From Mycolicibacterium pulveris (GTDB taxonomy: Bacteria; Actinomycetota; Actinomycetes; Mycobacteriales; Mycobacteriaceae), in NCBI RefSeq assembly GCF_010725725.1, contig NZ_AP022599.1:4340001-4404000 (forward strand): a DNA stretch of 64,000 nt. The letters are read 5' to 3'. The position numbers were made by a program, and so were the translations under genes. The notes under the pieces are model-generated. The model did no database searches, was not told where the DNA came from, and worked only from the letters and a program-made list of their open reading frames with translations. Positions 1-64,000 of this stretch are shown here, piece after piece (within the stretch, counting starts at the first letter, position 1; every line of letters begins with the position of its first letter).

Positions 1-2
1 GC

Positions 3-356
3 GGGATCGGGCTGGGTTACAAGCTGCGCGCCTACACGCTTCAGGAAAGCGGCCGCGACACGGTCGACGCCAACACCGATCTCGGCCTCCCTGTCGATGC
101 ACGGACTTACGAGGTGGGGGCATCGATTCTCGCCGCGCTCGGTATCTCGCGGGTGCGGCTGATCACCAACAACCCGGCCAAATGTGTCGAGCTCGAGCAG
201 CGCGGGATCGCCGTTGCCGAACGGGTGTCGCTGCCCTCGACCGTGACCGAAAGCAACCTCAGCTATCTACGCGCCAAGCGCGACCGGATGGGGCACAAGC
301 TCGATCTGCCCGAGCCGCCCCACGATCGCCAGGTTCTTGTCGATCTTCTGAACTGA
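3..356 (+). CDS. ribA: GTP cyclohydrolase II (RibA), C-terminal part, cut by window edge
   Basis: The 117 visible residues are the C-terminal half of GTP cyclohydrolase II, which opens the imidazole ring of GTP in the first step of riboflavin synthesis. The read-through begins GIGLGYKLRAYTLQ, the conserved stretch after the zinc-binding region. It continues with GLPVDARTY and LITNNPAK, all hallmarks of RibA. The start and the zinc cysteines lie outside the window, so it is unclear whether a DHBP synthase domain (RibBA) precedes it. It sits 166 bases upstream of a flavoenzyme-rich catabolic island on the same strand. It may be an accessory flavin-supply copy, but that is inference. Confidence 0.85.
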   Translation, partial: GIGLGYKLRAYTLQESGRDTVDANTDLGLPVDARTYEVGASILAALGISRVRLITNNPAKCVELEQRGIAVAERVSLPSTVTESNLSYLRAKRDRMGHKLDLPEPPHDRQVLVDLLN

Positions 357-450
357 CCGACCCGCTCCGAACCGAAAAACACTGCGTTCACCCGGCCCGA
401 GGCGACGGTTTCGTCCATCTCGGAGCAACGCATTCGCCCCATTAGGTATT

Positions 451-461
451 AAGTCCGACAG
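451..461. promoter_or_regulatory. GTCnGAC operator upstream of the hydrolase/LLM/VWA/AAA operon
   Basis: The 7-mer GTCCGAC at 453-459 has the GT-N3-AC core typical of FadR-type GntR sites. It begins exactly nine bases before the -35 hexamer. The same core and spacing recur at 5280 and 19064 and, on the minus strand, at 17486. A degenerate second copy, GTCGGTC (489-495), overlaps the -10. Confidence 0.55.
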
Positions 462-490
462 TTGACTCATTTAGTCAAATCGGTTAATGT
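462..490 (+). promoter_or_regulatory. Promoter of the 523-5059 operon, with inverted repeat over the -35
   Basis: TTGACT (462-467), a 17-base spacer and TAATGT (485-490) make a good sigma-A-like promoter, with a start site expected near 497. The -35 is also the left arm of a perfect inverted repeat, TTGACT-N5-AGTCAA (462-478), a possible second operator. Confidence 0.65.
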
Positions 491-522
491 CGGTCAACAG
501 TTTTCCGGGAGGAGAGGCGGCG

Positions 523-1428
523 ATGTCAACCAGCGACGGCCAGCACGACGTTGCGCGAGCCTTCGCCATGTGGCGCGCGATGTTGCCCGAGCATCCCGAT
601 CCGACGATTGATGAGTTCCGCGCCGGCTACGACGCGATGTTTCGAGACTTCCCGATCGATCCGGATGCTCTGATCACCGAACTCGACGCCGGTGGTGTCC
701 GATCGCTGCAGGTTCAAGCCGGCGATTACGAACCCAGCCGCTACGTGGTCTATTTCCACGGCGGTGGGCTGATGTGTGGCAACCCGGAAGGTGTGCGCTC
801 AACGGCTGCTCGTGTCGCGCGCGCCGCGCGGGCCACCGTCCTCGTCCCCGATTACCGGCTGGCACCCGAGCATCCGTATCCGGCCGCGCTCGATGACGCC
901 ACGGCGGCATGCCTTTCGCTGCCAAGCCGGCAGGACGGCGAGCCGGTCAGGATGGCCCTGCTCGGCGACTCGGCCGGTGGAGGGCTGGCGATCTCGTGCG
1001 CGATTCGGTTACACGACAACGGTCACGACCAACTCGCTGCACTCGCCGTGTGGTCTCCGTGGGTCGATATGACGGTGTCGGGTGCCACCATCGAGTCGAA
1101 GGCGACGGTCGATCCGATCGCCAGCGGCCAGTCGCTGACCATGTCGGCTACCGCCTATCTTCAGGGCCACGCGCCGACCGACCCGACGGTGTCACCGCTA
1201 TTCGCCGACCTGTCGGGGCTGCCGCCGCTGATGATCGAAGTGGGAACCGAAGAGGTACTGCTCGACGACGCTCGTCGGTTGGCGGCCAAGGCGCAGGACG
1301 ACGGTGTCGAAGTGACGCTCACCGTGGCCGACGGTTTGCCGCACGTCTATCAGTACTTCGCGTCGTTCCTGCCTGCGGCCCAGACCTCGATCGAACGCAC
1401 CGGTGCATTCATCGACAAGCACGCCTAG
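523..1428 (+). CDS. alpha/beta hydrolase of the hormone-sensitive lipase (HSL) family
   Basis: A 301-residue esterase or lactonase-type hydrolase, probably cytoplasmic. The oxyanion-hole motif HGGG is at residues 79-82, the nucleophile elbow GDSAGG at 148-153 (Ser150), an acid candidate Asp248/249 follows LL, and His274 lies in GLPHVY. This order and the length are those of the HSL/Est family. I chose the ATG at 523 because a strong ribosome site (GGGAGGAGAGG) lies just upstream; an earlier ATG at 487 overlaps the -10. It is the first gene of an operon with an LLM oxidoreductase, a VWA protein and an AAA ATPase. A role in opening a lactone or ester made by the nearby monooxygenases is inferred from context. 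Confidence 0.85.
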   Translation: MSTSDGQHDVARAFAMWRAMLPEHPDPTIDEFRAGYDAMFRDFPIDPDALITELDAGGVRSLQVQAGDYEPSRYVVYFHGGGLMCGNPEGVRSTAARVARAARATVLVPDYRLAPEHPYPAALDDATAACLSLPSRQDGEPVRMALLGDSAGGGLAISCAIRLHDNGHDQLAALAVWSPWVDMTVSGATIESKATVDPIASGQSLTMSATAYLQGHAPTDPTVSPLFADLSGLPPLMIEVGTEEVLLDDARRLAAKAQDDGVEVTLTVADGLPHVYQYFASFLPAAQTSIERTGAFIDKHA

Positions 1429-1491
1429 ACAGGACCGTTGTCGGAACCGAGAAGACCAACCGCGAAAACCAAGAAGATAGGAGGCGCGTCG

Positions 1492-2643
1492 GTGACCCGA
1501 AAGTGCGGGATGTTGTTCGAGATGCCAGTCCCTCGGGAGCCACGGCCCGGAGAGAAGCACACTGCGTTCGACTCGGAGGGCCAACCCTACGAGGTCGAGG
1601 CGGCCTTCACGCCCGAATTGACCGAGCGCGCCTTCCACGACGTCGTCGAGCAAGCCATTCACGCCGAGAAGTGTGGCTATGACAGCGTGTGGTTCGTCGA
1701 ACACCACTTCTACGAAGAGGCCTCCCAGAGTTCGGCGCCCGATGTCATGCTGGCGCATATCGCCGCCAAGACCGAGCGCATTCGTCTCGGCCACGGCGTA
1801 CGCCTGCTGCCTTACAACTACAACCCGCCAATCCGGGCAGCGGAATCGGCTGCCGTGCTTGACATCTTGTCCAACGGACGGCTCGACTTCGGCACCGGCC
1901 GTAGCCTGAGCCGCCTTGAGCTCGAAGGCTTCGGCATCAATCCCGCCGACACTCGGGAACAGTGGGAGCACAGCCTGGACATCATCCTCGACTGCTGGAC
2001 CAAGGAGGTCGTCGAGCGCAGTGAGGGGGACATCGTCTTCCCGCCGCGGTCCGTGGTCCCCAAGCCGTTGCAACAACCGCACCCGCCGCTGTGGGCGGCG
2101 ACCACCGGGGCCCCGGGCCACGAGCTGATGGGGCGCAAGGGCCTTGGCCTGCTGTCGTTCACCCTGATGCTCCCGCTGGAGGAGTTGGCTTCACGAATCG
2201 CGCTTTACCGGGAGGGAATCAAACAGGCCGATCCCGTCGGGCACTACGTCAATGATCAGGTGGCGGCGATGACGATGGTGTACTGCGCCGAGGACGCTGA
2301 TGTCGCGCGGGAACGTGCCGGTACCGCGGTGATGAGCTATCTCGAATGGGCATTCGGGGCGTTCGTGGGCGCCGCCAAGTGGATGGATCCTCGCGAGGGT
2401 AGCTACAACTACCTGCAGGAGATGATGGGCATCGATTTCGACCAACTCACCTTCGATGTCGTCAACGACAACGACATGGTGATCGTCGGAACACCCGACG
2501 AGTGCGCCAAGAAGGCGGAGCGGTATTTCGAGGCGGGCGTCGACCAGATGCTGTGCCAGACGACGCTGCCGGGGATTCCGCACCAGGAAGTGATGGAGTC
2601 GATTGAATTGTTTGGCCGCGAGGTCATTCCGAAGATCACCTAA
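1492..2643 (+). CDS. LLM-class (bacterial luciferase-like) flavin-dependent oxidoreductase
   Basis: A 383-residue TIM-barrel protein of the luciferase-like family, which uses reduced FMN or F420. Family signs are the EHHFYEE segment near the N-terminus, the IAAKTERIRLGHGV stretch, LDILSNGRLDFGTGR, and the C-terminal IVGTPDECAKKAERY stretch typical of alkanal monooxygenase-like enzymes. The GTG at 1492 is preferred because AGGAGG (1479-1484) sits seven bases before it; an upstream TTG at 1438 lacks a site. Some members act as type II Baeyer-Villiger or aldehyde monooxygenases, others as F420-dependent reductases. The sequence alone does not decide which. Confidence 0.85.
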   Translation: MTRKCGMLFEMPVPREPRPGEKHTAFDSEGQPYEVEAAFTPELTERAFHDVVEQAIHAEKCGYDSVWFVEHHFYEEASQSSAPDVMLAHIAAKTERIRLGHGVRLLPYNYNPPIRAAESAAVLDILSNGRLDFGTGRSLSRLELEGFGINPADTREQWEHSLDIILDCWTKEVVERSEGDIVFPPRSVVPKPLQQPHPPLWAATTGAPGHELMGRKGLGLLSFTLMLPLEELASRIALYREGIKQADPVGHYVNDQVAAMTMVYCAEDADVARERAGTAVMSYLEWAFGAFVGAAKWMDPREGSYNYLQEMMGIDFDQLTFDVVNDNDMVIVGTPDECAKKAERYFEAGVDQMLCQTTLPGIPHQEVMESIELFGREVIPKIT

Positions 2644-2663
2644 CCTCGTCGCGTCCGGACGGA

Positions 2664-4205
2664 ATGCCTGTGCAAGCGCCCACGGAGTGCGACCTCAGCA
2701 CGCTCTCGGACGTCGCAGCGGTTCTCGCACCGGCGCTCAGCGGCGGGCGAAGACACGATGCCCAACTGGTCGCTGGTGAACGCGGACAGTTCGCGACGGA
2801 TCTCAGCACCGTCTATGTATCTGCGGCGCAGACGGTTCCGGCGGGTATGACGGTCGTGCGGGCCATGACCCTGGGGATCGCATTGCAGAGTTCGCCGACC
2901 AAGGAGATGGTCTCGGCGCTCGACTGGTCGTTGTTGACCCCACGGGAGCGGCGCGCCCTGCGGATCGCGGAGGGGCGGGCAGCGATGGGATGGGCGATCG
3001 CGTCGTGGCCTGCGATGTCGCCGGACTACGCCACGCTGGCACCGGGTCACCGGGCAGAACCAGCAGACGGTATCGATGAATTGCTGCAGCGGGCATCGGC
3101 GTTGGCCCGCAGCAATCTCGTGCTCGACGTTCCGGAGCTGTTCGGCGTTCCACCCGGAAGTCGACCGCTGAGCCGGCACCGCGAACGCATCGCCGGAGAC
3201 GGTAGGAGGCGCAACCGGGTGCCGTGGTCCAGTCGGCGAAACCTGCGCCACATGCGGCTCGCGATGCCTGTCGGCGGCACCGAAGGGGAATCTCCTCGTC
3301 TCGTCATCTTCGAGGAGGCGCCCGACAGCGAAGGGGAGTCCAGTGACGCCGACCGCCGCCTGGGCGTGCCCTACCCGGAGTGGGATTACCGACTGAACCG
3401 TTACCGACAGGACTTCGTGACGGTCGTCGAACGACGCATTTCGCCGCGGTATTCCCGAAACATCGACTTGGACCCCAGGATAAGGCGCTGGTTCATGGCC
3501 CCGCACGCTCTTGCACGGCGGAGCCGGATGGAGGACGGCGACCAGCTCGACGTCTCCGCCTATGTGGAGCAGTTCGGGTGGTCGAGAGCGGGAGGCCATG
3601 TCGATGACCGCATATACGAGGCAATGCTGCCCGCGCAGCGTGATGTCGCGACCGCCCTGCTACTCGATGCCACCTCGTCCTTGCAGGGCCGGGGTGGCGC
3701 GGGGTTCAGGCTCCAGCTAGCGTGCAGCGACGCGCTGTGCGCCGGGATGAGCAGCACCGCCGAGCGGTTCGCGGTATTCGCCTTCACCGGGGAAACCCGG
3801 CACCGGGTGGAGGTGACGCGGTTGCGTAACTTCGATGACCCCGCGTGGGCACTGCCTGCGGGGGCGGCGATCCGGCCGTCGGGCTACACGCGCCTGGGTG
3901 CGGCACTGCGGCATGTCACGAGGAGATTGGTGCAAGCTCCCGCCGAGCGCCGGGTGTTGCTCTCGATCGGGGACGCGGTGCCATCCGACGAGGGATATGA
4001 GGGCACCTACGCCGATGCGGACGTCAACCGCGCAGTGGACGAAGCGATCGCCGCCGGGGTCGTCTTCCGCCAGCTCGCCGTCGGGAAGACGACCGACGCG
4101 CAGCTCGAGCGCCGGTTCGGCTCTGGCCGTTTCCATCGAGTTTCGAAGTCCGAGGATCTCCCTTCGGTCCTCGCCCGGGTACACAAGGAGTTGACCTATC
4201 TATGA
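2664..4205 (+). CDS. NorD/CoxE-like von Willebrand factor A (VWA) domain protein
   Basis: A 513-residue protein with a divergent, Arg-rich N-terminal two thirds and a C-terminal VWA domain resembling NorD. A MIDAS-like motif, LLDATSS, lies near residue 335 (Thr replaces the first Ser of DxSxS). It is followed by GYTRLGAALRHVT and RRVLLSIGDAVPSD, the NorD counterparts of which read YTRMGAA and LTDGKPND. In NorQ/NorD, CbbQ/CbbO and CoxD/CoxE pairs the VWA partner links the AAA motor to a metalloenzyme that needs remodelling or metal insertion. The stop overlaps the next start as ATGA, so the two are translationally coupled. The client protein is not evident. Confidence 0.8.
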   Translation: MPVQAPTECDLSTLSDVAAVLAPALSGGRRHDAQLVAGERGQFATDLSTVYVSAAQTVPAGMTVVRAMTLGIALQSSPTKEMVSALDWSLLTPRERRALRIAEGRAAMGWAIASWPAMSPDYATLAPGHRAEPADGIDELLQRASALARSNLVLDVPELFGVPPGSRPLSRHRERIAGDGRRRNRVPWSSRRNLRHMRLAMPVGGTEGESPRLVIFEEAPDSEGESSDADRRLGVPYPEWDYRLNRYRQDFVTVVERRISPRYSRNIDLDPRIRRWFMAPHALARRSRMEDGDQLDVSAYVEQFGWSRAGGHVDDRIYEAMLPAQRDVATALLLDATSSLQGRGGAGFRLQLACSDALCAGMSSTAERFAVFAFTGETRHRVEVTRLRNFDDPAWALPAGAAIRPSGYTRLGAALRHVTRRLVQAPAERRVLLSIGDAVPSDEGYEGTYADADVNRAVDEAIAAGVVFRQLAVGKTTDAQLERRFGSGRFHRVSKSEDLPSVLARVHKELTYL

Positions 4206-5059
4206 CGAACGCCATGACACCGGTCGAATTTGATTCGCAGAGTGCATATTACGTGTCGACCGGCGGAGAATGTGAGGCGATGCGCGCGGCCTGCGACAGC
4301 GGCTTCGGCGTCATGCTGACCGGTCCGACCGGCTGCGGCAAGACCCGGTTGGTCCGGCACGTGACCGAAACACTCGGCAGATCTTTGATCACGGTGTCGT
4401 GCCACGACGAACTGTCCGCAAGCGATCTACTCGGCCGCTATCTGGTGGTGGGTGGGGATGTCCGGTGGGTGGACGGCCCGCTAACCACGGCCGTGCGCAG
4501 AGGCGATGTCTGCTACCTCGATGAGGTCGCCGAGGCACGCCGCGACACCTTGGCTGTCCTGCACTCACTTCTTGACGACCGCCGAGAGCTCTATCTGGAT
4601 CGCACGGGTGAAACAATCCGGGCGAGTGACGGGTTCGCCCTCATGGCGTCCTACAACCCAGAGTCACGCAGTCTCCTCAAGGAGTTGAAACCGTCCTTTC
4701 GGCAACGCTTTGTCACGATCGAAGTCGACTATCTGGCACCGGATCTCGAGGCCAAGGTCGTCATGCACGAATCGGGGGTGTCCAGGGAGACCGCGGAGCG
4801 GTTGGTGCGTAGCGCGGTGGCGCTGCGCCGTGCCCGGCACGCCGGTATAGAGCCGCCGTCCACACGGCTACTGGTAGCCGCTGCACGGCTGGTCGTCGCC
4901 GGGCTCGCCCTGCCCGAGGCCGTTCGCCTGGGCATTGTGAACCCGCTGTCGGCCGAGGGCCCGGCGGCAACCGCGTTGCACGAGCTGCTCGCGATCGAAG
5001 GAATCGTCATCGAACGCGACGAACACCACGAAACCGCCACGCCGGCAAATCAGGGCTGA
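4202..5059 (+). CDS. NorQ/CbbQ-type MoxR-family AAA+ ATPase
   Basis: A 285-residue AAA+ ATPase. Walker A is GPTGCGKT (residues 40-47), Walker B is the VCYLDEVAEA stretch near residue 100, and sensor 1 is in LMASYNPE. Length and layout match NorQ/NirQ/CbbQ motors, which work with a VWA protein to activate metalloenzymes such as nitric-oxide reductase or Rubisco. It overlaps the VWA gene by four bases. It is the last gene of the operon: 406 bases without a gene follow, starting with hairpins. Its position between an LLM oxidoreductase and a P450 is unusual. Confidence 0.85.
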   Translation: MTNAMTPVEFDSQSAYYVSTGGECEAMRAACDSGFGVMLTGPTGCGKTRLVRHVTETLGRSLITVSCHDELSASDLLGRYLVVGGDVRWVDGPLTTAVRRGDVCYLDEVAEARRDTLAVLHSLLDDRRELYLDRTGETIRASDGFALMASYNPESRSLLKELKPSFRQRFVTIEVDYLAPDLEAKVVMHESGVSRETAERLVRSAVALRRARHAGIEPPSTRLLVAAARLVVAGLALPEAVRLGIVNPLSAEGPAATALHELLAIEGIVIERDEHHETATPANQG

Positions 5060-5094
5060 TCGCCGCGGCAATCGAACGGACAGGCGATGCTCTT

Positions 5095-5122
5095 CCCGAC
5101 CGGGGTCGGGGTCGCCGACCCC
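5095..5122 (+). terminator. Hairpin pair downstream of the AAA ATPase gene, likely terminator
   Basis: CCCGAC-N4-GTCGGG (5095-5110) overlaps GGGGTCG-N1-CGACCCC (5108-5122), so two alternative GC-rich stems form about 35 bases after the stop. No U-run follows, as is common for mycobacterial terminators. The rest of the 5060-5279 gap has no gene; a further short hairpin lies at 5243-5262. Confidence 0.5.
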
Positions 5123-5242
5123 AATGCATGCGAAAAGCATTGTGCCCGTGCTGGCGTCATGGAATGAACCGCGCCTGTTGGGCGCTGAGTAGATGCGGCT
5201 TCTGCGGCTGCCGGCGACGTCCTCCCGGGTGCCGCCGGTCGT

Positions 5243-5262
5243 TGTCGAGCGAACCCTCGACA
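5243..5262. repeat. Inverted repeat TGTCGAG-N6-CTCGACA
   Basis: A perfect seven-base stem with a six-base loop, 18 bases before the operator and promoter of the P450 operon. It could be a second terminator or a regulator site; its proximity to the promoter leaves both open. Confidence 0.35.
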
Positions 5263-5279
5263 GGCTTACTCAAATAAGA

Positions 5280-5325
5280 GTCTGACAGTTGACGCCCAGG
5301 GCACAATTTGGCTATTGTCGGACAT
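5280..5325 (+). promoter_or_regulatory. P450 operon promoter flanked by two GTCnGAC operators
   Basis: GTCTGAC (5280-5286) begins nine bases before the -35 TTGACG (5289-5294). After an 18-base spacer comes the -10 TATTGT (5313-5318), and a second operator, TTGTCGGACAT (5315-5325), covers the -10 and the expected start site. The layout copies that of the promoter at 462-490 and would suit repression by a FadR-type GntR dimer. Confidence 0.65.
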
Positions 5326-5371
5326 GTGCATCAGGGTCGGCCAGCCGGTGCGTCTGCTCAGATGGGGCTGA
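5324..5371 (+). CDS. Possible leaderless 15-residue upstream ORF in the P450 leader
   Basis: An ATG at 5324 lies six bases after the -10 TATTGT, where transcription should begin, so it would be translated without a leader. It encodes MCIRVGQPVRLLRWG and stops 94 bases before the P450 start. Leaderless small ORFs are common in mycobacteria. Whether this one is made or attenuates the operon is not shown by the sequence. Confidence 0.3.
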   Translation: MCIRVGQPVRLLRWG

Positions 5372-5465
5372 CGCGAGTTGAGTGGTCCGCGCCGCAACCG
5401 AAACCAGTAGTGAGCGCGAGCGTTCGCCGTTCACGACGGTGTCACCACCACGAAGGAGAAACACC

Positions 5466-6635
5466 ATGACCACTCAGGATGCGACGAACTCGCTATATCT
5501 GCAGACGCCTGGTGAGACGTTCGATTACCTCGACGACCTCCGCCGGAACTGTCCGGTCTCCTGGGACCCCATTCTGCGTGGTTACCTGGTGACGAAGTTC
5601 GACGATGTGTACAACGTCATGTTCGACAACGCTCGCTTCCGGCTCCAGGCCCGGCCCGAGGAGCAGTATCAAGAGCACCAGCCGAAGGGCCGGGTGCGGA
5701 CCTTCAACCACCTGTTGAGCCTCAAGAACATTCAGCCCCGTCTCCAGTCGGTCGTGCAGGCCGAGATCGACCTCCTGATCGACGCCAAGGCGCCCACGGG
5801 GCACATGGAGGTGTACGACGACTTCGCCGAGAAGTTGCCCGCCCACATCATCGGCCTCTTCTTCGGTTTGGACCGGGCCGATTTCCCGCTGCTTCTGTCA
5901 TACCGGCGGGCACGGCACGCGTTGTTCAACTCGCCCCCCGATGCCGAGGACATTGCGCGCACGGCCCGCGAGGAACAGCGGAAGATGGAGAGCCGGATGG
6001 CCGAGGTCATCGCCGATCATCGGGCCAACCCGGTAGACGACCTGCTTACCCAGCTGATCGAGATGACCGAAGACGGCGCTCCGCTGACCGACGAGCAGAT
6101 CGTCACGATCGTCGCGCGTGACCTGCTGATGGCCGGAAGCGAGACCGTCACCAACAGCATCTGCAATGCGGTTTATCGGATGCTGACCATTCCCGGCCTC
6201 TACGACAAGTTGGTCGCTGATCCTTCCCTCGTCCCGGCGTTCGTCGAGGAGGCTCTGCGATTCGACCCGCCCGTGCAGATCTTCTGGCGTGCCACCGAAG
6301 AAGACGTCGAGATCTCCGGCTGCCCCATTGCGAAAGACACCCAGCTCTACACCTCGATTGCAAGTGCCAATCGCGATCCGGAGGTGTTCTCTGAACCCAA
6401 GGTCTTCGACCTCACCCGCCCCAAGGGTAAACACATCACCTTCAGCGTGGGCTTGCACAAATGCCCCGGACATTTCCTCGCCCGCTACGAGCTGGAGATG
6501 TCGATCGCTTCGCTGCTGAGCCGCCTGCCCAACCTGCGGATCGACCCTGACGCCGAGCAGCCGCAGTATGTTGGCGTCGCGCTGAGGAACTGGGGCCCAA
6601 TCCATCTGCTCTTCGATGCGCCGAAGGGTGACTGA
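5466..6635 (+). CDS. Cytochrome P450 (bacterial class I type)
   Basis: A 389-residue soluble heme monooxygenase. The heme-ligand loop FSVGLHKCPG places the thiolate Cys at residue 333. The I-helix oxygen-activation motif AGSET is near residue 223, and EEALRFDPP carries the ExxR motif. The chosen ATG follows a clear GAAGGAGA ribosome site; an upstream in-frame GTG (5382) is less likely. No ferredoxin or ferredoxin reductase gene is adjacent, so electron partners must be encoded elsewhere. It heads an operon with an SDR and a Baeyer-Villiger monooxygenase, which suggests it hydroxylates the substrate whose alcohol is then oxidised to a ketone (inference). Confidence 0.92.
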   Translation: MTTQDATNSLYLQTPGETFDYLDDLRRNCPVSWDPILRGYLVTKFDDVYNVMFDNARFRLQARPEEQYQEHQPKGRVRTFNHLLSLKNIQPRLQSVVQAEIDLLIDAKAPTGHMEVYDDFAEKLPAHIIGLFFGLDRADFPLLLSYRRARHALFNSPPDAEDIARTAREEQRKMESRMAEVIADHRANPVDDLLTQLIEMTEDGAPLTDEQIVTIVARDLLMAGSETVTNSICNAVYRMLTIPGLYDKLVADPSLVPAFVEEALRFDPPVQIFWRATEEDVEISGCPIAKDTQLYTSIASANRDPEVFSEPKVFDLTRPKGKHITFSVGLHKCPGHFLARYELEMSIASLLSRLPNLRIDPDAEQPQYVGVALRNWGPIHLLFDAPKGD

Positions 6636-6667
6636 GCAGAACACAACCCTTCATCGCCGCATCAGCT

Positions 6668-7507
6668 GTGGCGTCGGCTCACGAAATGGACATTGATCAG
6701 ATGGATCTCAACAAGGCGCATGCCTTCATCATCGGGGGGTCAACCGGTGTCGGTGCGGCGCTGACCCGCGCGCTCGTCGCCGAGGGCGCCAAGGTCACCG
6801 TGCTGGCCCTGGCGGGATCCGAGCTCGACGATATCGGCCGGGAGACCGGCGCGGCGACCATCGCGGCGGATCTGTCGAATCTCGACGAGCTGGATGGCAT
6901 GGTCGCCCGCGCGGAGGCCCTGAACGGCCCGGTTGACATCATGGTGTGCATGGCCGCCGTGTGTCCGTCCGGGCCATTCCAGGACTACACCAGCGACCAG
7001 ATCCGAAAGACGGTCACGGTCAACATGATCGCTCACATGGAGCTCGTTCGACAGGTGCTTCCGAGCATGATCGCGCGGCGCACGGGGACGATCACCACCA
7101 CCGGTTCGTTCTCCAGCGAGATATCGATGATCCACCTGGGCTGCTATATACCGTCCAAGGCCGGCCTGAGCAGATTCGCGTTCGATCTCCAAAGCGAAGT
7201 CCGAGATTACGGCATCAGGGTGTTCACCTTTGTTCTTGGCTCGGTCAAGGGAACGCCGCTTGCGTCGAAGGCCGCCGAAGATCAAGTCGTCGGTTTCATC
7301 GAGGCGCGCGCCGGGGGTATCGGTGTGCTGACACCCGAGGCAGTCGCCAAGCGCATGGTCGAGGTCCTGCAGAGCAATCGCAAGCGGGGAGTGGTCGCGA
7401 TTCCCGGACTGGCGCAGCCACTGCTCGAGTTCAAGGCACTGCCAGACCGTCTCCTGGATCCGCTCATGGGCAGACCTGCGCGAAAACGCAAGCGCAGCAC
7501 CGCTTGA
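6668..7507 (+). CDS. Short-chain dehydrogenase/reductase (SDR)
   Basis: A protein of up to 279 residues with the SDR nucleotide fold. The dinucleotide motif is a variant GGSTGVG near residue 23, a CMAA segment replaces the usual NNAG, and catalytic YIPSK follows a Ser-rich GSFSS stretch. The start is uncertain: GTG 6668, ATG 6686 and ATG 6701 are all in frame and none has a strong ribosome site. It lies 32 bases after the P450 and 98 before the BVMO. The three enzymes form a plausible hydroxylase, alcohol dehydrogenase and ketone monooxygenase sequence. Confidence 0.82.
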   Translation: MASAHEMDIDQMDLNKAHAFIIGGSTGVGAALTRALVAEGAKVTVLALAGSELDDIGRETGAATIAADLSNLDELDGMVARAEALNGPVDIMVCMAAVCPSGPFQDYTSDQIRKTVTVNMIAHMELVRQVLPSMIARRTGTITTTGSFSSEISMIHLGCYIPSKAGLSRFAFDLQSEVRDYGIRVFTFVLGSVKGTPLASKAAEDQVVGFIEARAGGIGVLTPEAVAKRMVEVLQSNRKRGVVAIPGLAQPLLEFKALPDRLLDPLMGRPARKRKRSTA

Positions 7508-7605
7508 CCATACGACACTGCAGGTGTGGCCGGCAGTGTCCGAAATGGATCAGCCCACGCACCCAGGCAGCCGCGGCCGAGCAGCGCCAAGACGAGAGGA
7601 CATCG

Positions 7606-9441
7606 ATGCCACTATCCGAGGTCACCGGCGAAGACCTGTCTGCGTTGCTGAGCAAGGCAGATCGCCGCACGCTCGCGGCAGTGGTGACTCACCTCTCCGG
7701 TGATCCCAACGCGATTCCGGATCTGGCCGACCGTGACCATATCGAGCGGAAGGCGGCCGAAGTGCTGCCGCCCTTTATCAACGGTGAGCGGCAGCCGCCG
7801 GTGCCGGATGACGAGTTGTTACAGGCGGCGATGGACCTAGCGGTGGGCGCTCCGGTGCCCGCGGAGTACCGGACGTACGTACGCGAGCAGACCGGGATCG
7901 GGCCCGTAGAGCCGCTGGAGCCGATCGACGCCCCGGCCGACTTCAAGATCCTCGTGGTGGGTGCCGGCGCCACCGGGATCGTCGTCGCGCGCCGAATCCA
8001 GGAACGCGGCATCAACAACTTCACCGTCATCGAGGCCAACCCGTCCCCTGGTGGAGCCTGGTGGACGAATACCTACCCTGGCTGCCGCGTGGACACCCCA
8101 AGCCTCCTGTATTCCTTTTCGTTCCACCAGGATCCCGGATGGCCCGAACACTTCAGCCCGCAACCGGCACTGTTGTCCTACCTTCGTGAGGTCGTCCAAG
8201 AGAGCGGCTTCGCGGACAAGATAATGGTCAACACCGAGGTGCGGACGTTGACCTGGGATGAAGATGCGGCGTTGTGGCGCGTTGGTTTCCGCCACCCGGA
8301 CGGAACGACCGGCACCACCGAGGCCAACGTGGTCATCCTGGCACCAGGGTTGCTTCGGGTTCCCAAATATCCTGCGATCCCCGGCCAGGACACGTTCGCG
8401 GGCCTGTCATGGCACTCGGCGCGATGGAACCACAGCGTGGACCTCCGGGGTCTTCGCGTCGCGGTGATCGGCACAGGCGCCAGCGCACAACAGATCGTTC
8501 CGGCCATCGCACCGATCGCCGAGCGGGTGATCGTCTATCAGAGAAGCCCACAGTGGCTGCTCACCCACGAAAAGTACGGAAGAAAGCTCACCGGCCAGGA
8601 GCGCGAACTATACGACCGGATTCCGATGTACCGAGAGTGGAACAGGTTCTCGGAGTCCTGGCGATTCGGTGACGGCACCACTCCGTTTGTCACGGTGGAC
8701 CCTGATTGGGACAAGCCCGGATCGATCAGTAAGGAGAACGATCGCCTGCGAACCCAGCTGCTGAAGTACATCGAGGAGCAGGTGGGTGATCTTCCCGATC
8801 TGATGAAGCTGGTGACGCCGGACTATCCGCCGTTCACCAAACGCATGCTCATCGACAACGGATGGTACCGGGCGCTGAGGCGAGAAAACGTTCGTCTCAA
8901 CACCTCTCGTATCGAGGAGATAACTCCGACCGGGGTGAAGACCGTCGATGGTGCAGACGTTGTCGACGTCATCGTGTACGCGACGGGATTCCAGGCCGAT
9001 CACTACCTGCTGCCGATGCAGGTGACGGGTGCGGGCGGGGTCGATGTCACCGCCCGCCTCGACGCCGATCCCAAGGCGTACCTCGGGCTGGCGCTCGAGG
9101 ATTGCCCGAATTTGTTCCTCACCCCGGGACCCACCGCCTATCTGGGGCATGCCGGAAACGCGATGTTCTTCGCGGAATGTCACGCCCGCTACATCACCGA
9201 GTGTCTCCGGTTGATGGTCGAGAAGCAGGTTCGTTGGATGGCGCCACGGCGCGAGGCGATCGACACCTACACCGAGTCGGTGCGGACCGCGCTGGCGAAC
9301 TCCGTTTGGAACCAGAAAGGCGTCGACAGTTGGTTCAAAGGCGATCGTCAGGAGATCGTGACCATCGCCGCCAATACCGTGATCGGATTCTGGTCGCAGT
9401 ATCGAGGCGTCGACGAGGACGCCTACGTTTGGGGCCGATGA
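7606..9441 (+). CDS. Type I Baeyer-Villiger monooxygenase, HAPMO-like with N-terminal extension
   Basis: A 611-residue FAD/NADPH monooxygenase that converts ketones to esters or lactones. The first Rossmann motif, GAGATG, is at residues 119-124 and the second, GTGASA, at 289-294. Between them the BVMO fingerprint FAGLSWHSARWN (264-275) matches FxGxxxHxxxW, with Asn at the last position where Pro or Asp is usual. The roughly 110 residues before the first Rossmann fold resemble the extension of 4-hydroxyacetophenone monooxygenase. The ATG at 7606 follows GAGAGGA. The frame stays open upstream to 6946, but that part overlaps the SDR gene and was not accepted as coding. Confidence 0.88.
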   Translation: MPLSEVTGEDLSALLSKADRRTLAAVVTHLSGDPNAIPDLADRDHIERKAAEVLPPFINGERQPPVPDDELLQAAMDLAVGAPVPAEYRTYVREQTGIGPVEPLEPIDAPADFKILVVGAGATGIVVARRIQERGINNFTVIEANPSPGGAWWTNTYPGCRVDTPSLLYSFSFHQDPGWPEHFSPQPALLSYLREVVQESGFADKIMVNTEVRTLTWDEDAALWRVGFRHPDGTTGTTEANVVILAPGLLRVPKYPAIPGQDTFAGLSWHSARWNHSVDLRGLRVAVIGTGASAQQIVPAIAPIAERVIVYQRSPQWLLTHEKYGRKLTGQERELYDRIPMYREWNRFSESWRFGDGTTPFVTVDPDWDKPGSISKENDRLRTQLLKYIEEQVGDLPDLMKLVTPDYPPFTKRMLIDNGWYRALRRENVRLNTSRIEEITPTGVKTVDGADVVDVIVYATGFQADHYLLPMQVTGAGGVDVTARLDADPKAYLGLALEDCPNLFLTPGPTAYLGHAGNAMFFAECHARYITECLRLMVEKQVRWMAPRREAIDTYTESVRTALANSVWNQKGVDSWFKGDRQEIVTIAANTVIGFWSQYRGVDEDAYVWGR

Positions 9442-9490
9442 ACGCAGGAGCCGAACCCATCGGTCCGCGGAGCCGGTTCGTAGCCGATTA

Positions 9491-10396
9491 CTACGTGTAT
9501 GTGACGTCCCAAGCGGCGGCGACGAATACGCTGATCTGCTCGAGCGTCCGCTGAGCCTCCGGAAGATACGGAAACAGGGTCCACGCATGCAGCGCTTCGT
9601 CGAGCATGTCGGCAGCGACCGGGACCCCGCTGGCCTGCAGCCGATCGATGAGCAGGAGCGCGTCGTCACGCAACATCTCGGAGTTGCTGGCGGTGACAAA
9701 CATGGGCGGAAGACCGGAGAGATCACCGTGGATCGGCGATACCCGCGGATCGTCGCCGGAAAGGCCGGCGCAGACCCACTCGCGATATCGCTCGACGACT
9801 TCGCGCACCACGATAGGGTCGCTGTGGTCGTTCTCCCTGAAGGAGGCGCCGCCGAGGCTGAGATCGACCCAGGGCGAGACCACCGCCGCGCAGGCCGGCA
9901 TCGGGCGGCCGGTGCGGCGCAGTTCGGTCAGCAGCGCAACGGTCAGCCCGCCGCCGGCGCTCTCGCCGCACACCACGAGTCTTTGCGGCGCCACGCCCGA
10001 ATCCAGCAGCCCAAGGTAGACGGCGACGGCATCTTCGAGCTGTGCGGGGCAGGGACATTCGGGAGCGCGACGGTATTCCACCAGCAAGGCGCGGGCGTTG
10101 AGCGCACGAGCGTAACGGCTCGCCACCTCCCGGTGGCTGCGGCGACTGCCGATCACGTACCCCCCACCGTGCAAGTAGAGACAGACGTAACCCTCGCGTG
10201 CGCCAGGCACGGAAATCCAGTCGCAGGCCACGCCGCCGACCACCGCTGGTGTGACGGTGACCTCGGATGGCAGTACGAAGGTCGAGTCCATGGCATCGAA
10301 ATTGGTGCGCTGCGTTGACACCGGTTCGTCCGGATGCACCATGGGTTTGGCGGTGAGCTTGGCGGTCAGTTCACGCATCCGTTGGCTGGCCATCAC
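9491..10396 (-). CDS. alpha/beta hydrolase of the HSL family
   Basis: A 301-residue hydrolase with HGGGY (76-80), GESAGG (144-149, nucleophile Ser146) and a late His in ALHAWTLF. It is the last gene of the long minus-strand operon, and its start overlaps the stop of the half-length acyl-CoA dehydrogenase gene (GTG 10396 or ATG 10393). It converges with the BVMO gene, 49 bases apart. Like the hydrolase at 523, it may hydrolyse esters, lactones or CoA thioesters made by the pathway; the substrate is inferred. Confidence 0.85.
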   Translation of the reverse strand: MMASQRMRELTAKLTAKPMVHPDEPVSTQRTNFDAMDSTFVLPSEVTVTPAVVGGVACDWISVPGAREGYVCLYLHGGGYVIGSRRSHREVASRYARALNARALLVEYRRAPECPCPAQLEDAVAVYLGLLDSGVAPQRLVVCGESAGGGLTVALLTELRRTGRPMPACAAVVSPWVDLSLGGASFRENDHSDPIVVREVVERYREWVCAGLSGDDPRVSPIHGDLSGLPPMFVTASNSEMLRDDALLLIDRLQASGVPVAADMLDEALHAWTLFPYLPEAQRTLEQISVFVAAAWDVTYT

Positions 10397-11088
10397 GCGC
10401 TCGCAAAGCTCGGCGCCACCAGAGCGCGCAGCGAAACGCAGTCTCGGGCGATGCGTTCCAGTGGATACTCACACATATAGCCGTACCCTCCATGCAGCTC
10501 GATGGCGCTGTAAGCGACGGCAGTGGCCACCCGGGCGGCATCGAACGTGACGGCCACGACATCGGTTTCGGATGAGTCCGTGTCGCGGGCCGACGCGTGG
10601 ACGGCGTGTCGTGCATGGGACAGGCGGGCGTGCATCGTCGATGTGGCCTGGCGCAGCACTGGGATATCGATGAGGTGGCGACCGAAGGCCCGTCGTGATG
10701 ACAGATAGAGCACACTCTGGTCATGGGCGTACTGGGCACTTCCGATCGCCGCTGCGGCGACGGCGTACCGGAAAGGGCCATCGAGGGTGGTCGGTACCGC
10801 TCCGGTTCGAAGCCCGCGCAGTCCGACGGTGAACCGAGGTTGCCCGACGGTGCCGTCGGGTGCCGCGACGAGTAGCGCGACACTCGGACAGGCCCGCGCG
10901 ACCTGTTCGATGACCGTCAGCAGCGACACCGCATCGAGGTCGGTGGTGGTGAGCCCGACCAGGCCGAGTTCGCGCATCGCGTCGACAAGCTCGTCCGGGA
11001 TTTCGTCGGCGGCATCGATGTCTGCCGACCGCGGCGCCACTTGACGGTCGGAAAACGACCGCACCACATCCAGCAGCAGGTCGCTCAT
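10393..11088 (-). CDS. Half-length acyl-CoA dehydrogenase-like protein
   Basis: At 231 residues this is far shorter than a normal acyl-CoA dehydrogenase (about 380). The N-terminal helical part (with ARACPSVALLV) and the C-terminal helical part (AFGRHLID, then ELHGGYGYM) are recognisable, but the middle beta-barrel domain is almost gone. The frame is open and cleanly coupled to its neighbours, so this is not an obvious pseudogene. It overlaps both the crotonase before it and the hydrolase after it by about four bases. It may be a non-catalytic partner subunit, an unusual FAD enzyme or a decaying gene. Confidence 0.7.
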   Translation of the reverse strand: MSDLLLDVVRSFSDRQVAPRSADIDAADEIPDELVDAMRELGLVGLTTTDLDAVSLLTVIEQVARACPSVALLVAAPDGTVGQPRFTVGLRGLRTGAVPTTLDGPFRYAVAAAAIGSAQYAHDQSVLYLSSRRAFGRHLIDIPVLRQATSTMHARLSHARHAVHASARDTDSSETDVVAVTFDAARVATAVAYSAIELHGGYGYMCEYPLERIARDCVSLRALVAPSFASA

Positions 11089-11876
11089 GTCCAGAACTTC
11101 GACACGTCGGGTGGTTGCTTCTCCCGGAAGGACCGCGACATCTCCTCGGCCTCTTGAGTTTTCAGGTACTGGGTGAGCAAGAGGTCGTGAGCCATCCGGG
11201 CCTGTCCGACGACACCGGTGTGCCGAGCCGAGAACGCGGCTTTGAGCCCTGCGATTGCCTGTGGGCCGCGGCCGAGCAACTCCTCGACCACCTCATTGAC
11301 CCGATCGGCGAGTTCGGCGTGCGGTGTGACCTCATTGACCAGTCCCATGGCCAGCGCCTGCTCCGCGGTGTACTTGCGGTTCAGATACCACATCTCCTTG
11401 GCCCGCTTACGGCCGATGGCCTCTTCGAGATAGGCGGTGCCGTAACCGGCATCGAAGCTGCCTACCATCGGGCCCACTTGGCGGAACTGTGCGCGATCGG
11501 AGGCGATGGACAGGTCGCACACCGTGTGCAGAACGTTCCCGCCGCCGACGGCGTATCCGTTGACCGCGGCGATCACCGGTTTGGGCACCGAATCGATGAG
11601 CTCGTAGACGTCCACGATCGGCATGACGTTGCCGTAGTCGTAGCTGTCGAACGGGTCGTGTTCCCCGCCGATACAGAAGAACTTGTCACCGGCGCCGGTC
11701 AGCACGGCGACCCTCAGCGAACGCTGGGACCTGAAGTAGCGCAACACCTCAGCGAGTTCGAGCGCGGTGATGTCACGGAACTTGTTGCCGGCCTCGGGCC
11801 GGTTGATGGTGACCCGAAGGACGGCACCGTCGAACTCGACGATGAGGTCCTGGTATGTCGTAGGGTGCGAAGTCAC
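11085..11876 (-). CDS. Crotonase-family enzyme resembling MenB/BadI
   Basis: A 263-residue crotonase-fold protein. The segments GGGNVLHTVCDLSIA, GPMVGSFDAGYG and GLVNEV match naphthoate synthase (MenB) and 2-ketocyclohexanecarboxyl-CoA hydrolase (BadI) much better than ordinary enoyl-CoA hydratases. Both glutamates of classical hydratases are absent. MenB closes and BadI opens a ring next to a beta-keto thioester. In this catabolic operon a BadI-like C-C hydrolase is the more plausible role, but that is inference. GTG 11876 is chosen because GGAGG precedes it and it overlaps the upstream stop as GTGA. Confidence 0.8.
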   Translation of the reverse strand: MTSHPTTYQDLIVEFDGAVLRVTINRPEAGNKFRDITALELAEVLRYFRSQRSLRVAVLTGAGDKFFCIGGEHDPFDSYDYGNVMPIVDVYELIDSVPKPVIAAVNGYAVGGGNVLHTVCDLSIASDRAQFRQVGPMVGSFDAGYGTAYLEEAIGRKRAKEMWYLNRKYTAEQALAMGLVNEVTPHAELADRVNEVVEELLGRGPQAIAGLKAAFSARHTGVVGQARMAHDLLLTQYLKTQEAEEMSRSFREKQPPDVSKFWT

Positions 11877-12727
11877 CGTGGGTCCTCCAGATCGGAGATC
11901 CCCGAACCGGTCTTGCGTCCCAGTCGCCCCGCCGCCACCAACTCGCGCAGCATTGCCGGTGCTGCGAACCGCGGGTCGGCGGTCTCGGCATGAATGACGT
12001 CGCTGGCATGCAGATGGGTGTCCAAGCCGATACGGTCGAGCAGTTGCAGGGGACCCATCGGATAGCCGAGTCCCAGCTTCACCGCGGTAGCCATGTCCGC
12101 ACAGCTGGCCAGCCCGTCGTCGTACTCCTGAATGGCCTGGTTGAGATAGGGAATGAGCAGGTGGTTGACCAGGAAGCCGGGACGGTCCTTGACGACCACG
12201 GGATGGCGGCCGATTTGTTCGGCGAATGCGACCAGCGTCTGCACCGTGGACTGGTCGGCTTGGATCGGCCGGATCACCTCGACGAGACGCATCAGCTGGG
12301 CGGGGTTGAAGAAGTGCAGACCGCCGAAGCGCTCGGGGTGTGATACGTAGGTGGCCAGCCGGGCCACCGAGAGGCCCGATGTGTTGGAGGCGATCACGCA
12401 ATCGGCACGCACGTGGGCGGATATGCGGGTCAAGACGTCAGCCTTGATGTTCTCGTCTTCGGTGACGGCCTCGATGATCAGGTCGGCATCGGCCAGAGCA
12501 GCGGGATCCAGGATGCCCGTGATGCGTTCGGTAACCTGTTCCAGCAGAGCCGGATCCGTAGCTCCGCGGGCGGCCCCTGCCGCGTGAAACTCGCGTATCG
12601 CGCGGTGGCCGGCATCGAGCCGCTCCTGCGACTGTTCCAGAACCAAAACCGACAGGCCAGCCCTGGCGCACAGATCCACGATGCCGGCGCCCATCGAGCC
12701 GAATCCCAATACTCCAACTGTGCGCAC
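11873..12727 (-). CDS. 3-hydroxyacyl-CoA dehydrogenase (second copy)
   Basis: A 284-residue NAD-dependent dehydrogenase oxidising 3-hydroxyacyl-CoA to 3-ketoacyl-CoA. It shows the GFGSMGAG dinucleotide motif at the N-terminus, the SNTSG segment, the catalytic His in HFFNP, and a C-terminal helical domain with GLGYPMGPLQLLD. The GTG at 12727 follows AAGGAGG. It lies ten bases after the first copy and overlaps the MenB/BadI-like gene. Two divergent copies in tandem suggest two different hydroxyacyl-CoA intermediates or a heteromer. Confidence 0.88.
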   Translation of the reverse strand: MRTVGVLGFGSMGAGIVDLCARAGLSVLVLEQSQERLDAGHRAIREFHAAGAARGATDPALLEQVTERITGILDPAALADADLIIEAVTEDENIKADVLTRISAHVRADCVIASNTSGLSVARLATYVSHPERFGGLHFFNPAQLMRLVEVIRPIQADQSTVQTLVAFAEQIGRHPVVVKDRPGFLVNHLLIPYLNQAIQEYDDGLASCADMATAVKLGLGYPMGPLQLLDRIGLDTHLHASDVIHAETADPRFAAPAMLRELVAAGRLGRKTGSGISDLEDPR

Positions 12728-12737
12728 CTGCCCCTCC

Positions 12738-13622
12738 TTAGGCACCGAACGCCAACTTCTGCTCGTAGGTATAGAAACCCCGGCCCGTCTTGCGACCGAG
12801 ATCACCGGCGGCGATCATCTGGGTGACCAGGGGAGGGGGCGCGAATCGCGGATTGTGGAGCTGGGTGAACAGGCTCATGGACACCGCATAGTGGATGTCG
12901 AGACCGACCGTGTCGAGCAGTTTGAACGGGCCCATCGGATATCCAAGGGCGAGAGTGACCGCGGCATCAATGGTTTCCACGTCCGCACGGCCCGCCTCCA
13001 GCGCTCTGATGCAATCGTTCTCGAACGGCACCAGGAACCGGTTGACTATGAACCCGGGCACGTCCTTGGCCATGACGATTGATTTTCCGAGGGACTCGAT
13101 GTAATCGGCGGAGCGGCGCACCGCGTCCTCGGCCGAACGGCGCCCCGGTACGACTTCGACAAGTTTCATCAGCGGCGCGGGATTGCAGTAGTGAGTGCCC
13201 ACCACCCGCTCGGGATGATTCGATCCCGCCGCTATCGCCGTCACCGACAAGGTCGAGGTGTTGGTGTGAAAAAGAGTGTCGGGTCGGCAGATCGCATCCA
13301 ATTCGCCGAAGAGGGCCTGCTTCACCTCGAGGTCTTCGAAGACCGCCTCGATGACCACGTCAGCGTCCCGTGCCGACTTCAACGAAGTCGACGCGCTGAG
13401 CCGACCGACGGCGGCGGCATGATCCGATTCAGTGATCTTGCCCAGAGAAAGACTGCGCGCGAGGAACTTCGCGACCTGATCCTTGCCCAACTCGATACGT
13501 TCGTCATCGACATCGATGATGTGAACGTTGTGGCCACCGAGCAACGACGTGATCGCAATGCCTGAACCCATTGTGCCGGATCCGATCACGGACACGTTGA
13601 GTGAGATGGATGCTTGGTTCAT
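12738..13622 (-). CDS. 3-hydroxyacyl-CoA dehydrogenase (first copy)
   Basis: A 294-residue enzyme of the 3-hydroxybutyryl-CoA dehydrogenase family. GSGTMGSG is at residues 14-21, NTSTLS and the catalytic His of THYCNP follow, and the C-terminal domain carries GYPMGPFKLLD and GRKTGRGFY. The start overlaps the stop of the acyl-CoA dehydrogenase gene as ATGA. It shares the overall family with the copy immediately downstream but differs clearly in sequence, so it is not a recent duplication. Confidence 0.9.
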   Translation of the reverse strand: MNQASISLNVSVIGSGTMGSGIAITSLLGGHNVHIIDVDDERIELGKDQVAKFLARSLSLGKITESDHAAAVGRLSASTSLKSARDADVVIEAVFEDLEVKQALFGELDAICRPDTLFHTNTSTLSVTAIAAGSNHPERVVGTHYCNPAPLMKLVEVVPGRRSAEDAVRRSADYIESLGKSIVMAKDVPGFIVNRFLVPFENDCIRALEAGRADVETIDAAVTLALGYPMGPFKLLDTVGLDIHYAVSMSLFTQLHNPRFAPPPLVTQMIAAGDLGRKTGRGFYTYEQKLAFGA

Positions 13623-14812
13623 GTTCTCCGACCTCGTGAATAGGTGTCGCGTGCGATCAACAACCGTTGGATTTCGTTGGTTCCGTCGTAGATTCGGGTC
13701 ACCAGGGCGTCGCGCAACAACCGTTGAATGGCGCTCTCACGCCGGTCTCCGTCGGGGCCCATGAGCTCAAGGATGCGGTCTGCGACCTCCACCGCCAACT
13801 CGGTGCACAGCAGTTTGGCCGCTGACACCTCGGCCACCTCGGTTCCCTTGCCGGCATCGATGACGCGCGCGGTCTGGATCAACAGCAGGCGGGCCGACAG
13901 CACCTTGGCACGCAGGAGCGCGAGTTCGGACTGAATGAACTGTCCCGCATCGTTCTTCGGGTGCAGAAGGTCGCGCTCAGCGGCGTACGCGATGCCGGCA
14001 CGCAGCGCGGCGGCGGCGAGCCCTACGCCTTGCGCCGCCGCGCTGAGCCGTGTCTTGACCACCGAGGACATCGCGATGGCGAAGCCCTTGCCGACATCGC
14101 CGAGTACGGCCGAGCGTGGTACCACACAGTCTTGGAAGGACAGTTCGACCGTCGAGGAACCATGCATACCCATCTTGGCGAACGGTGCGCCTGCCACCAC
14201 GCCGCCGTCAGCGGGATCGACGAGGAACGCGACGACGCCGTCACGGCCCGCGCTGCGGTCGATGGTCGCGAACGTGACGATGACACCGGCGACGTCGCCG
14301 GAGGTGATGAAGGTCTTCGTGCCGTTGAGCACGAAGCCCTCTTCGACCGGTTGTGCGGTTGTGCTCAACGCGCTTACGTCCGAACCACCCGAGGGTTCCG
14401 AGATCGCGATGGAACCGTAGATGTCACCAACGCACAACCGCGGCACGTGCTTCGCACGTTGTTCGGGGGTGCCCCATCTGATGATCGGCCAGGCCGCGTG
14501 CATCTGGGTCATGTACACCAAGGACGTCGAACCGCAGGCCGCGGCGATTTCCTCCATGACAACGGCGTATGCCGCGCTCGATGCGCCTAACCCGCCATCG
14601 GACACCGGGATCGGCAGCGCGCCAAGCCCGGCGTCGACGAGTGCCCGATACTGCTTGTGGGGGAATTCGCCGGTGAGATCGGTCGCCGCGGCGTACGGTG
14701 CGACGTCGGTTGCGATGACTTCGCGAGCCTTGTCCCGAAGTGCCAGCTCCTCAGGTAGCAGGGCCAAATCGGCGGCCTTTTCGTCAAGCGCCTCGGCCGG
14801 TATCAGGTTCAC
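13619..14812 (-). CDS. Acyl-CoA dehydrogenase
   Basis: A 397-residue flavoprotein introducing an alpha,beta double bond into an acyl-CoA. Family signatures are AISEPSGGSDV, LNGTKTFITSG and MGMHGSSTVELSF. The C-terminal IYDGTNEIQRLLIAR aligns with the IYEGT motif that carries the catalytic Glu in many members, but here the position is Asp. Either Asp serves as base or the catalytic residue lies elsewhere, as in isovaleryl-CoA dehydrogenase. GTG 14812 overlaps the upstream stop as GTGA. Confidence 0.9.
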   Translation of the reverse strand: MNLIPAEALDEKAADLALLPEELALRDKAREVIATDVAPYAAATDLTGEFPHKQYRALVDAGLGALPIPVSDGGLGASSAAYAVVMEEIAAACGSTSLVYMTQMHAAWPIIRWGTPEQRAKHVPRLCVGDIYGSIAISEPSGGSDVSALSTTAQPVEEGFVLNGTKTFITSGDVAGVIVTFATIDRSAGRDGVVAFLVDPADGGVVAGAPFAKMGMHGSSTVELSFQDCVVPRSAVLGDVGKGFAIAMSSVVKTRLSAAAQGVGLAAAALRAGIAYAAERDLLHPKNDAGQFIQSELALLRAKVLSARLLLIQTARVIDAGKGTEVAEVSAAKLLCTELAVEVADRILELMGPDGDRRESAIQRLLRDALVTRIYDGTNEIQRLLIARDTYSRGRRT

Positions 14813-15591
14813 CGGTCGGCCATCTTCGCCAGCATTGCTGTGATACCGGCCTGCCCGTTGACCGACGCGATCGCGATGGCGGCCAGCGCGGCTTCCTGCC
14901 CGAGCGCGAGGCTTGAGGGCACCTGCGCGCTCGCCGCCGCGAGAACGGTGCGCGTCGCAGCGGGCGTTGCCCGGCACAGCTTTTCGACGAGCTCGTCGAC
15001 GGCGGCGGCCACGGAGTCGGGCGCGATCACCGGACAGGCCAAGATGCCGGCTTCGGCGGCTTCGCGGGCGCTCAGGCGGGCACCCGTCAACATCAGACGC
15101 AGTGCCAGGTGACGGCCCAAGGCATCGGTGAGGCGCTGAGTGCCACCGTAGCCGGGTATCAGGCCCAACGTCGCCTCGGGCAGACCGAACTGCGAGCGCT
15201 CCGTCGCGACAAGCAGATGGCAGGCCAGGGCCAACTCGAAACCACCACCGATGGCAAACCCGTCCACCACGGCCACCACCGGCTTCGGCGCCAGCTCGAT
15301 GCGGCGGAACAGGTTCTGACCCCGGTTGAGCAGGTTGAGTGCGGCCTCGCTGTCCAACCCCGCGAGTTCCTTCAAGTCCGCCCCCGCGCAGAACGCCCGG
15401 GGACCCGCACCGTGGATAACGACCGCCCGAACCGCCTCGTCATCGAGGACAAGATCGAGTTCGTCGCTCAGCGCGTCGAGCAACTCGGTGTTGAGCGCGT
15501 TGAGGACCGCGGGTCGGTTGAGCGTCAGGTGCACCGCGTTGTCGGTACGGCGGCTGATCAGCACGCCATCGTGTTCCGCGTCGTTCGTCAT
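14809..15591 (-). CDS. Enoyl-CoA hydratase
   Basis: A 260-residue crotonase with both classical catalytic glutamates visible, one in GGGFELALAC and one in GLPEATLGLIPGYGG. It should hydrate trans-2-enoyl-CoA to 3-hydroxyacyl-CoA. It is the first gene of the seven-gene minus-strand operon running down to 9491, in which most neighbours overlap by about four bases. The operon promoter region is shared with the divergent SDR at 15886. Confidence 0.9.
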   Translation of the reverse strand: MTNDAEHDGVLISRRTDNAVHLTLNRPAVLNALNTELLDALSDELDLVLDDEAVRAVVIHGAGPRAFCAGADLKELAGLDSEAALNLLNRGQNLFRRIELAPKPVVAVVDGFAIGGGFELALACHLLVATERSQFGLPEATLGLIPGYGGTQRLTDALGRHLALRLMLTGARLSAREAAEAGILACPVIAPDSVAAAVDELVEKLCRATPAATRTVLAAASAQVPSSLALGQEAALAAIAIASVNGQAGITAMLAKMADR

Positions 15592-15687
15592 TCTCGCGTT
15601 CTCGCGCTTCGGTTCAGACGGGCTCGAGCGCTGCTCTCGAACACTTCGCCCCGATTATGTGCGCGCCGCACCCCGGTCGGGCTGATT

Positions 15688-15698
15688 TTGTCGGACAA
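15688..15698. promoter_or_regulatory. Perfect 11-base operator palindrome between divergent operons
   Basis: TTGTCGGACAA is a perfect 5-1-5 palindrome containing GTCGGAC, the best match in the window to the FadR-type GntR consensus. It lies in the 294-base gap between the minus-strand operon (start 15591) and the SDR (15886). Confidence 0.6.
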
Positions 15699-15823
15699 AC
15701 TGACAACGGAGTTCCGGATGCCGCTGCTGGTCGATCGGCGAACGCCGAGACCTCCAGTTCCAGTGCCGGGTTCGATTGCCATCCCTGTCCGATACGAGTC
15801 TGCGTGCAGTAATTGATGGACAA

Positions 15824-15852
15824 TTTATAGATGAAAAAAAGCAGACAATCAA
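15824..15852 (-). promoter_or_regulatory. Candidate promoter for the seven-gene minus-strand operon
   Basis: On the minus strand TTGATT (15852-15847), a 17-base spacer and TATAAA (15829-15824) form a strong promoter. It would give a leader of about 225 bases that crosses the operator palindrome at 15688-15698. An A-rich tract fills the spacer. Confidence 0.45.
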
Positions 15853-15862
15853 CCCTGGCGGT

Positions 15863-15876
15863 ATGCCATCTGGCAT
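15863..15876. repeat. Palindrome ATGCCA-TC-TGGCAT just before the SDR start
   Basis: A perfect 6-2-6 inverted repeat ending nine bases before the ATG at 15886. It occupies the place of a ribosome-binding site, which is otherwise absent. It may be an operator or affect initiation. Confidence 0.35.
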
Positions 15877-15885
15877 GCTCCCGAT

Positions 15886-16641
15886 ATGGCTGATCAGATC
15901 TTGGCGGGTCGCAAGGCCGCGGTAACCGGGGCAAGCAGGGGAATCGGCCGGGCGATCGCGCTGGCTCTGGCGGCGGCAGGAGCCGATGTCGGACTGGTTG
16001 CGCGGTCGCTTTCAGATCTCGAGAAGGTGGCCGACGAAGTCCGCGCCCTCGGCCGTACCGCGGTCGTGGCCCACATGGATGTCACCGACGCCGACAGTGT
16101 GAACGGCGCCGTCGACGACGTTCACCGACGGCTGGGCGGTCTCGACGTGATGGTGAACAATTCTGGCGTGGTGAGTGCCGGCCATGCTTTGGACACAACG
16201 CTGGCCGAATGGGACCGCGTGCTCGACACGAATCTGCGCGGCACCTTCGTCTGCTGTCAGGCCGCGGGGCGTCACCTGACGGCGCAGGGAGCCGGCAAGG
16301 TCATCAACGTGGCGAGTCACTTCGGCTTGATGGCGGTACCGGGCTTTTCGGCCTACTGCGCGTCGAAGGCCGCGATCCTGCATCTCACCAGGGTGCTGGC
16401 GATTGAGTGGGCGCGTCACGGCGTTCAGGTCAACGCCATCGCGCCGGGCTATGTGGAGACCGACCTAAGTGCAGATGTGCGCGAGAATCCAGAGCTGAAA
16501 GACCGTGTTCTGCAACGTATCCCGGCGCGCCGCATGGCTGATGCAGCAGAGATAGGACCACTTGCCGTGCTACTTGCGTCCAGCCAGTCCGACTACATGA
16601 CCGGTTCCGTGTTGGTCATCGACGGCGGTCAGTCGATTTAG
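15886..16641 (+). CDS. Short-chain dehydrogenase/reductase (SDR, FabG-like)
   Basis: A 251-residue classical SDR. The cofactor motif TGASRGIG is near residue 11, NNSG replaces NNAG, and catalytic YCASK is preceded by an ASHF segment. The C-terminus ends with the usual VIDGG pattern. Candidate roles are oxidation of a pathway alcohol or a 3-hydroxyacyl-CoA. The gene is divergent from the minus-strand operon and convergent with the hydratase at 16638, overlapping it by four bases at the stop codons. Confidence 0.88.
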   Translation: MADQILAGRKAAVTGASRGIGRAIALALAAAGADVGLVARSLSDLEKVADEVRALGRTAVVAHMDVTDADSVNGAVDDVHRRLGGLDVMVNNSGVVSAGHALDTTLAEWDRVLDTNLRGTFVCCQAAGRHLTAQGAGKVINVASHFGLMAVPGFSAYCASKAAILHLTRVLAIEWARHGVQVNAIAPGYVETDLSADVRENPELKDRVLQRIPARRMADAAEIGPLAVLLASSQSDYMTGSVLVIDGGQSI

Positions 16642-17417
16642 GCGCCCATCCTTTCCGCCCTTTCCACGGCGGAGGGAATCCACGCCGCCGGGCGCTTGTC
16701 GCGAAAGGCTGCCATGCCTTCGCTGGCTTCGTCTGAGGCGAATCGGGCCATCGAAAGCCGCGTCATCTCGGCGAACGCTTCGGTGGAAGCCATCGAGGAC
16801 ATCTGCCGGATCAGTCGTTTGGTCTCTCGGATCGCGACCGGTCCACCGGCGAGCAGTTCACACAGCAGGGCGTCGACCTTCTGGTCCAACGCGTCAGCGG
16901 CCACGGCATAGTTGACGAGCCCGACCCGTGCCGCCTCGGCGCCGGTGATCCGGCGGCCGGAGAGCATGAGGTCGGAGGCGTCGGCCCGAGTGAGTTTGGG
17001 CAGGCAGACCAGGGAGATGATCGCGGGGACGACACCGATTCGCACCTCGGTGAACCCCAGCAGGGCCCGCTCGTCGATCACGGAGATGTCGCACGCCGCA
17101 GCAAGACCCACGCCGCCGGCCACGCAGTGCCCCGCGATGCGTCCGACCACCGGCTTCGGTGCGTCCAGGATGGTGTTCAGGACCGGGACCACATCGCTCT
17201 TTGAGCGGTCGGCGTCTGCGCTCAGATCGGCACCGGCGCAGAAAGTATTGCCGTCGTTGGTGATAACGATCGCGCGTACGTCGGTGTCGGTGATCGCCTG
17301 CTCGAGGCCGTCTCCCAGCCCCTGTACCAGCGTCGGGCTCAGGGCGTTCTTGTTGGCGGACTCATCCATCGTCAGCCTGGCGACACCGCCCGCTGCCTCG
17401 TACCGAACCCCAGCCAC
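16638..17417 (-). CDS. Enoyl-CoA hydratase/isomerase, LiuC/AtuE-like
   Basis: A 259-residue crotonase. In the first active-site segment (AGGVGLAAACDIS) the usual Glu is Gly, while the second Glu is kept in FTEVRIGVVPAIIS. This pattern is typical of the LiuC/AtuE group (3-methylglutaconyl-CoA and isohexenylglutaconyl-CoA hydratases). GTG 17417 is preferred because AAGGAG stands just before it; a longer frame from 17483 runs over the operator. It is divergent from the GntR regulator gene. Confidence 0.85.
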   Translation of the reverse strand: MAGVRYEAAGGVARLTMDESANKNALSPTLVQGLGDGLEQAITDTDVRAIVITNDGNTFCAGADLSADADRSKSDVVPVLNTILDAPKPVVGRIAGHCVAGGVGLAAACDISVIDERALLGFTEVRIGVVPAIISLVCLPKLTRADASDLMLSGRRITGAEAARVGLVNYAVAADALDQKVDALLCELLAGGPVAIRETKRLIRQMSSMASTEAFAEMTRLSMARFASDEASEGMAAFRDKRPAAWIPSAVERAERMGA

Positions 17418-17483
17418 CGGTCTCCTTTTGATCTCGAGCGTTCGGATGAAAACTCGAAGTCGGATGTTTTGATCAAGCGTCAA

Positions 17484-17494
17484 TTGTCTGACTC
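17484..17494. promoter_or_regulatory. Operator in the divergent gntR/hydratase promoter region
   Basis: TTGTCTGACTC contains GTCTGAC (17486-17492). Read on the minus strand, GTCAGAC is followed at the same nine-base offset by TTGACG, a -35 for the hydratase gene. The site lies 47 bases upstream of the regulator start, consistent with autoregulation. Confidence 0.6.
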
Positions 17495-17540
17495 TAGTAC
17501 AGTTAGGAGCTCAGGCAAGTGGAGGTGGTTCGGAGGTAAT

Positions 17541-18272
17541 GTGCGGACAAACGATGTGCAAGCGCCGGCGTTCGCCGCGACGGTCGTAAAGCGTCCTCGG
17601 CACCAGGTCGAAGAGCAGATTCGGCACGCGATCAGGTCGGGTGCGCTGGTCACGGGCCAGAAGCTGCCCACCGAGATCGAGCTGGCGGCCAACTTCGGCG
17701 TCTCCAGGACCACGATCCGTGAAGCGTTGCGAACGCTGGTGGCCGACGGCTTGCTGGAGAAGATGCCGGGAGCCGGCGGGGGATCGTTCGTGCGAAACCT
17801 CGACCACCACGCTTTCGGCGCGGATCTCGGCGAGGACATCGAGAACCTGCTGCGGGTGGGATCGGTCGAATACCGCGAGGTGGCGGAGGTCCGTCGCATG
17901 CTCGAGGTGCCCGCCGCCAGGTTGGCCACCCGCAATCGCTCGCAGGCCGACCTGGATGCGCTCAACGAGGTGCTCGAAGACGAGAAGGCGCTTTCGTTCG
18001 ACGACCCCACCGTTCCCGAACTCGATGTTCGTTTTCACTCCACCATCAGCAAGGCATCCGGTAACCGGGTCGTCGCCGCCTTCGTGGCCGCCCTGCACCA
18101 GGTGACCGAGCCCGTTCATCACCTCAAACTCAGCGCCGAGGTCGGTAAGCGGACATTCCGCCAGCACGTCGCGATCGTGCGCGCCATCGAGAAGGGCGAC
18201 GCCGACGCGGCGGAGCGGGCGATGAGTGAGCATCTGTCGTATCTGGAGCAGCACTCGACCAACGAGGGTTGA
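17541..18272 (+). CDS. GntR-family transcriptional regulator (FadR subfamily, FCD domain)
   Basis: A 243-residue regulator. The N-terminal winged helix contains LPTEIELAANFGVSRTTIREALR, shown here only as landmarks: LPTE, then FGVSRTTIREAL. The C-terminal FCD domain has the metal/ligand-site pattern ELDVRFH, RQHVAI and MSEHLSYL. FCD regulators sense small carboxylates or acyl-CoAs and usually repress. GTG 17541 follows CGGAGGTAAT; a longer frame from TTG 17469 would overlap its own operator. It is the only regulator gene between 1 and 23 kb, and the GTCnGAC sites across the island are its likely targets. Confidence 0.9.
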   Translation: MRTNDVQAPAFAATVVKRPRHQVEEQIRHAIRSGALVTGQKLPTEIELAANFGVSRTTIREALRTLVADGLLEKMPGAGGGSFVRNLDHHAFGADLGEDIENLLRVGSVEYREVAEVRRMLEVPAARLATRNRSQADLDALNEVLEDEKALSFDDPTVPELDVRFHSTISKASGNRVVAAFVAALHQVTEPVHHLKLSAEVGKRTFRQHVAIVRAIEKGDADAAERAMSEHLSYLEQHSTNEG

Positions 18273-18281
18273 CGTCTGAAG

Positions 18282-19061
18282 GTGGAAAACGAACAAGCCG
18301 GAAGCTCTCTGCGGTCGCGCAAGGCCGTGGTCAGTGGTGGCGCCGGTGGAATAGGGCTCGCGCTCGCCGAGCGCCTCGCCGCCGAGGGGGCCGGCACGGT
18401 CGCAGTGGATATCGACCCGGCCGGCGGCGGCGATCTTGCGCGACGCGGTGTCGATCTCGTCGTCGCCGATGTGGCGAACCCGGCCGACTGGAAGCGGGTG
18501 ACGGAGGTCGTCAACAGTCGGCTCGGGGGACTGGATCTGCTCGTCCTCAACGCCGGGGTGCCCGTTTTCGACCCCGATGTGATCGGCGCGCCCTACGAGC
18601 GGGTGCGGCGGGCCTACGACGTCAACGTGGAGGGGGTGATCCACGGACTACGGGCCGGGGTTCCGCTGATGGAGGCCACCGGTGGGGGTGATGTGGTCAT
18701 CGTCGCAAGCCTTGCCGGGGTGATGGCATATCCGGACGACCCCTACTACGCGATGACCAAACACGCCGTCGTCGGCCTGGGGCTCAGTGCGGCCCGCAGC
18801 CTGCAGGCCCGAGGGGTGCGGGTGACGATCTTCTGTCCCGGGGTCGTCGACACGAAACTGGTTCCCGCACACGTGCGCGTCGCCGTCAGCGAGGCTGGTC
18901 TGGAGCCGCTGAGCCCTGCGGAGGCGGCCGGGCATCTGCTTGCCGCCCTCGATCACGGTGGGACCGGACGCATCTGGCTCAGTCAGGCGCAACTGGGGCT
19001 GGTGGAGTACGTGCCGGCCCGTGTCCCGCTGCCCAGGCCCGCCCGAACCGGCCGCGCGTAA
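18282..19061 (+). CDS. Short-chain dehydrogenase/reductase (SDR)
   Basis: A 259-residue SDR with GGAGGIG as dinucleotide motif, LNAG, a VASLAG serine segment and catalytic YYAMTK. It starts nine bases after the GntR gene and is almost certainly co-transcribed with it. It belongs to the classical oxidoreductase group, and the substrate cannot be read from the sequence. The C-terminal stretch past residue 220 is longer than the catalytic core needs. Confidence 0.86.
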   Translation: MENEQAGSSLRSRKAVVSGGAGGIGLALAERLAAEGAGTVAVDIDPAGGGDLARRGVDLVVADVANPADWKRVTEVVNSRLGGLDLLVLNAGVPVFDPDVIGAPYERVRRAYDVNVEGVIHGLRAGVPLMEATGGGDVVIVASLAGVMAYPDDPYYAMTKHAVVGLGLSAARSLQARGVRVTIFCPGVVDTKLVPAHVRVAVSEAGLEPLSPAEAAGHLLAALDHGGTGRIWLSQAQLGLVEYVPARVPLPRPARTGRA

Positions 19062-19102
19062 AAGTCCGACACTTGCCACTCTGATTAATAGCAGACTAGC
19101 CT
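19062..19102 (+). promoter_or_regulatory. Operator and promoter of the second LLM gene
   Basis: GTCCGAC (19064-19070) begins nine bases before TTGCCA (19073-19078), followed after 18 bases by TAGCCT (19097-19102). This matches the layout at 451 and 5280, although both hexamers are weaker. The motif starts three bases after the upstream SDR stop. Confidence 0.5.
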
Positions 19103-19168
19103 GTCAGCGGAGTGTCCGGTTCGACACCGGATAGCCGAACGAAGGCGCGAAGGCGGGAGCAGTTGGTC

Positions 19169-20062
19169 GTGGGCAGGAACGCAAGGCCGCAGTCGAGGCC
19201 GAAAGTCGGGATCTGGCTTTCGGTTGTGGAACCCGATCAGCTGATCGACTTCGCGCAGGAGGCCGAGTCGGCGGGGTGTGACTCGGTATGGGTGCCTGAG
19301 CACCTGGTCTGGCCGGATTCCATCAAGTCGCAGTACCCCTATCGCGACGACGGCGCCCCGCCGGTACCCAGCGACGTGAACCTTTACGATCCGTGGGTTC
19401 TGCTCGGGGCGGTCGCCTCTAAGACCACGACTATCAAGCTCGGAACCTGTGTATACGTGCTGCCCCTTCGCGATCCGTTGGTGACTGCGCGGGCGGTGGC
19501 GACGCTGGACATTCTCAGTGGCGGACGGGTGATCCTGGGCGCCGGACTGGGCTGGATGGCCGAAGAGTTCGAGGCGGCAGGCATCGACTTTCGGACCAGG
19601 GGAGCACGCTGCGACGAAATCGTCCCGGTGCTGCGCTCGCTGTGGTCGAACGAGATCACCTCGGCGGATGGCAAATACGTGCGGCTGCCGCCGGTGCACT
19701 TCAACCCGAAGCCGCCCAGTGGTGCAGCGTTGCCCATTGTGTTCGGGGGCGAGTCCGAGCATGCGCTGCGTCGGGCCGCCCGGATCGGCAACGGCTGGTT
19801 GGGTACCTGGCACACGCCGGAGTCGACGCGGGCCGTGGTGTCCCGGCTCGAAGGCTATCTCGCTGAATATGGCCGCGACAGCGGGGATTTCGAGATCACC
19901 GTCATGGTCAGCCCCCGCGGGGTGACCGACCAAACCGTGCTCGACCTTTACCAGGCCGGCGCCGACCGCATCTGCGTTGGCTCACCACGGGCACCGTTGC
20001 GCGTATGGCCGCAGGTGTTGCAGCGGCTCGCCGACGTCCTGCAGTCGCCGGCTCTTCGATAG
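19169..20062 (+). CDS. LLM-class F420- or FMN-dependent oxidoreductase
   Basis: A 297-residue luciferase-like TIM barrel, closer to the short F420-dependent members than the enzyme at 1492. It shows WVPEHLVW near residue 50, VATLDILSGGRVILGAGLGW, and a C-terminal VSPRG segment. GTG 19169 fits a GCGGGAG site; a longer frame begins at 19112. It is monocistronic with its own operator-bearing promoter and converges with the acyl-CoA dehydrogenase at 20069, six bases apart. Confidence 0.82.
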   Translation: MGRNARPQSRPKVGIWLSVVEPDQLIDFAQEAESAGCDSVWVPEHLVWPDSIKSQYPYRDDGAPPVPSDVNLYDPWVLLGAVASKTTTIKLGTCVYVLPLRDPLVTARAVATLDILSGGRVILGAGLGWMAEEFEAAGIDFRTRGARCDEIVPVLRSLWSNEITSADGKYVRLPPVHFNPKPPSGAALPIVFGGESEHALRRAARIGNGWLGTWHTPESTRAVVSRLEGYLAEYGRDSGDFEITVMVSPRGVTDQTVLDLYQAGADRICVGSPRAPLRVWPQVLQRLADVLQSPALR

Positions 20063-20068
20063 CCTCCG

Positions 20069-21214
20069 TCACGCCGGTAGGCCGTCGAGCCGAGCGAGCG
20101 TCCTGAGCATTATCTCGTCGGCCCCGCCTCCGATCGAGAGCAGCCGGGCATCGCGGAAGTATCGGGCCGTCCAGTTCTCCTCCATATAGCCTTGGCCACC
20201 GTGGAATTGGAGACACCAGTCCGCGATCTCCCGCTGAAGTCGTGCCGCCTTCAACTTGCAGATCGCTGTCTGGCGTTGAGTGTCCTCGCCTCGGACAAAG
20301 GCCTCTGCACAGGCGTGGGTATACGCGCGAAGGAGGTCGAGCTCGGCGGACAACTCGGCCAGCCGGTACTGAATGTATTGGTTGTGTCCAAGAGACTTAC
20401 CGAAAGCGCGGCGGTCGCACACGAATCGGCGAGTGCGGGCCAGCGCCTCGAGCATCCCGCCCACCGCCATGTAAGCACCGATCATGCGTTCATGCTGGAA
20501 CTGCCTCATCTGCTGCGAGAATCCGCGGCCGATCTCCCCGATGGTGTTGGCCACCGGAACCCGAACATCGACGAACGAGAGCTCTGCAGTGTCGGACGCC
20601 TTGTTGCCGACCTTGCGCAGCGAGCGGCTGACCTGTAACCCCGGCGTCGACGTCGGCACGATTATCTGCGACATGCCGCGCGAGCCACCTTCGTCCGATG
20701 TCCTGGCAAGCAGGCAAAGCCAGTCAGCCTGCACACCGTTCGTGATGTACAGCTTGCTTCCGTTGATGATCCAGTTGTCCCCATCCCGGACGGCGCGCGT
20801 CCGCAAGCCCGCCACATCTGAGCCGGCCTCCGGCTCGGTGACGGCGATGGCGGCTACGGCCCGACCCTCGAGCGCCGGGCGCAGGAACCGCTCTTTGAGC
20901 GCGTGGCTGCCGTGTTGATGCAAAGAGGGTGTGGCCATGTCGGTTTGGACCGCGACAGCGGTGAATACGCCCATCGAGGGAATCCGGCCGAGTTCTTCGC
21001 CGAGGACCAGCGTGTAGAGGTGGTCGGCGCCCTGCCCGCCGTAGGCAACGTCGTATTCCAAGCCCAGCAATCCCGCGTCAGCCAGTTGGGGAAACAGTTC
21101 GTGGGCCGGGAAGATCCCGCGCTCCTCCCACTCATCAACGTAGGGCAGGACGTAGCGCTCGATGACGCCACGCACGGTGGTGCGAAAGATTTCGTGGTCT
21201 TCGGTGAAGGTCAT
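20069..21214 (-). CDS. Acyl-CoA dehydrogenase (isovaleryl/citronellyl-CoA dehydrogenase-like)
   Basis: A 381-residue acyl-CoA dehydrogenase with VTEPEAGSDVAGL, INGSKLYITNG and a C-terminal FHGGQGYMEE. The usual C-terminal catalytic position is glycine (SIGGGADEI). A Glu in QHERMIGAY lies where isovaleryl-CoA and long-chain dehydrogenases carry theirs, pointing to branched acyl-CoA substrates. It is divergent from an AtuA-like gene and shares the operator at 21281-21301 with it. In acyclic terpene pathways AtuD, a citronellyl-CoA dehydrogenase, has this type of role. Confidence 0.88.
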   Translation of the reverse strand: MTFTEDHEIFRTTVRGVIERYVLPYVDEWEERGIFPAHELFPQLADAGLLGLEYDVAYGGQGADHLYTLVLGEELGRIPSMGVFTAVAVQTDMATPSLHQHGSHALKERFLRPALEGRAVAAIAVTEPEAGSDVAGLRTRAVRDGDNWIINGSKLYITNGVQADWLCLLARTSDEGGSRGMSQIIVPTSTPGLQVSRSLRKVGNKASDTAELSFVDVRVPVANTIGEIGRGFSQQMRQFQHERMIGAYMAVGGMLEALARTRRFVCDRRAFGKSLGHNQYIQYRLAELSAELDLLRAYTHACAEAFVRGEDTQRQTAICKLKAARLQREIADWCLQFHGGQGYMEENWTARYFRDARLLSIGGGADEIMLRTLARLDGLPA

Positions 21215-21280
21215 CTCGGTTCCGTCTGGAGGTCGCCGGTTTCGGCCGCGTTGGGTCTTTTAGACCGACTTTTTCATAAT

Positions 21281-21301
21281 GTATAACGTCTGACACTATA
21301 C
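21281..21301. promoter_or_regulatory. Extended palindromic operator between acyl-CoA dehydrogenase and atuA-like genes
   Basis: GTATA at 21281-21285 and TATAC at 21297-21301 flank GTCTGAC (21288-21294), giving a 21-base palindrome with eight of ten pairs matched. It lies in the middle of the divergent promoter region. A degenerate site, GACCGAC, is at 21263-21269. Confidence 0.6.
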
Positions 21302-21344
21302 ACTCGGCCGCGCTGGCATCGGCCACGATCAGGAGGAGGGCGGT

Positions 21345-23042
21345 GTGCTTGCAGACGCGTCCGACCGTGCGCTGCGGATCGGCAACTGTTCGGGGTTCCT
21401 CGGTGACCGTCGGTCGGCGATGCGGGAAATGCTCGAGGGCGGTCCACTCGATGTGCTGACCGGCGACTACCTGGCCGAACTCACGATGTGGGTGCTGGCC
21501 CGCGTGCGTACCAAAGGCTCTGGGAAAGGATTTGCGGACACCTTCGTCGAGCAGGTGACCGATTGCCGCGATCTGATCGCCGCATCCGGTGTGCGCATCG
21601 TCGCCAACGCAGGCGGGCTGGCGCCGGAGGCCTGCGCCGAGGCGCTGAAGCCCCTGGGGTTTTCGGTGGCCTACGTCGACGGGGACGACGTCCGCGGCCG
21701 CACCGCGATCCCCGAACGCGCCGTGACGGCCAACGCCTACCTCGGCGGTTGGGGGATCGCCGCGGCCTTGGGGGCCGGCGCTCAGATCGTGGTGACCGGA
21801 CGAGTCACGGATGCCGCGATGGTGATCGGTTCGGCCGCGTGGTGGCACGGATGGTCGGCCGGCGATTTCGACGAGCTTGCCGGGGCGCTGGTCGCGGGCC
21901 ACCTCCTGGAGTGCGGAACCCAGGTCACCGGCGGAAACTACTGCTTCTTCCAGGAGCTTTCCGCGGTGATGGATGGTCGGCCGCTTGGATTCCCGATAGC
22001 CGAGATCGCGTCGGACGGCTCGTCGGTGATAACCAAGCATCCGGGCACCGGCGGCGCGGTGACGGTCGGAACGGTGACGGCGCAGCTGCTCTACGAGATC
22101 CAAGGACGCCATTACGCCAATCCGGACGTCACCGTCGACCTGCGTTCGATCCGGCTCGCCGACGCGGGCCCCGACCGGGTCCGCATCGATCCCGTGCGGG
22201 GGCTGGCCCCGCCCCCGACGACGAAGGTGGCGGTCAACATCGTCGGCGGCTACCGCAACAGCGTCACCCTGCTCGTACCGGCTCCCGACGTCGAGGCGAA
22301 AACCGGACTGCTTCGCAGGCAGCTCGAGCCGGCGCTTCGCCACATCGACGACGTGACATGGCGCCTCGATCGAACCGATCAACCCGACCCCGGCTCCGCG
22401 GCGTGTGCGGTCGCCTCGCTGACAATCACCGCCCGGGATTCCGATGCGACGAAGGTGGGCCGGGCCTTTTCCTCTGCGGCCGTCGAACTCGGACTCGCGA
22501 CCTTCCCCGGGGTGGCTTTCACCTCACCGCCGGAAGGTGCCCGCCCGTACGGCGTGTACCAGCCGGTTTATTTGCCCAACTCCGAAATCCGCCACGTCGC
22601 CCATCTGCCGGATGGAACGGTGTGCGCGGTCGAACCTCCGACCGAGACGGCTGATCCCGTGTGCGATGACGAGCCGCCGCCGGTGGCCGCTGCCTTCGAC
22701 GGCCCCACCCGCCGCGTCCCCCTTGGTTCGGTGATCGGTGCGCGCTCGGGAGACAAGGGCGCAGATGCCAACATCGGCGTTTGGTGCCGCTCGGAGGAGC
22801 ACTGGCGCTGGCTGCGATCGGTGCTCACCACGGAACGGTTGCGGAAGTTGCTGCCCGAGGCCGCTGCGTTGCCCGTCTCGCGCACCGAGTTTCCCAATCT
22901 GTGGGCCCTCAACTTCGTCGTTCACGGCCTGTTGGGGCGGGGGGCCGCCGAAAATACCAGGCAGGACCGGCAGGCCAAGACCCTGGCGGAATGGCTGAGG
23001 GCGCGCTGGGCCGACGTACCGGTTTCACTGCTGGATCGGTAG
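21345..23042 (+). CDS. AtuA-like (DUF1446) acyclic terpene utilisation protein
   Basis: A 565-residue protein matching the AtuA family: an N-terminal DUF1446 domain starting IGNCSGFLGDR, with NAGGLAPEAC and VVTGRVTDAA, and a C-terminal AtuA-like domain starting GARSGDKGADANIG. AtuA is required for citronellol/geraniol catabolism in Pseudomonas, although its chemistry is not settled, and homologs occur in other branched acyl-CoA clusters. GTG 21345 follows AGGAGGAGGG. No biotin-dependent geranyl-CoA carboxylase (AtuC/AtuF) is present in the window. Confidence 0.85.
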   Translation: MLADASDRALRIGNCSGFLGDRRSAMREMLEGGPLDVLTGDYLAELTMWVLARVRTKGSGKGFADTFVEQVTDCRDLIAASGVRIVANAGGLAPEACAEALKPLGFSVAYVDGDDVRGRTAIPERAVTANAYLGGWGIAAALGAGAQIVVTGRVTDAAMVIGSAAWWHGWSAGDFDELAGALVAGHLLECGTQVTGGNYCFFQELSAVMDGRPLGFPIAEIASDGSSVITKHPGTGGAVTVGTVTAQLLYEIQGRHYANPDVTVDLRSIRLADAGPDRVRIDPVRGLAPPPTTKVAVNIVGGYRNSVTLLVPAPDVEAKTGLLRRQLEPALRHIDDVTWRLDRTDQPDPGSAACAVASLTITARDSDATKVGRAFSSAAVELGLATFPGVAFTSPPEGARPYGVYQPVYLPNSEIRHVAHLPDGTVCAVEPPTETADPVCDDEPPPVAAAFDGPTRRVPLGSVIGARSGDKGADANIGVWCRSEEHWRWLRSVLTTERLRKLLPEAAALPVSRTEFPNLWALNFVVHGLLGRGAAENTRQDRQAKTLAEWLRARWADVPVSLLDR

Positions 23043-23067
23043 GTCCGGATAGGAACAGCTGGCGACA

Positions 23068-23808
23068 GTGAACGCGAGACCGACACCGCACCTGGCCAAC
23101 CTTCGGGATCTCGGTGGCCTGCGCAGCGCCGGTGGGCGACGGCTGCGCGGCGGCCTACTCCTGCGGTCGGATGCCCCGCACCCCGGTGACCTGATCCCGA
23201 GTTCGGTGGCGTGGCCGCCTTCGCTGGTTCTCGATCTCCGATCGGCGACGAGCCGTCACGTCGGTCACCCGCTGGAGGCCGACGGCACCCGGGTCGTATG
23301 GTTTCCGATGGCCGCCGATGCCGACCCGTCGGCGGCGTTGCTGCGCGGCGCCGCCTTCGACATCGCCGTTCTCTACCAACGGATTCTGAGCGAACTCGGC
23401 ACACACATCGCCACCATCTTCGAACTGATTCTCGGCGCCGACGGTCCCACCCTCGTGCACTGCGTCGCGGGTAAGGACCGCACCGGCGTGCTCGTCGCCG
23501 TTCTTCTCGCTGCCGCGGAGGTGGCACGAGCGGAGATTGTGACCGACTATCACGCGACTAGCCCGAACATGGCCGCCGTGATGGAACGCATGGTCGAAAC
23601 GGTTGCCCCGGCGAAGCGCTCGAAGTTCCGCCGTCGGCTGGCCGAGGCGCCGCCGGGGCTGTTCAGCACGCCGTCCGAAGGAATCGCGGCGGTCCTCGAC
23701 GAACTCGATTCCCATCGCGGCGGACCTATCGGGTGGCTTCGTGAGCGAGGAGTCGATCAACGGCAGATAGACAGCTTTCGCGCCCGCATCCTGATCGCAG
23801 GTGCCTGA
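23068..23808 (+). CDS. ptbB: Tyrosine/lipid phosphatase of the MptpB family
   Basis: A 246-residue phosphatase. The P-loop HCVAGKDRTG fits CxxGxxR(T) and is nearly identical to the signature of Mycobacterium MptpB, a phosphatase with tyrosine and phosphoinositide activity. NLRDLGGLRS near the N-terminus is also typical. The start is GTG 23068, 25 bases after the AtuA-like gene, so read-through from that operon is possible. There is no signal peptide. A link to terpene catabolism is not implied. Confidence 0.85.
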   Translation: MNARPTPHLANLRDLGGLRSAGGRRLRGGLLLRSDAPHPGDLIPSSVAWPPSLVLDLRSATSRHVGHPLEADGTRVVWFPMAADADPSAALLRGAAFDIAVLYQRILSELGTHIATIFELILGADGPTLVHCVAGKDRTGVLVAVLLAAAEVARAEIVTDYHATSPNMAAVMERMVETVAPAKRSKFRRRLAEAPPGLFSTPSEGIAAVLDELDSHRGGPIGWLRERGVDQRQIDSFRARILIAGA

Positions 23809-23822
23809 CGAGTTCCAATAAG

Positions 23823-23899
23823 TGGTGGGGCGGGCGGGACTTGAACCCGCGACCTACGGATTATGAGTCCGCAGCTCTGACCAACTGAGCTACCGCCCC
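23823..23899 (-). tRNA. tRNA with CAT anticodon (elongator Met; tRNA-Ile2 not excluded)
   Basis: A full cloverleaf on the minus strand. The acceptor stem pairs GGGGCGG (5' end at 23899) with CCGCCCC, the D arm has AGCTCAGTTGGT, the anticodon loop is CTCATAA and the T arm has GGTTCAAGTCC. CCA is encoded (23825-23823). A CAT anticodon can be elongator Met or lysidine-modified Ile; identity elements need a profile search. Confidence 0.9.
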
Positions 23900-23996
23900 G
23901 GGGCTGTGCGGCACCTTATGGTGGCACACGCCTGTTCAGTTGAACGCGCAGGCCAACGTGCGGACGAAGACCTTTATTTCCGGCGTAGTGCGGGAG

Positions 23997-24260
23997 CTAC
24001 CCTTCGCACGCAAATCCGTCGCCGTCGCGGTCGAGCTCGTAGATGTCATCGCCGACGACATACACAGGGCCGGACACATATTCGGGTCCGTTACCGCTGC
24101 CGCCCGCGCAGTCGACGTCGCTGGCGATCGGGACGCAGGCACCCGAATAATTGGGGTCGCAGTCGGAGCCTTGCTGCAGCGGCACGGGTGCGGCGTTGGC
24201 CGCCGAAGCCGAGACGAACGCCAGCCCGAACCCAATTGCCGCCGCTGCCAGTTTCCTCAC
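23997..24260 (-). CDS. Small secreted excalibur-domain protein
   Basis: About 87 residues with a signal peptide (VRKLAAAAIGFGLAF, cleavage near ANA-AP) and a mature part ending in the Ca-binding excalibur motif DRDGDGFACEG. Several cysteines suggest disulfides outside the cell. GTG 24260 is favoured: a -10-like TAACAT ends nine bases before it, so translation may be leaderless. An in-frame ATG at 24302 is the alternative. No function is known beyond likely calcium binding. Confidence 0.7.
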   Translation of the reverse strand: MRKLAAAAIGFGLAFVSASAANAAPVPLQQGSDCDPNYSGACVPIASDVDCAGGSGNGPEYVSGPVYVVGDDIYELDRDGDGFACEG

Positions 24261-24408
24261 GGTCGCGAATGTTAGCCCAGGTAAGCGCCGGATACCCCGC
24301 AACGGCCTCCAGTTCCAGTTAACCGACCGATCCGCCGTTTGTGCTCATTACGCCGCACTCGGCGAACGACCCCGCTAATCTGGTGCTACTTCCTCAGGGG
24401 GTTGAAAC

Positions 24409-24762
24409 ATGAACCTCGACATGACGACAAATCGGATTCTGGGCGGGTGTGCGAGCGCGGCGGTCCTCCTCGGCGCGGTTATCACCGGGGCCCTCACCAC
24501 AGCAGCGACCGGCAGCGCCAACCAAGAGATGGACCCGCACATGCCCAACACCACCCAGGGTTACTGCCCAGGCGGTGGTTTCGGCGGCGCGACGGGATGG
24601 GGCTATTGCGACGGGATCAAGTACCCGGACGGCAGCTACTGGCACCAGCTGCGCGCCCCGGCCCCGTTCGTCGGCAGCACCATCACGTTGACGTGTGTGA
24701 TCGACGACGGCTCCCCGGTGCCACCGCCGGCACCGCCCGGCGGATGCGGCGGCGCCGTCTAA
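24409..24762 (+). CDS. Small secreted protein of unknown function
   Basis: 117 residues with an N-terminal hydrophobic signal segment (residues 10-35) and a mature domain rich in Gly and aromatic residues. The mature part has four Cys (YCPGGG, YCDGIKYPDG, LTCVIDD, GGCGG) and a Pro-rich tail. A GGGGG site precedes the ATG. It resembles small exported proteins common in mycobacteria; I assign no function. It converges with the P450 gene downstream. Confidence 0.7.
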   Translation: MNLDMTTNRILGGCASAAVLLGAVITGALTTAATGSANQEMDPHMPNTTQGYCPGGGFGGATGWGYCDGIKYPDGSYWHQLRAPAPFVGSTITLTCVIDDGSPVPPPAPPGGCGGAV

Positions 24763-24778
24763 CCCGGCCAGCGCGAAC

Positions 24779-25990
24779 TTATCCGCAGGCCAACTCCAGC
24801 CGCTCGAGGCGCCGCACCAGCAGGCTCGGCAGCCAGCGGCCCACGTCGATCGCCTCGATCGCCGAGGTCTGCTCGATGAGCTGACTCATCACGATCGTCG
24901 CTTCCATGCGCGCCAGCGCCGCGCCGACGCAGAAATGCAATCCCTTGCCAAAGCTGATGTGGCCCTTGGGGTTAGGTCGGTCCAGTCGGAACTCGTCCGG
25001 GTTGTCGAAGTGTGCCGGGTCGCGATTTGCCGCTCCCCACAACAACAGCAGCCGTGACCCCGCCGCAAGGTCCACGCCTGCTAGCGTCGTGTCGTTCACC
25101 ACGTGGCGGTAATGGCCGCGGAACGGCGGTTCGTAGCGCAGCACCTCCTCGAGAAACGCCCCGAGCAGATCCGGTTCGTCGCGCACCCGCTCCTGGATAT
25201 CGGGGCGGGTCGCCAAAACCCAAGCCGCGGAACCGATCAGCGACGCTGTGGATTCGCCACCGGCGCTGAACAGGATGATCATCATCCCTTGCGCCGTGGG
25301 TTCGTCCAGTTCGCCCGACACGCACGCCGCGGCGAGGTCGCCGAGCAGGTTGTCCTGCGGGTCGGCACCAGCCCGCCGGAACTGGTCGGTGATGTATCCC
25401 GCGAGTTCGCCGACGGCGACGCCGGCCTCGGCGAGCTGCTCCTTGCTCACCAGCCCCTCCACCACCTGGGTGGCCGCATATCCCCACCGCACCAGCTTGT
25501 CGACGTCGCTGTCCGGGACGCCGATGATCCGCCCGACGATCATCATCGGCAGGCGGTTGGCCATCGCACCCATCCACTCGATGCGCCCGTCGTGAACGCC
25601 ATCAGCCCACAACTGATCCGCGGTCTCGTCGACGAACGGCTCGAACGCGCGAATCCGCTTGGCTGCCAACTGCGGAAGCAACGCCTTTCGGTGCACGGCA
25701 TGAGCGGGTTCGTCGGCGGTGGCCAGCACGTGGCTCTTGCCGCCCAGCCCCTCCATCTCGAAGGCACCCACGACACCGCCGGGTTGGTACGTCATCGTCG
25801 CGGTCAGGTTCGAGGAGAAATCCTCGGGCCGAGCGATCGCGTCGTTGACCGCGTCCCAACTGCACACCGCGTAGAACCCCGACTCGCCGATCCGATGCAC
25901 CGGCGCGGCGTCCACCATCTTCCGGTACAGCGGATAGGGGTTCTGGATGTACTCGTCGTCGAACAGCGCGATACCCAGCTCAGATCCCAC
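24779..25990 (-). CDS. Cytochrome P450
   Basis: A 403-residue P450. FGKGLHFCVG places the heme Cys at residue 354, the I-helix motif is AGGEST, and ExxR lies in EEVLRYEPP. The start is set at GTG 25990 by family length. It is divergent from a TetR regulator with a palindrome in the gap between them, and a local repressor is likely. No ferredoxin gene is adjacent. It is not closely similar to the P450 at 5466. Confidence 0.88.
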   Translation of the reverse strand: MGSELGIALFDDEYIQNPYPLYRKMVDAAPVHRIGESGFYAVCSWDAVNDAIARPEDFSSNLTATMTYQPGGVVGAFEMEGLGGKSHVLATADEPAHAVHRKALLPQLAAKRIRAFEPFVDETADQLWADGVHDGRIEWMGAMANRLPMMIVGRIIGVPDSDVDKLVRWGYAATQVVEGLVSKEQLAEAGVAVGELAGYITDQFRRAGADPQDNLLGDLAAACVSGELDEPTAQGMMIILFSAGGESTASLIGSAAWVLATRPDIQERVRDEPDLLGAFLEEVLRYEPPFRGHYRHVVNDTTLAGVDLAAGSRLLLLWGAANRDPAHFDNPDEFRLDRPNPKGHISFGKGLHFCVGAALARMEATIVMSQLIEQTSAIEAIDVGRWLPSLLVRRLERLELACG

Positions 25991-26130
25991 GCCTACCAAG
26001 GTGAGCGGCCACCACGTCGCCGTCAATAGCCCGCGGCGAACTTGAAAACCCCTGGTCGGACACCCCGGGCGGCACCGTCTCAGCACACCACTCCCACCAG
26101 CACCAACCCTGAGATGTAAGGTCAGTTTTG

Positions 26131-26144
26131 TCTCAGCTCTGAGA
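26131..26144. promoter_or_regulatory. Palindrome TCTCAG-CT-CTGAGA in the P450/tetR gap
   Basis: A perfect 6-2-6 inverted repeat 31 bases before the TetR start, in the 184-base divergent gap. It is a candidate binding site for the TetR protein encoded at 26175. Confidence 0.45.
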
Positions 26145-26174
26145 AAATTCTGACGACTGTAGAAGGAGCTGCCG

Positions 26175-26723
26175 GTGGCCCGAGACGATTGGCTCATCGG
26201 CGGCGAACGTCGTGGCGCCGCCGCGGAGCGGATCTACGCGGCGGCCACCGACCTCATCGTGCGCGAAGGCCTCGATGCCTTCGACATCGACACGCTGGCC
26301 GCGCGGGTGCACTGTTCGCGCGCCACCATTTACCGCTACGCCGGGGGCAAGGCGCAGATCCGTGACGCCGTGCTGCTGCGCCTGGCGGCAAGAATCGTCG
26401 ACTCCGTCCGCGCCGCCGTTCAGGATCTCAGCGGCACAGAGCGCGTCGTGCAGGCGATCACCGTCGCCATCGAGCACATCCGGTCCGACCCCATCCGGCA
26501 GATGATGGCGGGGCTCAGCGCCGGCCGCGATCTAACCGAGCTGCCGTCATCGCCGGTGTTGGCCCGGCTGGCCGCCGATCTCACCGACATCACCGATGCC
26601 GATCCGTACGCGGCTCAGTGGATCGTTCGCGTCGTGATGTCGTTGGCCGTCTGGCCAATTGGCGACAACGACGTCGAGCGTCAGGTGGTCGAACGTTTCG
26701 TCGCGCCCGCGTTCACCCGATAA
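26175..26723 (+). CDS. TetR-family transcriptional regulator
   Basis: 182 residues. The N-terminal helix-turn-helix reads IDTLAARVHCSRATIYRYAGG, given here as landmarks LAARVHCSRATIYRY, which is a clear TetR recognition helix. The C-terminal ligand domain is unremarkable. GTG 26175 follows AAGGAG. It probably represses itself and the divergent P450 through the palindrome at 26131-26144. Confidence 0.88.
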   Translation: MARDDWLIGGERRGAAAERIYAAATDLIVREGLDAFDIDTLAARVHCSRATIYRYAGGKAQIRDAVLLRLAARIVDSVRAAVQDLSGTERVVQAITVAIEHIRSDPIRQMMAGLSAGRDLTELPSSPVLARLAADLTDITDADPYAAQWIVRVVMSLAVWPIGDNDVERQVVERFVAPAFTR

Positions 26724-26744
26724 CGAAACCCCTGAAATCCCCTG

Positions 26745-28949
26745 TCAGGCAATGAGTGCCGCGTTGCACGGCGCCCCGGCGGTGGCCGCAGACCCGCCGC
26801 AGGCCAATGTGGCCAGATCCGGCACGTACGTCTGTTCCGGCGGCCACGTCGACGGCGGCGGTGGGATCAGCGGGAAGATGCTGTTGCCGGTCACCCCGGT
26901 CAGCCGCGCGACGATCTGCGCCGGAATGTTGGTCGCGACGTACAGCAGGTTGCCCAGCAGTTGCACCGGCACGATCGCCAGGCCTGCCAATGCGCTGACC
27001 AGGAACATGTCCTGGTCGGCGATGGCCTGAAGTTGACCGATCGTGTCGTAGGTGAAGTTGTAGACGAAGTACGGGATCGAGGTGAAGATCGTCCGCACGC
27101 CCAGCGCGATGTCGGTGATGATGTCGGGATATCCGTTCATCGCGATCGCGTCCAGCAGCGCCTGGTGCAGATCGACGGGGTCGACGTCGCTCGAGCCCAG
27201 GGTCGTCAGGGACACGCCGTCGAAATGGTCCGGCGTTGTGGCGCCGAAGAGGGTCAGCACCGTGGGTGTCGTGTCGACGATCTCGTACTGCAGGTTCATG
27301 AACCCGTCCTGGAAAGCCGAACCCCTGGCGATCACGAACGTCTCGGTCTCCGAAGGTGATTGGAAGCCGTGGCCGAAGCCTTGCTGGGGCTGGTGGCCGT
27401 GGTCGGTGACCACGAGGATCGTCCAGCTCTCGCAGAGACCGGGGTTGCACTTCTCGCGCTCGGCGATCTCGTCCATGATGCGACCGAGGTTCTCGTCGAC
27501 GTTTCGGATGGCCTCGGCGTATTGCTCCGACGCGCCGCCGTACATGTGTCCGTTCTCGTCGACACCGACGAAGTAGCTGAACATGAACGTCGGGGTGCCG
27601 TTCGGGACGTTCTGGATCGCTTCGACCGTTGCCTGGCCGACGGCGTCGTCGGTGAGCAACCAGTTCGTGTCACCCGGAATGTGGGGGACGAACACGGTGG
27701 TGTCGACGGGAATTGAACCGGCGTTGGCGATGTCGGCGATGACATTCCAGTTCGCGATCACGGTGGTGTCGATGTTCGGGTCATGCGACTCGAGCAGGTT
27801 GAACACCGTCGGCCAATTGTCGTAGGGCTGGGGAGTGAAGACGTTGTTGACCACACCCGACTTCTCGCCCCACACGCCGGTGAGAATCGCCGACCACGAC
27901 GGCTGCGAGATCGTGGTGTGCCCGACGATGCTGGCCGGGGCGGTGGTGCCCTGATCCATCAGCTCGAAGAACTTGTCGTTCTCGGGATCGGCGAGGATCT
28001 TGCTCAGGTTGGTGCCGTCCACGCCGATCACCAGCACATAGGGCGTGTCGCCGTTGGCTTGCGCGGACGGACCCGAGATCTGGGTGACGGTGTACTGTGC
28101 CGCGGGCGGTGCGGTGCGCAGGCCCCACGCCCCCTCGAACTCGCCTCGCGCCGCCGCGAGCATCGCCCACAGCGCCGGCATCTGAATGGGTACTCCCGTG
28201 CCCAGGCCCATCAGCGGCCGCAGCACCGCTTCCACCGCCTCCGTGACGAGGCTGACCAGGGTGGGCTGCGGCGGCGCGGCGGCCGGGATCGCTGCTTCGG
28301 GCGCGGCCAGCGCCGCGAATGTGCTTGTCGCCGTGGAGGTAAGCACCGTGGTTGTGGTGGAGCCCGCGGACTCCTTCACCGGGTTTTCGGCCACCGCGCC
28401 GGTGTCTTGCGGCTGCGACTCCGGCTTCTGCGGGCCGGTAAATCGCTCGGCGGCCGCGTTCACAAATGACTCGATGGCGGCAGTGAAATCCTGTGTACCG
28501 GAGCGGGATTCGTGGTTGCCTGCCGCGGGGGGTTCGGTCGACTCGAGGTCGGACGAGGCGTCGACGGCCACGTCGTCCTCGGATGAGCCGCCCTCTTCGG
28601 CGTCGTCGCCGGTGTCCTCGGCCTCTTCGACCGCGTCGCCGATGTCTCCGGCCTCCTGCTCGGCTTCCCCGGACCCGTCGTCGGCCTCCTCGGTGGCGTC
28701 GTCGGTTGGGTCTGAAGCCTCCGATTCGGTATCGGTCGCATCAGCGTCGCCGGCCCCGTCGGCTGCGTCCGCGCCGGCGGTCGAGGTGTCACTCGGCGAC
28801 GACGACTCGCTGGTCGAGGACGAATTGCCGGTTGACGACGAATCCGACGGTTCGGCGAAAGCGACGGCGGGGGTGCTGGCGAGCGCCACCCCGACCCCCA
28901 GCGTCACCGCTAGTGCCCCGACGCGACCGATATAGCTGGCGTAACCCAT
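26745..28949 (-). CDS. Secreted alkaline phosphatase-superfamily phosphodiesterase with acidic N-terminal region
   Basis: 734 residues. A signal peptide (residues 1-32, cleavage near AFA-EP) is followed by about 110 residues of Ser/Asp/Glu/Thr low complexity, then a Pro/Ala linker. From about residue 300 comes a type I phosphodiesterase/nucleotide pyrophosphatase domain. Metal and nucleophile motifs are VIGVDGTN, GHTTISQPSW, GVDENGH and VVTDHGH. The C-terminal 150 residues carry a few hydrophobic segments and a short Cys-containing tail. It likely acts in the cell wall or outside on phosphodiesters; the substrate is unknown. Confidence 0.82.
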   Translation of the reverse strand: MGYASYIGRVGALAVTLGVGVALASTPAVAFAEPSDSSSTGNSSSTSESSSPSDTSTAGADAADGAGDADATDTESEASDPTDDATEEADDGSGEAEQEAGDIGDAVEEAEDTGDDAEEGGSSEDDVAVDASSDLESTEPPAAGNHESRSGTQDFTAAIESFVNAAAERFTGPQKPESQPQDTGAVAENPVKESAGSTTTTVLTSTATSTFAALAAPEAAIPAAAPPQPTLVSLVTEAVEAVLRPLMGLGTGVPIQMPALWAMLAAARGEFEGAWGLRTAPPAAQYTVTQISGPSAQANGDTPYVLVIGVDGTNLSKILADPENDKFFELMDQGTTAPASIVGHTTISQPSWSAILTGVWGEKSGVVNNVFTPQPYDNWPTVFNLLESHDPNIDTTVIANWNVIADIANAGSIPVDTTVFVPHIPGDTNWLLTDDAVGQATVEAIQNVPNGTPTFMFSYFVGVDENGHMYGGASEQYAEAIRNVDENLGRIMDEIAEREKCNPGLCESWTILVVTDHGHQPQQGFGHGFQSPSETETFVIARGSAFQDGFMNLQYEIVDTTPTVLTLFGATTPDHFDGVSLTTLGSSDVDPVDLHQALLDAIAMNGYPDIITDIALGVRTIFTSIPYFVYNFTYDTIGQLQAIADQDMFLVSALAGLAIVPVQLLGNLLYVATNIPAQIVARLTGVTGNSIFPLIPPPPSTWPPEQTYVPDLATLACGGSAATAGAPCNAALIA

Positions 28950-29085
28950 AGCGATTCCTTCCCCCTACCCACGCTCAGGCGACCCGCTGGAGTGGAAAAA
29001 TTTACGTTTCCAGCAAATTACCGCGTTTGTGTCGCGGTGTACGCGGGTTCGCCGATCGGGTGCCCACCGGTTCGCGGGGAGCGCC

Positions 29086-30759
29086 CTACTCGACCGGGCG
29101 GAGTACGACCACCCCGGGGACGGTTTGTAGGTACTCCATCAGCGGCTGGTCGACGACCTCGTTATATGCGCTCAGCGAGGACGCGTTGCGAAACACCGGC
29201 CCGTCCGGTGTCTCGACGAAGACGCCGATGTGGGTGACGTCGAGGCCACCGTCCTGCGCGAACGCCCCGAGGTAGTCGCCGGTGCGCAGTCGGCTCAGCA
29301 CGCTGTCGTCGACGTGGCGGCTCGGAATGTAGGTGACCGTGCGCGCCACCACGGGCAACCCGGGCAGGTACACCCCGCCGGAGTCCCTCTGGTTCAGGTT
29401 CTTGCGCACCTGAACCGCGTCGGGGCTCAGGTCCGCGGTGACGTCGGTCGCCAGCGCGGGCGCCACCGCGGCCCAGTCGGTGAAGAAGTGCTTCCTGTTC
29501 TCGTATGCGACGACACCGTCGCGGTAGCGCACGTTGATGAGCGCGTCGACGAACGTCTCGCGGTTGTCTGCCCGTTTGAGCGCTTCGACGTAGTCGGCAT
29601 AGGTGAAACAGTCCACGTTCGCCAGCTCGACCACGAGCTGCTCGGGCTCACTGGCAGACCCGATCAAAGTGTCTGCGCCGTAAGGCGTTCCGAGGAACAG
29701 CCGGGAGAGCGTCTCGGACCGCGCCGACGGGTCGGCGGGGGAAACATCGCGGGTGGCGGCCAGCATCCGCTCGAGGACCTGCTCACTTTGCGGCGAGATC
29801 TGCGCGATCGGAGTCTCATGGGACGCAAGGTATTCCACGACGGGAATCGGCGCTGTCGCGGAGTAACCGATCGGCAACAACACGTCGCCCGCCGTCGTCT
29901 TGTAGTAGACCTGCCAGCGGTGGTAGGCGTCGAACGCGGCGGGATCGGCGGCGAGCACCGCCGCGTAGTCGCTGACCGCGCGCACGTACCGGTCGGAGTT
30001 GTTGTAGCGGTATAGGGCGTGGTCGCGGTCGTGCGCGAAGCCGTTCGCGGCCAGGTAGCGGCCGGCCGCCATGATGCTGTCGCGGGGGGACAGGATGTCG
30101 CCGCCGTTCCCGTAGGCGGCGAACGTGGTCGGCAGGAACTGCATGGGGCCTTGTGCACCCGCTGTGCTCACCCCGGCGACCCGGCCGAATCCGGTTTCGA
30201 TCAAGTTGATCGCGGCCAGGAAATTCCAGCCGACACCGGATGCCGCTTCCGCCTCGGCGTAGTAGGTCCGCAGTTCGTCGGCCGGCGTCGGCGCCACGAT
30301 GCGCCACGCGGGCAACGTGTCTTTCGCGGTTCCCTCGCTCAGCGCGGTCAGCTGGCGGCGCGCGTCGACGTTGAGGTCATAGATCTGGAGCAGCTCGGGT
30401 GGTATGCGCTGGCGCACGACCGGATCCCACTCGGGATGCCGCCCGATGGCGCGGTAGGCGGCTTGCTGGCGGTGCGCGGCCGCGGTCCGCAGCGGGTTGG
30501 ACGACGACGGGTCGCGCAGCACACGGTCGTCGTCGACGAGATCGTCGGCGATCCGGGCGGGATCGGAGGCCAGTTCGCGTGGGGCGACGTCGGGTGCGGG
30601 CGGTGGTGCAGCGGTCGGCGCGGCGGATGGGGCGTCGGTCGTGGGCGCGGACTCCGTGTCCGGTGCCGAGCAGCCGACGGCGACGACGGCGGTGACGAGG
30701 AGGAGCGCTGCGATGCGCCAAACCGCGTCGCTCGTGACCCCAGCGAATAGCCGCTGCAT
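29086..30759 (-). CDS. Lipoprotein fusing a lytic transglycosylase to a DUF1460 (amidase-like) domain
   Basis: 557 residues with a lipobox (AVGC near residue 30) and a Pro/Ala linker. A transglycosylase-like domain follows: the catalytic Glu lies in NLIETGFGR, then AGAQGPMQFLP. After about residue 350 comes a DUF1460/NlpC-P60-like domain with a Cys in VDCFTYADYVEAL and a His in DVTHIGVF. Such domains cut peptidoglycan peptide or amide bonds. The ATG at 30759 is chosen because it directly starts the lipoprotein signal; the frame is open further upstream. One protein could cleave both glycan and peptide. Confidence 0.82.
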   Translation of the reverse strand: MQRLFAGVTSDAVWRIAALLLVTAVVAVGCSAPDTESAPTTDAPSAAPTAAPPPAPDVAPRELASDPARIADDLVDDDRVLRDPSSSNPLRTAAAHRQQAAYRAIGRHPEWDPVVRQRIPPELLQIYDLNVDARRQLTALSEGTAKDTLPAWRIVAPTPADELRTYYAEAEAASGVGWNFLAAINLIETGFGRVAGVSTAGAQGPMQFLPTTFAAYGNGGDILSPRDSIMAAGRYLAANGFAHDRDHALYRYNNSDRYVRAVSDYAAVLAADPAAFDAYHRWQVYYKTTAGDVLLPIGYSATAPIPVVEYLASHETPIAQISPQSEQVLERMLAATRDVSPADPSARSETLSRLFLGTPYGADTLIGSASEPEQLVVELANVDCFTYADYVEALKRADNRETFVDALINVRYRDGVVAYENRKHFFTDWAAVAPALATDVTADLSPDAVQVRKNLNQRDSGGVYLPGLPVVARTVTYIPSRHVDDSVLSRLRTGDYLGAFAQDGGLDVTHIGVFVETPDGPVFRNASSLSAYNEVVDQPLMEYLQTVPGVVVLRPVE

Positions 30760-30841
30760 AACACCGGTCAGCGTAGCGCGGGGATTTCGCCAACCAACCG
30801 AATGCGAGGTCAGGGCACAGCAGGGCTGACACACTGCATCC

Positions 30842-32122
30842 ATGGCGTGGGATTTCAGCACCGAACCGGAATTTCAGGAGAAGCTCGACTGGGTCAAGCA
30901 GTTCTGCGAGGAGAAGGTCGAGCCGCTCGATCACGTATTTCCGTATGCGGTGCGCTCACCGGATCCCGCGGTCAAGGCTTATGTGCGCGAGCTGCAGCAA
31001 GAGGTCAAAGACCAAGGCCTGTGGGCGATTTTTCTGGACAAGGAGCTCGGCGGGCCCGGCTACGGCCAGCTCAAGCTCGGCCTGCTCAACGAGGTGATCG
31101 GACGTTACCCCGGAGCGCCGCACATGTTCGGGGCCTCCGCACCCGACACCGGGAACATGGAGATGCTCGCCGCCTACGGCACCGAGGAGCAGAAGGAACG
31201 CTGGCTCAAGCCGCTGCTCAACCAGGACATCTTCTCGGCCTACTCGATGACCGAGCCTCAGGGCGGCAGCGACCCCAACCTGTTCAGGACGCATGCCGTC
31301 CGCGACGGCGACGAGTGGGTGATCAACGGCGAGAAGTGGTTCACCTCGGCGGGTCGCGTCGCCGACATCCTGTTCGTGATGTGCACCAACGGCATGTTCG
31401 TCGTGCCGCGCCAGACGCCGGGCGTCGAGATCATGCCCGAGCCGCGCAACCACAACCACATCATCTACCGCGACGTGCGCGTGCCTCTCGACCATCTCCT
31501 CGGGCCGGAAAACGGTGCGAAGGTGCTGGCGCAGCGGCGGCTGGGCGGTGGCCGCATTCACCACGCCATGCGCACCATCGCGCAATGCAACCTGGCGTTC
31601 GACATGATGTGCGAGCGGGCGCTGAGCCGCGAGTCGCACGGCAAGGTCATCGCCGAGCACCAGATGGTGCAGGAGAAGATCGCCGAGTCCTACGCGATGA
31701 TCAAGATGCTGCGCCTGTTCGTGCTCGAGACGGCGTGGAAGATCGACCAGACCTCCACCCAGGAGGCCCGCACCGATATCGCCGCGGTCAAGTTCACGAT
31801 GGCGCGCGTGCTGCGGGAGGTGTCGTTCAACGCGCTGCACATTCTCGGTTCGCTGGGCACCACGGACCTCACGCCGATCCAGGCGATGTACGCCGGTGCG
31901 CCGACGATGGGCATCGCCGACGGGGTCGACGAGGTGCACAAAGCCACCGTCGCACGTCGGGTGCTGCGCGACTACGAGCCGCACGAGGGCAACTTCCCGA
32001 CCGAGTTCCTGCCCTACAAGCGCGAGGCCGCGCGCAACAAGCTGCAACCCGTGCTCGACGCCCGCCCCGAGCTGGCGGCCGCCGCCGAGGCCTACCAGAA
32101 ATACCTCAGCCGTCGCCGCTGA
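30842..32122 (+). CDS. fadE2: Acyl-CoA dehydrogenase, FadE2-like
   Basis: 426 residues with MTEPQGGSDP, INGEKWFTSAG and GPENGAKVLAQRRLGGGR. These features are typical of the ACAD10/11-like group that includes mycobacterial FadE2. The C-terminal region has ADGVDEVHK in place of the YEGT catalytic motif, as in that group. FadE2 neighbours an MptpB gene in M. tuberculosis; here the two are 7 kb apart. The ATG at 30842 lies 82 bases from the divergent lipoprotein start. The symbol is by resemblance only. Confidence 0.82.
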   Translation: MAWDFSTEPEFQEKLDWVKQFCEEKVEPLDHVFPYAVRSPDPAVKAYVRELQQEVKDQGLWAIFLDKELGGPGYGQLKLGLLNEVIGRYPGAPHMFGASAPDTGNMEMLAAYGTEEQKERWLKPLLNQDIFSAYSMTEPQGGSDPNLFRTHAVRDGDEWVINGEKWFTSAGRVADILFVMCTNGMFVVPRQTPGVEIMPEPRNHNHIIYRDVRVPLDHLLGPENGAKVLAQRRLGGGRIHHAMRTIAQCNLAFDMMCERALSRESHGKVIAEHQMVQEKIAESYAMIKMLRLFVLETAWKIDQTSTQEARTDIAAVKFTMARVLREVSFNALHILGSLGTTDLTPIQAMYAGAPTMGIADGVDEVHKATVARRVLRDYEPHEGNFPTEFLPYKREAARNKLQPVLDARPELAAAAEAYQKYLSRRR

Positions 32123-32190
32123 CCTGCTGTCGCCGGGCGCGCACGGTCGTTCACGCGTGCGCTCGACGTCGCTGCGCCTAGGGTGAAGCC

Positions 32191-32376
32191 ATGCGGATCG
32201 CCATCGGTGTGCTCGGTGTGATCGTCGCGTTGTTCGGGTTGCTGTTCGCCCTGCAGGGCTTCGGCTTCGTGGGCGGCAGCCCGATGAGCAACACCACGAC
32301 TTGGTCCATTCTGGGTCCGCTCATCGCGCTGGTCGGGGTCGCGCTGACGGTCGGCGCGGTGCGTCGCAAGCCGTAG
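32191..32376 (+). CDS. Small membrane protein, two transmembrane helices
   Basis: 61 residues: helix one at about 3-25, a short polar loop (SPMSNTTTW), helix two at about 38-56, and a basic C-terminus (RRKP). The loop-to-tail charge suggests both ends in the cytoplasm. It follows the FadE2-like gene by 68 bases. The function is unknown. Confidence 0.65.
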   Translation: MRIAIGVLGVIVALFGLLFALQGFGFVGGSPMSNTTTWSILGPLIALVGVALTVGAVRRKP

Positions 32377-32517
32377 CCGGGACATTCTTCGTCACACCGC
32401 TCGGGGTGTAACTACGAGGGCCTGACGAGCGATGAAACTGTCGAGCGCCGCGACTGCTGGCACCAGGCGCCAGCGTTGGGGGAGTCGACGTGCACGTTTC
32501 AAAGGAGCAGACGCACG

Positions 32518-34302
32518 ATGGGTGCACCGCTTGAATTTTGCTCGAAGCGAAGCGTGGTCGCCGTGCTGGCGTCCGGAATCGTCATCTCGCTGACAGCCCT
32601 TACCGGTGGTATCGCACCGGCTCTGGCCCAGCCGGATTCCGACGACTCGAGTGGCCCGACGACCACCGTCATGGTTCCCCAGCCGAAGAAGGACGCGCCG
32701 GAGCCAAAACAAGAGGCGCCGAGACGCCAGTCTCCGCAGCAGCCGGCCCAGGCTCCGGCTGCAGAGGCTCCGCAGACACAGGCCCCGCAGCCGCAGACAC
32801 AGGCCCCAAAGACGCAGACGCAGGCCCCGGCCGTCGTCGCGCCGGAGCCTGAACCGCAGCCGCAGACCCAGGCTCCGCAGCCGCAGACCCAGGCGCCGCA
32901 GACGCAGACCCAGGCTCCGAAGATGCAGACCCAGGCGCCGCAGACGCAGACCCAGGCTCCGAAGACCGCCGTCACCACGGAGCCGAAGACTGCTGTGACC
33001 ACGGAGCCGGGGACCACCGAGCCGGCGCCTACCAGCGAAGCGAAGCCGTCGACCGCCGCCGAGCGTTCGCCGGCCGGCTCCGCTGCGCCCAGCACCGAGA
33101 GCCAGGCCGCGCGCACCACGGAAGCGGACCGCGATGCCCCGCAGACGTCGGGCACGTCGGTGCCGCCGTCCGAGGCGATGATGCCGGCGACCGAAACCAG
33201 TGACGCGCCGTCATCGCGCAGCGAGGCACCGGCCAGCGAATCGGAGACCAGCGAGTCGAAGACCAACGAGTCGAATGAATCCGAGGCCCGCAGCGAGGAC
33301 TCCGAGACGCCGACGGTGTCGATCTCGCAGGCCGCCAAGGAGATCGAGACACTGGCGCCCAAGACCCTCGAAGCCCCGGTCGAGGACGTGCAGCTGGCCA
33401 AGAGCGCCGAACCGATCTTCGAGCCGCAGCCCGAACCTGCTGCCGCCGAGGACGTCGCGGCCTTCGCCAACTCGATCGAAACCAGCCTGAAGATCCCCGG
33501 GCTGGACGTCGGGGCCAGCGCCAAGACCGAGTTCGGTGTCGAGCGCCGCATCGAGCGTCGCGAGGTCGAGTTCATCAGCAACGTGCGCCAGTGGCGTCCG
33601 GAATGGATCGAGTACGACGAGTACTACCGGCCCATCATCGCCAACCCGTTCCGGGCTCCGGTGCGCATCGTCTACGTCTACGACATGCGGCCGCGGATCA
33701 TGTACATCCCGCCGCTGTCACGGATCGTGCTGGAAGCGGCCCGGTTCGCCGCCTACAGCTTCACCGCGGCGATCCTGGCCCCGGTCAACGCGGCCATCGA
33801 CACCACGCAGGCCATCACCAACATCGCGGTGGGCAGCTTCTTCGGCGGCGGTTACTACCCGGGCGTCGGGGTGCCGTTGCCGCCGCCTCCGCCGCCGGTG
33901 CTGCGCTACGACAACGTGCCCGTGCAGGTGCGCTACTCGGATGCGGTGTACGAGCCGTTCCGGGTCCGCCGGATCGTCGACGTCGGCGAGGACGCCCGCT
34001 TCGGTGAGCGCAAGGTGCTGCTCGACGGTGCGACACCGGCATGGGGTGTGTGGACCCAGACGCCGTCCGGCGAACGGCAATTCGAGGTGCACCGCACCCA
34101 GCAGTTCCCGGGCCTCGAGGAACCCCAAGAGGGTCCGCTGCCGGGCGACTACCGCCTCCGGTTGGCGTCGGATGAGTCGTCCTCGGCCGGCCTGACCGGG
34201 CGCGACGTGTTCCTGATGGTCGCGGCCGGCGTGATCGGCACGCTCGGATTCGGCGCCATCGGCATGGCGTTCTACCTCGGACGCCGGCGGCCAGAGCACT
34301 GA
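32518..34302 (+). CDS. Cell-surface protein with QTQAP repeats and C-terminal membrane anchor
   Basis: 594 residues. A signal peptide (to about residue 40, ALAQ-PD) is followed by a long Pro/Gln/Thr/Ala/Ser/Glu-rich region with heptad-like QTQAPxx repeats at residues 86-150. A folded part with many Tyr/Arg/Pro residues (around 345-560) comes next, then a transmembrane helix (about 567-588) and RRRPEH. AAAGGAG precedes the ATG. The layout is that of a wall-spanning, membrane-anchored protein; no enzymatic domain is recognised. Confidence 0.72.
   Translation: MGAPLEFCSKRSVVAVLASGIVISLTALTGGIAPALAQPDSDDSSGPTTTVMVPQPKKDAPEPKQEAPRRQSPQQPAQAPAAEAPQTQAPQPQTQAPKTQTQAPAVVAPEPEPQPQTQAPQPQTQAPQTQTQAPKMQTQAPQTQTQAPKTAVTTEPKTAVTTEPGTTEPAPTSEAKPSTAAERSPAGSAAPSTESQAARTTEADRDAPQTSGTSVPPSEAMMPATETSDAPSSRSEAPASESETSESKTNESNESEARSEDSETPTVSISQAAKEIETLAPKTLEAPVEDVQLAKSAEPIFEPQPEPAAAEDVAAFANSIETSLKIPGLDVGASAKTEFGVERRIERREVEFISNVRQWRPEWIEYDEYYRPIIANPFRAPVRIVYVYDMRPRIMYIPPLSRIVLEAARFAAYSFTAAILAPVNAAIDTTQAITNIAVGSFFGGGYYPGVGVPLPPPPPPVLRYDNVPVQVRYSDAVYEPFRVRRIVDVGEDARFGERKVLLDGATPAWGVWTQTPSGERQFEVHRTQQFPGLEEPQEGPLPGDYRLRLASDESSSAGLTGRDVFLMVAAGVIGTLGFGAIGMAFYLGRRRPEH
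32773..32967 (+). repeat. 21-base tandem repeats encoding QTQAPxx
   Basis: Inside the surface-protein gene, CAGACCCAGGC-type units repeat with a 21-base period. Alternate units (QTQAPQT and QTQAPKx) give a 42-base higher-order period. Such arrays change length by slippage. Confidence 0.8.
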
Positions 34303-34367
34303 GATCGCGCCGCGGGCATCGCTCCAGAACGTGCATCGCCGTCAATTAGGTGATGCATGATGGGGCG

Positions 34368-36011
34368 ATGCCCGAGGTTCGCGTAGGACCGCTGCTCCGC
34401 CACGTCGGCGAGACCGACGCGACCATCTGGGTCGAGACAGATGCGCCGTGCGAAGTCGAGATCCTCGGGCACCGGGCGGACACGTTCGAGGTCGAGGGGC
34501 ATCATTTCGCGATCGTCTGCGTGACCGGGCTGGACCCGGACCGCGAGCATCCCTACGAGCTTCACCTCGACGGCCAGATGGCCTGGCCGCCAGCGGATTA
34601 CGAGCTGCCGCAGCCGCGGGTGCGGTTGATGCCGCGTGACGGCTCGTTGCGGCTGTTGTTCGGGTCGTGCCGTGCGTCGGCCCCGCACCACCCGCCCTAC
34701 ACCTACCAACACTGGTGGCACCCGAAGGGCAAGGGCGTCGACGTGTTGCGCACCTACGGCCTGCGCATGCTGCGTCAGCCGTCGGCGTTGTGGCCCGACG
34801 CGTTGCTGATGATGGGCGACCAGCTCTACGCCGATCAGGTCAACGACACGATCAAGGATCTCGTCGCCGACCGTGAGGTGCACGCCGACGGCCCGGTCGA
34901 GGTGCTCGAGGACTTCGAGGAGTACTGCATCGGCTACTGGGACGCCTGGCGCGATCCCGTTGTGCGGTGGATGCTTTCGACCATCCCGACGTCGATGATG
35001 TTCGACGACCACGAGATCAACGACAAGTGGAACACGTCGCAGGCGTGGCTGGAGGAGAAGCGCAGGACCGACTGGTATCAGACCCGGATCATCGGCGGGC
35101 TGATGGCCTATTGGATCTATCAGCACCTCGGCAACATGACGCCCGCCGAGCTGGCCGAAGACCAGACATTTCAACGAGTCGTGAAAACCCGGCAGGGCGT
35201 GGAGCCGATCCGGGAGCTCGCGCTGATGGCGGAAAAAGACGACGGGGTATCGCATTTCAGCATGTGCCGCGATCTCGGTGCGGCGCGGCTGATCGTCGTT
35301 GACGCCCGTTCGGGGCGGCAACTTACGCCGGGGCACCGCCGGGTCACCACCGACGACGAGTGGGCCTGGATCACCGCCAACGCCGACGGCAACTACCAGC
35401 ATCTGCTGTTCGCCAGTTCACTGCCGATCCTGTTGCCCTACGGCATGCACCACATCGAGGCCTGGTCGGAGGCCGTCGGCGACGGTGCGTGGGGCAGGCG
35501 GCTGGCCGGGCTGGGGGAGAAGGTGCGCATGGCCGCCAACCTCGACCACTGGGCGTGCTTTCAGGATAGCTTCCGAGGCTTCGAGGATCTGGTCATCGAG
35601 GTGGCCGGCGGCAAGCGCGGATCGGCGCCCGACTCGATGGTGCTGTTCGGCGGCGACGTGCACCACTGCTGGGTGAGCGAGGTCGAGCTGCCCGACGAAA
35701 CCGCCAACGCCGGCACCAAGATCTGGCAGGTGGTGTGCTCGGGGCTGCGCAAGGAGCCGTCGGCGATCGAACGGGTCGTGCTGCGGCTAGGCCACACCCG
35801 GTTCGTCGAGGCCGTCGGCAAGGCGCTCGTGCGGACCACCAAGGTGGGGATGCCGCGGCTTCGGTGGCGACCCGTCACCGTGCCGCACTTTCGCAACCAG
35901 ATCGGCACGCTGGAGATCGCGGGCGGCGAGATGGGTGTGCGCATCGAAGCCGTCACCGGAAACTGGCGCAAGCCACGGCTGACCACCGTGATCGAGCACA
36001 AACTGCTCTGA
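34368..36011 (+). CDS. PhoD-like alkaline phosphatase family protein
   Basis: 547 residues. An N-terminal beta-sandwich (RVGPLLRHVGETDATIWVE) precedes a metallophosphatase domain with LFGSCRAS, MMGDQLYADQ, MFDDHEINDKW and FGGDVHHCW, the metal-ligand motifs of PhoD-like enzymes. There is no Tat or Sec signal, so the protein appears cytoplasmic, unlike classical PhoD. ATG 34368 is the likely start; ATG 34350 is in frame. An inverted repeat follows the stop. Confidence 0.83.
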   Translation: MPEVRVGPLLRHVGETDATIWVETDAPCEVEILGHRADTFEVEGHHFAIVCVTGLDPDREHPYELHLDGQMAWPPADYELPQPRVRLMPRDGSLRLLFGSCRASAPHHPPYTYQHWWHPKGKGVDVLRTYGLRMLRQPSALWPDALLMMGDQLYADQVNDTIKDLVADREVHADGPVEVLEDFEEYCIGYWDAWRDPVVRWMLSTIPTSMMFDDHEINDKWNTSQAWLEEKRRTDWYQTRIIGGLMAYWIYQHLGNMTPAELAEDQTFQRVVKTRQGVEPIRELALMAEKDDGVSHFSMCRDLGAARLIVVDARSGRQLTPGHRRVTTDDEWAWITANADGNYQHLLFASSLPILLPYGMHHIEAWSEAVGDGAWGRRLAGLGEKVRMAANLDHWACFQDSFRGFEDLVIEVAGGKRGSAPDSMVLFGGDVHHCWVSEVELPDETANAGTKIWQVVCSGLRKEPSAIERVVLRLGHTRFVEAVGKALVRTTKVGMPRLRWRPVTVPHFRNQIGTLEIAGGEMGVRIEAVTGNWRKPRLTTVIEHKLL

Positions 36012-36028
36012 CTTCGGCGATCTCGGCC

Positions 36029-36091
36029 CGCCGAAATCTGCACCAGGGTCGCGATCTTACGAAAACCACAGCCCTGGTGCAGAATTCGGCG
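36029..36091. repeat. Long inverted repeat between convergent genes, likely bidirectional terminator
   Basis: Twenty-base arms (36029-36048 and 36072-36091) with one mismatch. The left arm reads GCCGAAATCTGCACCAGGG from 36030. It lies between the PhoD-like gene and the convergent SDR gene. The GCCGAAATC end resembles that of the repeat at 63521-63569. Confidence 0.6.
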
Positions 36092-36127
36092 CAAACCAAG
36101 TAACGGGGGCCATCCGCCGCAACCTCG

Positions 36128-36868
36128 TTAGCCCGCGCCTTTCCCGTTGTTGACCCGATACACCGCGCCGTGGATCGCGGCGGCGTCGTCGCTGGCGAGG
36201 AACGCGATCGCCTTGGCGACGTCGACGGTGTCCATGAAGCCGCGCGGCGAGGCGATCCGCATGATCAGATCCCAGTCGGCGCCCTCGGGTGCGGTGAACT
36301 CGGTGGTCTGCGCGGTCGGCATTCCCCCCGGGCAGACGGCGTTCACGCGAATCTTCTCTTTCGTGTACTCGACGGCCAGGGCACGGGTCAGGCCGATCAG
36401 CCCGTGTTTGGCAGCGCAGTAGCCCGCCGAGTACACCTCGCCTTCCACGCCCGCGATCGAGGCGACGTTGACGATGTTGCCGCCGCTCTCCAGCAGATGC
36501 GGCAGCGCCGCGCGGCACAGGTAGAACGGCCCGTTCAGGTTGACCGCCAGATCGCGGTCCCAGTCCTCGTCGGTCACCGTCGTGGTGTGGCGCATCTGGT
36601 GAAAGCCCGCGACGTTGACCAGGACGTCGAGCCGGCCGAACGCTGCGACGCACTGCGACACCGCGTCGAGGCACGCCTGCGACGAGGTGACGTCAACCGA
36701 GGCGTACCGGCCGCCCGGCACGTCGGCGAAGACCCCCGCCATCCGTTCGGCGTCGCGCGCGATCCCGAACACCGTCGCGCCGCGCTGGGCGAACAACTGC
36801 GCGACCGCGGCGCCCAAGCCCGCCGACGCGCCGGTGACCAATGTGACCTTGCCGCCGAGTTGAGTCAT
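36128..36868 (-). CDS. Short-chain dehydrogenase/reductase (SDR)
   Basis: 246 residues with TGASAGLG, NVAG, a VASIAG serine segment and YCAAK. A classical NAD(P)-dependent SDR that ends without the common IDGG pattern (RVNNGKGAG instead). It is monocistronic, 80 bases upstream of the transporter operon end. The substrate is unknown. Confidence 0.86.
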   Translation of the reverse strand: MTQLGGKVTLVTGASAGLGAAVAQLFAQRGATVFGIARDAERMAGVFADVPGGRYASVDVTSSQACLDAVSQCVAAFGRLDVLVNVAGFHQMRHTTTVTDEDWDRDLAVNLNGPFYLCRAALPHLLESGGNIVNVASIAGVEGEVYSAGYCAAKHGLIGLTRALAVEYTKEKIRVNAVCPGGMPTAQTTEFTAPEGADWDLIMRIASPRGFMDTVDVAKAIAFLASDDAAAIHGAVYRVNNGKGAG

Positions 36869-36948
36869 GGTTCAAGACCTTCTCACGCCCACCCGCGCGC
36901 CAGCGTGAAGCCACGGTTGTTCGATCGCCGCCGCAGCGACCCGGAATG

Positions 36949-38574
36949 CTATTTCGGCGGGGTGGTGGACGGAGTGGAGGGCGGGACGGCGGCCAGCAGC
37001 TCGCGGGTGTAGTCGTGTTCGGGCGCGGCGAACAACTCGGCGGCCGGACGGTATTCGACCCGGGTACCGTCGCGCAGCACCAGAACGTCGTGGCTCATCC
37101 GCTGCACGATCGCCAGGTCATGCGCGATGAACAGGTAGGTCAACCCCAGCTCACGCTGCAGCCGGGTCAGCAAATCCAACACCCGCGCCTGTACCGAAAC
37201 ATCAAGTGAGGCAGTGGCTTCGTCGAGGATGACCAGATCCGGTTCGCCGGCCAGCGCCCGTGCGATCGACACGCGTTGACGCTCACCGCCGGACAGCTCA
37301 TGCGGATAGCGGCTGGCGAACGACGCCGAGAGCCCGACCAGCTCGAGCAACTCGCTCACCCGAGCCCTGCGCGCCTGTCGGCTCCGCGCAATCTTGTGTA
37401 CCTTCAGCGGCTCTGCGATCGAAACACCCACGCGAACGCGGGGATTCAAAGACGAGAACGGATCCTGGAAGACCATGCTGATCCGCCTGCGCAACGCCTT
37501 GACCGCGGATCGACGCACCCCGAGCACGTCGGCACCGCCGATCGTGACGCTACCGGCGTCGGGCTTGACCAGACCGGTCAGCGCGGCCGCGACCGTCGAC
37601 TTGCCCGAACCCGATTCCCCGACCAGCCCCAGCGTGGTGCCCCGCCGGATCCGAAACGACAAACGGTCCACCGCGTGCACGGTCCGCGTGCCGATCGGCG
37701 TGCTCACCCGGTAGCGCACGTCGAGGCCGTCGACGTCCAGCAGCACCTCGGCACCGGTGACCGGCGCCGGCCCGGCGTGCCCGACCAGCGGCCGGGCGTC
37801 CAGCAGTTCGCGGGTGTAGGGATGCTGTGGGCGGTCGAAGATGTCGACGATGCCCGCCTGTTCGACCGCCGAACCGTCCTGAAGCACCGTGACGTCGTCG
37901 GCCACCTGGCCGATCACGCCGAGGTCGTGGCTGATCCAGATCACCGCGGTGGCGAAGTCACGCTGTAGATCGCGTACCAGCCCGACGATCTGCGCCTGCG
38001 TCGTGACGTCGAGCGCGGTGGTCGGTTCGTCGGCGATCAGCAGCTGTGGGCTGCACGCCAACGCGACCGCGATCATCACCCGCTGCCGCTGCCCACCGGA
38101 GAGCTGATGGGGATAGCTGTCCAGCCGCGACTCCGGCTGCGGCAGCCCGACGGCCTCCAGCAGCTCCAGTGCCCGGGCTCGTGCCTCCCGTCGAGTCGAA
38201 CGGCGGTGCGTCTCAACGGATTCGGTGATCTGACGGCCGATGGTCAGCAGCGGGTTCAGCGACGTGGAAGGGTCCTGGAACACGAAGCCGATCCGGCCGC
38301 CGTGCACGCTGCGCAACACGCGCGCCGACGCGCCGACAAGCTGCACGGCGCCCGTGCCGTTCGTGCTGCCCAGTGTGCTGGTGCCGGCGACGACGGCACC
38401 CGGCGCATCGAGGAGCCCGGTCGCGGCCAGCGCGGTCATCGTCTTGCCGGACCCGGACTCGCCGACGATGCCCAACGTCTGCTCGGCTTCGACGTCGAAC
38501 GAGACGCCGCGCACGATCTCGCGACGCCCGATCGCCACCCGCAGGTCGCGCACGCTCAAGGTGGGATCGGTCAC
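36949..38574 (-). CDS. Peptide/nickel-type ABC transporter, fused double ATP-binding protein
   Basis: 541 residues with two complete ABC domains: GESGSGKT Walker A motifs in both, signature LSGGQRQR in the first and LSGGERQR in the second, and matching Walker B segments (LLIADEP, LVILDEA). This is a DppD-DppF-like fusion that powers import by the two permeases. GTG 38574 overlaps the permease stop as GTGA. It is the last gene of the operon. Confidence 0.93.
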   Translation of the reverse strand: MTDPTLSVRDLRVAIGRREIVRGVSFDVEAEQTLGIVGESGSGKTMTALAATGLLDAPGAVVAGTSTLGSTNGTGAVQLVGASARVLRSVHGGRIGFVFQDPSTSLNPLLTIGRQITESVETHRRSTRREARARALELLEAVGLPQPESRLDSYPHQLSGGQRQRVMIAVALACSPQLLIADEPTTALDVTTQAQIVGLVRDLQRDFATAVIWISHDLGVIGQVADDVTVLQDGSAVEQAGIVDIFDRPQHPYTRELLDARPLVGHAGPAPVTGAEVLLDVDGLDVRYRVSTPIGTRTVHAVDRLSFRIRRGTTLGLVGESGSGKSTVAAALTGLVKPDAGSVTIGGADVLGVRRSAVKALRRRISMVFQDPFSSLNPRVRVGVSIAEPLKVHKIARSRQARRARVSELLELVGLSASFASRYPHELSGGERQRVSIARALAGEPDLVILDEATASLDVSVQARVLDLLTRLQRELGLTYLFIAHDLAIVQRMSHDVLVLRDGTRVEYRPAAELFAAPEHDYTRELLAAVPPSTPSTTPPK

Positions 38575-39452
38575 TGGTTTCTCCGCGCCTCGATCAGCGT
38601 GCGGCGCTTGGGATCCAGCACATCCCGAAGCCCGTCGCCGAGCAGGTTGAACGCCAGCACCATCACGACGATCGCGGCGCCGGGAACCACCGCCATCCAC
38701 CAGGCCAACGTCACAAAGCCCTGCGAATCGAAGATCATCCGCCCCAGTGACGGCTGCGGCGGCTGCAGACCCAGCCCGAGGAACGACAACGCCGCCTCGG
38801 CGAGGATGGCGAACGCCAACGACAGCGACGTCTGCACCACCAGCGGTCCGGCGATGTTCGGCAGGATGTGGCGCCCAAGGATGTAACCGCTTCCGGTGCC
38901 CATGCTCTGTGACGCCGCGACGAACGGTTCCGAACGCACGCTCAACGTGCTGCCCCTGGCCACCCGGGCGAAGATCGGCGTGTAGACGATGCCGATCGCC
39001 AACATCGTCGTCGCCACCCCCGGGCCCAGGATCGCCACCACCGCCAACGCCAGAATCAGCACCGGAAAGGCGAACATCACGTCGACGACGCGCATGAGCA
39101 CCGCGTCCAGCCACCCGCCGCGGTAACCGGAGACCACCCCGATGATCACGCCGGCGATCGCCGCGAACGCCACGCTGACCACCGCCACCCGCAGCGACGC
39201 CTGGATCGCGACCAGCACACGCGACAACACGTCGCGCCCTAGCTCGTCGGTGCCGAACCAGTGCGCACCGCTCGGCGGCCGCAGCGCGTTGGGCACGTCC
39301 ACATCGTTGACGCCGTACGGGGCAAGCCAATCCGCGCCGAGCGCGACGCACACGATGACCGCGAGCGCCGCCGCGCTGACGGCCGTCACCGGGTTACGCA
39401 GCAGCAGCCGCCACGACGCCACCCGCGTTCCCCGGTCCGCGTCGGCGCTCAT
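38571..39452 (-). CDS. ABC transporter permease, DppC-like
   Basis: 293 residues, about six transmembrane helices, with HWFGTDELGRDVLSR and the ABC-interacting loop (AASQSMGTGSGYIL). The N-terminal segment before the first helix matches the OppC N-terminal domain. ATG 39452 overlaps the preceding permease stop as ATGA. A longer upstream frame was rejected as non-coding. Confidence 0.92.
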   Translation of the reverse strand: MSADADRGTRVASWRLLLRNPVTAVSAAALAVIVCVALGADWLAPYGVNDVDVPNALRPPSGAHWFGTDELGRDVLSRVLVAIQASLRVAVVSVAFAAIAGVIIGVVSGYRGGWLDAVLMRVVDVMFAFPVLILALAVVAILGPGVATTMLAIGIVYTPIFARVARGSTLSVRSEPFVAASQSMGTGSGYILGRHILPNIAGPLVVQTSLSLAFAILAEAALSFLGLGLQPPQPSLGRMIFDSQGFVTLAWWMAVVPGAAIVVMVLAFNLLGDGLRDVLDPKRRTLIEARRNQ

Positions 39453-40417
39453 GACAGCCGGATCCTCGGGTCGACGACGGCGTACAACGCGTCCACGATC
39501 AAGTTGATGAGCAGAAACAAAGCGGCGATCAGCAGCACCGCGCCCTGGATCACCGGGTAATCCCGTGCGGCAACGGCGTTGTACACCAGCCGGCCCAGCC
39601 CCGGCCACGCGAAGACCACCTCGACCACGATGACCCCGCCGAGGATCGTCGCCAGCTGGATGCCGGTGATGGTCAACACCGGGATGAGCGCGTTGCGCAC
39701 CGTGTGGCGGAAGGTGACCACCGCGGGCGGCAGACCCTTCGACCTCGCGGTGCGGACGTAGCCGGTGGCCGCGACCTCCAGCACCGCCGAACGCACGTAG
39801 CGGGTCATGATCGCCGCGGCCACCAGACCAACCGTCAACGCGGGCAACACGATATGACGCAACCAGCCCGCCGGGTCCTCCAGCAGCGGCCGGTAGCCCG
39901 ACGTCGGCAGCCAGCCTAGCGTCGTCGCGAACAGCCCGATCAACAGAATGCCCATCCAGAAGTCGGGAATCGAGACACCGAACTGACTGGCCACCCGCAC
40001 GATCGTGTCGCTGAGCCGGCCTTCGTGCAGCGCCGAGAAAATGCCGGCGGGCAGCGCGATGAGCAGCGCGATGAGAATACCGACCACCGCGAGAGACACT
40101 GTGGCAGGAAGCCGTTCGAGCAGGATCAGCGTCACCGGGTCACCGTTGCGAAAGCTCACCCCCAGATCGCCCGTCAACGCCGAGCCGAGATAGCCGAAGA
40201 ACTGCTCGAGCATCGGCTTGTCCAGCCCGCTGGCCTGGCGCAGCGCCGCGTAGGCCTCCGGCGTGTAGCGGGTGCCCAACGCGATGCGGACCGGATCACC
40301 GGGCACCAGGTGCACCAGCGCGAACACCACCACCAGCACGCCGACCATCACCACCGCCGAATACAGCAGCCGGCGCGCCAGAAACCGGACCACCGGATGC
40401 GTCAGCACGCGGGTCAT
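39449..40417 (-). CDS. ABC transporter permease, DppB-like
   Basis: 322 residues and about six transmembrane helices. VHLVPGDPVRIALG and the loop YVRTARSKGLPP followed by HTVRNALIPV are typical of DppB/OppB. It overlaps the solute-binding protein stop by four bases (ATGA). It pairs with the DppC-like permease to form the channel. Confidence 0.92.
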   Translation of the reverse strand: MTRVLTHPVVRFLARRLLYSAVVMVGVLVVVFALVHLVPGDPVRIALGTRYTPEAYAALRQASGLDKPMLEQFFGYLGSALTGDLGVSFRNGDPVTLILLERLPATVSLAVVGILIALLIALPAGIFSALHEGRLSDTIVRVASQFGVSIPDFWMGILLIGLFATTLGWLPTSGYRPLLEDPAGWLRHIVLPALTVGLVAAAIMTRYVRSAVLEVAATGYVRTARSKGLPPAVVTFRHTVRNALIPVLTITGIQLATILGGVIVVEVVFAWPGLGRLVYNAVAARDYPVIQGAVLLIAALFLLINLIVDALYAVVDPRIRLS

Positions 40418-41946
40418 CGGTTGTCTCCGTGCGCCAGATCGGCCGTGCGGAACCGGACGGCGGCATCGCGGCGGGCGTGGTACCCGCTCAGCTCGGGTGT
40501 CCACGCCTGGATCACCGACGGGTTGTACAAGAAGATGTAGCTGACCTTGTCGGCGATCAACGCGGCGGCGCTGTCGTACAACGCGCCCCGCGCCTGCCGG
40601 TCGGTCTCCACCCGGCCGGCGTCCAGCAGCCGATCGACCTCGGGATCGGAGAACTTCTGCGCGTTGCTGGTGCCCTGTGAGTGGTGCTGGGCGTAGTAGA
40701 AGTCGTCGGGGTCGATGTTGCCCAGCCAGCCCATCATCAGCATGTCGAAATCGCCGGTGTTCTGCTCGTCGAGCCAGGTGGCGAAGTCGACGGTGCGGAT
40801 GTTCACCGTGATCCCAAGCGGCGCAAGGTTGTCGGCGACGATCTGCGCGGCGGTGACGGTTTCCGGGTACTCGCTGGTGACCAGCAGGTCGAGGTCGACG
40901 TCGCCGACGCCGGCATCCTCGAGCAGCGACCGGGCGGTGTCCAGGTCGTAGCGGTACCGGTCATAGGGGGTGTACCACGGGTTGCCTTCGGGGATCGCGA
41001 GCTGGTTCGCGGTCGCGGTGCCGTAGCTGGTGGCCGCCACGATCGCGGCGCGGTCGATGCCGTAGGCGATCGCCTGACGCGCCCGCACGTCATTCCAGGG
41101 TGCGCGGGCTTCGTTGAGCGCCAGGTACCAGTAGTCGTTGCTTTCGGTCACCGCCAGCGTGATCGAGTCGTCGTCGCGCAGCTGCGCGACGCGTTGGGTG
41201 GGCACCGCGTCGGTCCAGTCGATCTCACCGGCCTGCAGCGCCGACAACGCGGTGGAAGGCTCGGAGATAAACCGGAAGGTGACACCCGAAATGGGCGGTG
41301 CCCCATCCCAATACGACCGGTTGGCCCTTAGCGTGATCGAGTCACCGCTCTTCTGGCCCACGAACTCGAACGGGCCGGTGCCGACCGGGTGGGTGGCGAT
41401 CTGACCGCTTTCGACGTTGCGGCGCGACACGATGGCCATGCCCTTGAAACCGCCGAGATTGGTCAGCAGGTTCGGCGTCGGCCGGTCGAGGTGAACGACG
41501 ACGGTCAGCGGGTCGGCCGCTGTGACATCGGCGACGGCGCTGAACTTGTCGACGTTGGCCAGCTTCTCGACGATGATCCGACGGTAGGAGTAGACGACGT
41601 CGTCGGCCGTGAACGGGCTGCCGTCGTGGAACGTGACACCGGGGCGCAGCCGAAACGTCCACGTGAGCTGGTCGGGGCTGACGTCCCACGACTCGGCGAG
41701 CGCCGGCCGCATCTCCAGGTTCTCGTCGGGCTCGACCAGCGTGTCGAAGACGTTCTCCAACACCTCGAACGAGAAGTACGCGGTCGTCTTGTGCGGGTCG
41801 AGCAGGTCGGGCTCACCGGAGATGGCGGCGATGAGGTTGCCCGACATGTCGTCCCCGAGATCGACGCGCTGACCGGTCGAACACGCGACGAGACAGAGCA
41901 GGACGCCGATGGTGGCGACAGCCGCCGCCACCGCCAGCCGCTTCAT
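40414..41946 (-). CDS. Peptide/nickel-type ABC transporter solute-binding lipoprotein
   Basis: 510 residues. The lipobox LVAC gives a lipidated Cys near residue 22, followed by an SBP family 5 fold with MRPALAESWDVS, LRPGVTFHDGSPFTADDVVYS and GTGPF motifs. It captures the ligand outside the membrane and feeds the downstream permeases. It is the first gene of the operon. Family 5 proteins bind peptides, nickel complexes or sugars; the specificity is not readable here. Confidence 0.92.
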   Translation of the reverse strand: MKRLAVAAAVATIGVLLCLVACSTGQRVDLGDDMSGNLIAAISGEPDLLDPHKTTAYFSFEVLENVFDTLVEPDENLEMRPALAESWDVSPDQLTWTFRLRPGVTFHDGSPFTADDVVYSYRRIIVEKLANVDKFSAVADVTAADPLTVVVHLDRPTPNLLTNLGGFKGMAIVSRRNVESGQIATHPVGTGPFEFVGQKSGDSITLRANRSYWDGAPPISGVTFRFISEPSTALSALQAGEIDWTDAVPTQRVAQLRDDDSITLAVTESNDYWYLALNEARAPWNDVRARQAIAYGIDRAAIVAATSYGTATANQLAIPEGNPWYTPYDRYRYDLDTARSLLEDAGVGDVDLDLLVTSEYPETVTAAQIVADNLAPLGITVNIRTVDFATWLDEQNTGDFDMLMMGWLGNIDPDDFYYAQHHSQGTSNAQKFSDPEVDRLLDAGRVETDRQARGALYDSAAALIADKVSYIFLYNPSVIQAWTPELSGYHARRDAAVRFRTADLAHGDNR

Positions 41947-42099
41947 GTGTCATCACCCCGGACGTCTGCCCCCGCGTTTCTACCCGCTGGCACCGCCGCC
42001 GCAAACGGGGGCCGGTGAAACAGGTGACGGGTCTGTGTTCACACTGACATACTCGACGCGGTTCGACGTCCGAGACGCTGGGTTGAAGGGGTGCACATC

Positions 42100-42636
42100 G
42101 TGAGACTTCTCCGTGGGCTCGGGCTGGCCCTGATCAGCGCTGCGACGGCACTCGGGCTGGCCGCCCCCGCCCAGGCGCAGGGTGACGTCAAGGCCCCGGG
42201 CGTGCCCGAAGGCGTCTACAACGTCAATATCGATGGTCAGGCCACCACGGAATGGGAGATCTTTCCGCTGTGCGTTCCCGTCGTGGGCGACCTGCGTGAA
42301 CCGCTGCTGCTTCCGGTCGCATGCACGCTGAAGATCACCCCGAAAGGTCAGCCGGGTGCCGAGGCCGTCATGGTCGGCGGCCGGTGGCAGTTCGACTACG
42401 ACACGATCGACGGAAAGACCTGTCCGGACGGCTCCAAGGCGCCGCAGCAGACGATCTATTCGTTCGACCCCTACAACTGGGTGGGCACCATGAAGGTGAT
42501 CCACGGCGCGGTGTGCGGTGAGCAGGCCGCGATGGTCGAAGTGCCCCTGACGATGTCGTTCAACCGGCCGCTGGCCATCCCCGTCGACCAGTACCCGCTG
42601 ATCTGCGAGCCCGGCGGGCTGCGGCGCTGTTTCTGA
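42100..42636 (+). CDS. Secreted protein of unknown function
   Basis: About 178 residues with a signal peptide (LRGLGLALISAATALGLA, cleavage near AQA-QG) and a mature domain with several Cys (PLCVP, ACTLK, KTCPDG, AVCGE, LICEP). This layout is common in exported mycobacterial proteins. GTG 42100 is preferred because GAAGGGG lies eight bases before it; GTG 42091 is too close. No function assigned. Confidence 0.72.
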   Translation: MRLLRGLGLALISAATALGLAAPAQAQGDVKAPGVPEGVYNVNIDGQATTEWEIFPLCVPVVGDLREPLLLPVACTLKITPKGQPGAEAVMVGGRWQFDYDTIDGKTCPDGSKAPQQTIYSFDPYNWVGTMKVIHGAVCGEQAAMVEVPLTMSFNRPLAIPVDQYPLICEPGGLRRCF

Positions 42637-42648
42637 GCTGCGTCTGAC

Positions 42649-43782
42649 TTGCCGGACGAACCGTCGATCGGCCGAGCCGCAGGCCATGGTCTGCGGCGCA
42701 CCGAGCGGCCCAGCCTGCCGCTGCGCGACGGCAAGGTCGTCGACCTGACCGGGCCCGGACGGACCGATCGTTGGGGGGTCACCTGCACCGACCTGGGCGC
42801 ATCCGTGGTGGCGCCCAACGGCAAGTTGGTCTCGGTGTTCGGTGACACGTTCTCCGGCGCCAAGGTCGGTCAGGGCGACTGGCGTTCGCCCGTCGTGCTG
42901 ATCGGCACCGGGGACGCCAACCACGAAATCGTCTACGAGCGCGCCGGCGGCGCCGACCCGGACTACGCCCGACAACCGTGGCACTACGTACACGACAGCG
43001 CGTCCAGTGGATGGCGTCGGGGCGGCATCAGCACCGTCATCCCCTCCGACCTGCTGTGCGTCGGCGACTCCATCTATCTGCACGCCATCGTCAATCGCGG
43101 CTTCGGCACCGTGATCTGGACCGAGATCTGGCGCTCCGACGACAGCGGGGTGTCCTGGACCCACCTGGGTGAGAACGCCAAGTTTCCCGCCGACCTGCAC
43201 AACGGCCACGCCCAATGTTGGTCGTGGGACCACGATCCCGACGACGGCTGGGTCTACGTGGTGGCCACCGGTTTCCAGCGCGACAAGGGCATCATTCTGA
43301 TGCGGGTGCGGCCCGACGACATCGGCGACAGATCACGGTACGTGAGTTGGGGTTTCACCGACGGTCACTGGCGGTGGGGCGCCGCGGCCACCCCGATCAC
43401 CCCCGCGGGTGAGAAATGGGGTGAGTTGACCTTTCGCCGGGTGGCGAAACGAAAATGGGTGCTCGGCGGGTTCCTGGCTTCGGCGTACGCGCTCGGCTAT
43501 CGTGTCGTCGACTCGCCCGTGGCCAACATGCACACGACGCCCCTGCAGACCCCGGTGGTCGGTTCGGCGTGGTCCGGTGAGAACCACCGCAACAACGAGG
43601 TCGCCCAGCTCTACGGCGGATACCTGCTGCCCGGTTCGCGGTTCGACGTCGACGGCGGATTCGGGCTGGTGGTGTCGCAGTGGCACACCGCCGCCGGATG
43701 GCCTTACCGCGCAATGCAGTTCAAGGGCGCGCTGCGCGACACCACCGATACCGAGACGCCCTTCGACCCGATCGACCTGTAG
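42649..43782 (+). CDS. DUF4185 (beta-propeller/sialidase-like) domain protein
   Basis: 377 residues starting at TTG 42649. Repeated Trp/Asp-rich beta segments such as VSVFGDTFSGA, WRSDDSGVSWTHLG and YGGYLLPGSRF are typical of DUF4185 proteins with a sialidase-like propeller. No signal peptide is seen at this start. A stem-loop follows the stop. Enzymatic activity is unproven for the family. Confidence 0.72.
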   Translation: MPDEPSIGRAAGHGLRRTERPSLPLRDGKVVDLTGPGRTDRWGVTCTDLGASVVAPNGKLVSVFGDTFSGAKVGQGDWRSPVVLIGTGDANHEIVYERAGGADPDYARQPWHYVHDSASSGWRRGGISTVIPSDLLCVGDSIYLHAIVNRGFGTVIWTEIWRSDDSGVSWTHLGENAKFPADLHNGHAQCWSWDHDPDDGWVYVVATGFQRDKGIILMRVRPDDIGDRSRYVSWGFTDGHWRWGAAATPITPAGEKWGELTFRRVAKRKWVLGGFLASAYALGYRVVDSPVANMHTTPLQTPVVGSAWSGENHRNNEVAQLYGGYLLPGSRFDVDGGFGLVVSQWHTAAGWPYRAMQFKGALRDTTDTETPFDPIDL

Positions 43783-43791
43783 CCGATCCTT

Positions 43792-43853
43792 CGCGAGCAG
43801 ACGTGTACACCCCCAAACCCGTCAGATTTAGGGGGTGTACGCGTCTGCTCGCG
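43792..43853. repeat. Long inverted repeat (23-base arms), probable terminator or mycobacterial intergenic repeat
   Basis: Arms 43792-43814 and 43831-43853 pair over 23 positions with one G-U. The outer part reads CGCGAGCAGACG and the inner part GTACACCCCC. It lies ten bases after the DUF4185 stop and 32 bases before the next gene on the same strand. Confidence 0.7.
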
Positions 43854-43885
43854 GAAGTAATCGGCCGGCGCCTAAGGTGTAGAGC

Positions 43886-44968
43886 GTGAAATCTGGCGCC
43901 AAACGGGTAGTGGTCTGGGGCACCGGCTTCGTCGGCAAGATGGTGATCGCCGAGATCGTCAAGCACCCGCTTTTCGAACTCGTCGGCGTAGGCGTGAGCA
44001 ACCCCGACAAGGTCGGCCGCGATGTCGGCGAAATATGCGGTCTGCAAACAACTCTCGGTATCACCGCCACCGACGACGTGGACGCGCTGATCGCGCTCAA
44101 ACCCGATGCGTTGGTGCACTACGGCCCCACCGCGGCGCACGCCGACGACAACATCGCGCTGATCACCCGGTTCCTGCGCGCAGGCATCGATGTCTGCTCG
44201 ACGGCGATGACCCCGTGGGTGTGGCCGAGCATGCACCTGAACCCACCGAACTGGATCGAACCGGTCACCCAGGCATGTGAGCTGGGGGAGTCGTCGTGCT
44301 TCACCACCGGCATCGATCCCGGTTTCGCCAACGACCTGTTTCCGATGACGCTCATGGGACTGTGCTCAGAGGTCCGTAAGGTGCGCGCCGCCGAACTGCT
44401 CGACTACACCGACTACACCGGTGATTACGACCGTGAGATGGGTATCGGCAAGCCACCGGAGTACCGGCCACTGCTGGAGAACCCCGACATCCTGGTATTC
44501 GCGTGGGGCGCAACAGTTCCGATGATCGCCCACGCCGCGGGCATCATGCTGGACGAGATCACCACGACGTGGGACAAGTGGGTGACGCCGACCGAACGAA
44601 GAACCGCCAAGGGCATCATCGAACCCGGCAACGTCGCGGCGGTACGGTTCACCGTCAACGGTGTTTACCAGGGGCAGACCCGAATTCAGCTCGAACACGT
44701 CAACCGGATCGGCAACGACGCCGCACCGGACTGGCCGTCGGGCCACCAAAACGACGTCTACCGCGTCGAGATCGACGGCACGCCGAGCATCGTCCAGGAG
44801 ACCGCGTTCCGGTTCACCGACGGATCGGGACGCGACGCGGCCGCCGCCGGGTGCCTGGCCACCGGGCTGCGCGCGCTCAACGCCGTACCCGCGGTCAACG
44901 ACCTTTCCCCTGGTTGGGTGACCGCGCTGGACCTGCCGCTGATCCCCGGGATGGGGACGATCCGCTGA
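43886..44968 (+). CDS. DapB-like NAD(P)-dependent oxidoreductase (dihydrodipicolinate reductase N-terminal fold)
   Basis: 360 residues. An N-terminal Rossmann fold with VVWGTGFVGKM is followed by an alpha/beta domain resembling 2,4-diaminopentanoate dehydrogenase and related mycobacterial proteins, with TTGIDPGFANDLFP as a landmark. True DapB is much shorter (about 245), so lysine synthesis is unlikely. GTG 43886. The substrate is unknown. Confidence 0.75.
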   Translation: MKSGAKRVVVWGTGFVGKMVIAEIVKHPLFELVGVGVSNPDKVGRDVGEICGLQTTLGITATDDVDALIALKPDALVHYGPTAAHADDNIALITRFLRAGIDVCSTAMTPWVWPSMHLNPPNWIEPVTQACELGESSCFTTGIDPGFANDLFPMTLMGLCSEVRKVRAAELLDYTDYTGDYDREMGIGKPPEYRPLLENPDILVFAWGATVPMIAHAAGIMLDEITTTWDKWVTPTERRTAKGIIEPGNVAAVRFTVNGVYQGQTRIQLEHVNRIGNDAAPDWPSGHQNDVYRVEIDGTPSIVQETAFRFTDGSGRDAAAAGCLATGLRALNAVPAVNDLSPGWVTALDLPLIPGMGTIR

Positions 44969-45030
44969 GAAACGCTAACCTCGCCCCAACGGCTTGATAT
45001 CCGGATAGATTTCCATCGAGACGGGAAACC

Positions 45031-46785
45031 ATGTCTGACGGCGTAGGGCTGTCGGTTGGTGCCACCAACCTGGCGGCCGTGATGGTGGGCCGGACCGCGG
45101 TGTTGCGGTCACCGGTTCTGACGCGCTACCCCCACCGGCCCCCCGAGGTCGGCGTACCCAGCCAGAACCCCAGGCTCACCGAGCGCGGGCTGATCCTGAC
45201 CGATTTCGTCGACCGGGTGGGCGACCCGGTGGGGATCGTCGCCGCCGACGGCACCACCCACCGCGCGGACGTCGTACTTGCCGACGCGCTGCGCGCCATG
45301 CTCTACGCCGTCGGCGGTGGCCGGGCGCCCGCCGGGCCGGTTACCGTCACGCACCCCGCGCACTGGGGCCCCGCCGCGGTGGAGGCGCTGCGCACCGCAC
45401 TGGCCGCGATTCCCGAATTCGGGCAGCCCAAGCCCGCGCCGGTGATCTCGGATGCGACGGCCGCGCTGACCGCGCTGCAAGACGATCCCGGCGTGCCCGC
45501 CCGCGGGGTGATCGCGCTGTGTGATTTCGGCGGCAGCGGCGCCAGCATCACCCTGGTCGACGCGGCCAACGGCTACACGCCCGTCGGCCCGACACTGCGG
45601 CACACCGACCTGTCCGGTGATCTCGTCGACCAGGCGCTGCTCACCCATGTCATCGAGGATCTGTCCGCGGCAGGCACCATCGACCTGTCGTCGACGTCGG
45701 CGATCGGGTCGCTGGCCCGGCTGCGCGCGCAGTGCCGCGGCGCGAAGGAACGCCTGTCCACCGCCGCCGCGACCACCTTGATGGCCGAACTGCCCGGGCA
45801 CCGCAGCGAGGTCCGGGTCACCCGCACCGAACTCGACGAGGCGATCCGCCAGCCGGTCACCGACTTCACGACGACGCTGCAGGACACGCTGGAGCGCAAC
45901 GGAATTCACAACGCCGACCTTGCCGCCGTGGCGACAGTGGGCGGCGGGGCGCGGATCCCGCTCATCACCACCGCGCTGTCCGAACACTTCCGCGTGCCGG
46001 TCGTCACCGTCGAGCACCCGGAGCTGGCAGCCGCGATCGGCGGCGGCCTGGCGGCGGTGCGCGGAACGGTCGAGGAGGGTGCGACGTCGATGTCGGCCGC
46101 CCCCGGCGTCGCCGCTGCGGCCGCCGCCGCGACCGCCATGGCGCCCGAGGCGCCGCAGCCCGAGGAGGGTCCGGTCGGGGCTCTGGCCTGGTCGGATGCC
46201 GAGGACATCCCGGAGGTGCCGACCGCCGACCCGTATGCCTATCCGGTCGTTCCCGGCCGCGCTGACGAGCCGCGCCCGCAGATGCAGTTCGACCACGAAT
46301 CCTGGGACGATCTGCCGGCGCCCCTGCTGCCGTGGTACCGCAAACCCGCGGTCGCGGCGAGTGTCGGGGTGATCGCCCTGCTCGCTGCGCTGACCGCGGC
46401 GGTGCTGTTCGTCGTCCGCGGTGACTCCGCCCCGTCACCGGCCTCGACCACCGAACCCATCACCGCCACGCCGAGACCGGCCACCACCGAGCCACCCCCA
46501 CCGACGACCCAGGCGCCACCGCCGCCGCGCACCGTCACCCAACAGCAACCACCACCGGTGACCCAGACCGTCACGGCACCGCCGCCGTCACCAGAGCCGA
46601 GCCCAGAACCGCCGCCCGAGTCCGCGCCGGAGCCACCGCCCGAGCCCACGCCGGAGCCCGCACCGGAGCCGGAGCCCGCACCAGAACCGGAGCCGCCGCC
46701 GTGGAGCCCCACGCCGCCCTATCCGACGATCCCGGGGTTGCCGTGGGTGCCCGCGCCGCCACTGCCCGCGCCGCCGGGTCCGTGA
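45031..46785 (+). CDS. Hsp70-like ATPase domain with transmembrane helix and Pro-rich extracytoplasmic tail
   Basis: 584 residues. The N-terminal 350 residues have an actin/Hsp70-type fold (GLSVGATNLAAV, VTHPAHWGPAAVEAL, CDFGGSGASI, VGGGARIPLI). After an acidic linker there is one membrane helix near residue 455 and about 110 residues of Pro/Glu/Thr repeats (PEPPPE type). The phosphate-loop residues differ from true DnaK (SVGATN for GTTN), and no substrate-binding domain is present. It resembles the mycobacterial Pro-rich protein Rv2264c, recalled from memory. Confidence 0.8.
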   Translation: MSDGVGLSVGATNLAAVMVGRTAVLRSPVLTRYPHRPPEVGVPSQNPRLTERGLILTDFVDRVGDPVGIVAADGTTHRADVVLADALRAMLYAVGGGRAPAGPVTVTHPAHWGPAAVEALRTALAAIPEFGQPKPAPVISDATAALTALQDDPGVPARGVIALCDFGGSGASITLVDAANGYTPVGPTLRHTDLSGDLVDQALLTHVIEDLSAAGTIDLSSTSAIGSLARLRAQCRGAKERLSTAAATTLMAELPGHRSEVRVTRTELDEAIRQPVTDFTTTLQDTLERNGIHNADLAAVATVGGGARIPLITTALSEHFRVPVVTVEHPELAAAIGGGLAAVRGTVEEGATSMSAAPGVAAAAAAATAMAPEAPQPEEGPVGALAWSDAEDIPEVPTADPYAYPVVPGRADEPRPQMQFDHESWDDLPAPLLPWYRKPAVAASVGVIALLAALTAAVLFVVRGDSAPSPASTTEPITATPRPATTEPPPPTTQAPPPPRTVTQQQPPPVTQTVTAPPPSPEPSPEPPPESAPEPPPEPTPEPAPEPEPAPEPEPPPWSPTPPYPTIPGLPWVPAPPLPAPPGP

Positions 46786-46800
46786 CGGCGGCGCCGGCCC

Positions 46801-47919
46801 TCAGTGCACCTTCGGCCGCTTGGTGAGCACCACGTGGGCCATCGGGATCTGCATCTGTTCGGGTGCGGCGGCGACCCGTTCGGCCACAGCGGCCTCCATG
46901 CGGTCGAGGAAATCCGGCACCCGGGGGTCGGCCAGGCCGCTGTCAAGGGCGCGGGCCAGCGTCGGAAGCACCGCAGCGCGCAAAAACGCCGCCCACTGCC
47001 GGCCGAAAAGCGCTGAGTCGGAGTTGGTTTGGTATTGGTTCCAGAACCGGTCTTCGGCGTCGAACACCTCCAGATGCTCGATCTCGAGCTGTTCGAAGCG
47101 GCCCTTCGGCGCGAAGGGCGCCAGGAAGTCGGCCTTGCTGCGCCCGACGATCGGGAGACACATGCGGTGTACCTCCTCGGCCGAGATCAGCTGCTGACCC
47201 GCCAACTCGTTGAGGGCGTCGACCAGCGCCTTGAGCAACGGGCGATAACCGAACTCGCCGGCGTCGTCGACGGCCATCGTCATGACCACCAGCCGGCCGC
47301 CGCGACGCAGTTCCCTGCCCCGGCACGCGATGAACGCCAGCCAGTCGTCGGCGCCCTGCTTAACGTAGGCGGCACGCACGTCGTCGCTGGCGCTGTAGGC
47401 CATGTGTACGTGGTCGGGGATGGGCACCGGAACGCGTCGCAGCCACTGCACCGCCCAGGAACTCCAGCCCAGGTGCACGCTGCTGGTCGGCAGGATCTGC
47501 TCGTAGAAGGACCGGCCCACCGCCGTGGGGAAGGTGTTGGCGTCTTCGTGCAGATAGCTGTCGGGGTCCTCGGTCAGCGTGCGAAACAGCGCCGAGAAAT
47601 CGTTGTCGGGCACATCGGTGTGCGCCACCAGCACCGAATGGTCGAGCCGGGTCCGCTTGCGGATGGCGCGGACGGCCGAGCAGATGGGCAGCAGCGAATT
47701 GTGGCCCGTGGCGGCGCCGTAGTCGGCGATGACGATCGGCTGCGGCGCGGCAGGCAGCGGCACCTCCGACGCGGCCGTCTCGAACAGCGCGATCGCCGGA
47801 CGCAGACCCGCGGCCTGCAGACGCGAACTCGCGGTGTAGGACTCGCTTTCGATCGGCTCGGGACGCACGACGATGCTGGACTCAGGCACCGCGACGTCCG
47901 ACACGTGCGCACGGTTCAC
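46801..47919 (-). CDS. SABATH-type SAM-dependent carboxyl methyltransferase
   Basis: 372 residues. The SAM-binding segment VIADYGAATGHNSLLP and the downstream LGWSSWAVQWLRRVP are characteristic of the SABATH family, which methylates carboxyl groups of small acids such as salicylate in plants. Bacterial members exist but are poorly known. GTG 47919 starts the conserved part. It is divergent from a membrane protein 46 bases away. Confidence 0.78.
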   Translation of the reverse strand: MNRAHVSDVAVPESSIVVRPEPIESESYTASSRLQAAGLRPAIALFETAASEVPLPAAPQPIVIADYGAATGHNSLLPICSAVRAIRKRTRLDHSVLVAHTDVPDNDFSALFRTLTEDPDSYLHEDANTFPTAVGRSFYEQILPTSSVHLGWSSWAVQWLRRVPVPIPDHVHMAYSASDDVRAAYVKQGADDWLAFIACRGRELRRGGRLVVMTMAVDDAGEFGYRPLLKALVDALNELAGQQLISAEEVHRMCLPIVGRSKADFLAPFAPKGRFEQLEIEHLEVFDAEDRFWNQYQTNSDSALFGRQWAAFLRAAVLPTLARALDSGLADPRVPDFLDRMEAAVAERVAAAPEQMQIPMAHVVLTKRPKVH

Positions 47920-47965
47920 ACCACGACCGTAGTCGTCGCCGCCGTCGCCGTGACAGACTTCGCCC

Positions 47966-48685
47966 ATGAGTGGAAGGTTCGGCCCGCGCCTCGCTGTCGT
48001 CGTATCCTCCTTGGCCTTGGTGGTCGGTATCGCCGGCGTCATCGCCGCGTTGGTCCTCAACACTTTCGTGCTCGACGACTTCGACGCCTACGGCGAGGTG
48101 CCGATCCCCGGTTCGGGCGACGTGCGGCTACCCCAGGGGGACGTGACCGTCAGTTTTCACACCGCGATCACCGGACAGCCGACCAGCGGGTTTCCCGTTC
48201 CGCAGATCAGCGTGAGCATCAAACCGCCTGAAGGCGTTGCCGATCCGGTGGTGATCGAAAGCATCGGCGGGACGACCACGGTGAACAGCGACACCCACGT
48301 GCGGGTGTGGACGGCGCGGATCGCCGAAGGCGGCACCTACCACGTCACCACCGACGGCGACGTCAACGGCTACATCAGCCCGCGCCTGGCGTTCGGCCAC
48401 GGCAGCAACCACGGTTGGCTGCTGTGGCTATTCGGCGGCCTCGCCGCAGCGGGGGCGGTGCTGCTGATCCCGTCGGTGCTCTGGTCGATCCGCGCCGCCA
48501 AACGGGCCCGCCCTCTGGAGCCCGACGAAGTGGCGCCCGTCGACACGCCGCAGGCCAAAGCCCCGGGCGACCAGGGTCTGCGGCTCGAGCAGCTCAGGAC
48601 GCTGGCGGGGCTGCGCGATTCGGGCGCGCTCAGCGACGAGGAGTTCCAGGCCGAGAAGCGCCGCATCCTCGACAACCGGGGCTAG
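47966..48685 (+). CDS. Membrane protein with C-terminal SHOCT domain
   Basis: 239 residues: a helix at about 8-32, an extracytoplasmic beta-rich segment to about residue 150, a second helix at about 152-175, then a cytoplasmic tail ending in a SHOCT motif (LRTLAGLRDSGALSDEEFQAEK gives the landmarks LRDSGALSDEEF). SHOCT domains mediate oligomerisation. The function is unknown. Confidence 0.76.
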   Translation: MSGRFGPRLAVVVSSLALVVGIAGVIAALVLNTFVLDDFDAYGEVPIPGSGDVRLPQGDVTVSFHTAITGQPTSGFPVPQISVSIKPPEGVADPVVIESIGGTTTVNSDTHVRVWTARIAEGGTYHVTTDGDVNGYISPRLAFGHGSNHGWLLWLFGGLAAAGAVLLIPSVLWSIRAAKRARPLEPDEVAPVDTPQAKAPGDQGLRLEQLRTLAGLRDSGALSDEEFQAEKRRILDNRG

Positions 48686-49311
48686 TGCCCGCGTACGACC
48701 CAGTCGTCGTAGTTGACCAGCTCGTCGCCGATCGTGGTGGAATCGCCGTGTCCGGTGTAGACGACGGTCTCGCCGGGCAGCTTCCCGAGCCGGCCCGAGA
48801 TGGATTCCAGAATCGTCCCGAAGTCGGAGAACGACCGGCCCGTGGCGCCGGGGCCGCCCTGAAACAGGGTGTCGCCGCTGAACACCGCGTTGAGTTCGGG
48901 GGCGTGCCAGCACACCGAACCCGGCGAGTGCCCCGGGGTGTGCAGGGCGCGCAGCTCGATGCCGGCGACCGTCAAGGTGTCGCCGTCGTCGACGGTACGA
49001 AAGTCCTTGTCCGGGTGGGTCATCCGCCACAGCATATCGTCGGCCGGGTGCATCAGCACTGGCGCGTCGAGCGCCGCGGACAACTCAGGGGCGACGGTGA
49101 TGTGGTCGTTGTGGCCGTGTGTGCACACGATCGCGACCACGTGCCGGTCGCCCACCGCGGCGCGGATCGGCTCGGCGTCGTGGGCGGCGTCGAACACCAA
49201 CACCTCTTTTTCGTCGCCGACAAGCCAGATGTTGTTGTCGACTTCCCAACTGCCACCGTCGAGTTCGAACGTTCCGCTGGTGACCACCCGTTGAATCGGC
49301 CCGCCGTTCAT
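48682..49311 (-). CDS. MBL-fold metallo-hydrolase linked to mycothiol-dependent formaldehyde oxidation
   Basis: 209 residues with the metal motif THGHNDH, HTPGHSPG, FSGDTLFQGG and TGHGDSTT, typical of glyoxalase II-like enzymes. It follows mscR by 25 bases in the same operon, as in M. tuberculosis (Rv2259-Rv2260, from memory). A plausible role is hydrolysis of S-formylmycothiol to formate and mycothiol. ATG 49311 follows GAGGAGACGAGG. Confidence 0.85.
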   Translation of the reverse strand: MNGGPIQRVVTSGTFELDGGSWEVDNNIWLVGDEKEVLVFDAAHDAEPIRAAVGDRHVVAIVCTHGHNDHITVAPELSAALDAPVLMHPADDMLWRMTHPDKDFRTVDDGDTLTVAGIELRALHTPGHSPGSVCWHAPELNAVFSGDTLFQGGPGATGRSFSDFGTILESISGRLGKLPGETVVYTGHGDSTTIGDELVNYDDWVVRGH

Positions 49312-49336
49312 CCTCGTCTCCTCTTCGCGCAAGCGC

Positions 49337-50428
49337 TCATCGGTCAAAAACCACCACGGATCTCAGCACCTCTCCGTTGTGCATCTTGTGGAACGCCTCC
49401 TCGATGTCGCCGATGCCGATGCGCTCGGTGACGAACTTGTCCAGCGGCAACCGGCCCTGCAGATACAGGCTGACCAGGTTGGGGAAGTCGCGTTCGGGCA
49501 GGCAGTCGCCGTACCACGAGGACTTCAGCGAGCCGCCGCGGGAGAAGAAGTCCACCAGCGGCATCTCCAGCGTCATCTCCGGTGTCGGAACACCCACCAG
49601 CACCACGGTGCCCGCCAGGTCGCGGGCGTAGAACGCCTGCTTCCAGGTCTCCGGCCGCCCGACCGCGTCGATCACCACATCGGCGCCGAACCCGTCGGTG
49701 AGGTCCTGGATCGTCGTCACCGGATCCAGTTCGCGCGCGTTGATGGTGTGGGTGGCGCCGAACTCGCGCGCCCAGTCCAGCTTCTTGTCGTCGGTGTCCA
49801 CCGCGATGATCCGCTTGGCGCCCACCAGCGCCGCACCGGCGATCGCGGCGTCACCGACACCGCCGCAGCCGATGACCGCCACCGTGTCGTCGCGGCCGAC
49901 CCCGCCGGTGTTGATCGCCGCGCCGATGCCGGCCATCACCCCGCAACCCAGCAGCCCGGCCACCGCCGGGTCGGCGGCCGAATCGACTTTGGTGCACTGC
50001 CCTTCGTGCACGAGTGTCTTGTCGGCGAACGCGCCGATGCCCAACGCCGGGGTCAACTCGGTGCCGTCGGCCAGCGTCATCTTCTGCGCCGCGTTGTGGG
50101 TGTCGAAGCACAAATGCGGGCGGCCGCGCTTACACGCCCGGCACTGCCCGCAGACCGCGCGCCAGTTGAGCACCACGAAATCGCCTGGGGCCACGTTGGT
50201 GACGCCCTCACCGACCGACTCGACGGTGCCGGCGGCCTCATGACCGAGCAGGAACGGAAACTCGTCGTTGATACCGCCCTCCCGATAGGTCAGGTCGGTA
50301 TGGCACACCCCGCAGGCGGTGACGTCGACCACCACCTCGCCCGGGCCGGGATCGGGGATGACCACATCCACCAACTCGACCGGCGCACCCTTCTTCTGCG
50401 AAACCACACCACGAACCGTTTGACTCAT
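49337..50428 (-). CDS. mscR: S-(hydroxymethyl)mycothiol dehydrogenase / nitrosomycothiol reductase
   Basis: 363 residues, a zinc-dependent class III-type alcohol dehydrogenase. The catalytic zinc site is in CGVCHTDL and GHEAAG, the structural zinc cysteines in [15 protein letters not shown], and the NAD motif is GCGGVG. The sequence, size and following MBL gene fit MscR, which oxidises the formaldehyde-mycothiol adduct and reduces S-nitrosomycothiol. It is an indicator of an actinobacterial, mycothiol-using host. Confidence 0.92.
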
Positions 50429-50562
50429 GCATCCAACCTATCGGGCGGCGAGGACGATGCCGAAGTGCCGTCGAGCCTGCGCACAGATCGCGAATTCGCG
50501 GCGGATCGCGATCTAGCTGCAGTTTCGGTGAGAAGGGCGTGGCGGGGTGGAAGGCTGGGGTC

Positions 50563-51333
50563 ATGCTCCCCGCGCTCTACCTCTCACACGGCGCGCCTCC
50601 GCTCGTCGACGACGACCTGTGGGTATCGCAGCTGCGCGCCTGGGCCGGCGAGCTGCCGCGCCCGACGGCGATCCTCGTCGTCTCCGCGCACTGGGAGTCC
50701 GCGCCGCTGACCATCGGGTCGACGTCGCCGCAGACGCCGCTGACCTACGATTTCTGGGGGTTTCCGCAGCGCTACTACGAGGTCACCTACGACGCGCCGG
50801 GCGCCACCGACGTGGCGGCGCGGGTGCAAGCCGCGATGCCCGCCGACGAACCGGTGCGCCACGATCCGCGCCGCAGGCTCGACCACGGCGCCTACGTCCC
50901 GTTGACGGTGATGTATCCCGACGCCGACGTCCCCGTCGTGCAGATCTCGATGCCGACGCTGGATCCGCGACGGCTGATGACGCTCGGCGAACGGCTGCGC
51001 CCGCTGCGCGACGACGGCGTGCTGCTGATCGGGTCCGGGTTCACCACCCACGGGCTGCCGTTCCTGCACGACTGGTCGCCGGACGCGGTGCCGCCGGATT
51101 GGTCGACGGAATTCGACGCGTGGGCCGCCGAGCAGTTCGCCACCGGAGACGTCGACGCGCTCATCGACTTCCGCCACCGCGCCCCCGGCATGCCGTACGC
51201 GCATCCGACGATCGAGCACTTCTCGCCGCTGTTCGTCGCGTTGGGCGCCTCCGCCGACCCGGGCCGGCCCGCGCGCCAGGTGATTGACGGCTATTGGATG
51301 GGCCTGGCCAAACGGTCGATTGAACTCAGCTGA
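50563..51333 (+). CDS. Class III extradiol ring-cleavage dioxygenase (LigB/DODA family)
   Basis: 256 residues. Metal-ligand candidates are the His residues in LSHGAPP, SAHWES and LDHGAYVP, and a later HPTIEHFSPLF, in the order of the DODA family. Members cleave aromatic catechol-type rings or DOPA. ATG 50563 starts right at the conserved domain. It is divergent from mscR across a 134-base gap in which I see no clear promoter. Confidence 0.82.
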   Translation: MLPALYLSHGAPPLVDDDLWVSQLRAWAGELPRPTAILVVSAHWESAPLTIGSTSPQTPLTYDFWGFPQRYYEVTYDAPGATDVAARVQAAMPADEPVRHDPRRRLDHGAYVPLTVMYPDADVPVVQISMPTLDPRRLMTLGERLRPLRDDGVLLIGSGFTTHGLPFLHDWSPDAVPPDWSTEFDAWAAEQFATGDVDALIDFRHRAPGMPYAHPTIEHFSPLFVALGASADPGRPARQVIDGYWMGLAKRSIELS

Positions 51334-51358
51334 TCGGCATACCGTTGAACCGACTGAC

Positions 51359-52975
51359 ATGACCACCCGGCTAGACGTTGCAAGTGAACTTCTGATCGCG
51401 GCGCGCAACGCACACGTCCGCCGCGATTGGCGCGCGGCCTACGAGGCGTTCGCGCGCGCGGCCGAGGACACGTCGCTGAGCGTCGACGACCTCGATGCGA
51501 TGGCGTCGGCGGCCTGGCGGCTCGGGCGCGGCAAGGAATCGTTGCGGGTGGCCGAGCGGGTGTTCACCCAGCTGGCCCGCACCGATCCACCGACGGCGGC
51601 GATGAAAGCCGTCGACGTCGCACTGGCCTGGCTCACCCGCGGCGACGTCAACATCGGCCGGGGCTGGATGAACCGCGCCCGACGCCTGCTCGACGGCGAA
51701 CCCGTGGGCACGACCCATGGCTACCTGGCCTATTTGGACGCCGTCGTCGCCGTGATGAACCGCGACACCGCCCTGATCGGGCCGCGGGTGACCACACTGC
51801 GGGAGCTGTGCGCGCAGGTCGATTCCCCAGCACTGGCCGCGCTGTGCCACGTCGCCGAGGGGCTGGAGGCGATGCTGGACGGCCGGATGGCCGAGGCGTA
51901 CGGGCTCATCGACGAGGCGATGCTGCCCGTGCTGGCCGACGAGGTGCCGCTGGAGTGGGCAGGCGACATCTACTGCATTGTGCTGCACCATTGCCACCGG
52001 CTGGCCGACCTGCCCCGCATGCGGGCGTGGACGCAGTCTATGGAGAGGTGGTGCAACGAGTTCGCCGGGTCGGCCACCTACGGCGGCGTCTGTGACGTGC
52101 ACCGACTGCAGGTCCAAGCGGCAACCGAGGACTTCCGCCTCCTGGAGAGCCGGCTCGTCACGGCGAGCCATGCGCTGGAAGAGGTCAACAGCTGGGCGGC
52201 GGGGGAGGGCTACTACCAACTCGGCGAGGTTCGGCGCCGCCGCGGCGATGCCGAAGGCGCCTTCGCGGCGTTCGGTAGGGCCCGGCTGCTCGGTGTCGAC
52301 CCGCAACCCGGGGAAGCGCTGCTGCGTTGCCGCGTCGGCGACGGCGACACCGCATGGACGGATCTTCGGGTGGCGCTCGCCGGGCTGAACCAGCTGGACC
52401 GCATGTGGCTGCTGCGCGGCGCTGTCGAGGTGGCCCTGGCCCGCGGCGATGTCGACGAGGCCGAAAGCCATTGTGAGGAACTGGAATCCGGGGCGGCGGC
52501 GTTCGGCACACCGGGCTTCCGCGCGTGGGCGGCGCATGCGCGGGGTGCCGTGCTGGTGCGACGCGGTCAGCCCGAGCGGGCGCTCGACGTGCTCGAGCAC
52601 GCGCTGCTCGAGTACCGAACCCAGCAGTGCCGCTATGAGATCGCGCAGGTCTATGAATGGCGGGCCCTGGCGCATCACGCACTCGGCGACGACGAGACAG
52701 CCGCCGCGGATACCGCCACCGCAGAGAACATCTACACCCAGCTGTGTGTCGAACCGGTGGAGCCGTGCGGGCCGAGCGCACCCGGCGGGCTGACCAAACG
52801 CGAGATCGACATTCTGCGCCGCATCGCCGGTGGCGCCACCAACAAGCAAGTGGCCGAACAGATCTGCATCAGCGAAAAGACCGTCGGCCGCCATCTGGCC
52901 AATATCTACGCCAAACTCGGGGTCTCGTCGCGCACCGCCGCGCTGGCATGGGCACACGACAACAACCTGCTGTAG
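51359..52975 (+). CDS. LuxR-family regulator with TPR-like helical N-terminus
   Basis: 538 residues. The first 470 are Ala/Leu/Arg-rich helical hairpins consistent with TPR or SARP-type repeats. The last 65 carry a LuxR helix-turn-helix: [20 protein letters not shown] with [14 protein letters not shown]. There is no receiver domain, and no P-loop is visible, so it is not a full LAL/MalT type. It lies 25 bases after the dioxygenase gene and may be co-transcribed with it. The signal is unknown. Confidence 0.84.
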
Positions 52976-53055
52976 AGACCCCCTACATCATTTGCCCTAC
53001 GGCAATCGCGGATTTTTGCATGGTTTTCCCGATGCGCCCGACGGTTCGTGCGGCC

Positions 53056-53061
53056 TACTGT
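53056..53061 (+). promoter_or_regulatory. -10 element for a probable leaderless transcript
   Basis: TACTGT ends seven bases before the ATG at 53068, so transcription should start at or beside the start codon. No ribosome site is present. The -35 is weak. Confidence 0.5.
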
Positions 53062-53067
53062 CTTCCC

Positions 53068-54144
53068 ATGACGACATTGCCCGACACGGTGGCCACCGAC
53101 ACCACCGAACAATTCGCCGAGCGCATCGTGGGCGCGATCGACAGCGCCAGCCTGGCCATCCTGTTGTCGATCGGTCACCAGACCAAGCTGTGGGACACGT
53201 TGGCGCAACTGCCTCCGGCCACCAGCGCGCAGATCGCCGACGCCGCAGGGCTCAACGAACGCTATGTCCGCGAGTGGCTCGGCGGCGTGGTGGCCGCGCA
53301 GGTGGTCGACTACGACGCCGCGAACCAAACATTCACGTTGCCCCGCCACCGCGCGGCGGCACTGACCCGCGCGGCGGGACCCGACAACCTCGCCCGCGTC
53401 GCGCAGTTCATACCGCTGCTGGCCGAGGTGGAACAGAAGATCATCGGGTGCTTCCACACCGGTGGCGGGCTGTCTTACAGCGAATACCCGCGTTTTCACC
53501 AGCTGATGGCCGAGGAGAGCGGTGAGGTGTTCGACGCCGCGCTCGTCGACGTCATCCTGCCGATGGCCGACGGCCTTCCGGAGCTGCTGCGCGCGGGCGC
53601 GGACGTCGCCGACATCGGTTGCGGCAGCGGACATGCCATCAACGTGATGGCACGCGCGTTTCCGGCCAGCCGGTTCACCGGAATCGACTTCTCCGAGGAG
53701 GGACTCGGCGTCGGGCGCGCCGAGGCCCAGCGGCTGGGCCTGCCGAACGCGACCTTCCTCGCCGCCGACGTCGCCGAACTGGACCACACCGAAAGCTACG
53801 ACGTCATCACCGTTTTCGACGCGATCCATGATCAGGCGCAGCCCGCCAAGGTGTTGGAGAACATCCACCGCGCGCTGCGCCCCAGCGGTCATCTTGTGAT
53901 GGTCGACATCAAGTCGTCCAGCCGGCTCGAGGACAACGTCGGCGTCCCCTTCACCACCTACATGTACACCGTGTCGACGATGCACTGCATGACCGTGTCG
54001 CTGGGCCTCGACGGCGCCGGCCTGGGCACCTGCTGGGGTCGTCAGCTCGCCGAGTCGATGCTCGCCGACGCCGGTTTCGGCGACGTGCAGGTGCACGAGA
54101 TCGAATCCGACCCGATCAACCTGTACTACCTCGCGCGCAAGTAA
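53068..54144 (+). CDS. SAM-dependent methyltransferase with N-terminal winged helix (Rv2258c-like)
   Basis: 358 residues. An N-terminal dimerisation/winged-helix region (residues 10-90, with [19 protein letters not shown]) precedes a methyltransferase fold with [15 protein letters not shown] and [10 protein letters not shown]. The layout matches mycobacterial Rv2258c-type proteins, which lie close to mscR in M. tuberculosis (from memory). The substrate is unknown. Start is ATG 53068, probably leaderless. Confidence 0.83.
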
Positions 54145-54154
54145 GCTCCGCGCG

Positions 54155-54979
54155 GTGGGCGCGCTGAACACTCTTGCCGACTGGCCGGTGACGACGGCCG
54201 CCGCCGCGGTGGTCGGCCCCGCCGGGGTGCTCGCCGAGTACGGCGACGGCGGGCACCGGTTCCGGTTGGCGTCGGTCACCAAGCCGCTGGTCGCCCGCGC
54301 GGCCCACGTCGCGGTCGAAGAAGGCGCCATCGAACTCGACACCGCGGCGGGCCCGCCGGGCTCGACGGTGCGCCATCTGCTGGCGCACGCGACCGGGTAC
54401 TCGATGAACTCCGCGGAACTGATGGCCAAGCCGGGCACCCGCCGGGTGTACTCCAACTACGGGTTCACGGTGCTCGCCGAGACGATCGAGCAGGCCTCGG
54501 ACATCGAGTTCGGCCGATACCTCACCGAGGCGGTGTTCGAGCCGCTCGGCATGAGCGCCACGACGCTGACCGGTGGCGCGTCGGCGGCCGGGTTCGGGGC
54601 GACGTCCACGGTGACCGACCTGACCGCCTTCGCCGTCGACCTGCTACGTCCGGCCACGGTCTCGGCGCAGCTGCACGCCGAGGCCACCAGCGTGCAGTTT
54701 CTCGGCCTGACCGGCGTGTTACCCGGATTCGGCGTGCAGCGGCCCAACGATTGGGGACTGGGGTTCGAGATCCGCGGCACCAAGTCGCCGCACTGGACCG
54801 GGTCGGCCAACTCGGGCCGCACCTTCGGCCATTTCGGCCAGTCAGGAACGTTTTTGTGGGTCGATCCCGAGGCTGATCTGGCCCTCGTGGTCCTCACCGA
54901 CCGCGACTTCGGCGAGTGGGCGTATCCGCTGTGGCCGGCGCTGTCTGATGAAGTGCTGAGAGAATTCCGCGCAGACTAG
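54155..54979 (+). CDS. Serine beta-lactamase-like hydrolase (class C/EstB family)
   Basis: 274 residues with the SxxK motif SVTK near residue 46, YxN as YSNYG, and HFGQSGT as the third active-site motif. This is the arrangement of class C beta-lactamase-like esterases and DD-peptidases. No signal peptide is visible, suggesting a cytoplasmic esterase. GTG 54155 lies ten bases after the methyltransferase stop, so co-transcription is likely. Confidence 0.83.
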   Translation: MGALNTLADWPVTTAAAAVVGPAGVLAEYGDGGHRFRLASVTKPLVARAAHVAVEEGAIELDTAAGPPGSTVRHLLAHATGYSMNSAELMAKPGTRRVYSNYGFTVLAETIEQASDIEFGRYLTEAVFEPLGMSATTLTGGASAAGFGATSTVTDLTAFAVDLLRPATVSAQLHAEATSVQFLGLTGVLPGFGVQRPNDWGLGFEIRGTKSPHWTGSANSGRTFGHFGQSGTFLWVDPEADLALVVLTDRDFGEWAYPLWPALSDEVLREFRAD

Positions 54980-55087
54980 CGCAACAGGGGCCACACAGGG
55001 CACAATAGACACGCACGACACAGCTGCTAATTGGTTTCTGCCAGGTCGTTGGGGAAGACGTCCCTCGTGGAGCCGAAGGAGCAGCAG

Positions 55088-55600
55088 ATGCGTGCAGCGA
55101 ATCAGTTCGCCGACGCGACGACCGGCGTGGTGTACATCCATGCCTCACCCGCGGCGGTATGCCCGCATGTGGAGTGGGCGTTGTCGTCGACCCTTCAAGC
55201 TCGGGCGAACCTCAAGTGGACCCCGCAGCCGGCCATGCCCGGCCAGCTGCGCGCGGTGACCAACTGGATCGGCCCGGTCGGGACCGGGGCTGCACTGGCA
55301 AGCGCACTGCGCTCGTGGTCGGTGCTGCGATTCGAGGTGACCGAGGACCCCAGCGCCGGCGTGGACGGACACCGGTGGTGCCACACCCCGCAGTTGGGCA
55401 TGTGGAGCGGACCGATGAGCGCCAACGGCGACGTCATGGTCGGGGAGATGCGGCTGCGCGCGCTGATGGCCGAGGGCGCCGACATGCTCGCCGCCGAGCT
55501 CGACTCGGTGCTGGGCACCGCGTGGGACGAGGCGCTGGAGCCGTTCCGCGACGGCGGCGAGGGCGCCGAGGTCAGCTGGCTCAGCCGCGGGGTGGGTTAG
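55088..55600 (+). CDS. DUF3145 domain protein
   Basis: 170 residues that match the actinobacterial DUF3145 family as I recall it (IHASPAAVCPHVEWALS, RFEVTEDPSAG, GRWCHTP-like HRWCHTPQLGMW). GAAGGAG precedes ATG 55088. There is no signal or membrane helix. No function is established for the family. Confidence 0.7.
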   Translation: MRAANQFADATTGVVYIHASPAAVCPHVEWALSSTLQARANLKWTPQPAMPGQLRAVTNWIGPVGTGAALASALRSWSVLRFEVTEDPSAGVDGHRWCHTPQLGMWSGPMSANGDVMVGEMRLRALMAEGADMLAAELDSVLGTAWDEALEPFRDGGEGAEVSWLSRGVG

Positions 55601-55611
55601 GCGGATCGTTC

Positions 55612-55878
55612 TCAGCTGAACACGGCGGCAGCCCCGATAACCACCGCGCAGGCCGCGCCGCACCACCACGCGAAAATCTGGTGCAAGATCGGTGGCGCGG
55701 TGCGGACTTCCATGAAGGTGTACCCGACGAGGAACACCTTGGCGAAGGCGAGCACCATGAGCGCCGCGATGAACCACATGCCGTCCGCGCCGTGCTCGAG
55801 GCCGAGCCACCATGAGATGACCGTCAAACCGACGAGACCCAACCACGACGTCAGAGTCCACCGAAGGGCTGTATTCAT
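55612..55878 (-). CDS. Cytochrome oxidase subunit IV-like small membrane protein
   Basis: 88 codons including the stop: 87 residues with three transmembrane helices (about 8-25, 34-52, 66-85). The middle helix carries AFAKVFLVGYTFMEVR, which resembles the prokaryotic COX4 (CyoD/NorF-like) family. It is the last gene of the four-gene operon, six bases after the subunit III-like gene. Confidence 0.75.
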   Translation of the reverse strand: MNTALRWTLTSWLGLVGLTVISWWLGLEHGADGMWFIAALMVLAFAKVFLVGYTFMEVRTAPPILHQIFAWWCGAACAVVIGAAAVFS

Positions 55879-55884
55879 GTGACG

Positions 55885-56475
55885 TCACCTCACCAGATAG
55901 AAGACGGCAAACAGGATCAGCCAGATGGCGTCGACGAGGTGCCAGTAGGTGGCGCCGTTCTCGACGAACCGACGATGCCGCGGCGTGACATGGCCGCCAC
56001 GAATCTGGCCGGTCGCACGGACGACGAAGTACAGGACCGCCATCGCCACGATCACATGCGCGAGATGTAGCCCGGTCAGCATGTAATACAGCTGGAAGAA
56101 GTTGTCGTGGTGGGGGCCGAAGCCTGCGTCGAGTTCGTGCAGCCACTCGAACGGCTTGTTGGCGATGAACGCGGCGCCGCAGAGCGCAGCCGCGCCGAAG
56201 AGGATCCGGGCCAGCCGGGTGTTTCCCTCGCGGACCAGATGGGTGGCGACGGCGACGAACAGCGACGCGGTGAGCAGGGCGACGGTGTTGGCGGTGCCTC
56301 GGGCGATGCTCAGATGGCTTGCGCCGGCGTGGAAGTCGGCCGGATGTTGACCGCGTTGGTAGAAGAACGTCACGAAGTAGAAGGTGAACACGGTGAGGTC
56401 GGTGAGGACGAAGGTCCAGATCCCGACCTCGCCCGGTACGTGACCCGTCTTGAGCAACGTTGCGCTATCGGACAC
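55885..56475 (-). CDS. Heme-copper oxidase subunit III-like protein (NorE-like)
   Basis: 196 residues, five membrane helices. GEVGIWTFVLTDLTVF, YYMLTGLHLAHVIVAM and the C-terminal YWHLVDAIWLILFAVFYLVR landmarks (YWHLVD, WLILF) are typical of subunit III and NorE. No subunit I or II gene is in the window. It overlaps the preceding membrane-protein gene by 11 bases. Confidence 0.83.
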   Translation of the reverse strand: MSDSATLLKTGHVPGEVGIWTFVLTDLTVFTFYFVTFFYQRGQHPADFHAGASHLSIARGTANTVALLTASLFVAVATHLVREGNTRLARILFGAAALCGAAFIANKPFEWLHELDAGFGPHHDNFFQLYYMLTGLHLAHVIVAMAVLYFVVRATGQIRGGHVTPRHRRFVENGATYWHLVDAIWLILFAVFYLVR

Positions 56476-57289
56476 CGACGGGCCTTTCGTCGTCGAGTTC
56501 GGCCGTAGTCAGGCGAGGCATCTCTTCGGCCACGCCGTTCGGGACGATCGGGTCATCCCATGTCGGCCGGTAGACCTCGGTCATGGCTTCGTGCTTCATG
56601 ATCGCGCGGTAGCCGTAGACGCTGAGGATGACGACCCAGGCGAAAAACTCCACGACAGGAATCCAGGTGGGAATCGCTCCGCTGTAGCTCATCGAGCCGC
56701 TTTGGAAAAAGATGGCGAGTGGTCCCATCGCCCAGCACAGCACCGACGCCGCGGTGAAGAAACCGATCCATCGCGGGAACATCTGGTGTTCCGGTGGATT
56801 CATGATCAACGCGAGCCCGAAGGACAGCGCCCACAAATAGAAGCACGGTGCCGCCCAGAGGAACAGGAACCATCCGGCATCGAAGAATGCCTGGGTGATC
56901 TGCGGATCGATCTGGCCGGCGCGGAATCCCGCCAACGCCCAGAAGATCGCGATGATCACGAAAATGCAGACGGACGCGGCAAGGGTGGCCAGCTCGCAGA
57001 TGTGGAGCACGGGCAGCCGACCCTCGGCGCGGCGGTTCCACACGGTCAGCGACGCCCCCCACGGCGCGAGAAGTCCGCCTGCGAGAAGCATCAGGATGCA
57101 TCCGGCCTGGTACGCATTCTGATGTCCGGCAAGCCAACCGGCGAGCTGCTCGGCCGGCCAGTCAGGGCTGGGCACCGGGACGAACTTGGCGAGGAACACC
57201 CATCCCGTCAGGTACAGAACGGTGAGCACGATGCCCATGGACAGGCATAGCTTGTGCGCCGCCGGTGTCCACCTCTGCTCAACTTCCAT
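56465..57289 (-). CDS. Polytopic membrane protein, paralogue of the gene at 57310
   Basis: 274 residues and about six or seven helices. Landmarks are FVPVPSPDWPAEQLA after helix one, FFDAGWFLFLWAAP, and FPRWIGFFTA. The cytoplasmic C-terminus (about 40 residues) is acidic. The gene upstream encodes a protein with the same landmarks. ATG 57289 follows AGGAAGG. No family is recognised. Confidence 0.72.
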   Translation of the reverse strand: MEVEQRWTPAAHKLCLSMGIVLTVLYLTGWVFLAKFVPVPSPDWPAEQLAGWLAGHQNAYQAGCILMLLAGGLLAPWGASLTVWNRRAEGRLPVLHICELATLAASVCIFVIIAIFWALAGFRAGQIDPQITQAFFDAGWFLFLWAAPCFYLWALSFGLALIMNPPEHQMFPRWIGFFTAASVLCWAMGPLAIFFQSGSMSYSGAIPTWIPVVEFFAWVVILSVYGYRAIMKHEAMTEVYRPTWDDPIVPNGVAEEMPRLTTAELDDERPVGVR

Positions 57290-57309
57290 GGTCAGTGCCT
57301 TCCTGTAGC

Positions 57310-58029
57310 TCACACGGTGACAAGGTCGCGGTCTATGGTTTGGCGCTGAAGAGACCGCAGGGCGGGAACGGTCAGTCCGACAACCCAGATGAAAAAGATG
57401 AACACCGGTATGTAGAAGGCAATCGCGCCGTTCCACGCCATCGGTCCGGTCTTGAAGAAGAAGATCAGGCAGGCAGGAATGAACAACAACCCCGTCCACA
57501 CCGCGAGATAACCGGTCCATCGCGGCAATCCGGGCTCGGGACGAGCATCGCGGAAGATGGCCGCGGCCTGCGCAAAGCACCAGACGGTGAACGACGGCCA
57601 TGGCGCCAGGAACGTGAACCATCCGAGATCATGAAGGGCGCGAACGATATACGGGTCGGTGTCGTCCAGCCGATAGGCGGCCGCCTGGAAGATCCAGCAC
57701 GCGCCCTGGCCGATGAGTGAGCCGATGGCGACGCTGCCGAGTTGAATGTAGGTGAGCACCGGCAGATGAGCTTCCGGCGCATGCGTTCGAGCGGCGATAC
57801 CCATTGCCCAGGTGACCAGCAGCGCGAACCCGACCATGGTGATGACCATGCCGATCCGGAAGCCGATGAGGTTGGCTTGCAGCCGCGCCGCCAGGTCTTC
57901 GGGGGATAACTGCGGCGATGGCGGTGGCAGGTATCTGGCGACGAACATGAAGCCGAAAGCGAACAGCACCAACGTCACCGGACCCGTCCAGAGCAACAGC
58001 CGTTGGATCCTGATGTCGACGGCGTTCAT
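57310..58029 (-). CDS. Polytopic membrane protein, first gene of the oxidase-subunit operon
   Basis: 239 residues and about six helices. It shares its plan with the next gene: ARYLPPPSPQLSPEDLA after helix one, LHDLGWFTFLAPWPS, LPRWTGYLAVW, and a late Phe/Trp-rich helix. GAGGGGAG precedes the ATG. The pair could form a heterodimer working with the subunit III- and IV-like proteins. The function is unknown. Confidence 0.72.
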   Translation of the reverse strand: MNAVDIRIQRLLLWTGPVTLVLFAFGFMFVARYLPPPSPQLSPEDLAARLQANLIGFRIGMVITMVGFALLVTWAMGIAARTHAPEAHLPVLTYIQLGSVAIGSLIGQGACWIFQAAAYRLDDTDPYIVRALHDLGWFTFLAPWPSFTVWCFAQAAAIFRDARPEPGLPRWTGYLAVWTGLLFIPACLIFFFKTGPMAWNGAIAFYIPVFIFFIWVVGLTVPALRSLQRQTIDRDLVTV

Positions 58030-58094
58030 GCGGGTCTCCCCTCGATTCGGCCGCGCTCGGACTAGTGATGCAACCGCTTCCTAAGTGGAGCCAG

Positions 58095-58124
58095 ACGATA
58101 CGCTCCGCTCATTCGGTTAGTCAA
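58095..58124 (-). promoter_or_regulatory. Promoter of the oxidase-subunit operon
   Basis: On the minus strand TTGACT (58124-58119), 18 bases, then TATCGT (58100-58095). The expected leader is about 60 bases. The -35 lies inside the inverted repeat at 58117-58140. Confidence 0.6.
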
Positions 58125-58140
58125 GCGTCTGCTTCACTAA
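58117..58140. promoter_or_regulatory. 24-base TetR-type operator
   Basis: TTAGTCAAGC-GTCT-GCTTCACTAA: ten-base arms with one mismatch, covering the -35 of the minus-strand operon. A half site, GCTTCACT, recurs at 58153-58160, close to the regulator start. Confidence 0.6.
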
Positions 58141-58175
58141 TGGGATGCCGGTGCTTCACTGGTAATCTGCCGAGG

Positions 58176-58859
58176 GTGAGCGGCAAGAGGACTCAGGGCG
58201 CAGCGGCGAGGGCCAAGCGTCGTAAAGGCTCCGAAGTCCGCGCGTTGATCCTGGAGTCAGCCCGGGATCTGTTCGCCACCCGCGGCTATCACAAGACGAC
58301 GTCGCGGGAGATCGCAGCGGCTGCCGGCGTATCGGAGCGGCTCATTTACTTTCATTTCACCAACAAAGCCAACCTGTTTCAGCAGGCCGTGGTGGCTCCG
58401 ATGACCGCGTTCATGGACGCCTTCGTCGAAGATTGGCGCCGCTACGCCGATACGCCGCTTGACCTCGACCTTGTGGCCACGCGATGGATAGGTGGCATGT
58501 ACGACTTGCTGCGGCAGCACCGGCAACTTGTGCTGGCGCTGTTGATGGCCGATGCGTACGAGAGTGAGGTCGCGGGCAGCCTCAACGGCAAGGAATCGCC
58601 GATCGCGGCGATCCACGCGCTCACCGAGGAGATCATGACCGCGGAGTACGAGAAGCGTGGCTACGCCGCCCCCGATCTTCGCCTCACCGTGCGCCTGCCG
58701 TTCGCCACCCTGCTCGCGACCGCGGTGTTCGACGGGCCCGTGCTGGCCGGCATGGGCCGACGCCCCAGCCGTGACACGTTGGTCGAGGAGATGGTCGCCC
58801 TCGTGATCCACGGTGCGGAGGGCCGCATGCAGGCCGCGCCGAGGAGAACGCGGACGTAA
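58176..58859 (+). CDS. TetR-family transcriptional regulator
   Basis: 227 residues. A basic N-terminal arm precedes a helix-turn-helix (TSREIAAAAGVSERLIYFHF). GTG 58176 is used; a -10-like TAATCT (58163-58168) ends seven bases before it, so translation may be leaderless. It is divergent from the oxidase-subunit operon and most likely represses it through the 24-base operator. Confidence 0.86.
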   Translation: MSGKRTQGAAARAKRRKGSEVRALILESARDLFATRGYHKTTSREIAAAAGVSERLIYFHFTNKANLFQQAVVAPMTAFMDAFVEDWRRYADTPLDLDLVATRWIGGMYDLLRQHRQLVLALLMADAYESEVAGSLNGKESPIAAIHALTEEIMTAEYEKRGYAAPDLRLTVRLPFATLLATAVFDGPVLAGMGRRPSRDTLVEEMVALVIHGAEGRMQAAPRRTRT

Positions 58860-58880
58860 CCGGCGCTTCGAGGCGGCCGG

Positions 58881-59783
58881 TCATCGCGGCGGCGTCAGAA
58901 TCCGCAGGGCCCCCGGCACCGCCGATACCTCGACCGGCAGCGGGCAGACGTATTCGCCGTCGGCGTAGGCGTTGATCCCCGGTGACTCCACCGTGATCGT
59001 GCGGGCGCGTGCGGTGCTCACCTCGTCCAGGTCGACGTGGGTGCCCTTGAACACGGTGGGAAACAGCCGGATCAGCTTCGTGCGCGACGCGGACGCGACC
59101 ATGGTGACGTCGAGCAGCCCGTCGCACGGATCGGCATCCGGGCAGATCAGCATGCCGCCGCCGTAGCTTCGGGTGTTGCCGAAGGCCGCCAGTGTCAACT
59201 CGGTGTCCACCTCGCGCCCGTCGAGCGTGATCCGAAACGGCAGCAGCCGCAGTTTCGAGAGTTCGGCGACGATCGCGAGGTTGTAGCGCATCCGGCCGTG
59301 CGGCCATTTCATCCGGTTGGTTCGGTCGGTGACCAGGGAGTCGAACCCGGCGGCCATCACCGTGCCGAACCACTTGTCGGTGCCGTCGGCGCCCTTGATG
59401 CGCCCCAAATCGATCGTCTTGGTGACACCGTCGACGACGACGTCGGCTGCGGCCTCGGGATCCTTTGTGGGGATGCCGAATTCGCGGGCGTGATCGTTGC
59501 CGGTGCCTGCGGGGATGATGCCGAGGGGAATGTCGGTTTGGGCCAGGACCTGCAGCGCCAGCGAGATGATGCCGTCGCCGCCGACCACCACGAGCGCGTC
59601 CATGCCGCGCTCGAGCGCGCCTTCGACGAGGCGGCGGGCATGCTCGGCGTCGGTGCCGGCGATCGCGACGACGTCCACGCCGCGTCTGTGGAACTGTGCG
59701 ACCGCGCGTTCAGCGGCATGCGGTGCGCTGCCATGCCCGGACGCCGGGTTGGTCAGCATGGTGACGCGGTTGCCCACCGTCAT
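58881..59783 (-). CDS. Diacylglycerol/lipid kinase (DagK family)
   Basis: 300 residues. NPASGHGS and VVVGGDGIISLALQ form the DAGK catalytic GGDG loop, and IPAGTGNDHAREFG is the second conserved loop. YGGGMLICPDADPCDGLLDV is represented by GGGMLICPDA. It phosphorylates diacylglycerol or a related lipid. It overlaps the FAD oxidase gene (ATGA), as in the M. tuberculosis Rv2251-Rv2252 pair (from memory). Confidence 0.88.
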   Translation of the reverse strand: MTVGNRVTMLTNPASGHGSAPHAAERAVAQFHRRGVDVVAIAGTDAEHARRLVEGALERGMDALVVVGGDGIISLALQVLAQTDIPLGIIPAGTGNDHAREFGIPTKDPEAAADVVVDGVTKTIDLGRIKGADGTDKWFGTVMAAGFDSLVTDRTNRMKWPHGRMRYNLAIVAELSKLRLLPFRITLDGREVDTELTLAAFGNTRSYGGGMLICPDADPCDGLLDVTMVASASRTKLIRLFPTVFKGTHVDLDEVSTARARTITVESPGINAYADGEYVCPLPVEVSAVPGALRILTPPR

Positions 59784-61402
59784 GGAATCAGCTTGCCCGG
59801 GTTGAGGATTCCCGCCGGATCCAGCGTCGCCTTGACCGCCCGCAGTACCGCGACACCGAGGTCGCCGATCTCGTCACGCATCCACGGCCGATGATCCGCG
59901 CCGACGGCGTGGTGATGGGTGATCGTGCCGCCGGTGCGCATCATCGCATCCGAGGCGGCGGCTTTGGCCTTGCGCCACTGTTCGATCGGGTTGCCGCGCT
60001 GCGCGGCGACGACGGTGAAGTACAGCGATGCGCCGGTGGGGTACACATGCGAAATGTGGCACAACACGAGCGCGGGTGTGCCGGATTCGGCGAGTGAGGC
60101 CGTCAACGCGTCGGTGACCGCGGCCTTGAGCGCCAACACATTCGACCAGTTCGTGGCTGTCTCCAGCGTCTCGCACAGCGCACCGGCGGCCAACAGCGAG
60201 TCCCGCAGATACGGTGCACCGAACCGGCCGTGTTCCCAGGCCCTGGCCGGCTCCTCGCCCAACGAGGTGCCGCCTGCGGCCTCCAGCACCGCACGGGTTT
60301 CGGAATGGCGGCTTTCCACGTGGGCCTCGGTGCCTTCAAACATCGTGATGGCCAGGCATCCGCCGGTGATCTGCTGTTCACCGATCTTCTCCGTGGTGGC
60401 GAGGTTGACGCCGGTCTCGGCCTCGTCGGACAACCTGATCACGGTCGGTCCGGTGCCGGTCTGCACGACGGCGCGCAGCGCGTCGGCGCCGGTCGCGAAG
60501 TCGGGAAACGACCACGCCTCGTAGCGGGTGGCGGTCGGCACGGGGTGGACCCGCACCCGCACCCGGGTGATGACGCCGAACACGCCCTCCGAACCGATCA
60601 TCAGTTGGCGCAGGTCGGGGCCGGCCGCCGACTCGGGCGCGCGCCCCAGCTCGAGCGTGTCCGCCGGGGTGACCGCGCGCAGCCCGCGAACCATGTCGTT
60701 GAACCGGCCGTAACCCGCTGAACCCTGTCCGGAGGAGCGGGTGGCCGCGAATCCGCCGATGGTGGCGTATTCGAAGCTCTGCGGGAAGTGGCCGAGCGAG
60801 AAGCCGCGTTCGCCGAGCAGGCGTTCGGCCTCCGGGCCGGTGGTGCCGGCGCCGAGCTCGGCCTCACCGGAGATCTCGTCGAGGAAGTGCAACTGGTTCA
60901 GCCGGCGCAGATCCAGTGAGATCACGGCGGTGAAGTCGCCGCGGATGGGGTCTAGTCCGCCAACGACACTGGTGCCGCCGCCGAACGGCACAATCGCGAT
61001 GTCGCGCTCGGTGCAGTACCGCAGTATGGAAGCGATCTCGTCTTCGGAGCCAGGGATCAGCACCGCGTCGGGTGCGTCTTGCTCGCCGGAATCCTTGCGC
61101 CGCAACAGATCCAACGTGGATTTACCACCAGCGCGCAGGAGACGTCCGCGGTCGTCGACGTTGCAGTACTCGGCGCCGACGATCGACGACAGGCCGTCGC
61201 GGTCGGCGTCGGAGAGCGCGGAGGGCCGCAACCGCACCTCGTCGAGCGTCGGTTCGGGCACCGTCGACGCCGTCACCCCGAGGGCCTGCTCGAGCAGCGA
61301 CCGGATGCCGTCGGACAACGGCTTGGCCATGGCGGGATCGCCCCAGGCGTTCCACTTCATCGGGGGGAGCAGGTCGGCCGGGTGGTCATCACGACGCGTC
61401 AT
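59780..61402 (-). CDS. FAD-linked oxidase resembling alkyldihydroxyacetonephosphate synthase
   Basis: 540 residues of the vanillyl-alcohol oxidase superfamily. PFGGGTSVVGG is the FAD pyrophosphate loop, GSEGVFGVITRV is a second conserved segment, and THHHAVGADH resembles the active-site His cluster of AGPS. Coupling with a lipid kinase and closeness to glpD suggest ether-lipid or glycerolipid metabolism (inference). The start codon lies only 17 bases from the divergent TetR start. Confidence 0.85.
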   Translation of the reverse strand: MTRRDDHPADLLPPMKWNAWGDPAMAKPLSDGIRSLLEQALGVTASTVPEPTLDEVRLRPSALSDADRDGLSSIVGAEYCNVDDRGRLLRAGGKSTLDLLRRKDSGEQDAPDAVLIPGSEDEIASILRYCTERDIAIVPFGGGTSVVGGLDPIRGDFTAVISLDLRRLNQLHFLDEISGEAELGAGTTGPEAERLLGERGFSLGHFPQSFEYATIGGFAATRSSGQGSAGYGRFNDMVRGLRAVTPADTLELGRAPESAAGPDLRQLMIGSEGVFGVITRVRVRVHPVPTATRYEAWSFPDFATGADALRAVVQTGTGPTVIRLSDEAETGVNLATTEKIGEQQITGGCLAITMFEGTEAHVESRHSETRAVLEAAGGTSLGEEPARAWEHGRFGAPYLRDSLLAAGALCETLETATNWSNVLALKAAVTDALTASLAESGTPALVLCHISHVYPTGASLYFTVVAAQRGNPIEQWRKAKAAASDAMMRTGGTITHHHAVGADHRPWMRDEIGDLGVAVLRAVKATLDPAGILNPGKLIP

Positions 61403-61406
61403 GCGT

Positions 61407-61413
61407 TACAGTA
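61407..61413. promoter_or_regulatory. Overlapping bidirectional -10 elements
   Basis: TACAGT (plus, 61407-61412) and TACTGT (minus, 61413-61408) share the same seven bases. They lie seven bases before the TetR ATG and five before the oxidase ATG, so both transcripts could start at their start codons. Confidence 0.5.
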
Positions 61414-61419
61414 TTACAC

Positions 61420-62001
61420 ATGATGTCAAGCAGTAACGGTAGTTCGTCGGCGATCGGGGACCGGATCCTCGAAGCGGCGGCGTACTGCGTCACGGCCTAC
61501 GGGATCGACCGCGTGACCTTGGCCGAGATCGCCAGGCGGGCGCGGGTGAGCAGGCCCACGGTGTACCGACGCTGGCCCGACACCAATTCGGTGCTGGCTG
61601 CGTTGTTGACCTCGCGGATCGTCGCCGTTTTGGACGACGTGCCCGCGGCGGGCGTGGGGCGCCGGGCGCTGGTCGACCGCATCGTGGCCGTCGCGCAGCG
61701 CCTGCGCCAAGACGACGTGGTGATGTCGGTGCTGCACAGCGCGCCGAAGCTGGCGATGGTCTACATCGCCGAGCGGCTGGGCACCAGCCAGCAGATCCTG
61801 CTGGATGCGGTCGCGGGGGAGATCAAGCTGGCTCAAGAGGAGGGCAGCGTCCGCGACGGCGACCCGCGCCAGCTCGCCGCCATGTGCCTGCTGATCACCC
61901 AGTCGACGATCCAGTCCGGACAGATCGTCGCACCCATCCTCGACGCCGACGCGTTGGCCGACGAACTGGCCCACTGCCTGAACGGATACCTCAAACCGTG
62001 A
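61420..62001 (+). CDS. TetR-family transcriptional regulator
   Basis: 193 residues. The helix-turn-helix contains LAEIARRARVSRPTVYRRWP. The ATG at 61420 (a second at 61423) sits beside the overlapping -10s with no ribosome site. The stop overlaps the glpD start as GTGA. It probably controls both itself with glpD and the divergent oxidase-kinase pair. Confidence 0.87.
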   Translation: MMSSSNGSSSAIGDRILEAAAYCVTAYGIDRVTLAEIARRARVSRPTVYRRWPDTNSVLAALLTSRIVAVLDDVPAAGVGRRALVDRIVAVAQRLRQDDVVMSVLHSAPKLAMVYIAERLGTSQQILLDAVAGEIKLAQEEGSVRDGDPRQLAAMCLLITQSTIQSGQIVAPILDADALADELAHCLNGYLKP

Positions 62002-63536
62002 CCGGCCCAACGGCACTCAACGCCACCCGGCGTACCGCCGAACTCAGGGCGCTGGCCGGCGGGCAGGCCCTCGACGTGCTGGTGATCGGCGGCGGCATCA
62101 CCGGCGCCGGGATCGCGCTGGACGCCGCGACCCGCGGCCTGACCGTCGCGCTGGTCGAAAAGCACGACCTGGCCTTCGGCACCAGCCGGTGGAGTTCGAA
62201 GCTCGTGCACGGCGGCCTGCGCTACCTGGCGACCGGAAACGTAGGCATCGCGCGGCGCAGCGCGATCGAACGCGGAATCCTGATGACCCGCAACGCCCCA
62301 CACCTCGTGCGCGCGATGCCGCAGCTGGTCCCGCTGTTGCCGTCGATGAACGCCGCGTCGCGGACCCTGGTGCGGATCGGCTTTCTCGCCGGGGATGGGT
62401 TGCGCAAGCTGGCGGGCACCCCGGGGTCGGTGTTGCCGCGGTCCCGCCGGGTCGATGCGCAGCGTGCCATCGAGCTTTCCCCGACCGTGCGTCGCGACGG
62501 CCTCGACGGGGGATTGCTCGCCTACGACGGGCAGCTGATCGACGACGCGCGGCTGGTGACCGCCGTGGTCCGCACGGCCGCACAGCACGGCGCGCGCATC
62601 CTGACCCGGGTGGCGGCATCCAATGCCACCGGCACGACGGCGACGCTGACCGACCAGCTGTCCGGCGAGTCGTTCGACGTCACCGCCCGGGCGGTCATCA
62701 ACGCCACCGGGGTATGGGCCGGCGAGGTGGATCCGTCGATAAAATTGCGGCCCAGCCGCGGAACACATCTGGTATTCGACGCCGAAGCGTTCGGCAATCC
62801 GACTGCGGCGCTGACGGTTCCGATTCCCGGCGAGATCAACCGCTTCGTGTTCGCGATGCCCGAGCAGTTGGGCCGCATTTATCTGGGGCTCACCGACGAG
62901 GACGCGCCGGGCCCGATTCCCGATGTGCCGGAACCGACTCCGCAGGAAATCGCTTTCCTGCTCGACACGGTGAACACGGCATTGGACGTCTCGGTAGGAC
63001 CCGCCGATGTGACCGGGGCGTACGCCGGTCTGCGGCCGCTGATCGACACGGGTGCGGGACGCACGGCGGACGTGTCGCGCGAGCACGCGGTGGTCGAGTC
63101 GCCGTCGGGTGTCATCAGCATCATCGGCGGCAAACTGACCGAGTACCGTTACATGGCCGAGGATGTCCTCGACCGCGCCATCGTGTCGAAGGGATTGACC
63201 GCCTCGGGGTGCCGCACCCGCAATCTGCCGTTGGTCGGCGCACCGTCGAATCCCGTTGCGACGCTACGCACGCCGGTGCAGATCCCGAGTTCGTTGGTTG
63301 CGCGTTACGGCGCCGAGGCGCCCAACGTGATCGCGGCGGCCAGCTGCGACCGGCCGACCGAACCCGTGGCCGACGGGATCGACGTGATCCGGGCCGAGTT
63401 CGAATACGCGGTGACGCACGAGGGGGCACTGACTGCCGACGACATTCTCGACCGTCGTACCCGCATCGGGCTGGTCACGGCCGACCGCGAACGCGCCGAA
63501 GCGGTGGCCGAGGAGTTCGCGATTTCGGCGCGCTGA
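61998..63536 (+). CDS. glpD: Glycerol-3-phosphate dehydrogenase (FAD-dependent)
   Basis: 512 residues with VIGGGITGAGIALDAATRG as the FAD fold (landmark GGGITGAG), FGTSRWSSKLVHGGLRYL (landmark SSKLVHGGLRYL), and the C-terminal IIGGKLTEYRYMAEDVLD segment. It oxidises glycerol-3-phosphate to DHAP at the membrane and feeds electrons to quinones. GTG 61998 is coupled to tetR. The stop falls inside a terminator repeat shared with the convergent accD6-like gene. Confidence 0.92.
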   Translation: MTGPTALNATRRTAELRALAGGQALDVLVIGGGITGAGIALDAATRGLTVALVEKHDLAFGTSRWSSKLVHGGLRYLATGNVGIARRSAIERGILMTRNAPHLVRAMPQLVPLLPSMNAASRTLVRIGFLAGDGLRKLAGTPGSVLPRSRRVDAQRAIELSPTVRRDGLDGGLLAYDGQLIDDARLVTAVVRTAAQHGARILTRVAASNATGTTATLTDQLSGESFDVTARAVINATGVWAGEVDPSIKLRPSRGTHLVFDAEAFGNPTAALTVPIPGEINRFVFAMPEQLGRIYLGLTDEDAPGPIPDVPEPTPQEIAFLLDTVNTALDVSVGPADVTGAYAGLRPLIDTGAGRTADVSREHAVVESPSGVISIIGGKLTEYRYMAEDVLDRAIVSKGLTASGCRTRNLPLVGAPSNPVATLRTPVQIPSSLVARYGAEAPNVIAAASCDRPTEPVADGIDVIRAEFEYAVTHEGALTADDILDRRTRIGLVTADRERAEAVAEEFAISAR

Positions 63537-63569
63537 CGCCCCGTCACGGGCCATGAGCGCGCCGAAATC
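63521..63569. terminator. Bidirectional terminator-like inverted repeat
   Basis: Perfect 14-base arms GATTTCGGCGCGCT (63521-63534) and its complement (63556-63569) around a 21-base loop. The glpD stop is in the loop edge, and the accD6-like stop is at 63574. No T-run follows. Confidence 0.65.
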
Positions 63570-63573
63570 CCAG

Positions 63574-64000
63574 CTACAGCGGGATGTTCTTGTGGCGGCC
63601 GCGGCGGGCGGGCGCTTCGGCCAACGCCTGCGAGAGCTTGCTGCGGGTGTGCGACGGGTCGATCTTCTCGTCGACCACCCCGATCTCGATCGCGGAATCG
63701 ACGCCGCCGGCGATCCGTTCGTGCTCGGCGGCCAGTTCCTCGTGCAGCGCCTCACGCTCGTGTTCGGGGGCGGCGGCCAGCTTCTTCTTGTGCAGGATGC
63801 CGACCGCGGCCTTGGCGCCCATCACCGCGACCTCGGCGTCGGGCCACGCGAACACCTTCGTCGCGCCCAGCGACCGTGAGTTCATCGCGATGTAGGCGCC
63901 GCCGTAGATCTTGCGGGTCACCAACGTCACCCGGGGCACCGAGCATTCGCCGAACGCGTGCAGCAGCTTCGCGCCGCGGCGCACCACCCCGCCCCACTCC
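63574..64000 (-). CDS. accD6: Acyl-CoA carboxylase carboxyltransferase beta subunit (AccD6-like), C-terminal part
   Basis: The visible 141 residues are the end of a carboxyltransferase subunit: VPRVTLVTRKIYGGAYIAM (landmark TRKIYGGAYIAM), WPDAEVAVMGAKAA, and the C-terminal RGRHKNIPL. The N-terminal part lies beyond the window. Convergence with glpD and the neighbouring tetR, oxidase and kinase genes match the M. tuberculosis accD6-glpD1 arrangement, hence the symbol. AccD6 supplies malonyl-CoA for fatty and mycolic acid synthesis. Confidence 0.88.
   Translation of the reverse strand, partial: EWGGVVRRGAKLLHAFGECSVPRVTLVTRKIYGGAYIAMNSRSLGATKVFAWPDAEVAVMGAKAAVGILHKKKLAAAPEHEREALHEELAAEHERIAGGVDSAIEIGVVDEKIDPSHTRSKLSQALAEAPARRGRHKNIPL

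Follow-up and report, generated by a model that had tools for sequence, protein, structure and literature searches.

The operators of the FadR subfamily of GntR regulators are palindromes with a GT-N3-AC pattern (NyGTM-N0-1-KACNy), and an Arg at position 28 of the FadR helix-turn-helix (HTH; Arg-35 in E. coli FadR) favors the G in TKGT (PMC4494728). E. coli FadR activates fabA and fabB (PMC3460868), E. coli LldR can activate (PMC10272880), and GntR1 and GntR2 of C. glutamicum activate ptsG (PMC2230225). At gntK, GntR1 and GntR2 protect two regions, -1 to -10 and -38 to -48 (PMC2230225). A Rhodococcus badH region with a naphthoate synthase has been described (PMC4591350).

The window (the whole 64,000-nt stretch of DNA analyzed here) carries a catabolic island whose promoter gaps contain a motif of the FadR type, GTCnGAC. 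A re-scan of the sequence found it at all seven positions listed in the earlier note (453, 5280, 5317, 15690, 17486, 19064, and 21288). That note had recognized in it a FadR-type GT-N3-AC core, and 7 of 7 window sites are indeed GTCnGAC and GT-N3-AC palindromes. The features of the island in the window are given below; G231 is a related genome used for comparison.

453..459, plus strand: operator 1 of the 487/523 hydrolase operon, GTCCGAC, 9 nt before the -35 TTGACT; conserved block with G231
462..490, plus strand: predicted promoter TTGACT-17-TAATGT, kept in G231
489..495, plus strand: weaker second operator, GTCGGTC, over the -10, found by eye; GGTTAATGTCGGTCA conserved with G231
487..5059, plus strand: operon of alpha/beta hydrolase, luciferase-like oxidoreductase, VWA protein, and CbbQ-type AAA ATPase
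5280..5286, plus strand: operator 1 of the P450 operon, GTCTGAC, 9 nt before the -35 TTGACG; conserved in G231
5289..5318, plus strand: predicted promoter TTGACG-18-TATTGT
5317..5323, plus strand: operator 2 of the P450 operon, GTCGGAC, over the -10; GGCTATTGTCGGACATGTGCAT conserved with G231
5466..9441, plus strand: operon of cytochrome P450, SDR, and flavin monooxygenase (putatively BVMO-like)
9491..15591, minus strand: operon of hydrolase, two acyl-CoA dehydrogenases, BadI/MenB-class hydratase, two 3-hydroxyacyl-CoA dehydrogenases, and enoyl-CoA hydratase
15690..15696, no strand assigned: operator TTTGTCGGACAAA in the 14809(-)/15886(+) divergent gap; G231 counterpart TTTGTCCGACACA (core retained, center and one flank base different)
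15886..16641, plus strand: SDR with 50-52% identity to one encoded close to the regulator in seven relatives
16638..17483, minus strand: enoyl-CoA hydratase, whose real start probably lies downstream of the mechanical TTG
17486..17492, no strand assigned: operator within the divergent gap between 16638(-) and 17541(+), on the minus strand 9 nt before TTGACG; CAATTGTCTGACTCTAGTACAGTTA identical in G231
17541..18272, plus strand: REG1, a FadR/FCD-type GntR regulator (PF00392 and PF07729 above cut-off)
18282..19061, plus strand: SDR immediately behind REG1
19064..19070, plus strand: operator of the 19112 gene, GTCCGAC, 9 nt before TTGCCA; operator conserved in G231, TTGCCA lost there (TTCCGC)
19112..20062, plus strand: F420-type luciferase-like oxidoreductase (TIGR03619, 227 bits, cut-off 166.9)
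20069..21214, minus strand: acyl-CoA dehydrogenase
21281..21301, no strand assigned: operator GTCTGAC (21288) within an imperfect 21-bp palindrome in the 20069(-)/21345(+) divergent gap; TAACGTCnGACAnTATACACTC conserved in G231
21345..23808, plus strand: a gene product that we take to be AtuA-like (0 matches in NCBIfam) and a tyrosine-phosphatase-like protein, the latter named from reading its translation; kept in G231 at 83% and 68%

The symmetry attributed to the best copies stood in part. The site at 15688 (TTGTCGGACAA) is palindromic, and at 21281-21301 the 21-base palindrome turned out to be imperfect, with 8 of 10 pairs matching by eye.

The island span (356-23042 of the window) holds 16 copies of GTCnGAC, 7 of them intergenic and 9 intragenic, in gaps totaling 1,258 bp and genes totaling 21,429 bp by the gene calls of this analysis. 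The nine intragenic copies were absent from the earlier note. Shuffles of the gaps contained 0.63 copies on average and 4 at most, and none of 5,000 attained the observed 7. GTC.GAC ranked first of 576 gapped 3+3 palindromes in the gaps. The best of these 576 words attained 7 in 1 of 200 shuffles, and p is therefore ~0.005-0.01 after correction for the choice of word. Over the whole window, the bare 7-mer was not enriched (25 observed vs 38.5 expected). Genome-wide counts relied on the compound form and a matrix because bare GTCnGAC is too short. The genome contains 6 exact copies of GTCNGACNNTTGMC, and 4 fall within the island. WWNGTCNGACNWW occurs at 11 places, the same count as its backward control; three belong to the extended island (4323480, 4335211, and 4355687) and two more at 4434887 and 4434918.

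The island does not end at the left edge of the window. Site-bearing promoters run to ~16.5 kb beyond it and bring the gene number to ~33, and a second regulator, REG2, lies ~1.1 kb to the left of the window, next to a site-bearing ribBA gene. REG2 is a paralogue of REG1 with 68% identity, and their recognition helices differ by a single I/V exchange. Two statements of the earlier note, that the 17541 protein was the only regulator and that the regulon was complete with about 20 genes, were thus wrong. The matrix was built from the seven window sites, with a match threshold of 11.5, so the left part of the island was untrained. It contains four matches of at least 11.5. Promoter gaps hold three of them, and the fourth is at the start of a CaiB gene; of 10 relatives, only 4 have a top-5% matrix site upstream of the CaiB-type gene. 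A stretch of 68.6 kb outside the island gave one match, ~50 bp before a FadD operon. Beyond the island, further matches lie close to another FCD gene and at positions 4434893/4434924 (4 in 20 kb), and weaker TGTNNNACA-like words flank another FCD gene at 4423362.

In alignments with G231, the sites stand out as conserved blocks within diverged promoters. Such blocks are common to ten promoter regions plus the FadD operon, with one or two core changes at ribBA and in the carboxylase gap. The earlier claim that one operator-like motif is common to the island promoters is supported. Two of the 13 matrix matches in the G231 island are intragenic, and the hydrolase and ribBA sites there score below 11.5. 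In G687, which belongs to another family and whose regulator is 67% identical, six of seven matches fall in the gaps that separate aligned genes, and the remaining one is 76 bp ahead of an acyl-CoA dehydrogenase. A Rhodococcus MAG (L017) does not count as independent support, its promoters being almost the same as the G231 ones; G550 and G560, which matched as well, were left out of the comparison.

The link of the motif with the regulator family is supported across genera. In 15 windows upstream of homologous regulators (45-67% identity, several of the relatives being near copies of each other), the summed -ln p was 51.2 vs 23.5 (sd 5.7) for 400 column-permuted matrices, none of which reached 51.2. 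Four of the 15 windows lay above 0.05 (G952 0.19, G019 0.09, G496 0.08, and G600 0.05). A permutation preserving the GTC columns scored 50.8, nearly as much as the real matrix, so the matrix flanks are poorly resolved.

Could the motif simply belong to the promoters, or be a word that arose by chance in AT-rich gaps, with no link to a regulator? This is very improbable and largely refuted. In its favor are the bare 7-mer without enrichment in the window, the backward control of WWNGTCNGACNWW, and the presence of GTCNGACANTTGAC in 44 of 197 other genomes of the genus, single-copy in 39 of the 44. Against it are the conserved G231 blocks, the permuted-matrix result, and the exact copies of AGTCNGACANTTG, of which the 5.48-Mb genome has exactly four, all inside the island and within 19 kb. 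G109 has three exact GTCNGACANTTGAC sites on three contigs and 22 REG1-like matches (best E 4e-26); its sites are unexplained or due to chance, because just one of the 22 shares a contig with a site, ~22 kb apart.

The site counts, the G231 blocks, and the permuted-matrix test on upstream regions of homologues make an autoregulated FadR-type regulator of the REG1 subfamily the likely binder. REG1 has the GntR winged helix at its N-terminus (PF00392, 74.8 bits, cut-off 27) and an FCD effector domain (PF07729, 99.8 bits, cut-off 24.3). The metal ligands of FCD domains follow the pattern D..FH / H / H. REG1 has DVRFH from residue 162, QHVAI from 208, and EHL from 230, and the pattern, with F or L allowed, is present in 18 of 19 regulators and absent from G019. 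REG1 fell below the equivalog cut-offs for LldR (NF007741, 111.9 vs 311 bits) and NanR (NCBIfam NF003011, 121.8 vs 260 bits). A NanR-type operator, which consists of TGGTATAW direct repeats (PMC4494728), was ruled out because the sites are palindromes without such repeats. Arg is found at HTH position 28 in 0 of 19 regulators, the helix Arg being retained in all 19, and 13 of 14 half-sites have A/T, and none has G, as the base matching this position (by eye).

Which regulator occupies the sites? REG1 has a site in its own promoter (17486), as claimed before. Binding is not assignable to REG1 alone, because REG2 is so similar in sequence and helix. It is nevertheless doubtful that REG2 alone, or another FCD regulator of the genome, is the binder, with a different role for REG1. 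The similarity of REG2, its position beside a site-bearing gene, the 18 FCD matches in the genome, and the TGTNNNACA-like words around the FCD gene at 4423362 would fit such a reading. The REG1 promoter site, however, is identical in G231, and matches upstream of the regulator recur in relatives in which just one regulator turned up. Because the motif marks the promoters of the cluster and, in other bacteria, the vicinity of relatives of the likely regulator, the genes appear to be switched together as one unit, with control by a pair of sister regulators more probable than by a single one.

Several operators are in register with their promoters. The nine-base spacing to TTGMC described earlier is exact at 453, 5280, 17486 (minus strand), and 19064, and with ribBA at five promoters of this genome. 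It recurs in G231 at the hydrolase, P450, 16638, and ribBA promoters and at two G687 promoters. TTGMC is present at the offset in 11 of 15 compound sites, followed 17-18 nt further on by TANNNT in 7 of the 11 (8 of all 15 compound sites have TANNNT), vs 10 of all 704 TTGMC in three regions, compound sites included. TANNNT was looked for and not found at the ribBA and 16638 promoters. The idea that TTGAC is an accessory half-site (PMC4494728), suggested by its GAC 8-10 nt from the operator center, was rejected. By eye, GAC is missing on the 3' side of the FadD site, the oxidoreductase/ligase site, 5317, and 21288, and lies one base further out at 15690, which makes it more likely that TTGAC simply is the -35.

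Class II activators bind near -41. The same regulators might be class II activators, or dual, where the operator lies nine bases before the -35, and repressors only over the -10 or spacer. This reading is unlikely, though it would account for an operator centered near -41, and for the exact 9-nt offset in this genome, G231, and G687, and has FadR-family precedents in E. coli FadR, E. coli LldR, and GntR1/2. Against it, the -35 boxes (TTGACT, TTGACG, and TTGACA) are near consensus, unlike those of activator-dependent promoters, the -10 is covered by a second operator at two of the promoters, the 19112 -35 is absent in G231, and the -38 to -48 site of GntR1/2 belongs to a repressed promoter (PMC2230225). 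We likewise regard as improbable a two-input dual switch, in which the paralogues would share sites, with class II-like activation where the operator keeps its single-base register with the -35 across bacterial families and repression where a second copy covers the -10.

The preferred reading, to which we give a probability of about two in three, is that the motif is the operator of the REG1/REG2 pair, which would jointly control, and most likely repress, a catabolic regulon of ~33 genes with strong promoters. Sites, conservation, statistics, and the link to the regulator family are observed; the model built on them is as follows. The two FadR/FCD paralogues would bind the core GTCnGAC, best in the form wwTGTCnGACAww. 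The operator would abut the -35, its center at ~-41 from the predicted transcription starts, and a second operator would cover the -10 of the hydrolase and P450 promoters (center ~-5). Repression is the most likely sign because the -35 boxes are good, the operator lies against them, and the second copy covers the -10 at two promoters. REG1 and REG2 would repress themselves as well, and a pathway acid or acyl-CoA in the FCD domain may release them from DNA. The regulon would serve the breakdown of an alicyclic or terpenoid-like compound, with CoA-thioester beta-oxidation, ring cleavage, and flavin supply (ribBA) as further roles.

How does the island compare with known systems? TGTCGGACA together with GntR gave no match in the open-licence PMC literature, and as far as such searches go the operator has not been described before. 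The island appears to be a further instance of a familiar kind of genetic switch. It yields a testable operator, a promoter set, and two candidate regulators for an uncharacterized ~40 kb catabolic region of a mycobacterial-type genome. Its acyl-CoA dehydrogenase, enoyl hydratase, SDR, and BadI/MenB-class hydratase genes lie close together, and REG1-type regulators are found near such sets in relatives. This clustered gene set resembles the BadK/BadH/BadI pathway (R. palustris bad genes and Rhodococcus naphthenic acid clusters), and the motif transfers to the regulator subfamily near such sets in other actinobacteria. No bad-gene equivalog cut-off was reached (TIGR03207 at most 179.8 of 575 bits; TIGR03210 231.7 vs 467.6 bits for BadI at 11085-11888), and unlike the bad clusters the island also carries genes for a P450, a flavin monooxygenase, and luciferase-like and AtuA-like proteins.

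In C. glutamicum, GntR1 and GntR2 are likewise two FadR-subfamily paralogues with one operator type (TNGTNNNACNA) and catabolic targets (PMC2230225), and their layout at gntK resembles the operators near -41 and -5 here. They differ in controlling a gluconate regulon, in a second gntK site described as having no clear motif (PMC2230225), and in that their binding is proven, whereas that of REG1 and REG2 is predicted. The box of E. coli LldR (AAnTGGTCnGACCAnTT) has a GTCnGAC core identical to that of the island operator (PMC10272880). The LldR model is the second-best NCBIfam match of REG1 (112 bits vs a cut-off of 311), with no sign here of a role in lactate metabolism as in LldR. The flank is T/A-GTC in the island operator vs G-GTC in the LldR box, in step with the missing Arg-28. 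With the core of LldR and a flank base that follows the lost Arg-28, the island offers a small natural test of the published FadR residue-to-base code.

Judged from sequence, the putative operator set appears real and well supported, and broader than the earlier note had it. All seven GTCnGAC sites listed there are present (453, 5280, 5317, 15690, 17486, 19064 and 21288). They make up the gap-located 7 of the 16 copies between 356 and 23042, where gaps as bounded by our own gene calls total 1,258 bp; the other nine copies lie within genes. Dinucleotide-shuffled gaps averaged 0.63 copies with a maximum of 4, and none of 5,000 shuffles reached seven. Because the word was picked after the sequence had been read, all 576 gapped 3+3 palindromes were also scored, and the most frequent one reached seven in 1 of 200 shuffled-gap sets. 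Across the whole window, the bare 7-mer falls below expectation (25 observed, 38.5 expected).

The strength of the motif case resides in the compound form of GTCnGAC. AGTCNGACANTTG occurs exactly four times in the 5,484,749-bp genome, always inside the island, a catabolic gene cluster, and four of the six genome copies of GTCNGACNNTTGMC are found there. GTCNGACANTTGAC occurs at 53 places across 45 of 198 genus genomes, and three copies are present only in M. pulveris, where all fall within about 17 kb, and in G109, where they lie on three separate contigs with no nearby regulator of the REG1 type (REG1 is the FadR/FCD-type GntR protein at 17541, plus strand).

REG1 is not the single regulator that the earlier note supposed. 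REG2, a second FadR/FCD regulator (4338200-4338913) that is 68% identical to REG1 over 228 residues, adjoins the window on its left side. REG2 and a ribBA gene are located immediately left of the window start (4,340,001) on the same single contig, followed further left by genes for a CaiB-type CoA-transferase, an acyl-CoA ligase, two luciferase-like oxidoreductases and both subunits of a biotin-dependent acyl-CoA carboxylase. All of these left-part genes have 71-93% orthologues in the matching region of the congeneric genome G231, which carries both regulators. The putative operators are probably common to REG1 and REG2. A matrix trained on the seven window sites alone, and thus not on the left part, matched there as follows.

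AATGTCCAACAGT, divergent gap at the carboxylase genes
ATTGTCGGACAAT, gap between oxidoreductase and ligase genes
ACTGTTCGACATT, CaiB gene start, inside or before the gene depending on the true start codon
AAAGACCGACAGT, ribBA

In 68.6 kb outside the island there was one match, TATGTCCGACATT at 4323486 (L016:2480-2492), about 50 bp 5' of a FadD-ECH-ACAD operon, and it has a counterpart in G231. With this putative site, the regulon would reach about 16.5 kb beyond the left edge of the window. Instead of about 20 genes as first proposed, the predicted regulon has about 33 (22 in the window, 8 in the left part and 3 in the FadD operon). An additional 20 kb outside the island gave four matches, of which two lie close to another FCD gene and two at 4434893/4434924. 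The stretch around the latter two (L089:12887-12930; genome 4434887-4434930) contains two perfect ATTGTCAGACAAT palindromes spaced 31 bp apart. It is some 70 kb to the right of the island, follows a ferredoxin-like gene and, by eye, lies behind TTGACA-17-TTATTG. The palindromes may be a distant target or the site of another FadR-type protein.

Besides a P450, SDRs, a flavin monooxygenase and hydrolases, the island encodes a CoA ligase, acyl-CoA dehydrogenases, hydratases, 3-hydroxyacyl-CoA dehydrogenases, a BadI/MenB-class enzyme, an acyl-CoA carboxylase and an AtuA-like protein. This content suggests that an alicyclic or terpenoid compound is degraded, with CoA-level ring hydrolysis. No island protein attains the cut-off of a bad-gene equivalog. 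The ribBA gene exceeds its NCBIfam cut-off (582 vs 569 bits), and flavin supply would be in keeping with the island's flavin enzymes. At 2664-5059, a VWA protein and a CbbQ-type AAA ATPase are co-operonic with a luciferase-like oxidoreductase; the two are possibly an activation pair for an island enzyme.

When ten promoter regions were aligned between M. pulveris and G231, the operators stood out as identical or near-identical blocks amid diverged sequence, including the following.

Hydrolase operon (487/523), AAGTCCGACAGTTGACT aligned with CGGTTAATGTCGGTCA
P450 operon (5466), AGAGTCTGACAGTTGACG aligned with GGCTATTGTCGGACATGTGCAT, one base differing just before the first block
REG1 (17541, plus strand), CAATTGTCTGACTCTAGTACAGTTA
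Luciferase-like oxidoreductase gene (19112), TAAAAGTCCGACACTT

The core differs at two of the aligned regions, carboxylase (GTCCAAC vs GTCGGAC in G231) and ribBA (GACCGAC vs GACCAAC). Matrix matches in the G231 island number 13; two fall within genes, one at the start of CaiB and the other 10 in gaps. Relative to the window, its AAA ATPase and P450 genes are separated by about 9.4 kb of additional sequence (L047; G231 1442884-1452315). L017, a contig of a Rhodococcus MAG, is almost identical to the G231 locus although it belongs to another genus. This near-identity, probably due to binning contamination or very recent transfer, led to its exclusion as independent support.

At genus level 4 of 297 genomes (E to 1e-40) have a REG1 homologue, at family level 12 of 401, and at class level 5 of 394 (E to 1e-60); each count includes M. 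pulveris, G245 is counted more than once, and 16 other genomes are involved altogether. Surroundings were compared for 13 of the 16. G231 carries the whole island. A CaiB-ECH-ACAD-SDR-HAD-BadI-like set shares the regulator's stretch in G245, G904, G375, G508, G640, G600, G952, G531, G496 and G687; G952, G531 and G496 have only part of it, and in G245, G531 and G496 it lies some kilobases from the regulator gene. Within the stretch examined, G545 has CaiB and ECH alone and G019 no member of the set. Paired paralogous regulators recur at the G375, G508 and G545 loci (L073-L076, L081-L082). In a tree with several open forks, the G375/G508, G545 and REG1/REG2 pairs do not appear to stem from a single ancient duplication.

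On 15 regulator-upstream windows from 12 genomes, which are mutually non-independent relatives, the matrix gave a summed -ln p of 51.2. None of 400 permuted matrices reached this value on the same windows (mean 23.5, sd 5.7, maximum 50.8), and a permutation retaining the GTC columns scored almost equal to the real matrix. Good matches include TAATGTCGAACATTA (G245), TTATTGTCGAACATT (G375) and, before CaiB, TAATGTCGGACATTA (G904). Against a motif-regulator link, 4 of the 15 windows lie above 0.05, and just 4 of the 10 windows upstream of CaiB rank in the top 5%. G687 belongs to another family; six of its seven matches fall in gaps between aligned genes, including one at a P450 promoter (GTCAGACAGTTGAC), and the seventh lies in an unannotated stretch 76 bp 5' of an acyl-CoA dehydrogenase gene.

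In five M. pulveris promoters, the core begins exactly nine bases 5' of a -35-like hexamer. Reading the word TTGMC as a -35 is supported by the compound sites, since 7 of the 11 having it also have TANNNT 17-18 nt further 3' (8 of 15 overall, a sample that includes orthologues and is not independent). The background frequency at that spacing is 10 of 704 TTGMC in three regions, compound sites included. Assuming the usual -10 to start distance, the predicted operator would be centered at about -41/-42, and the hydrolase and P450 promoters would have a second at about -5. In PMC2230225, C. glutamicum GntR1 and GntR2 are described as two interchangeable FadR-subfamily paralogues whose gntK footprints occupy the same two positions, and a loop is proposed. 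The REG1 promoter has its site six bases 5' of a conserved TACAGT, where it would agree with autorepression. Because of the two operator positions, the likeness to gntK and the REG1 site near TACAGT, repression is favored over activation. The exact register of the operator with the -35 speaks for class II-like activation by these regulators, which we consider unlikely.

Residues that we take to be the FCD metal ligands are present in 18 of 19 regulators (the exception is G019), and all 19 keep the recognition-helix Arg that contacts G in FadR. At HTH position 28 they have I, V, M, A or T and in no case Arg, the residue that correlates with G in TKGT among FadR proteins (PMC4494728). Of the 14 window half-sites, 13 have A or T as the matching base, one has C and none has G. 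The E. coli LldR box AAnTGGTCnGACCAnTT (PMC10272880) has the same GTCnGAC core as the island sites but G at this base. The island is probably a further case of a FadR-type local regulon, a kind already known.
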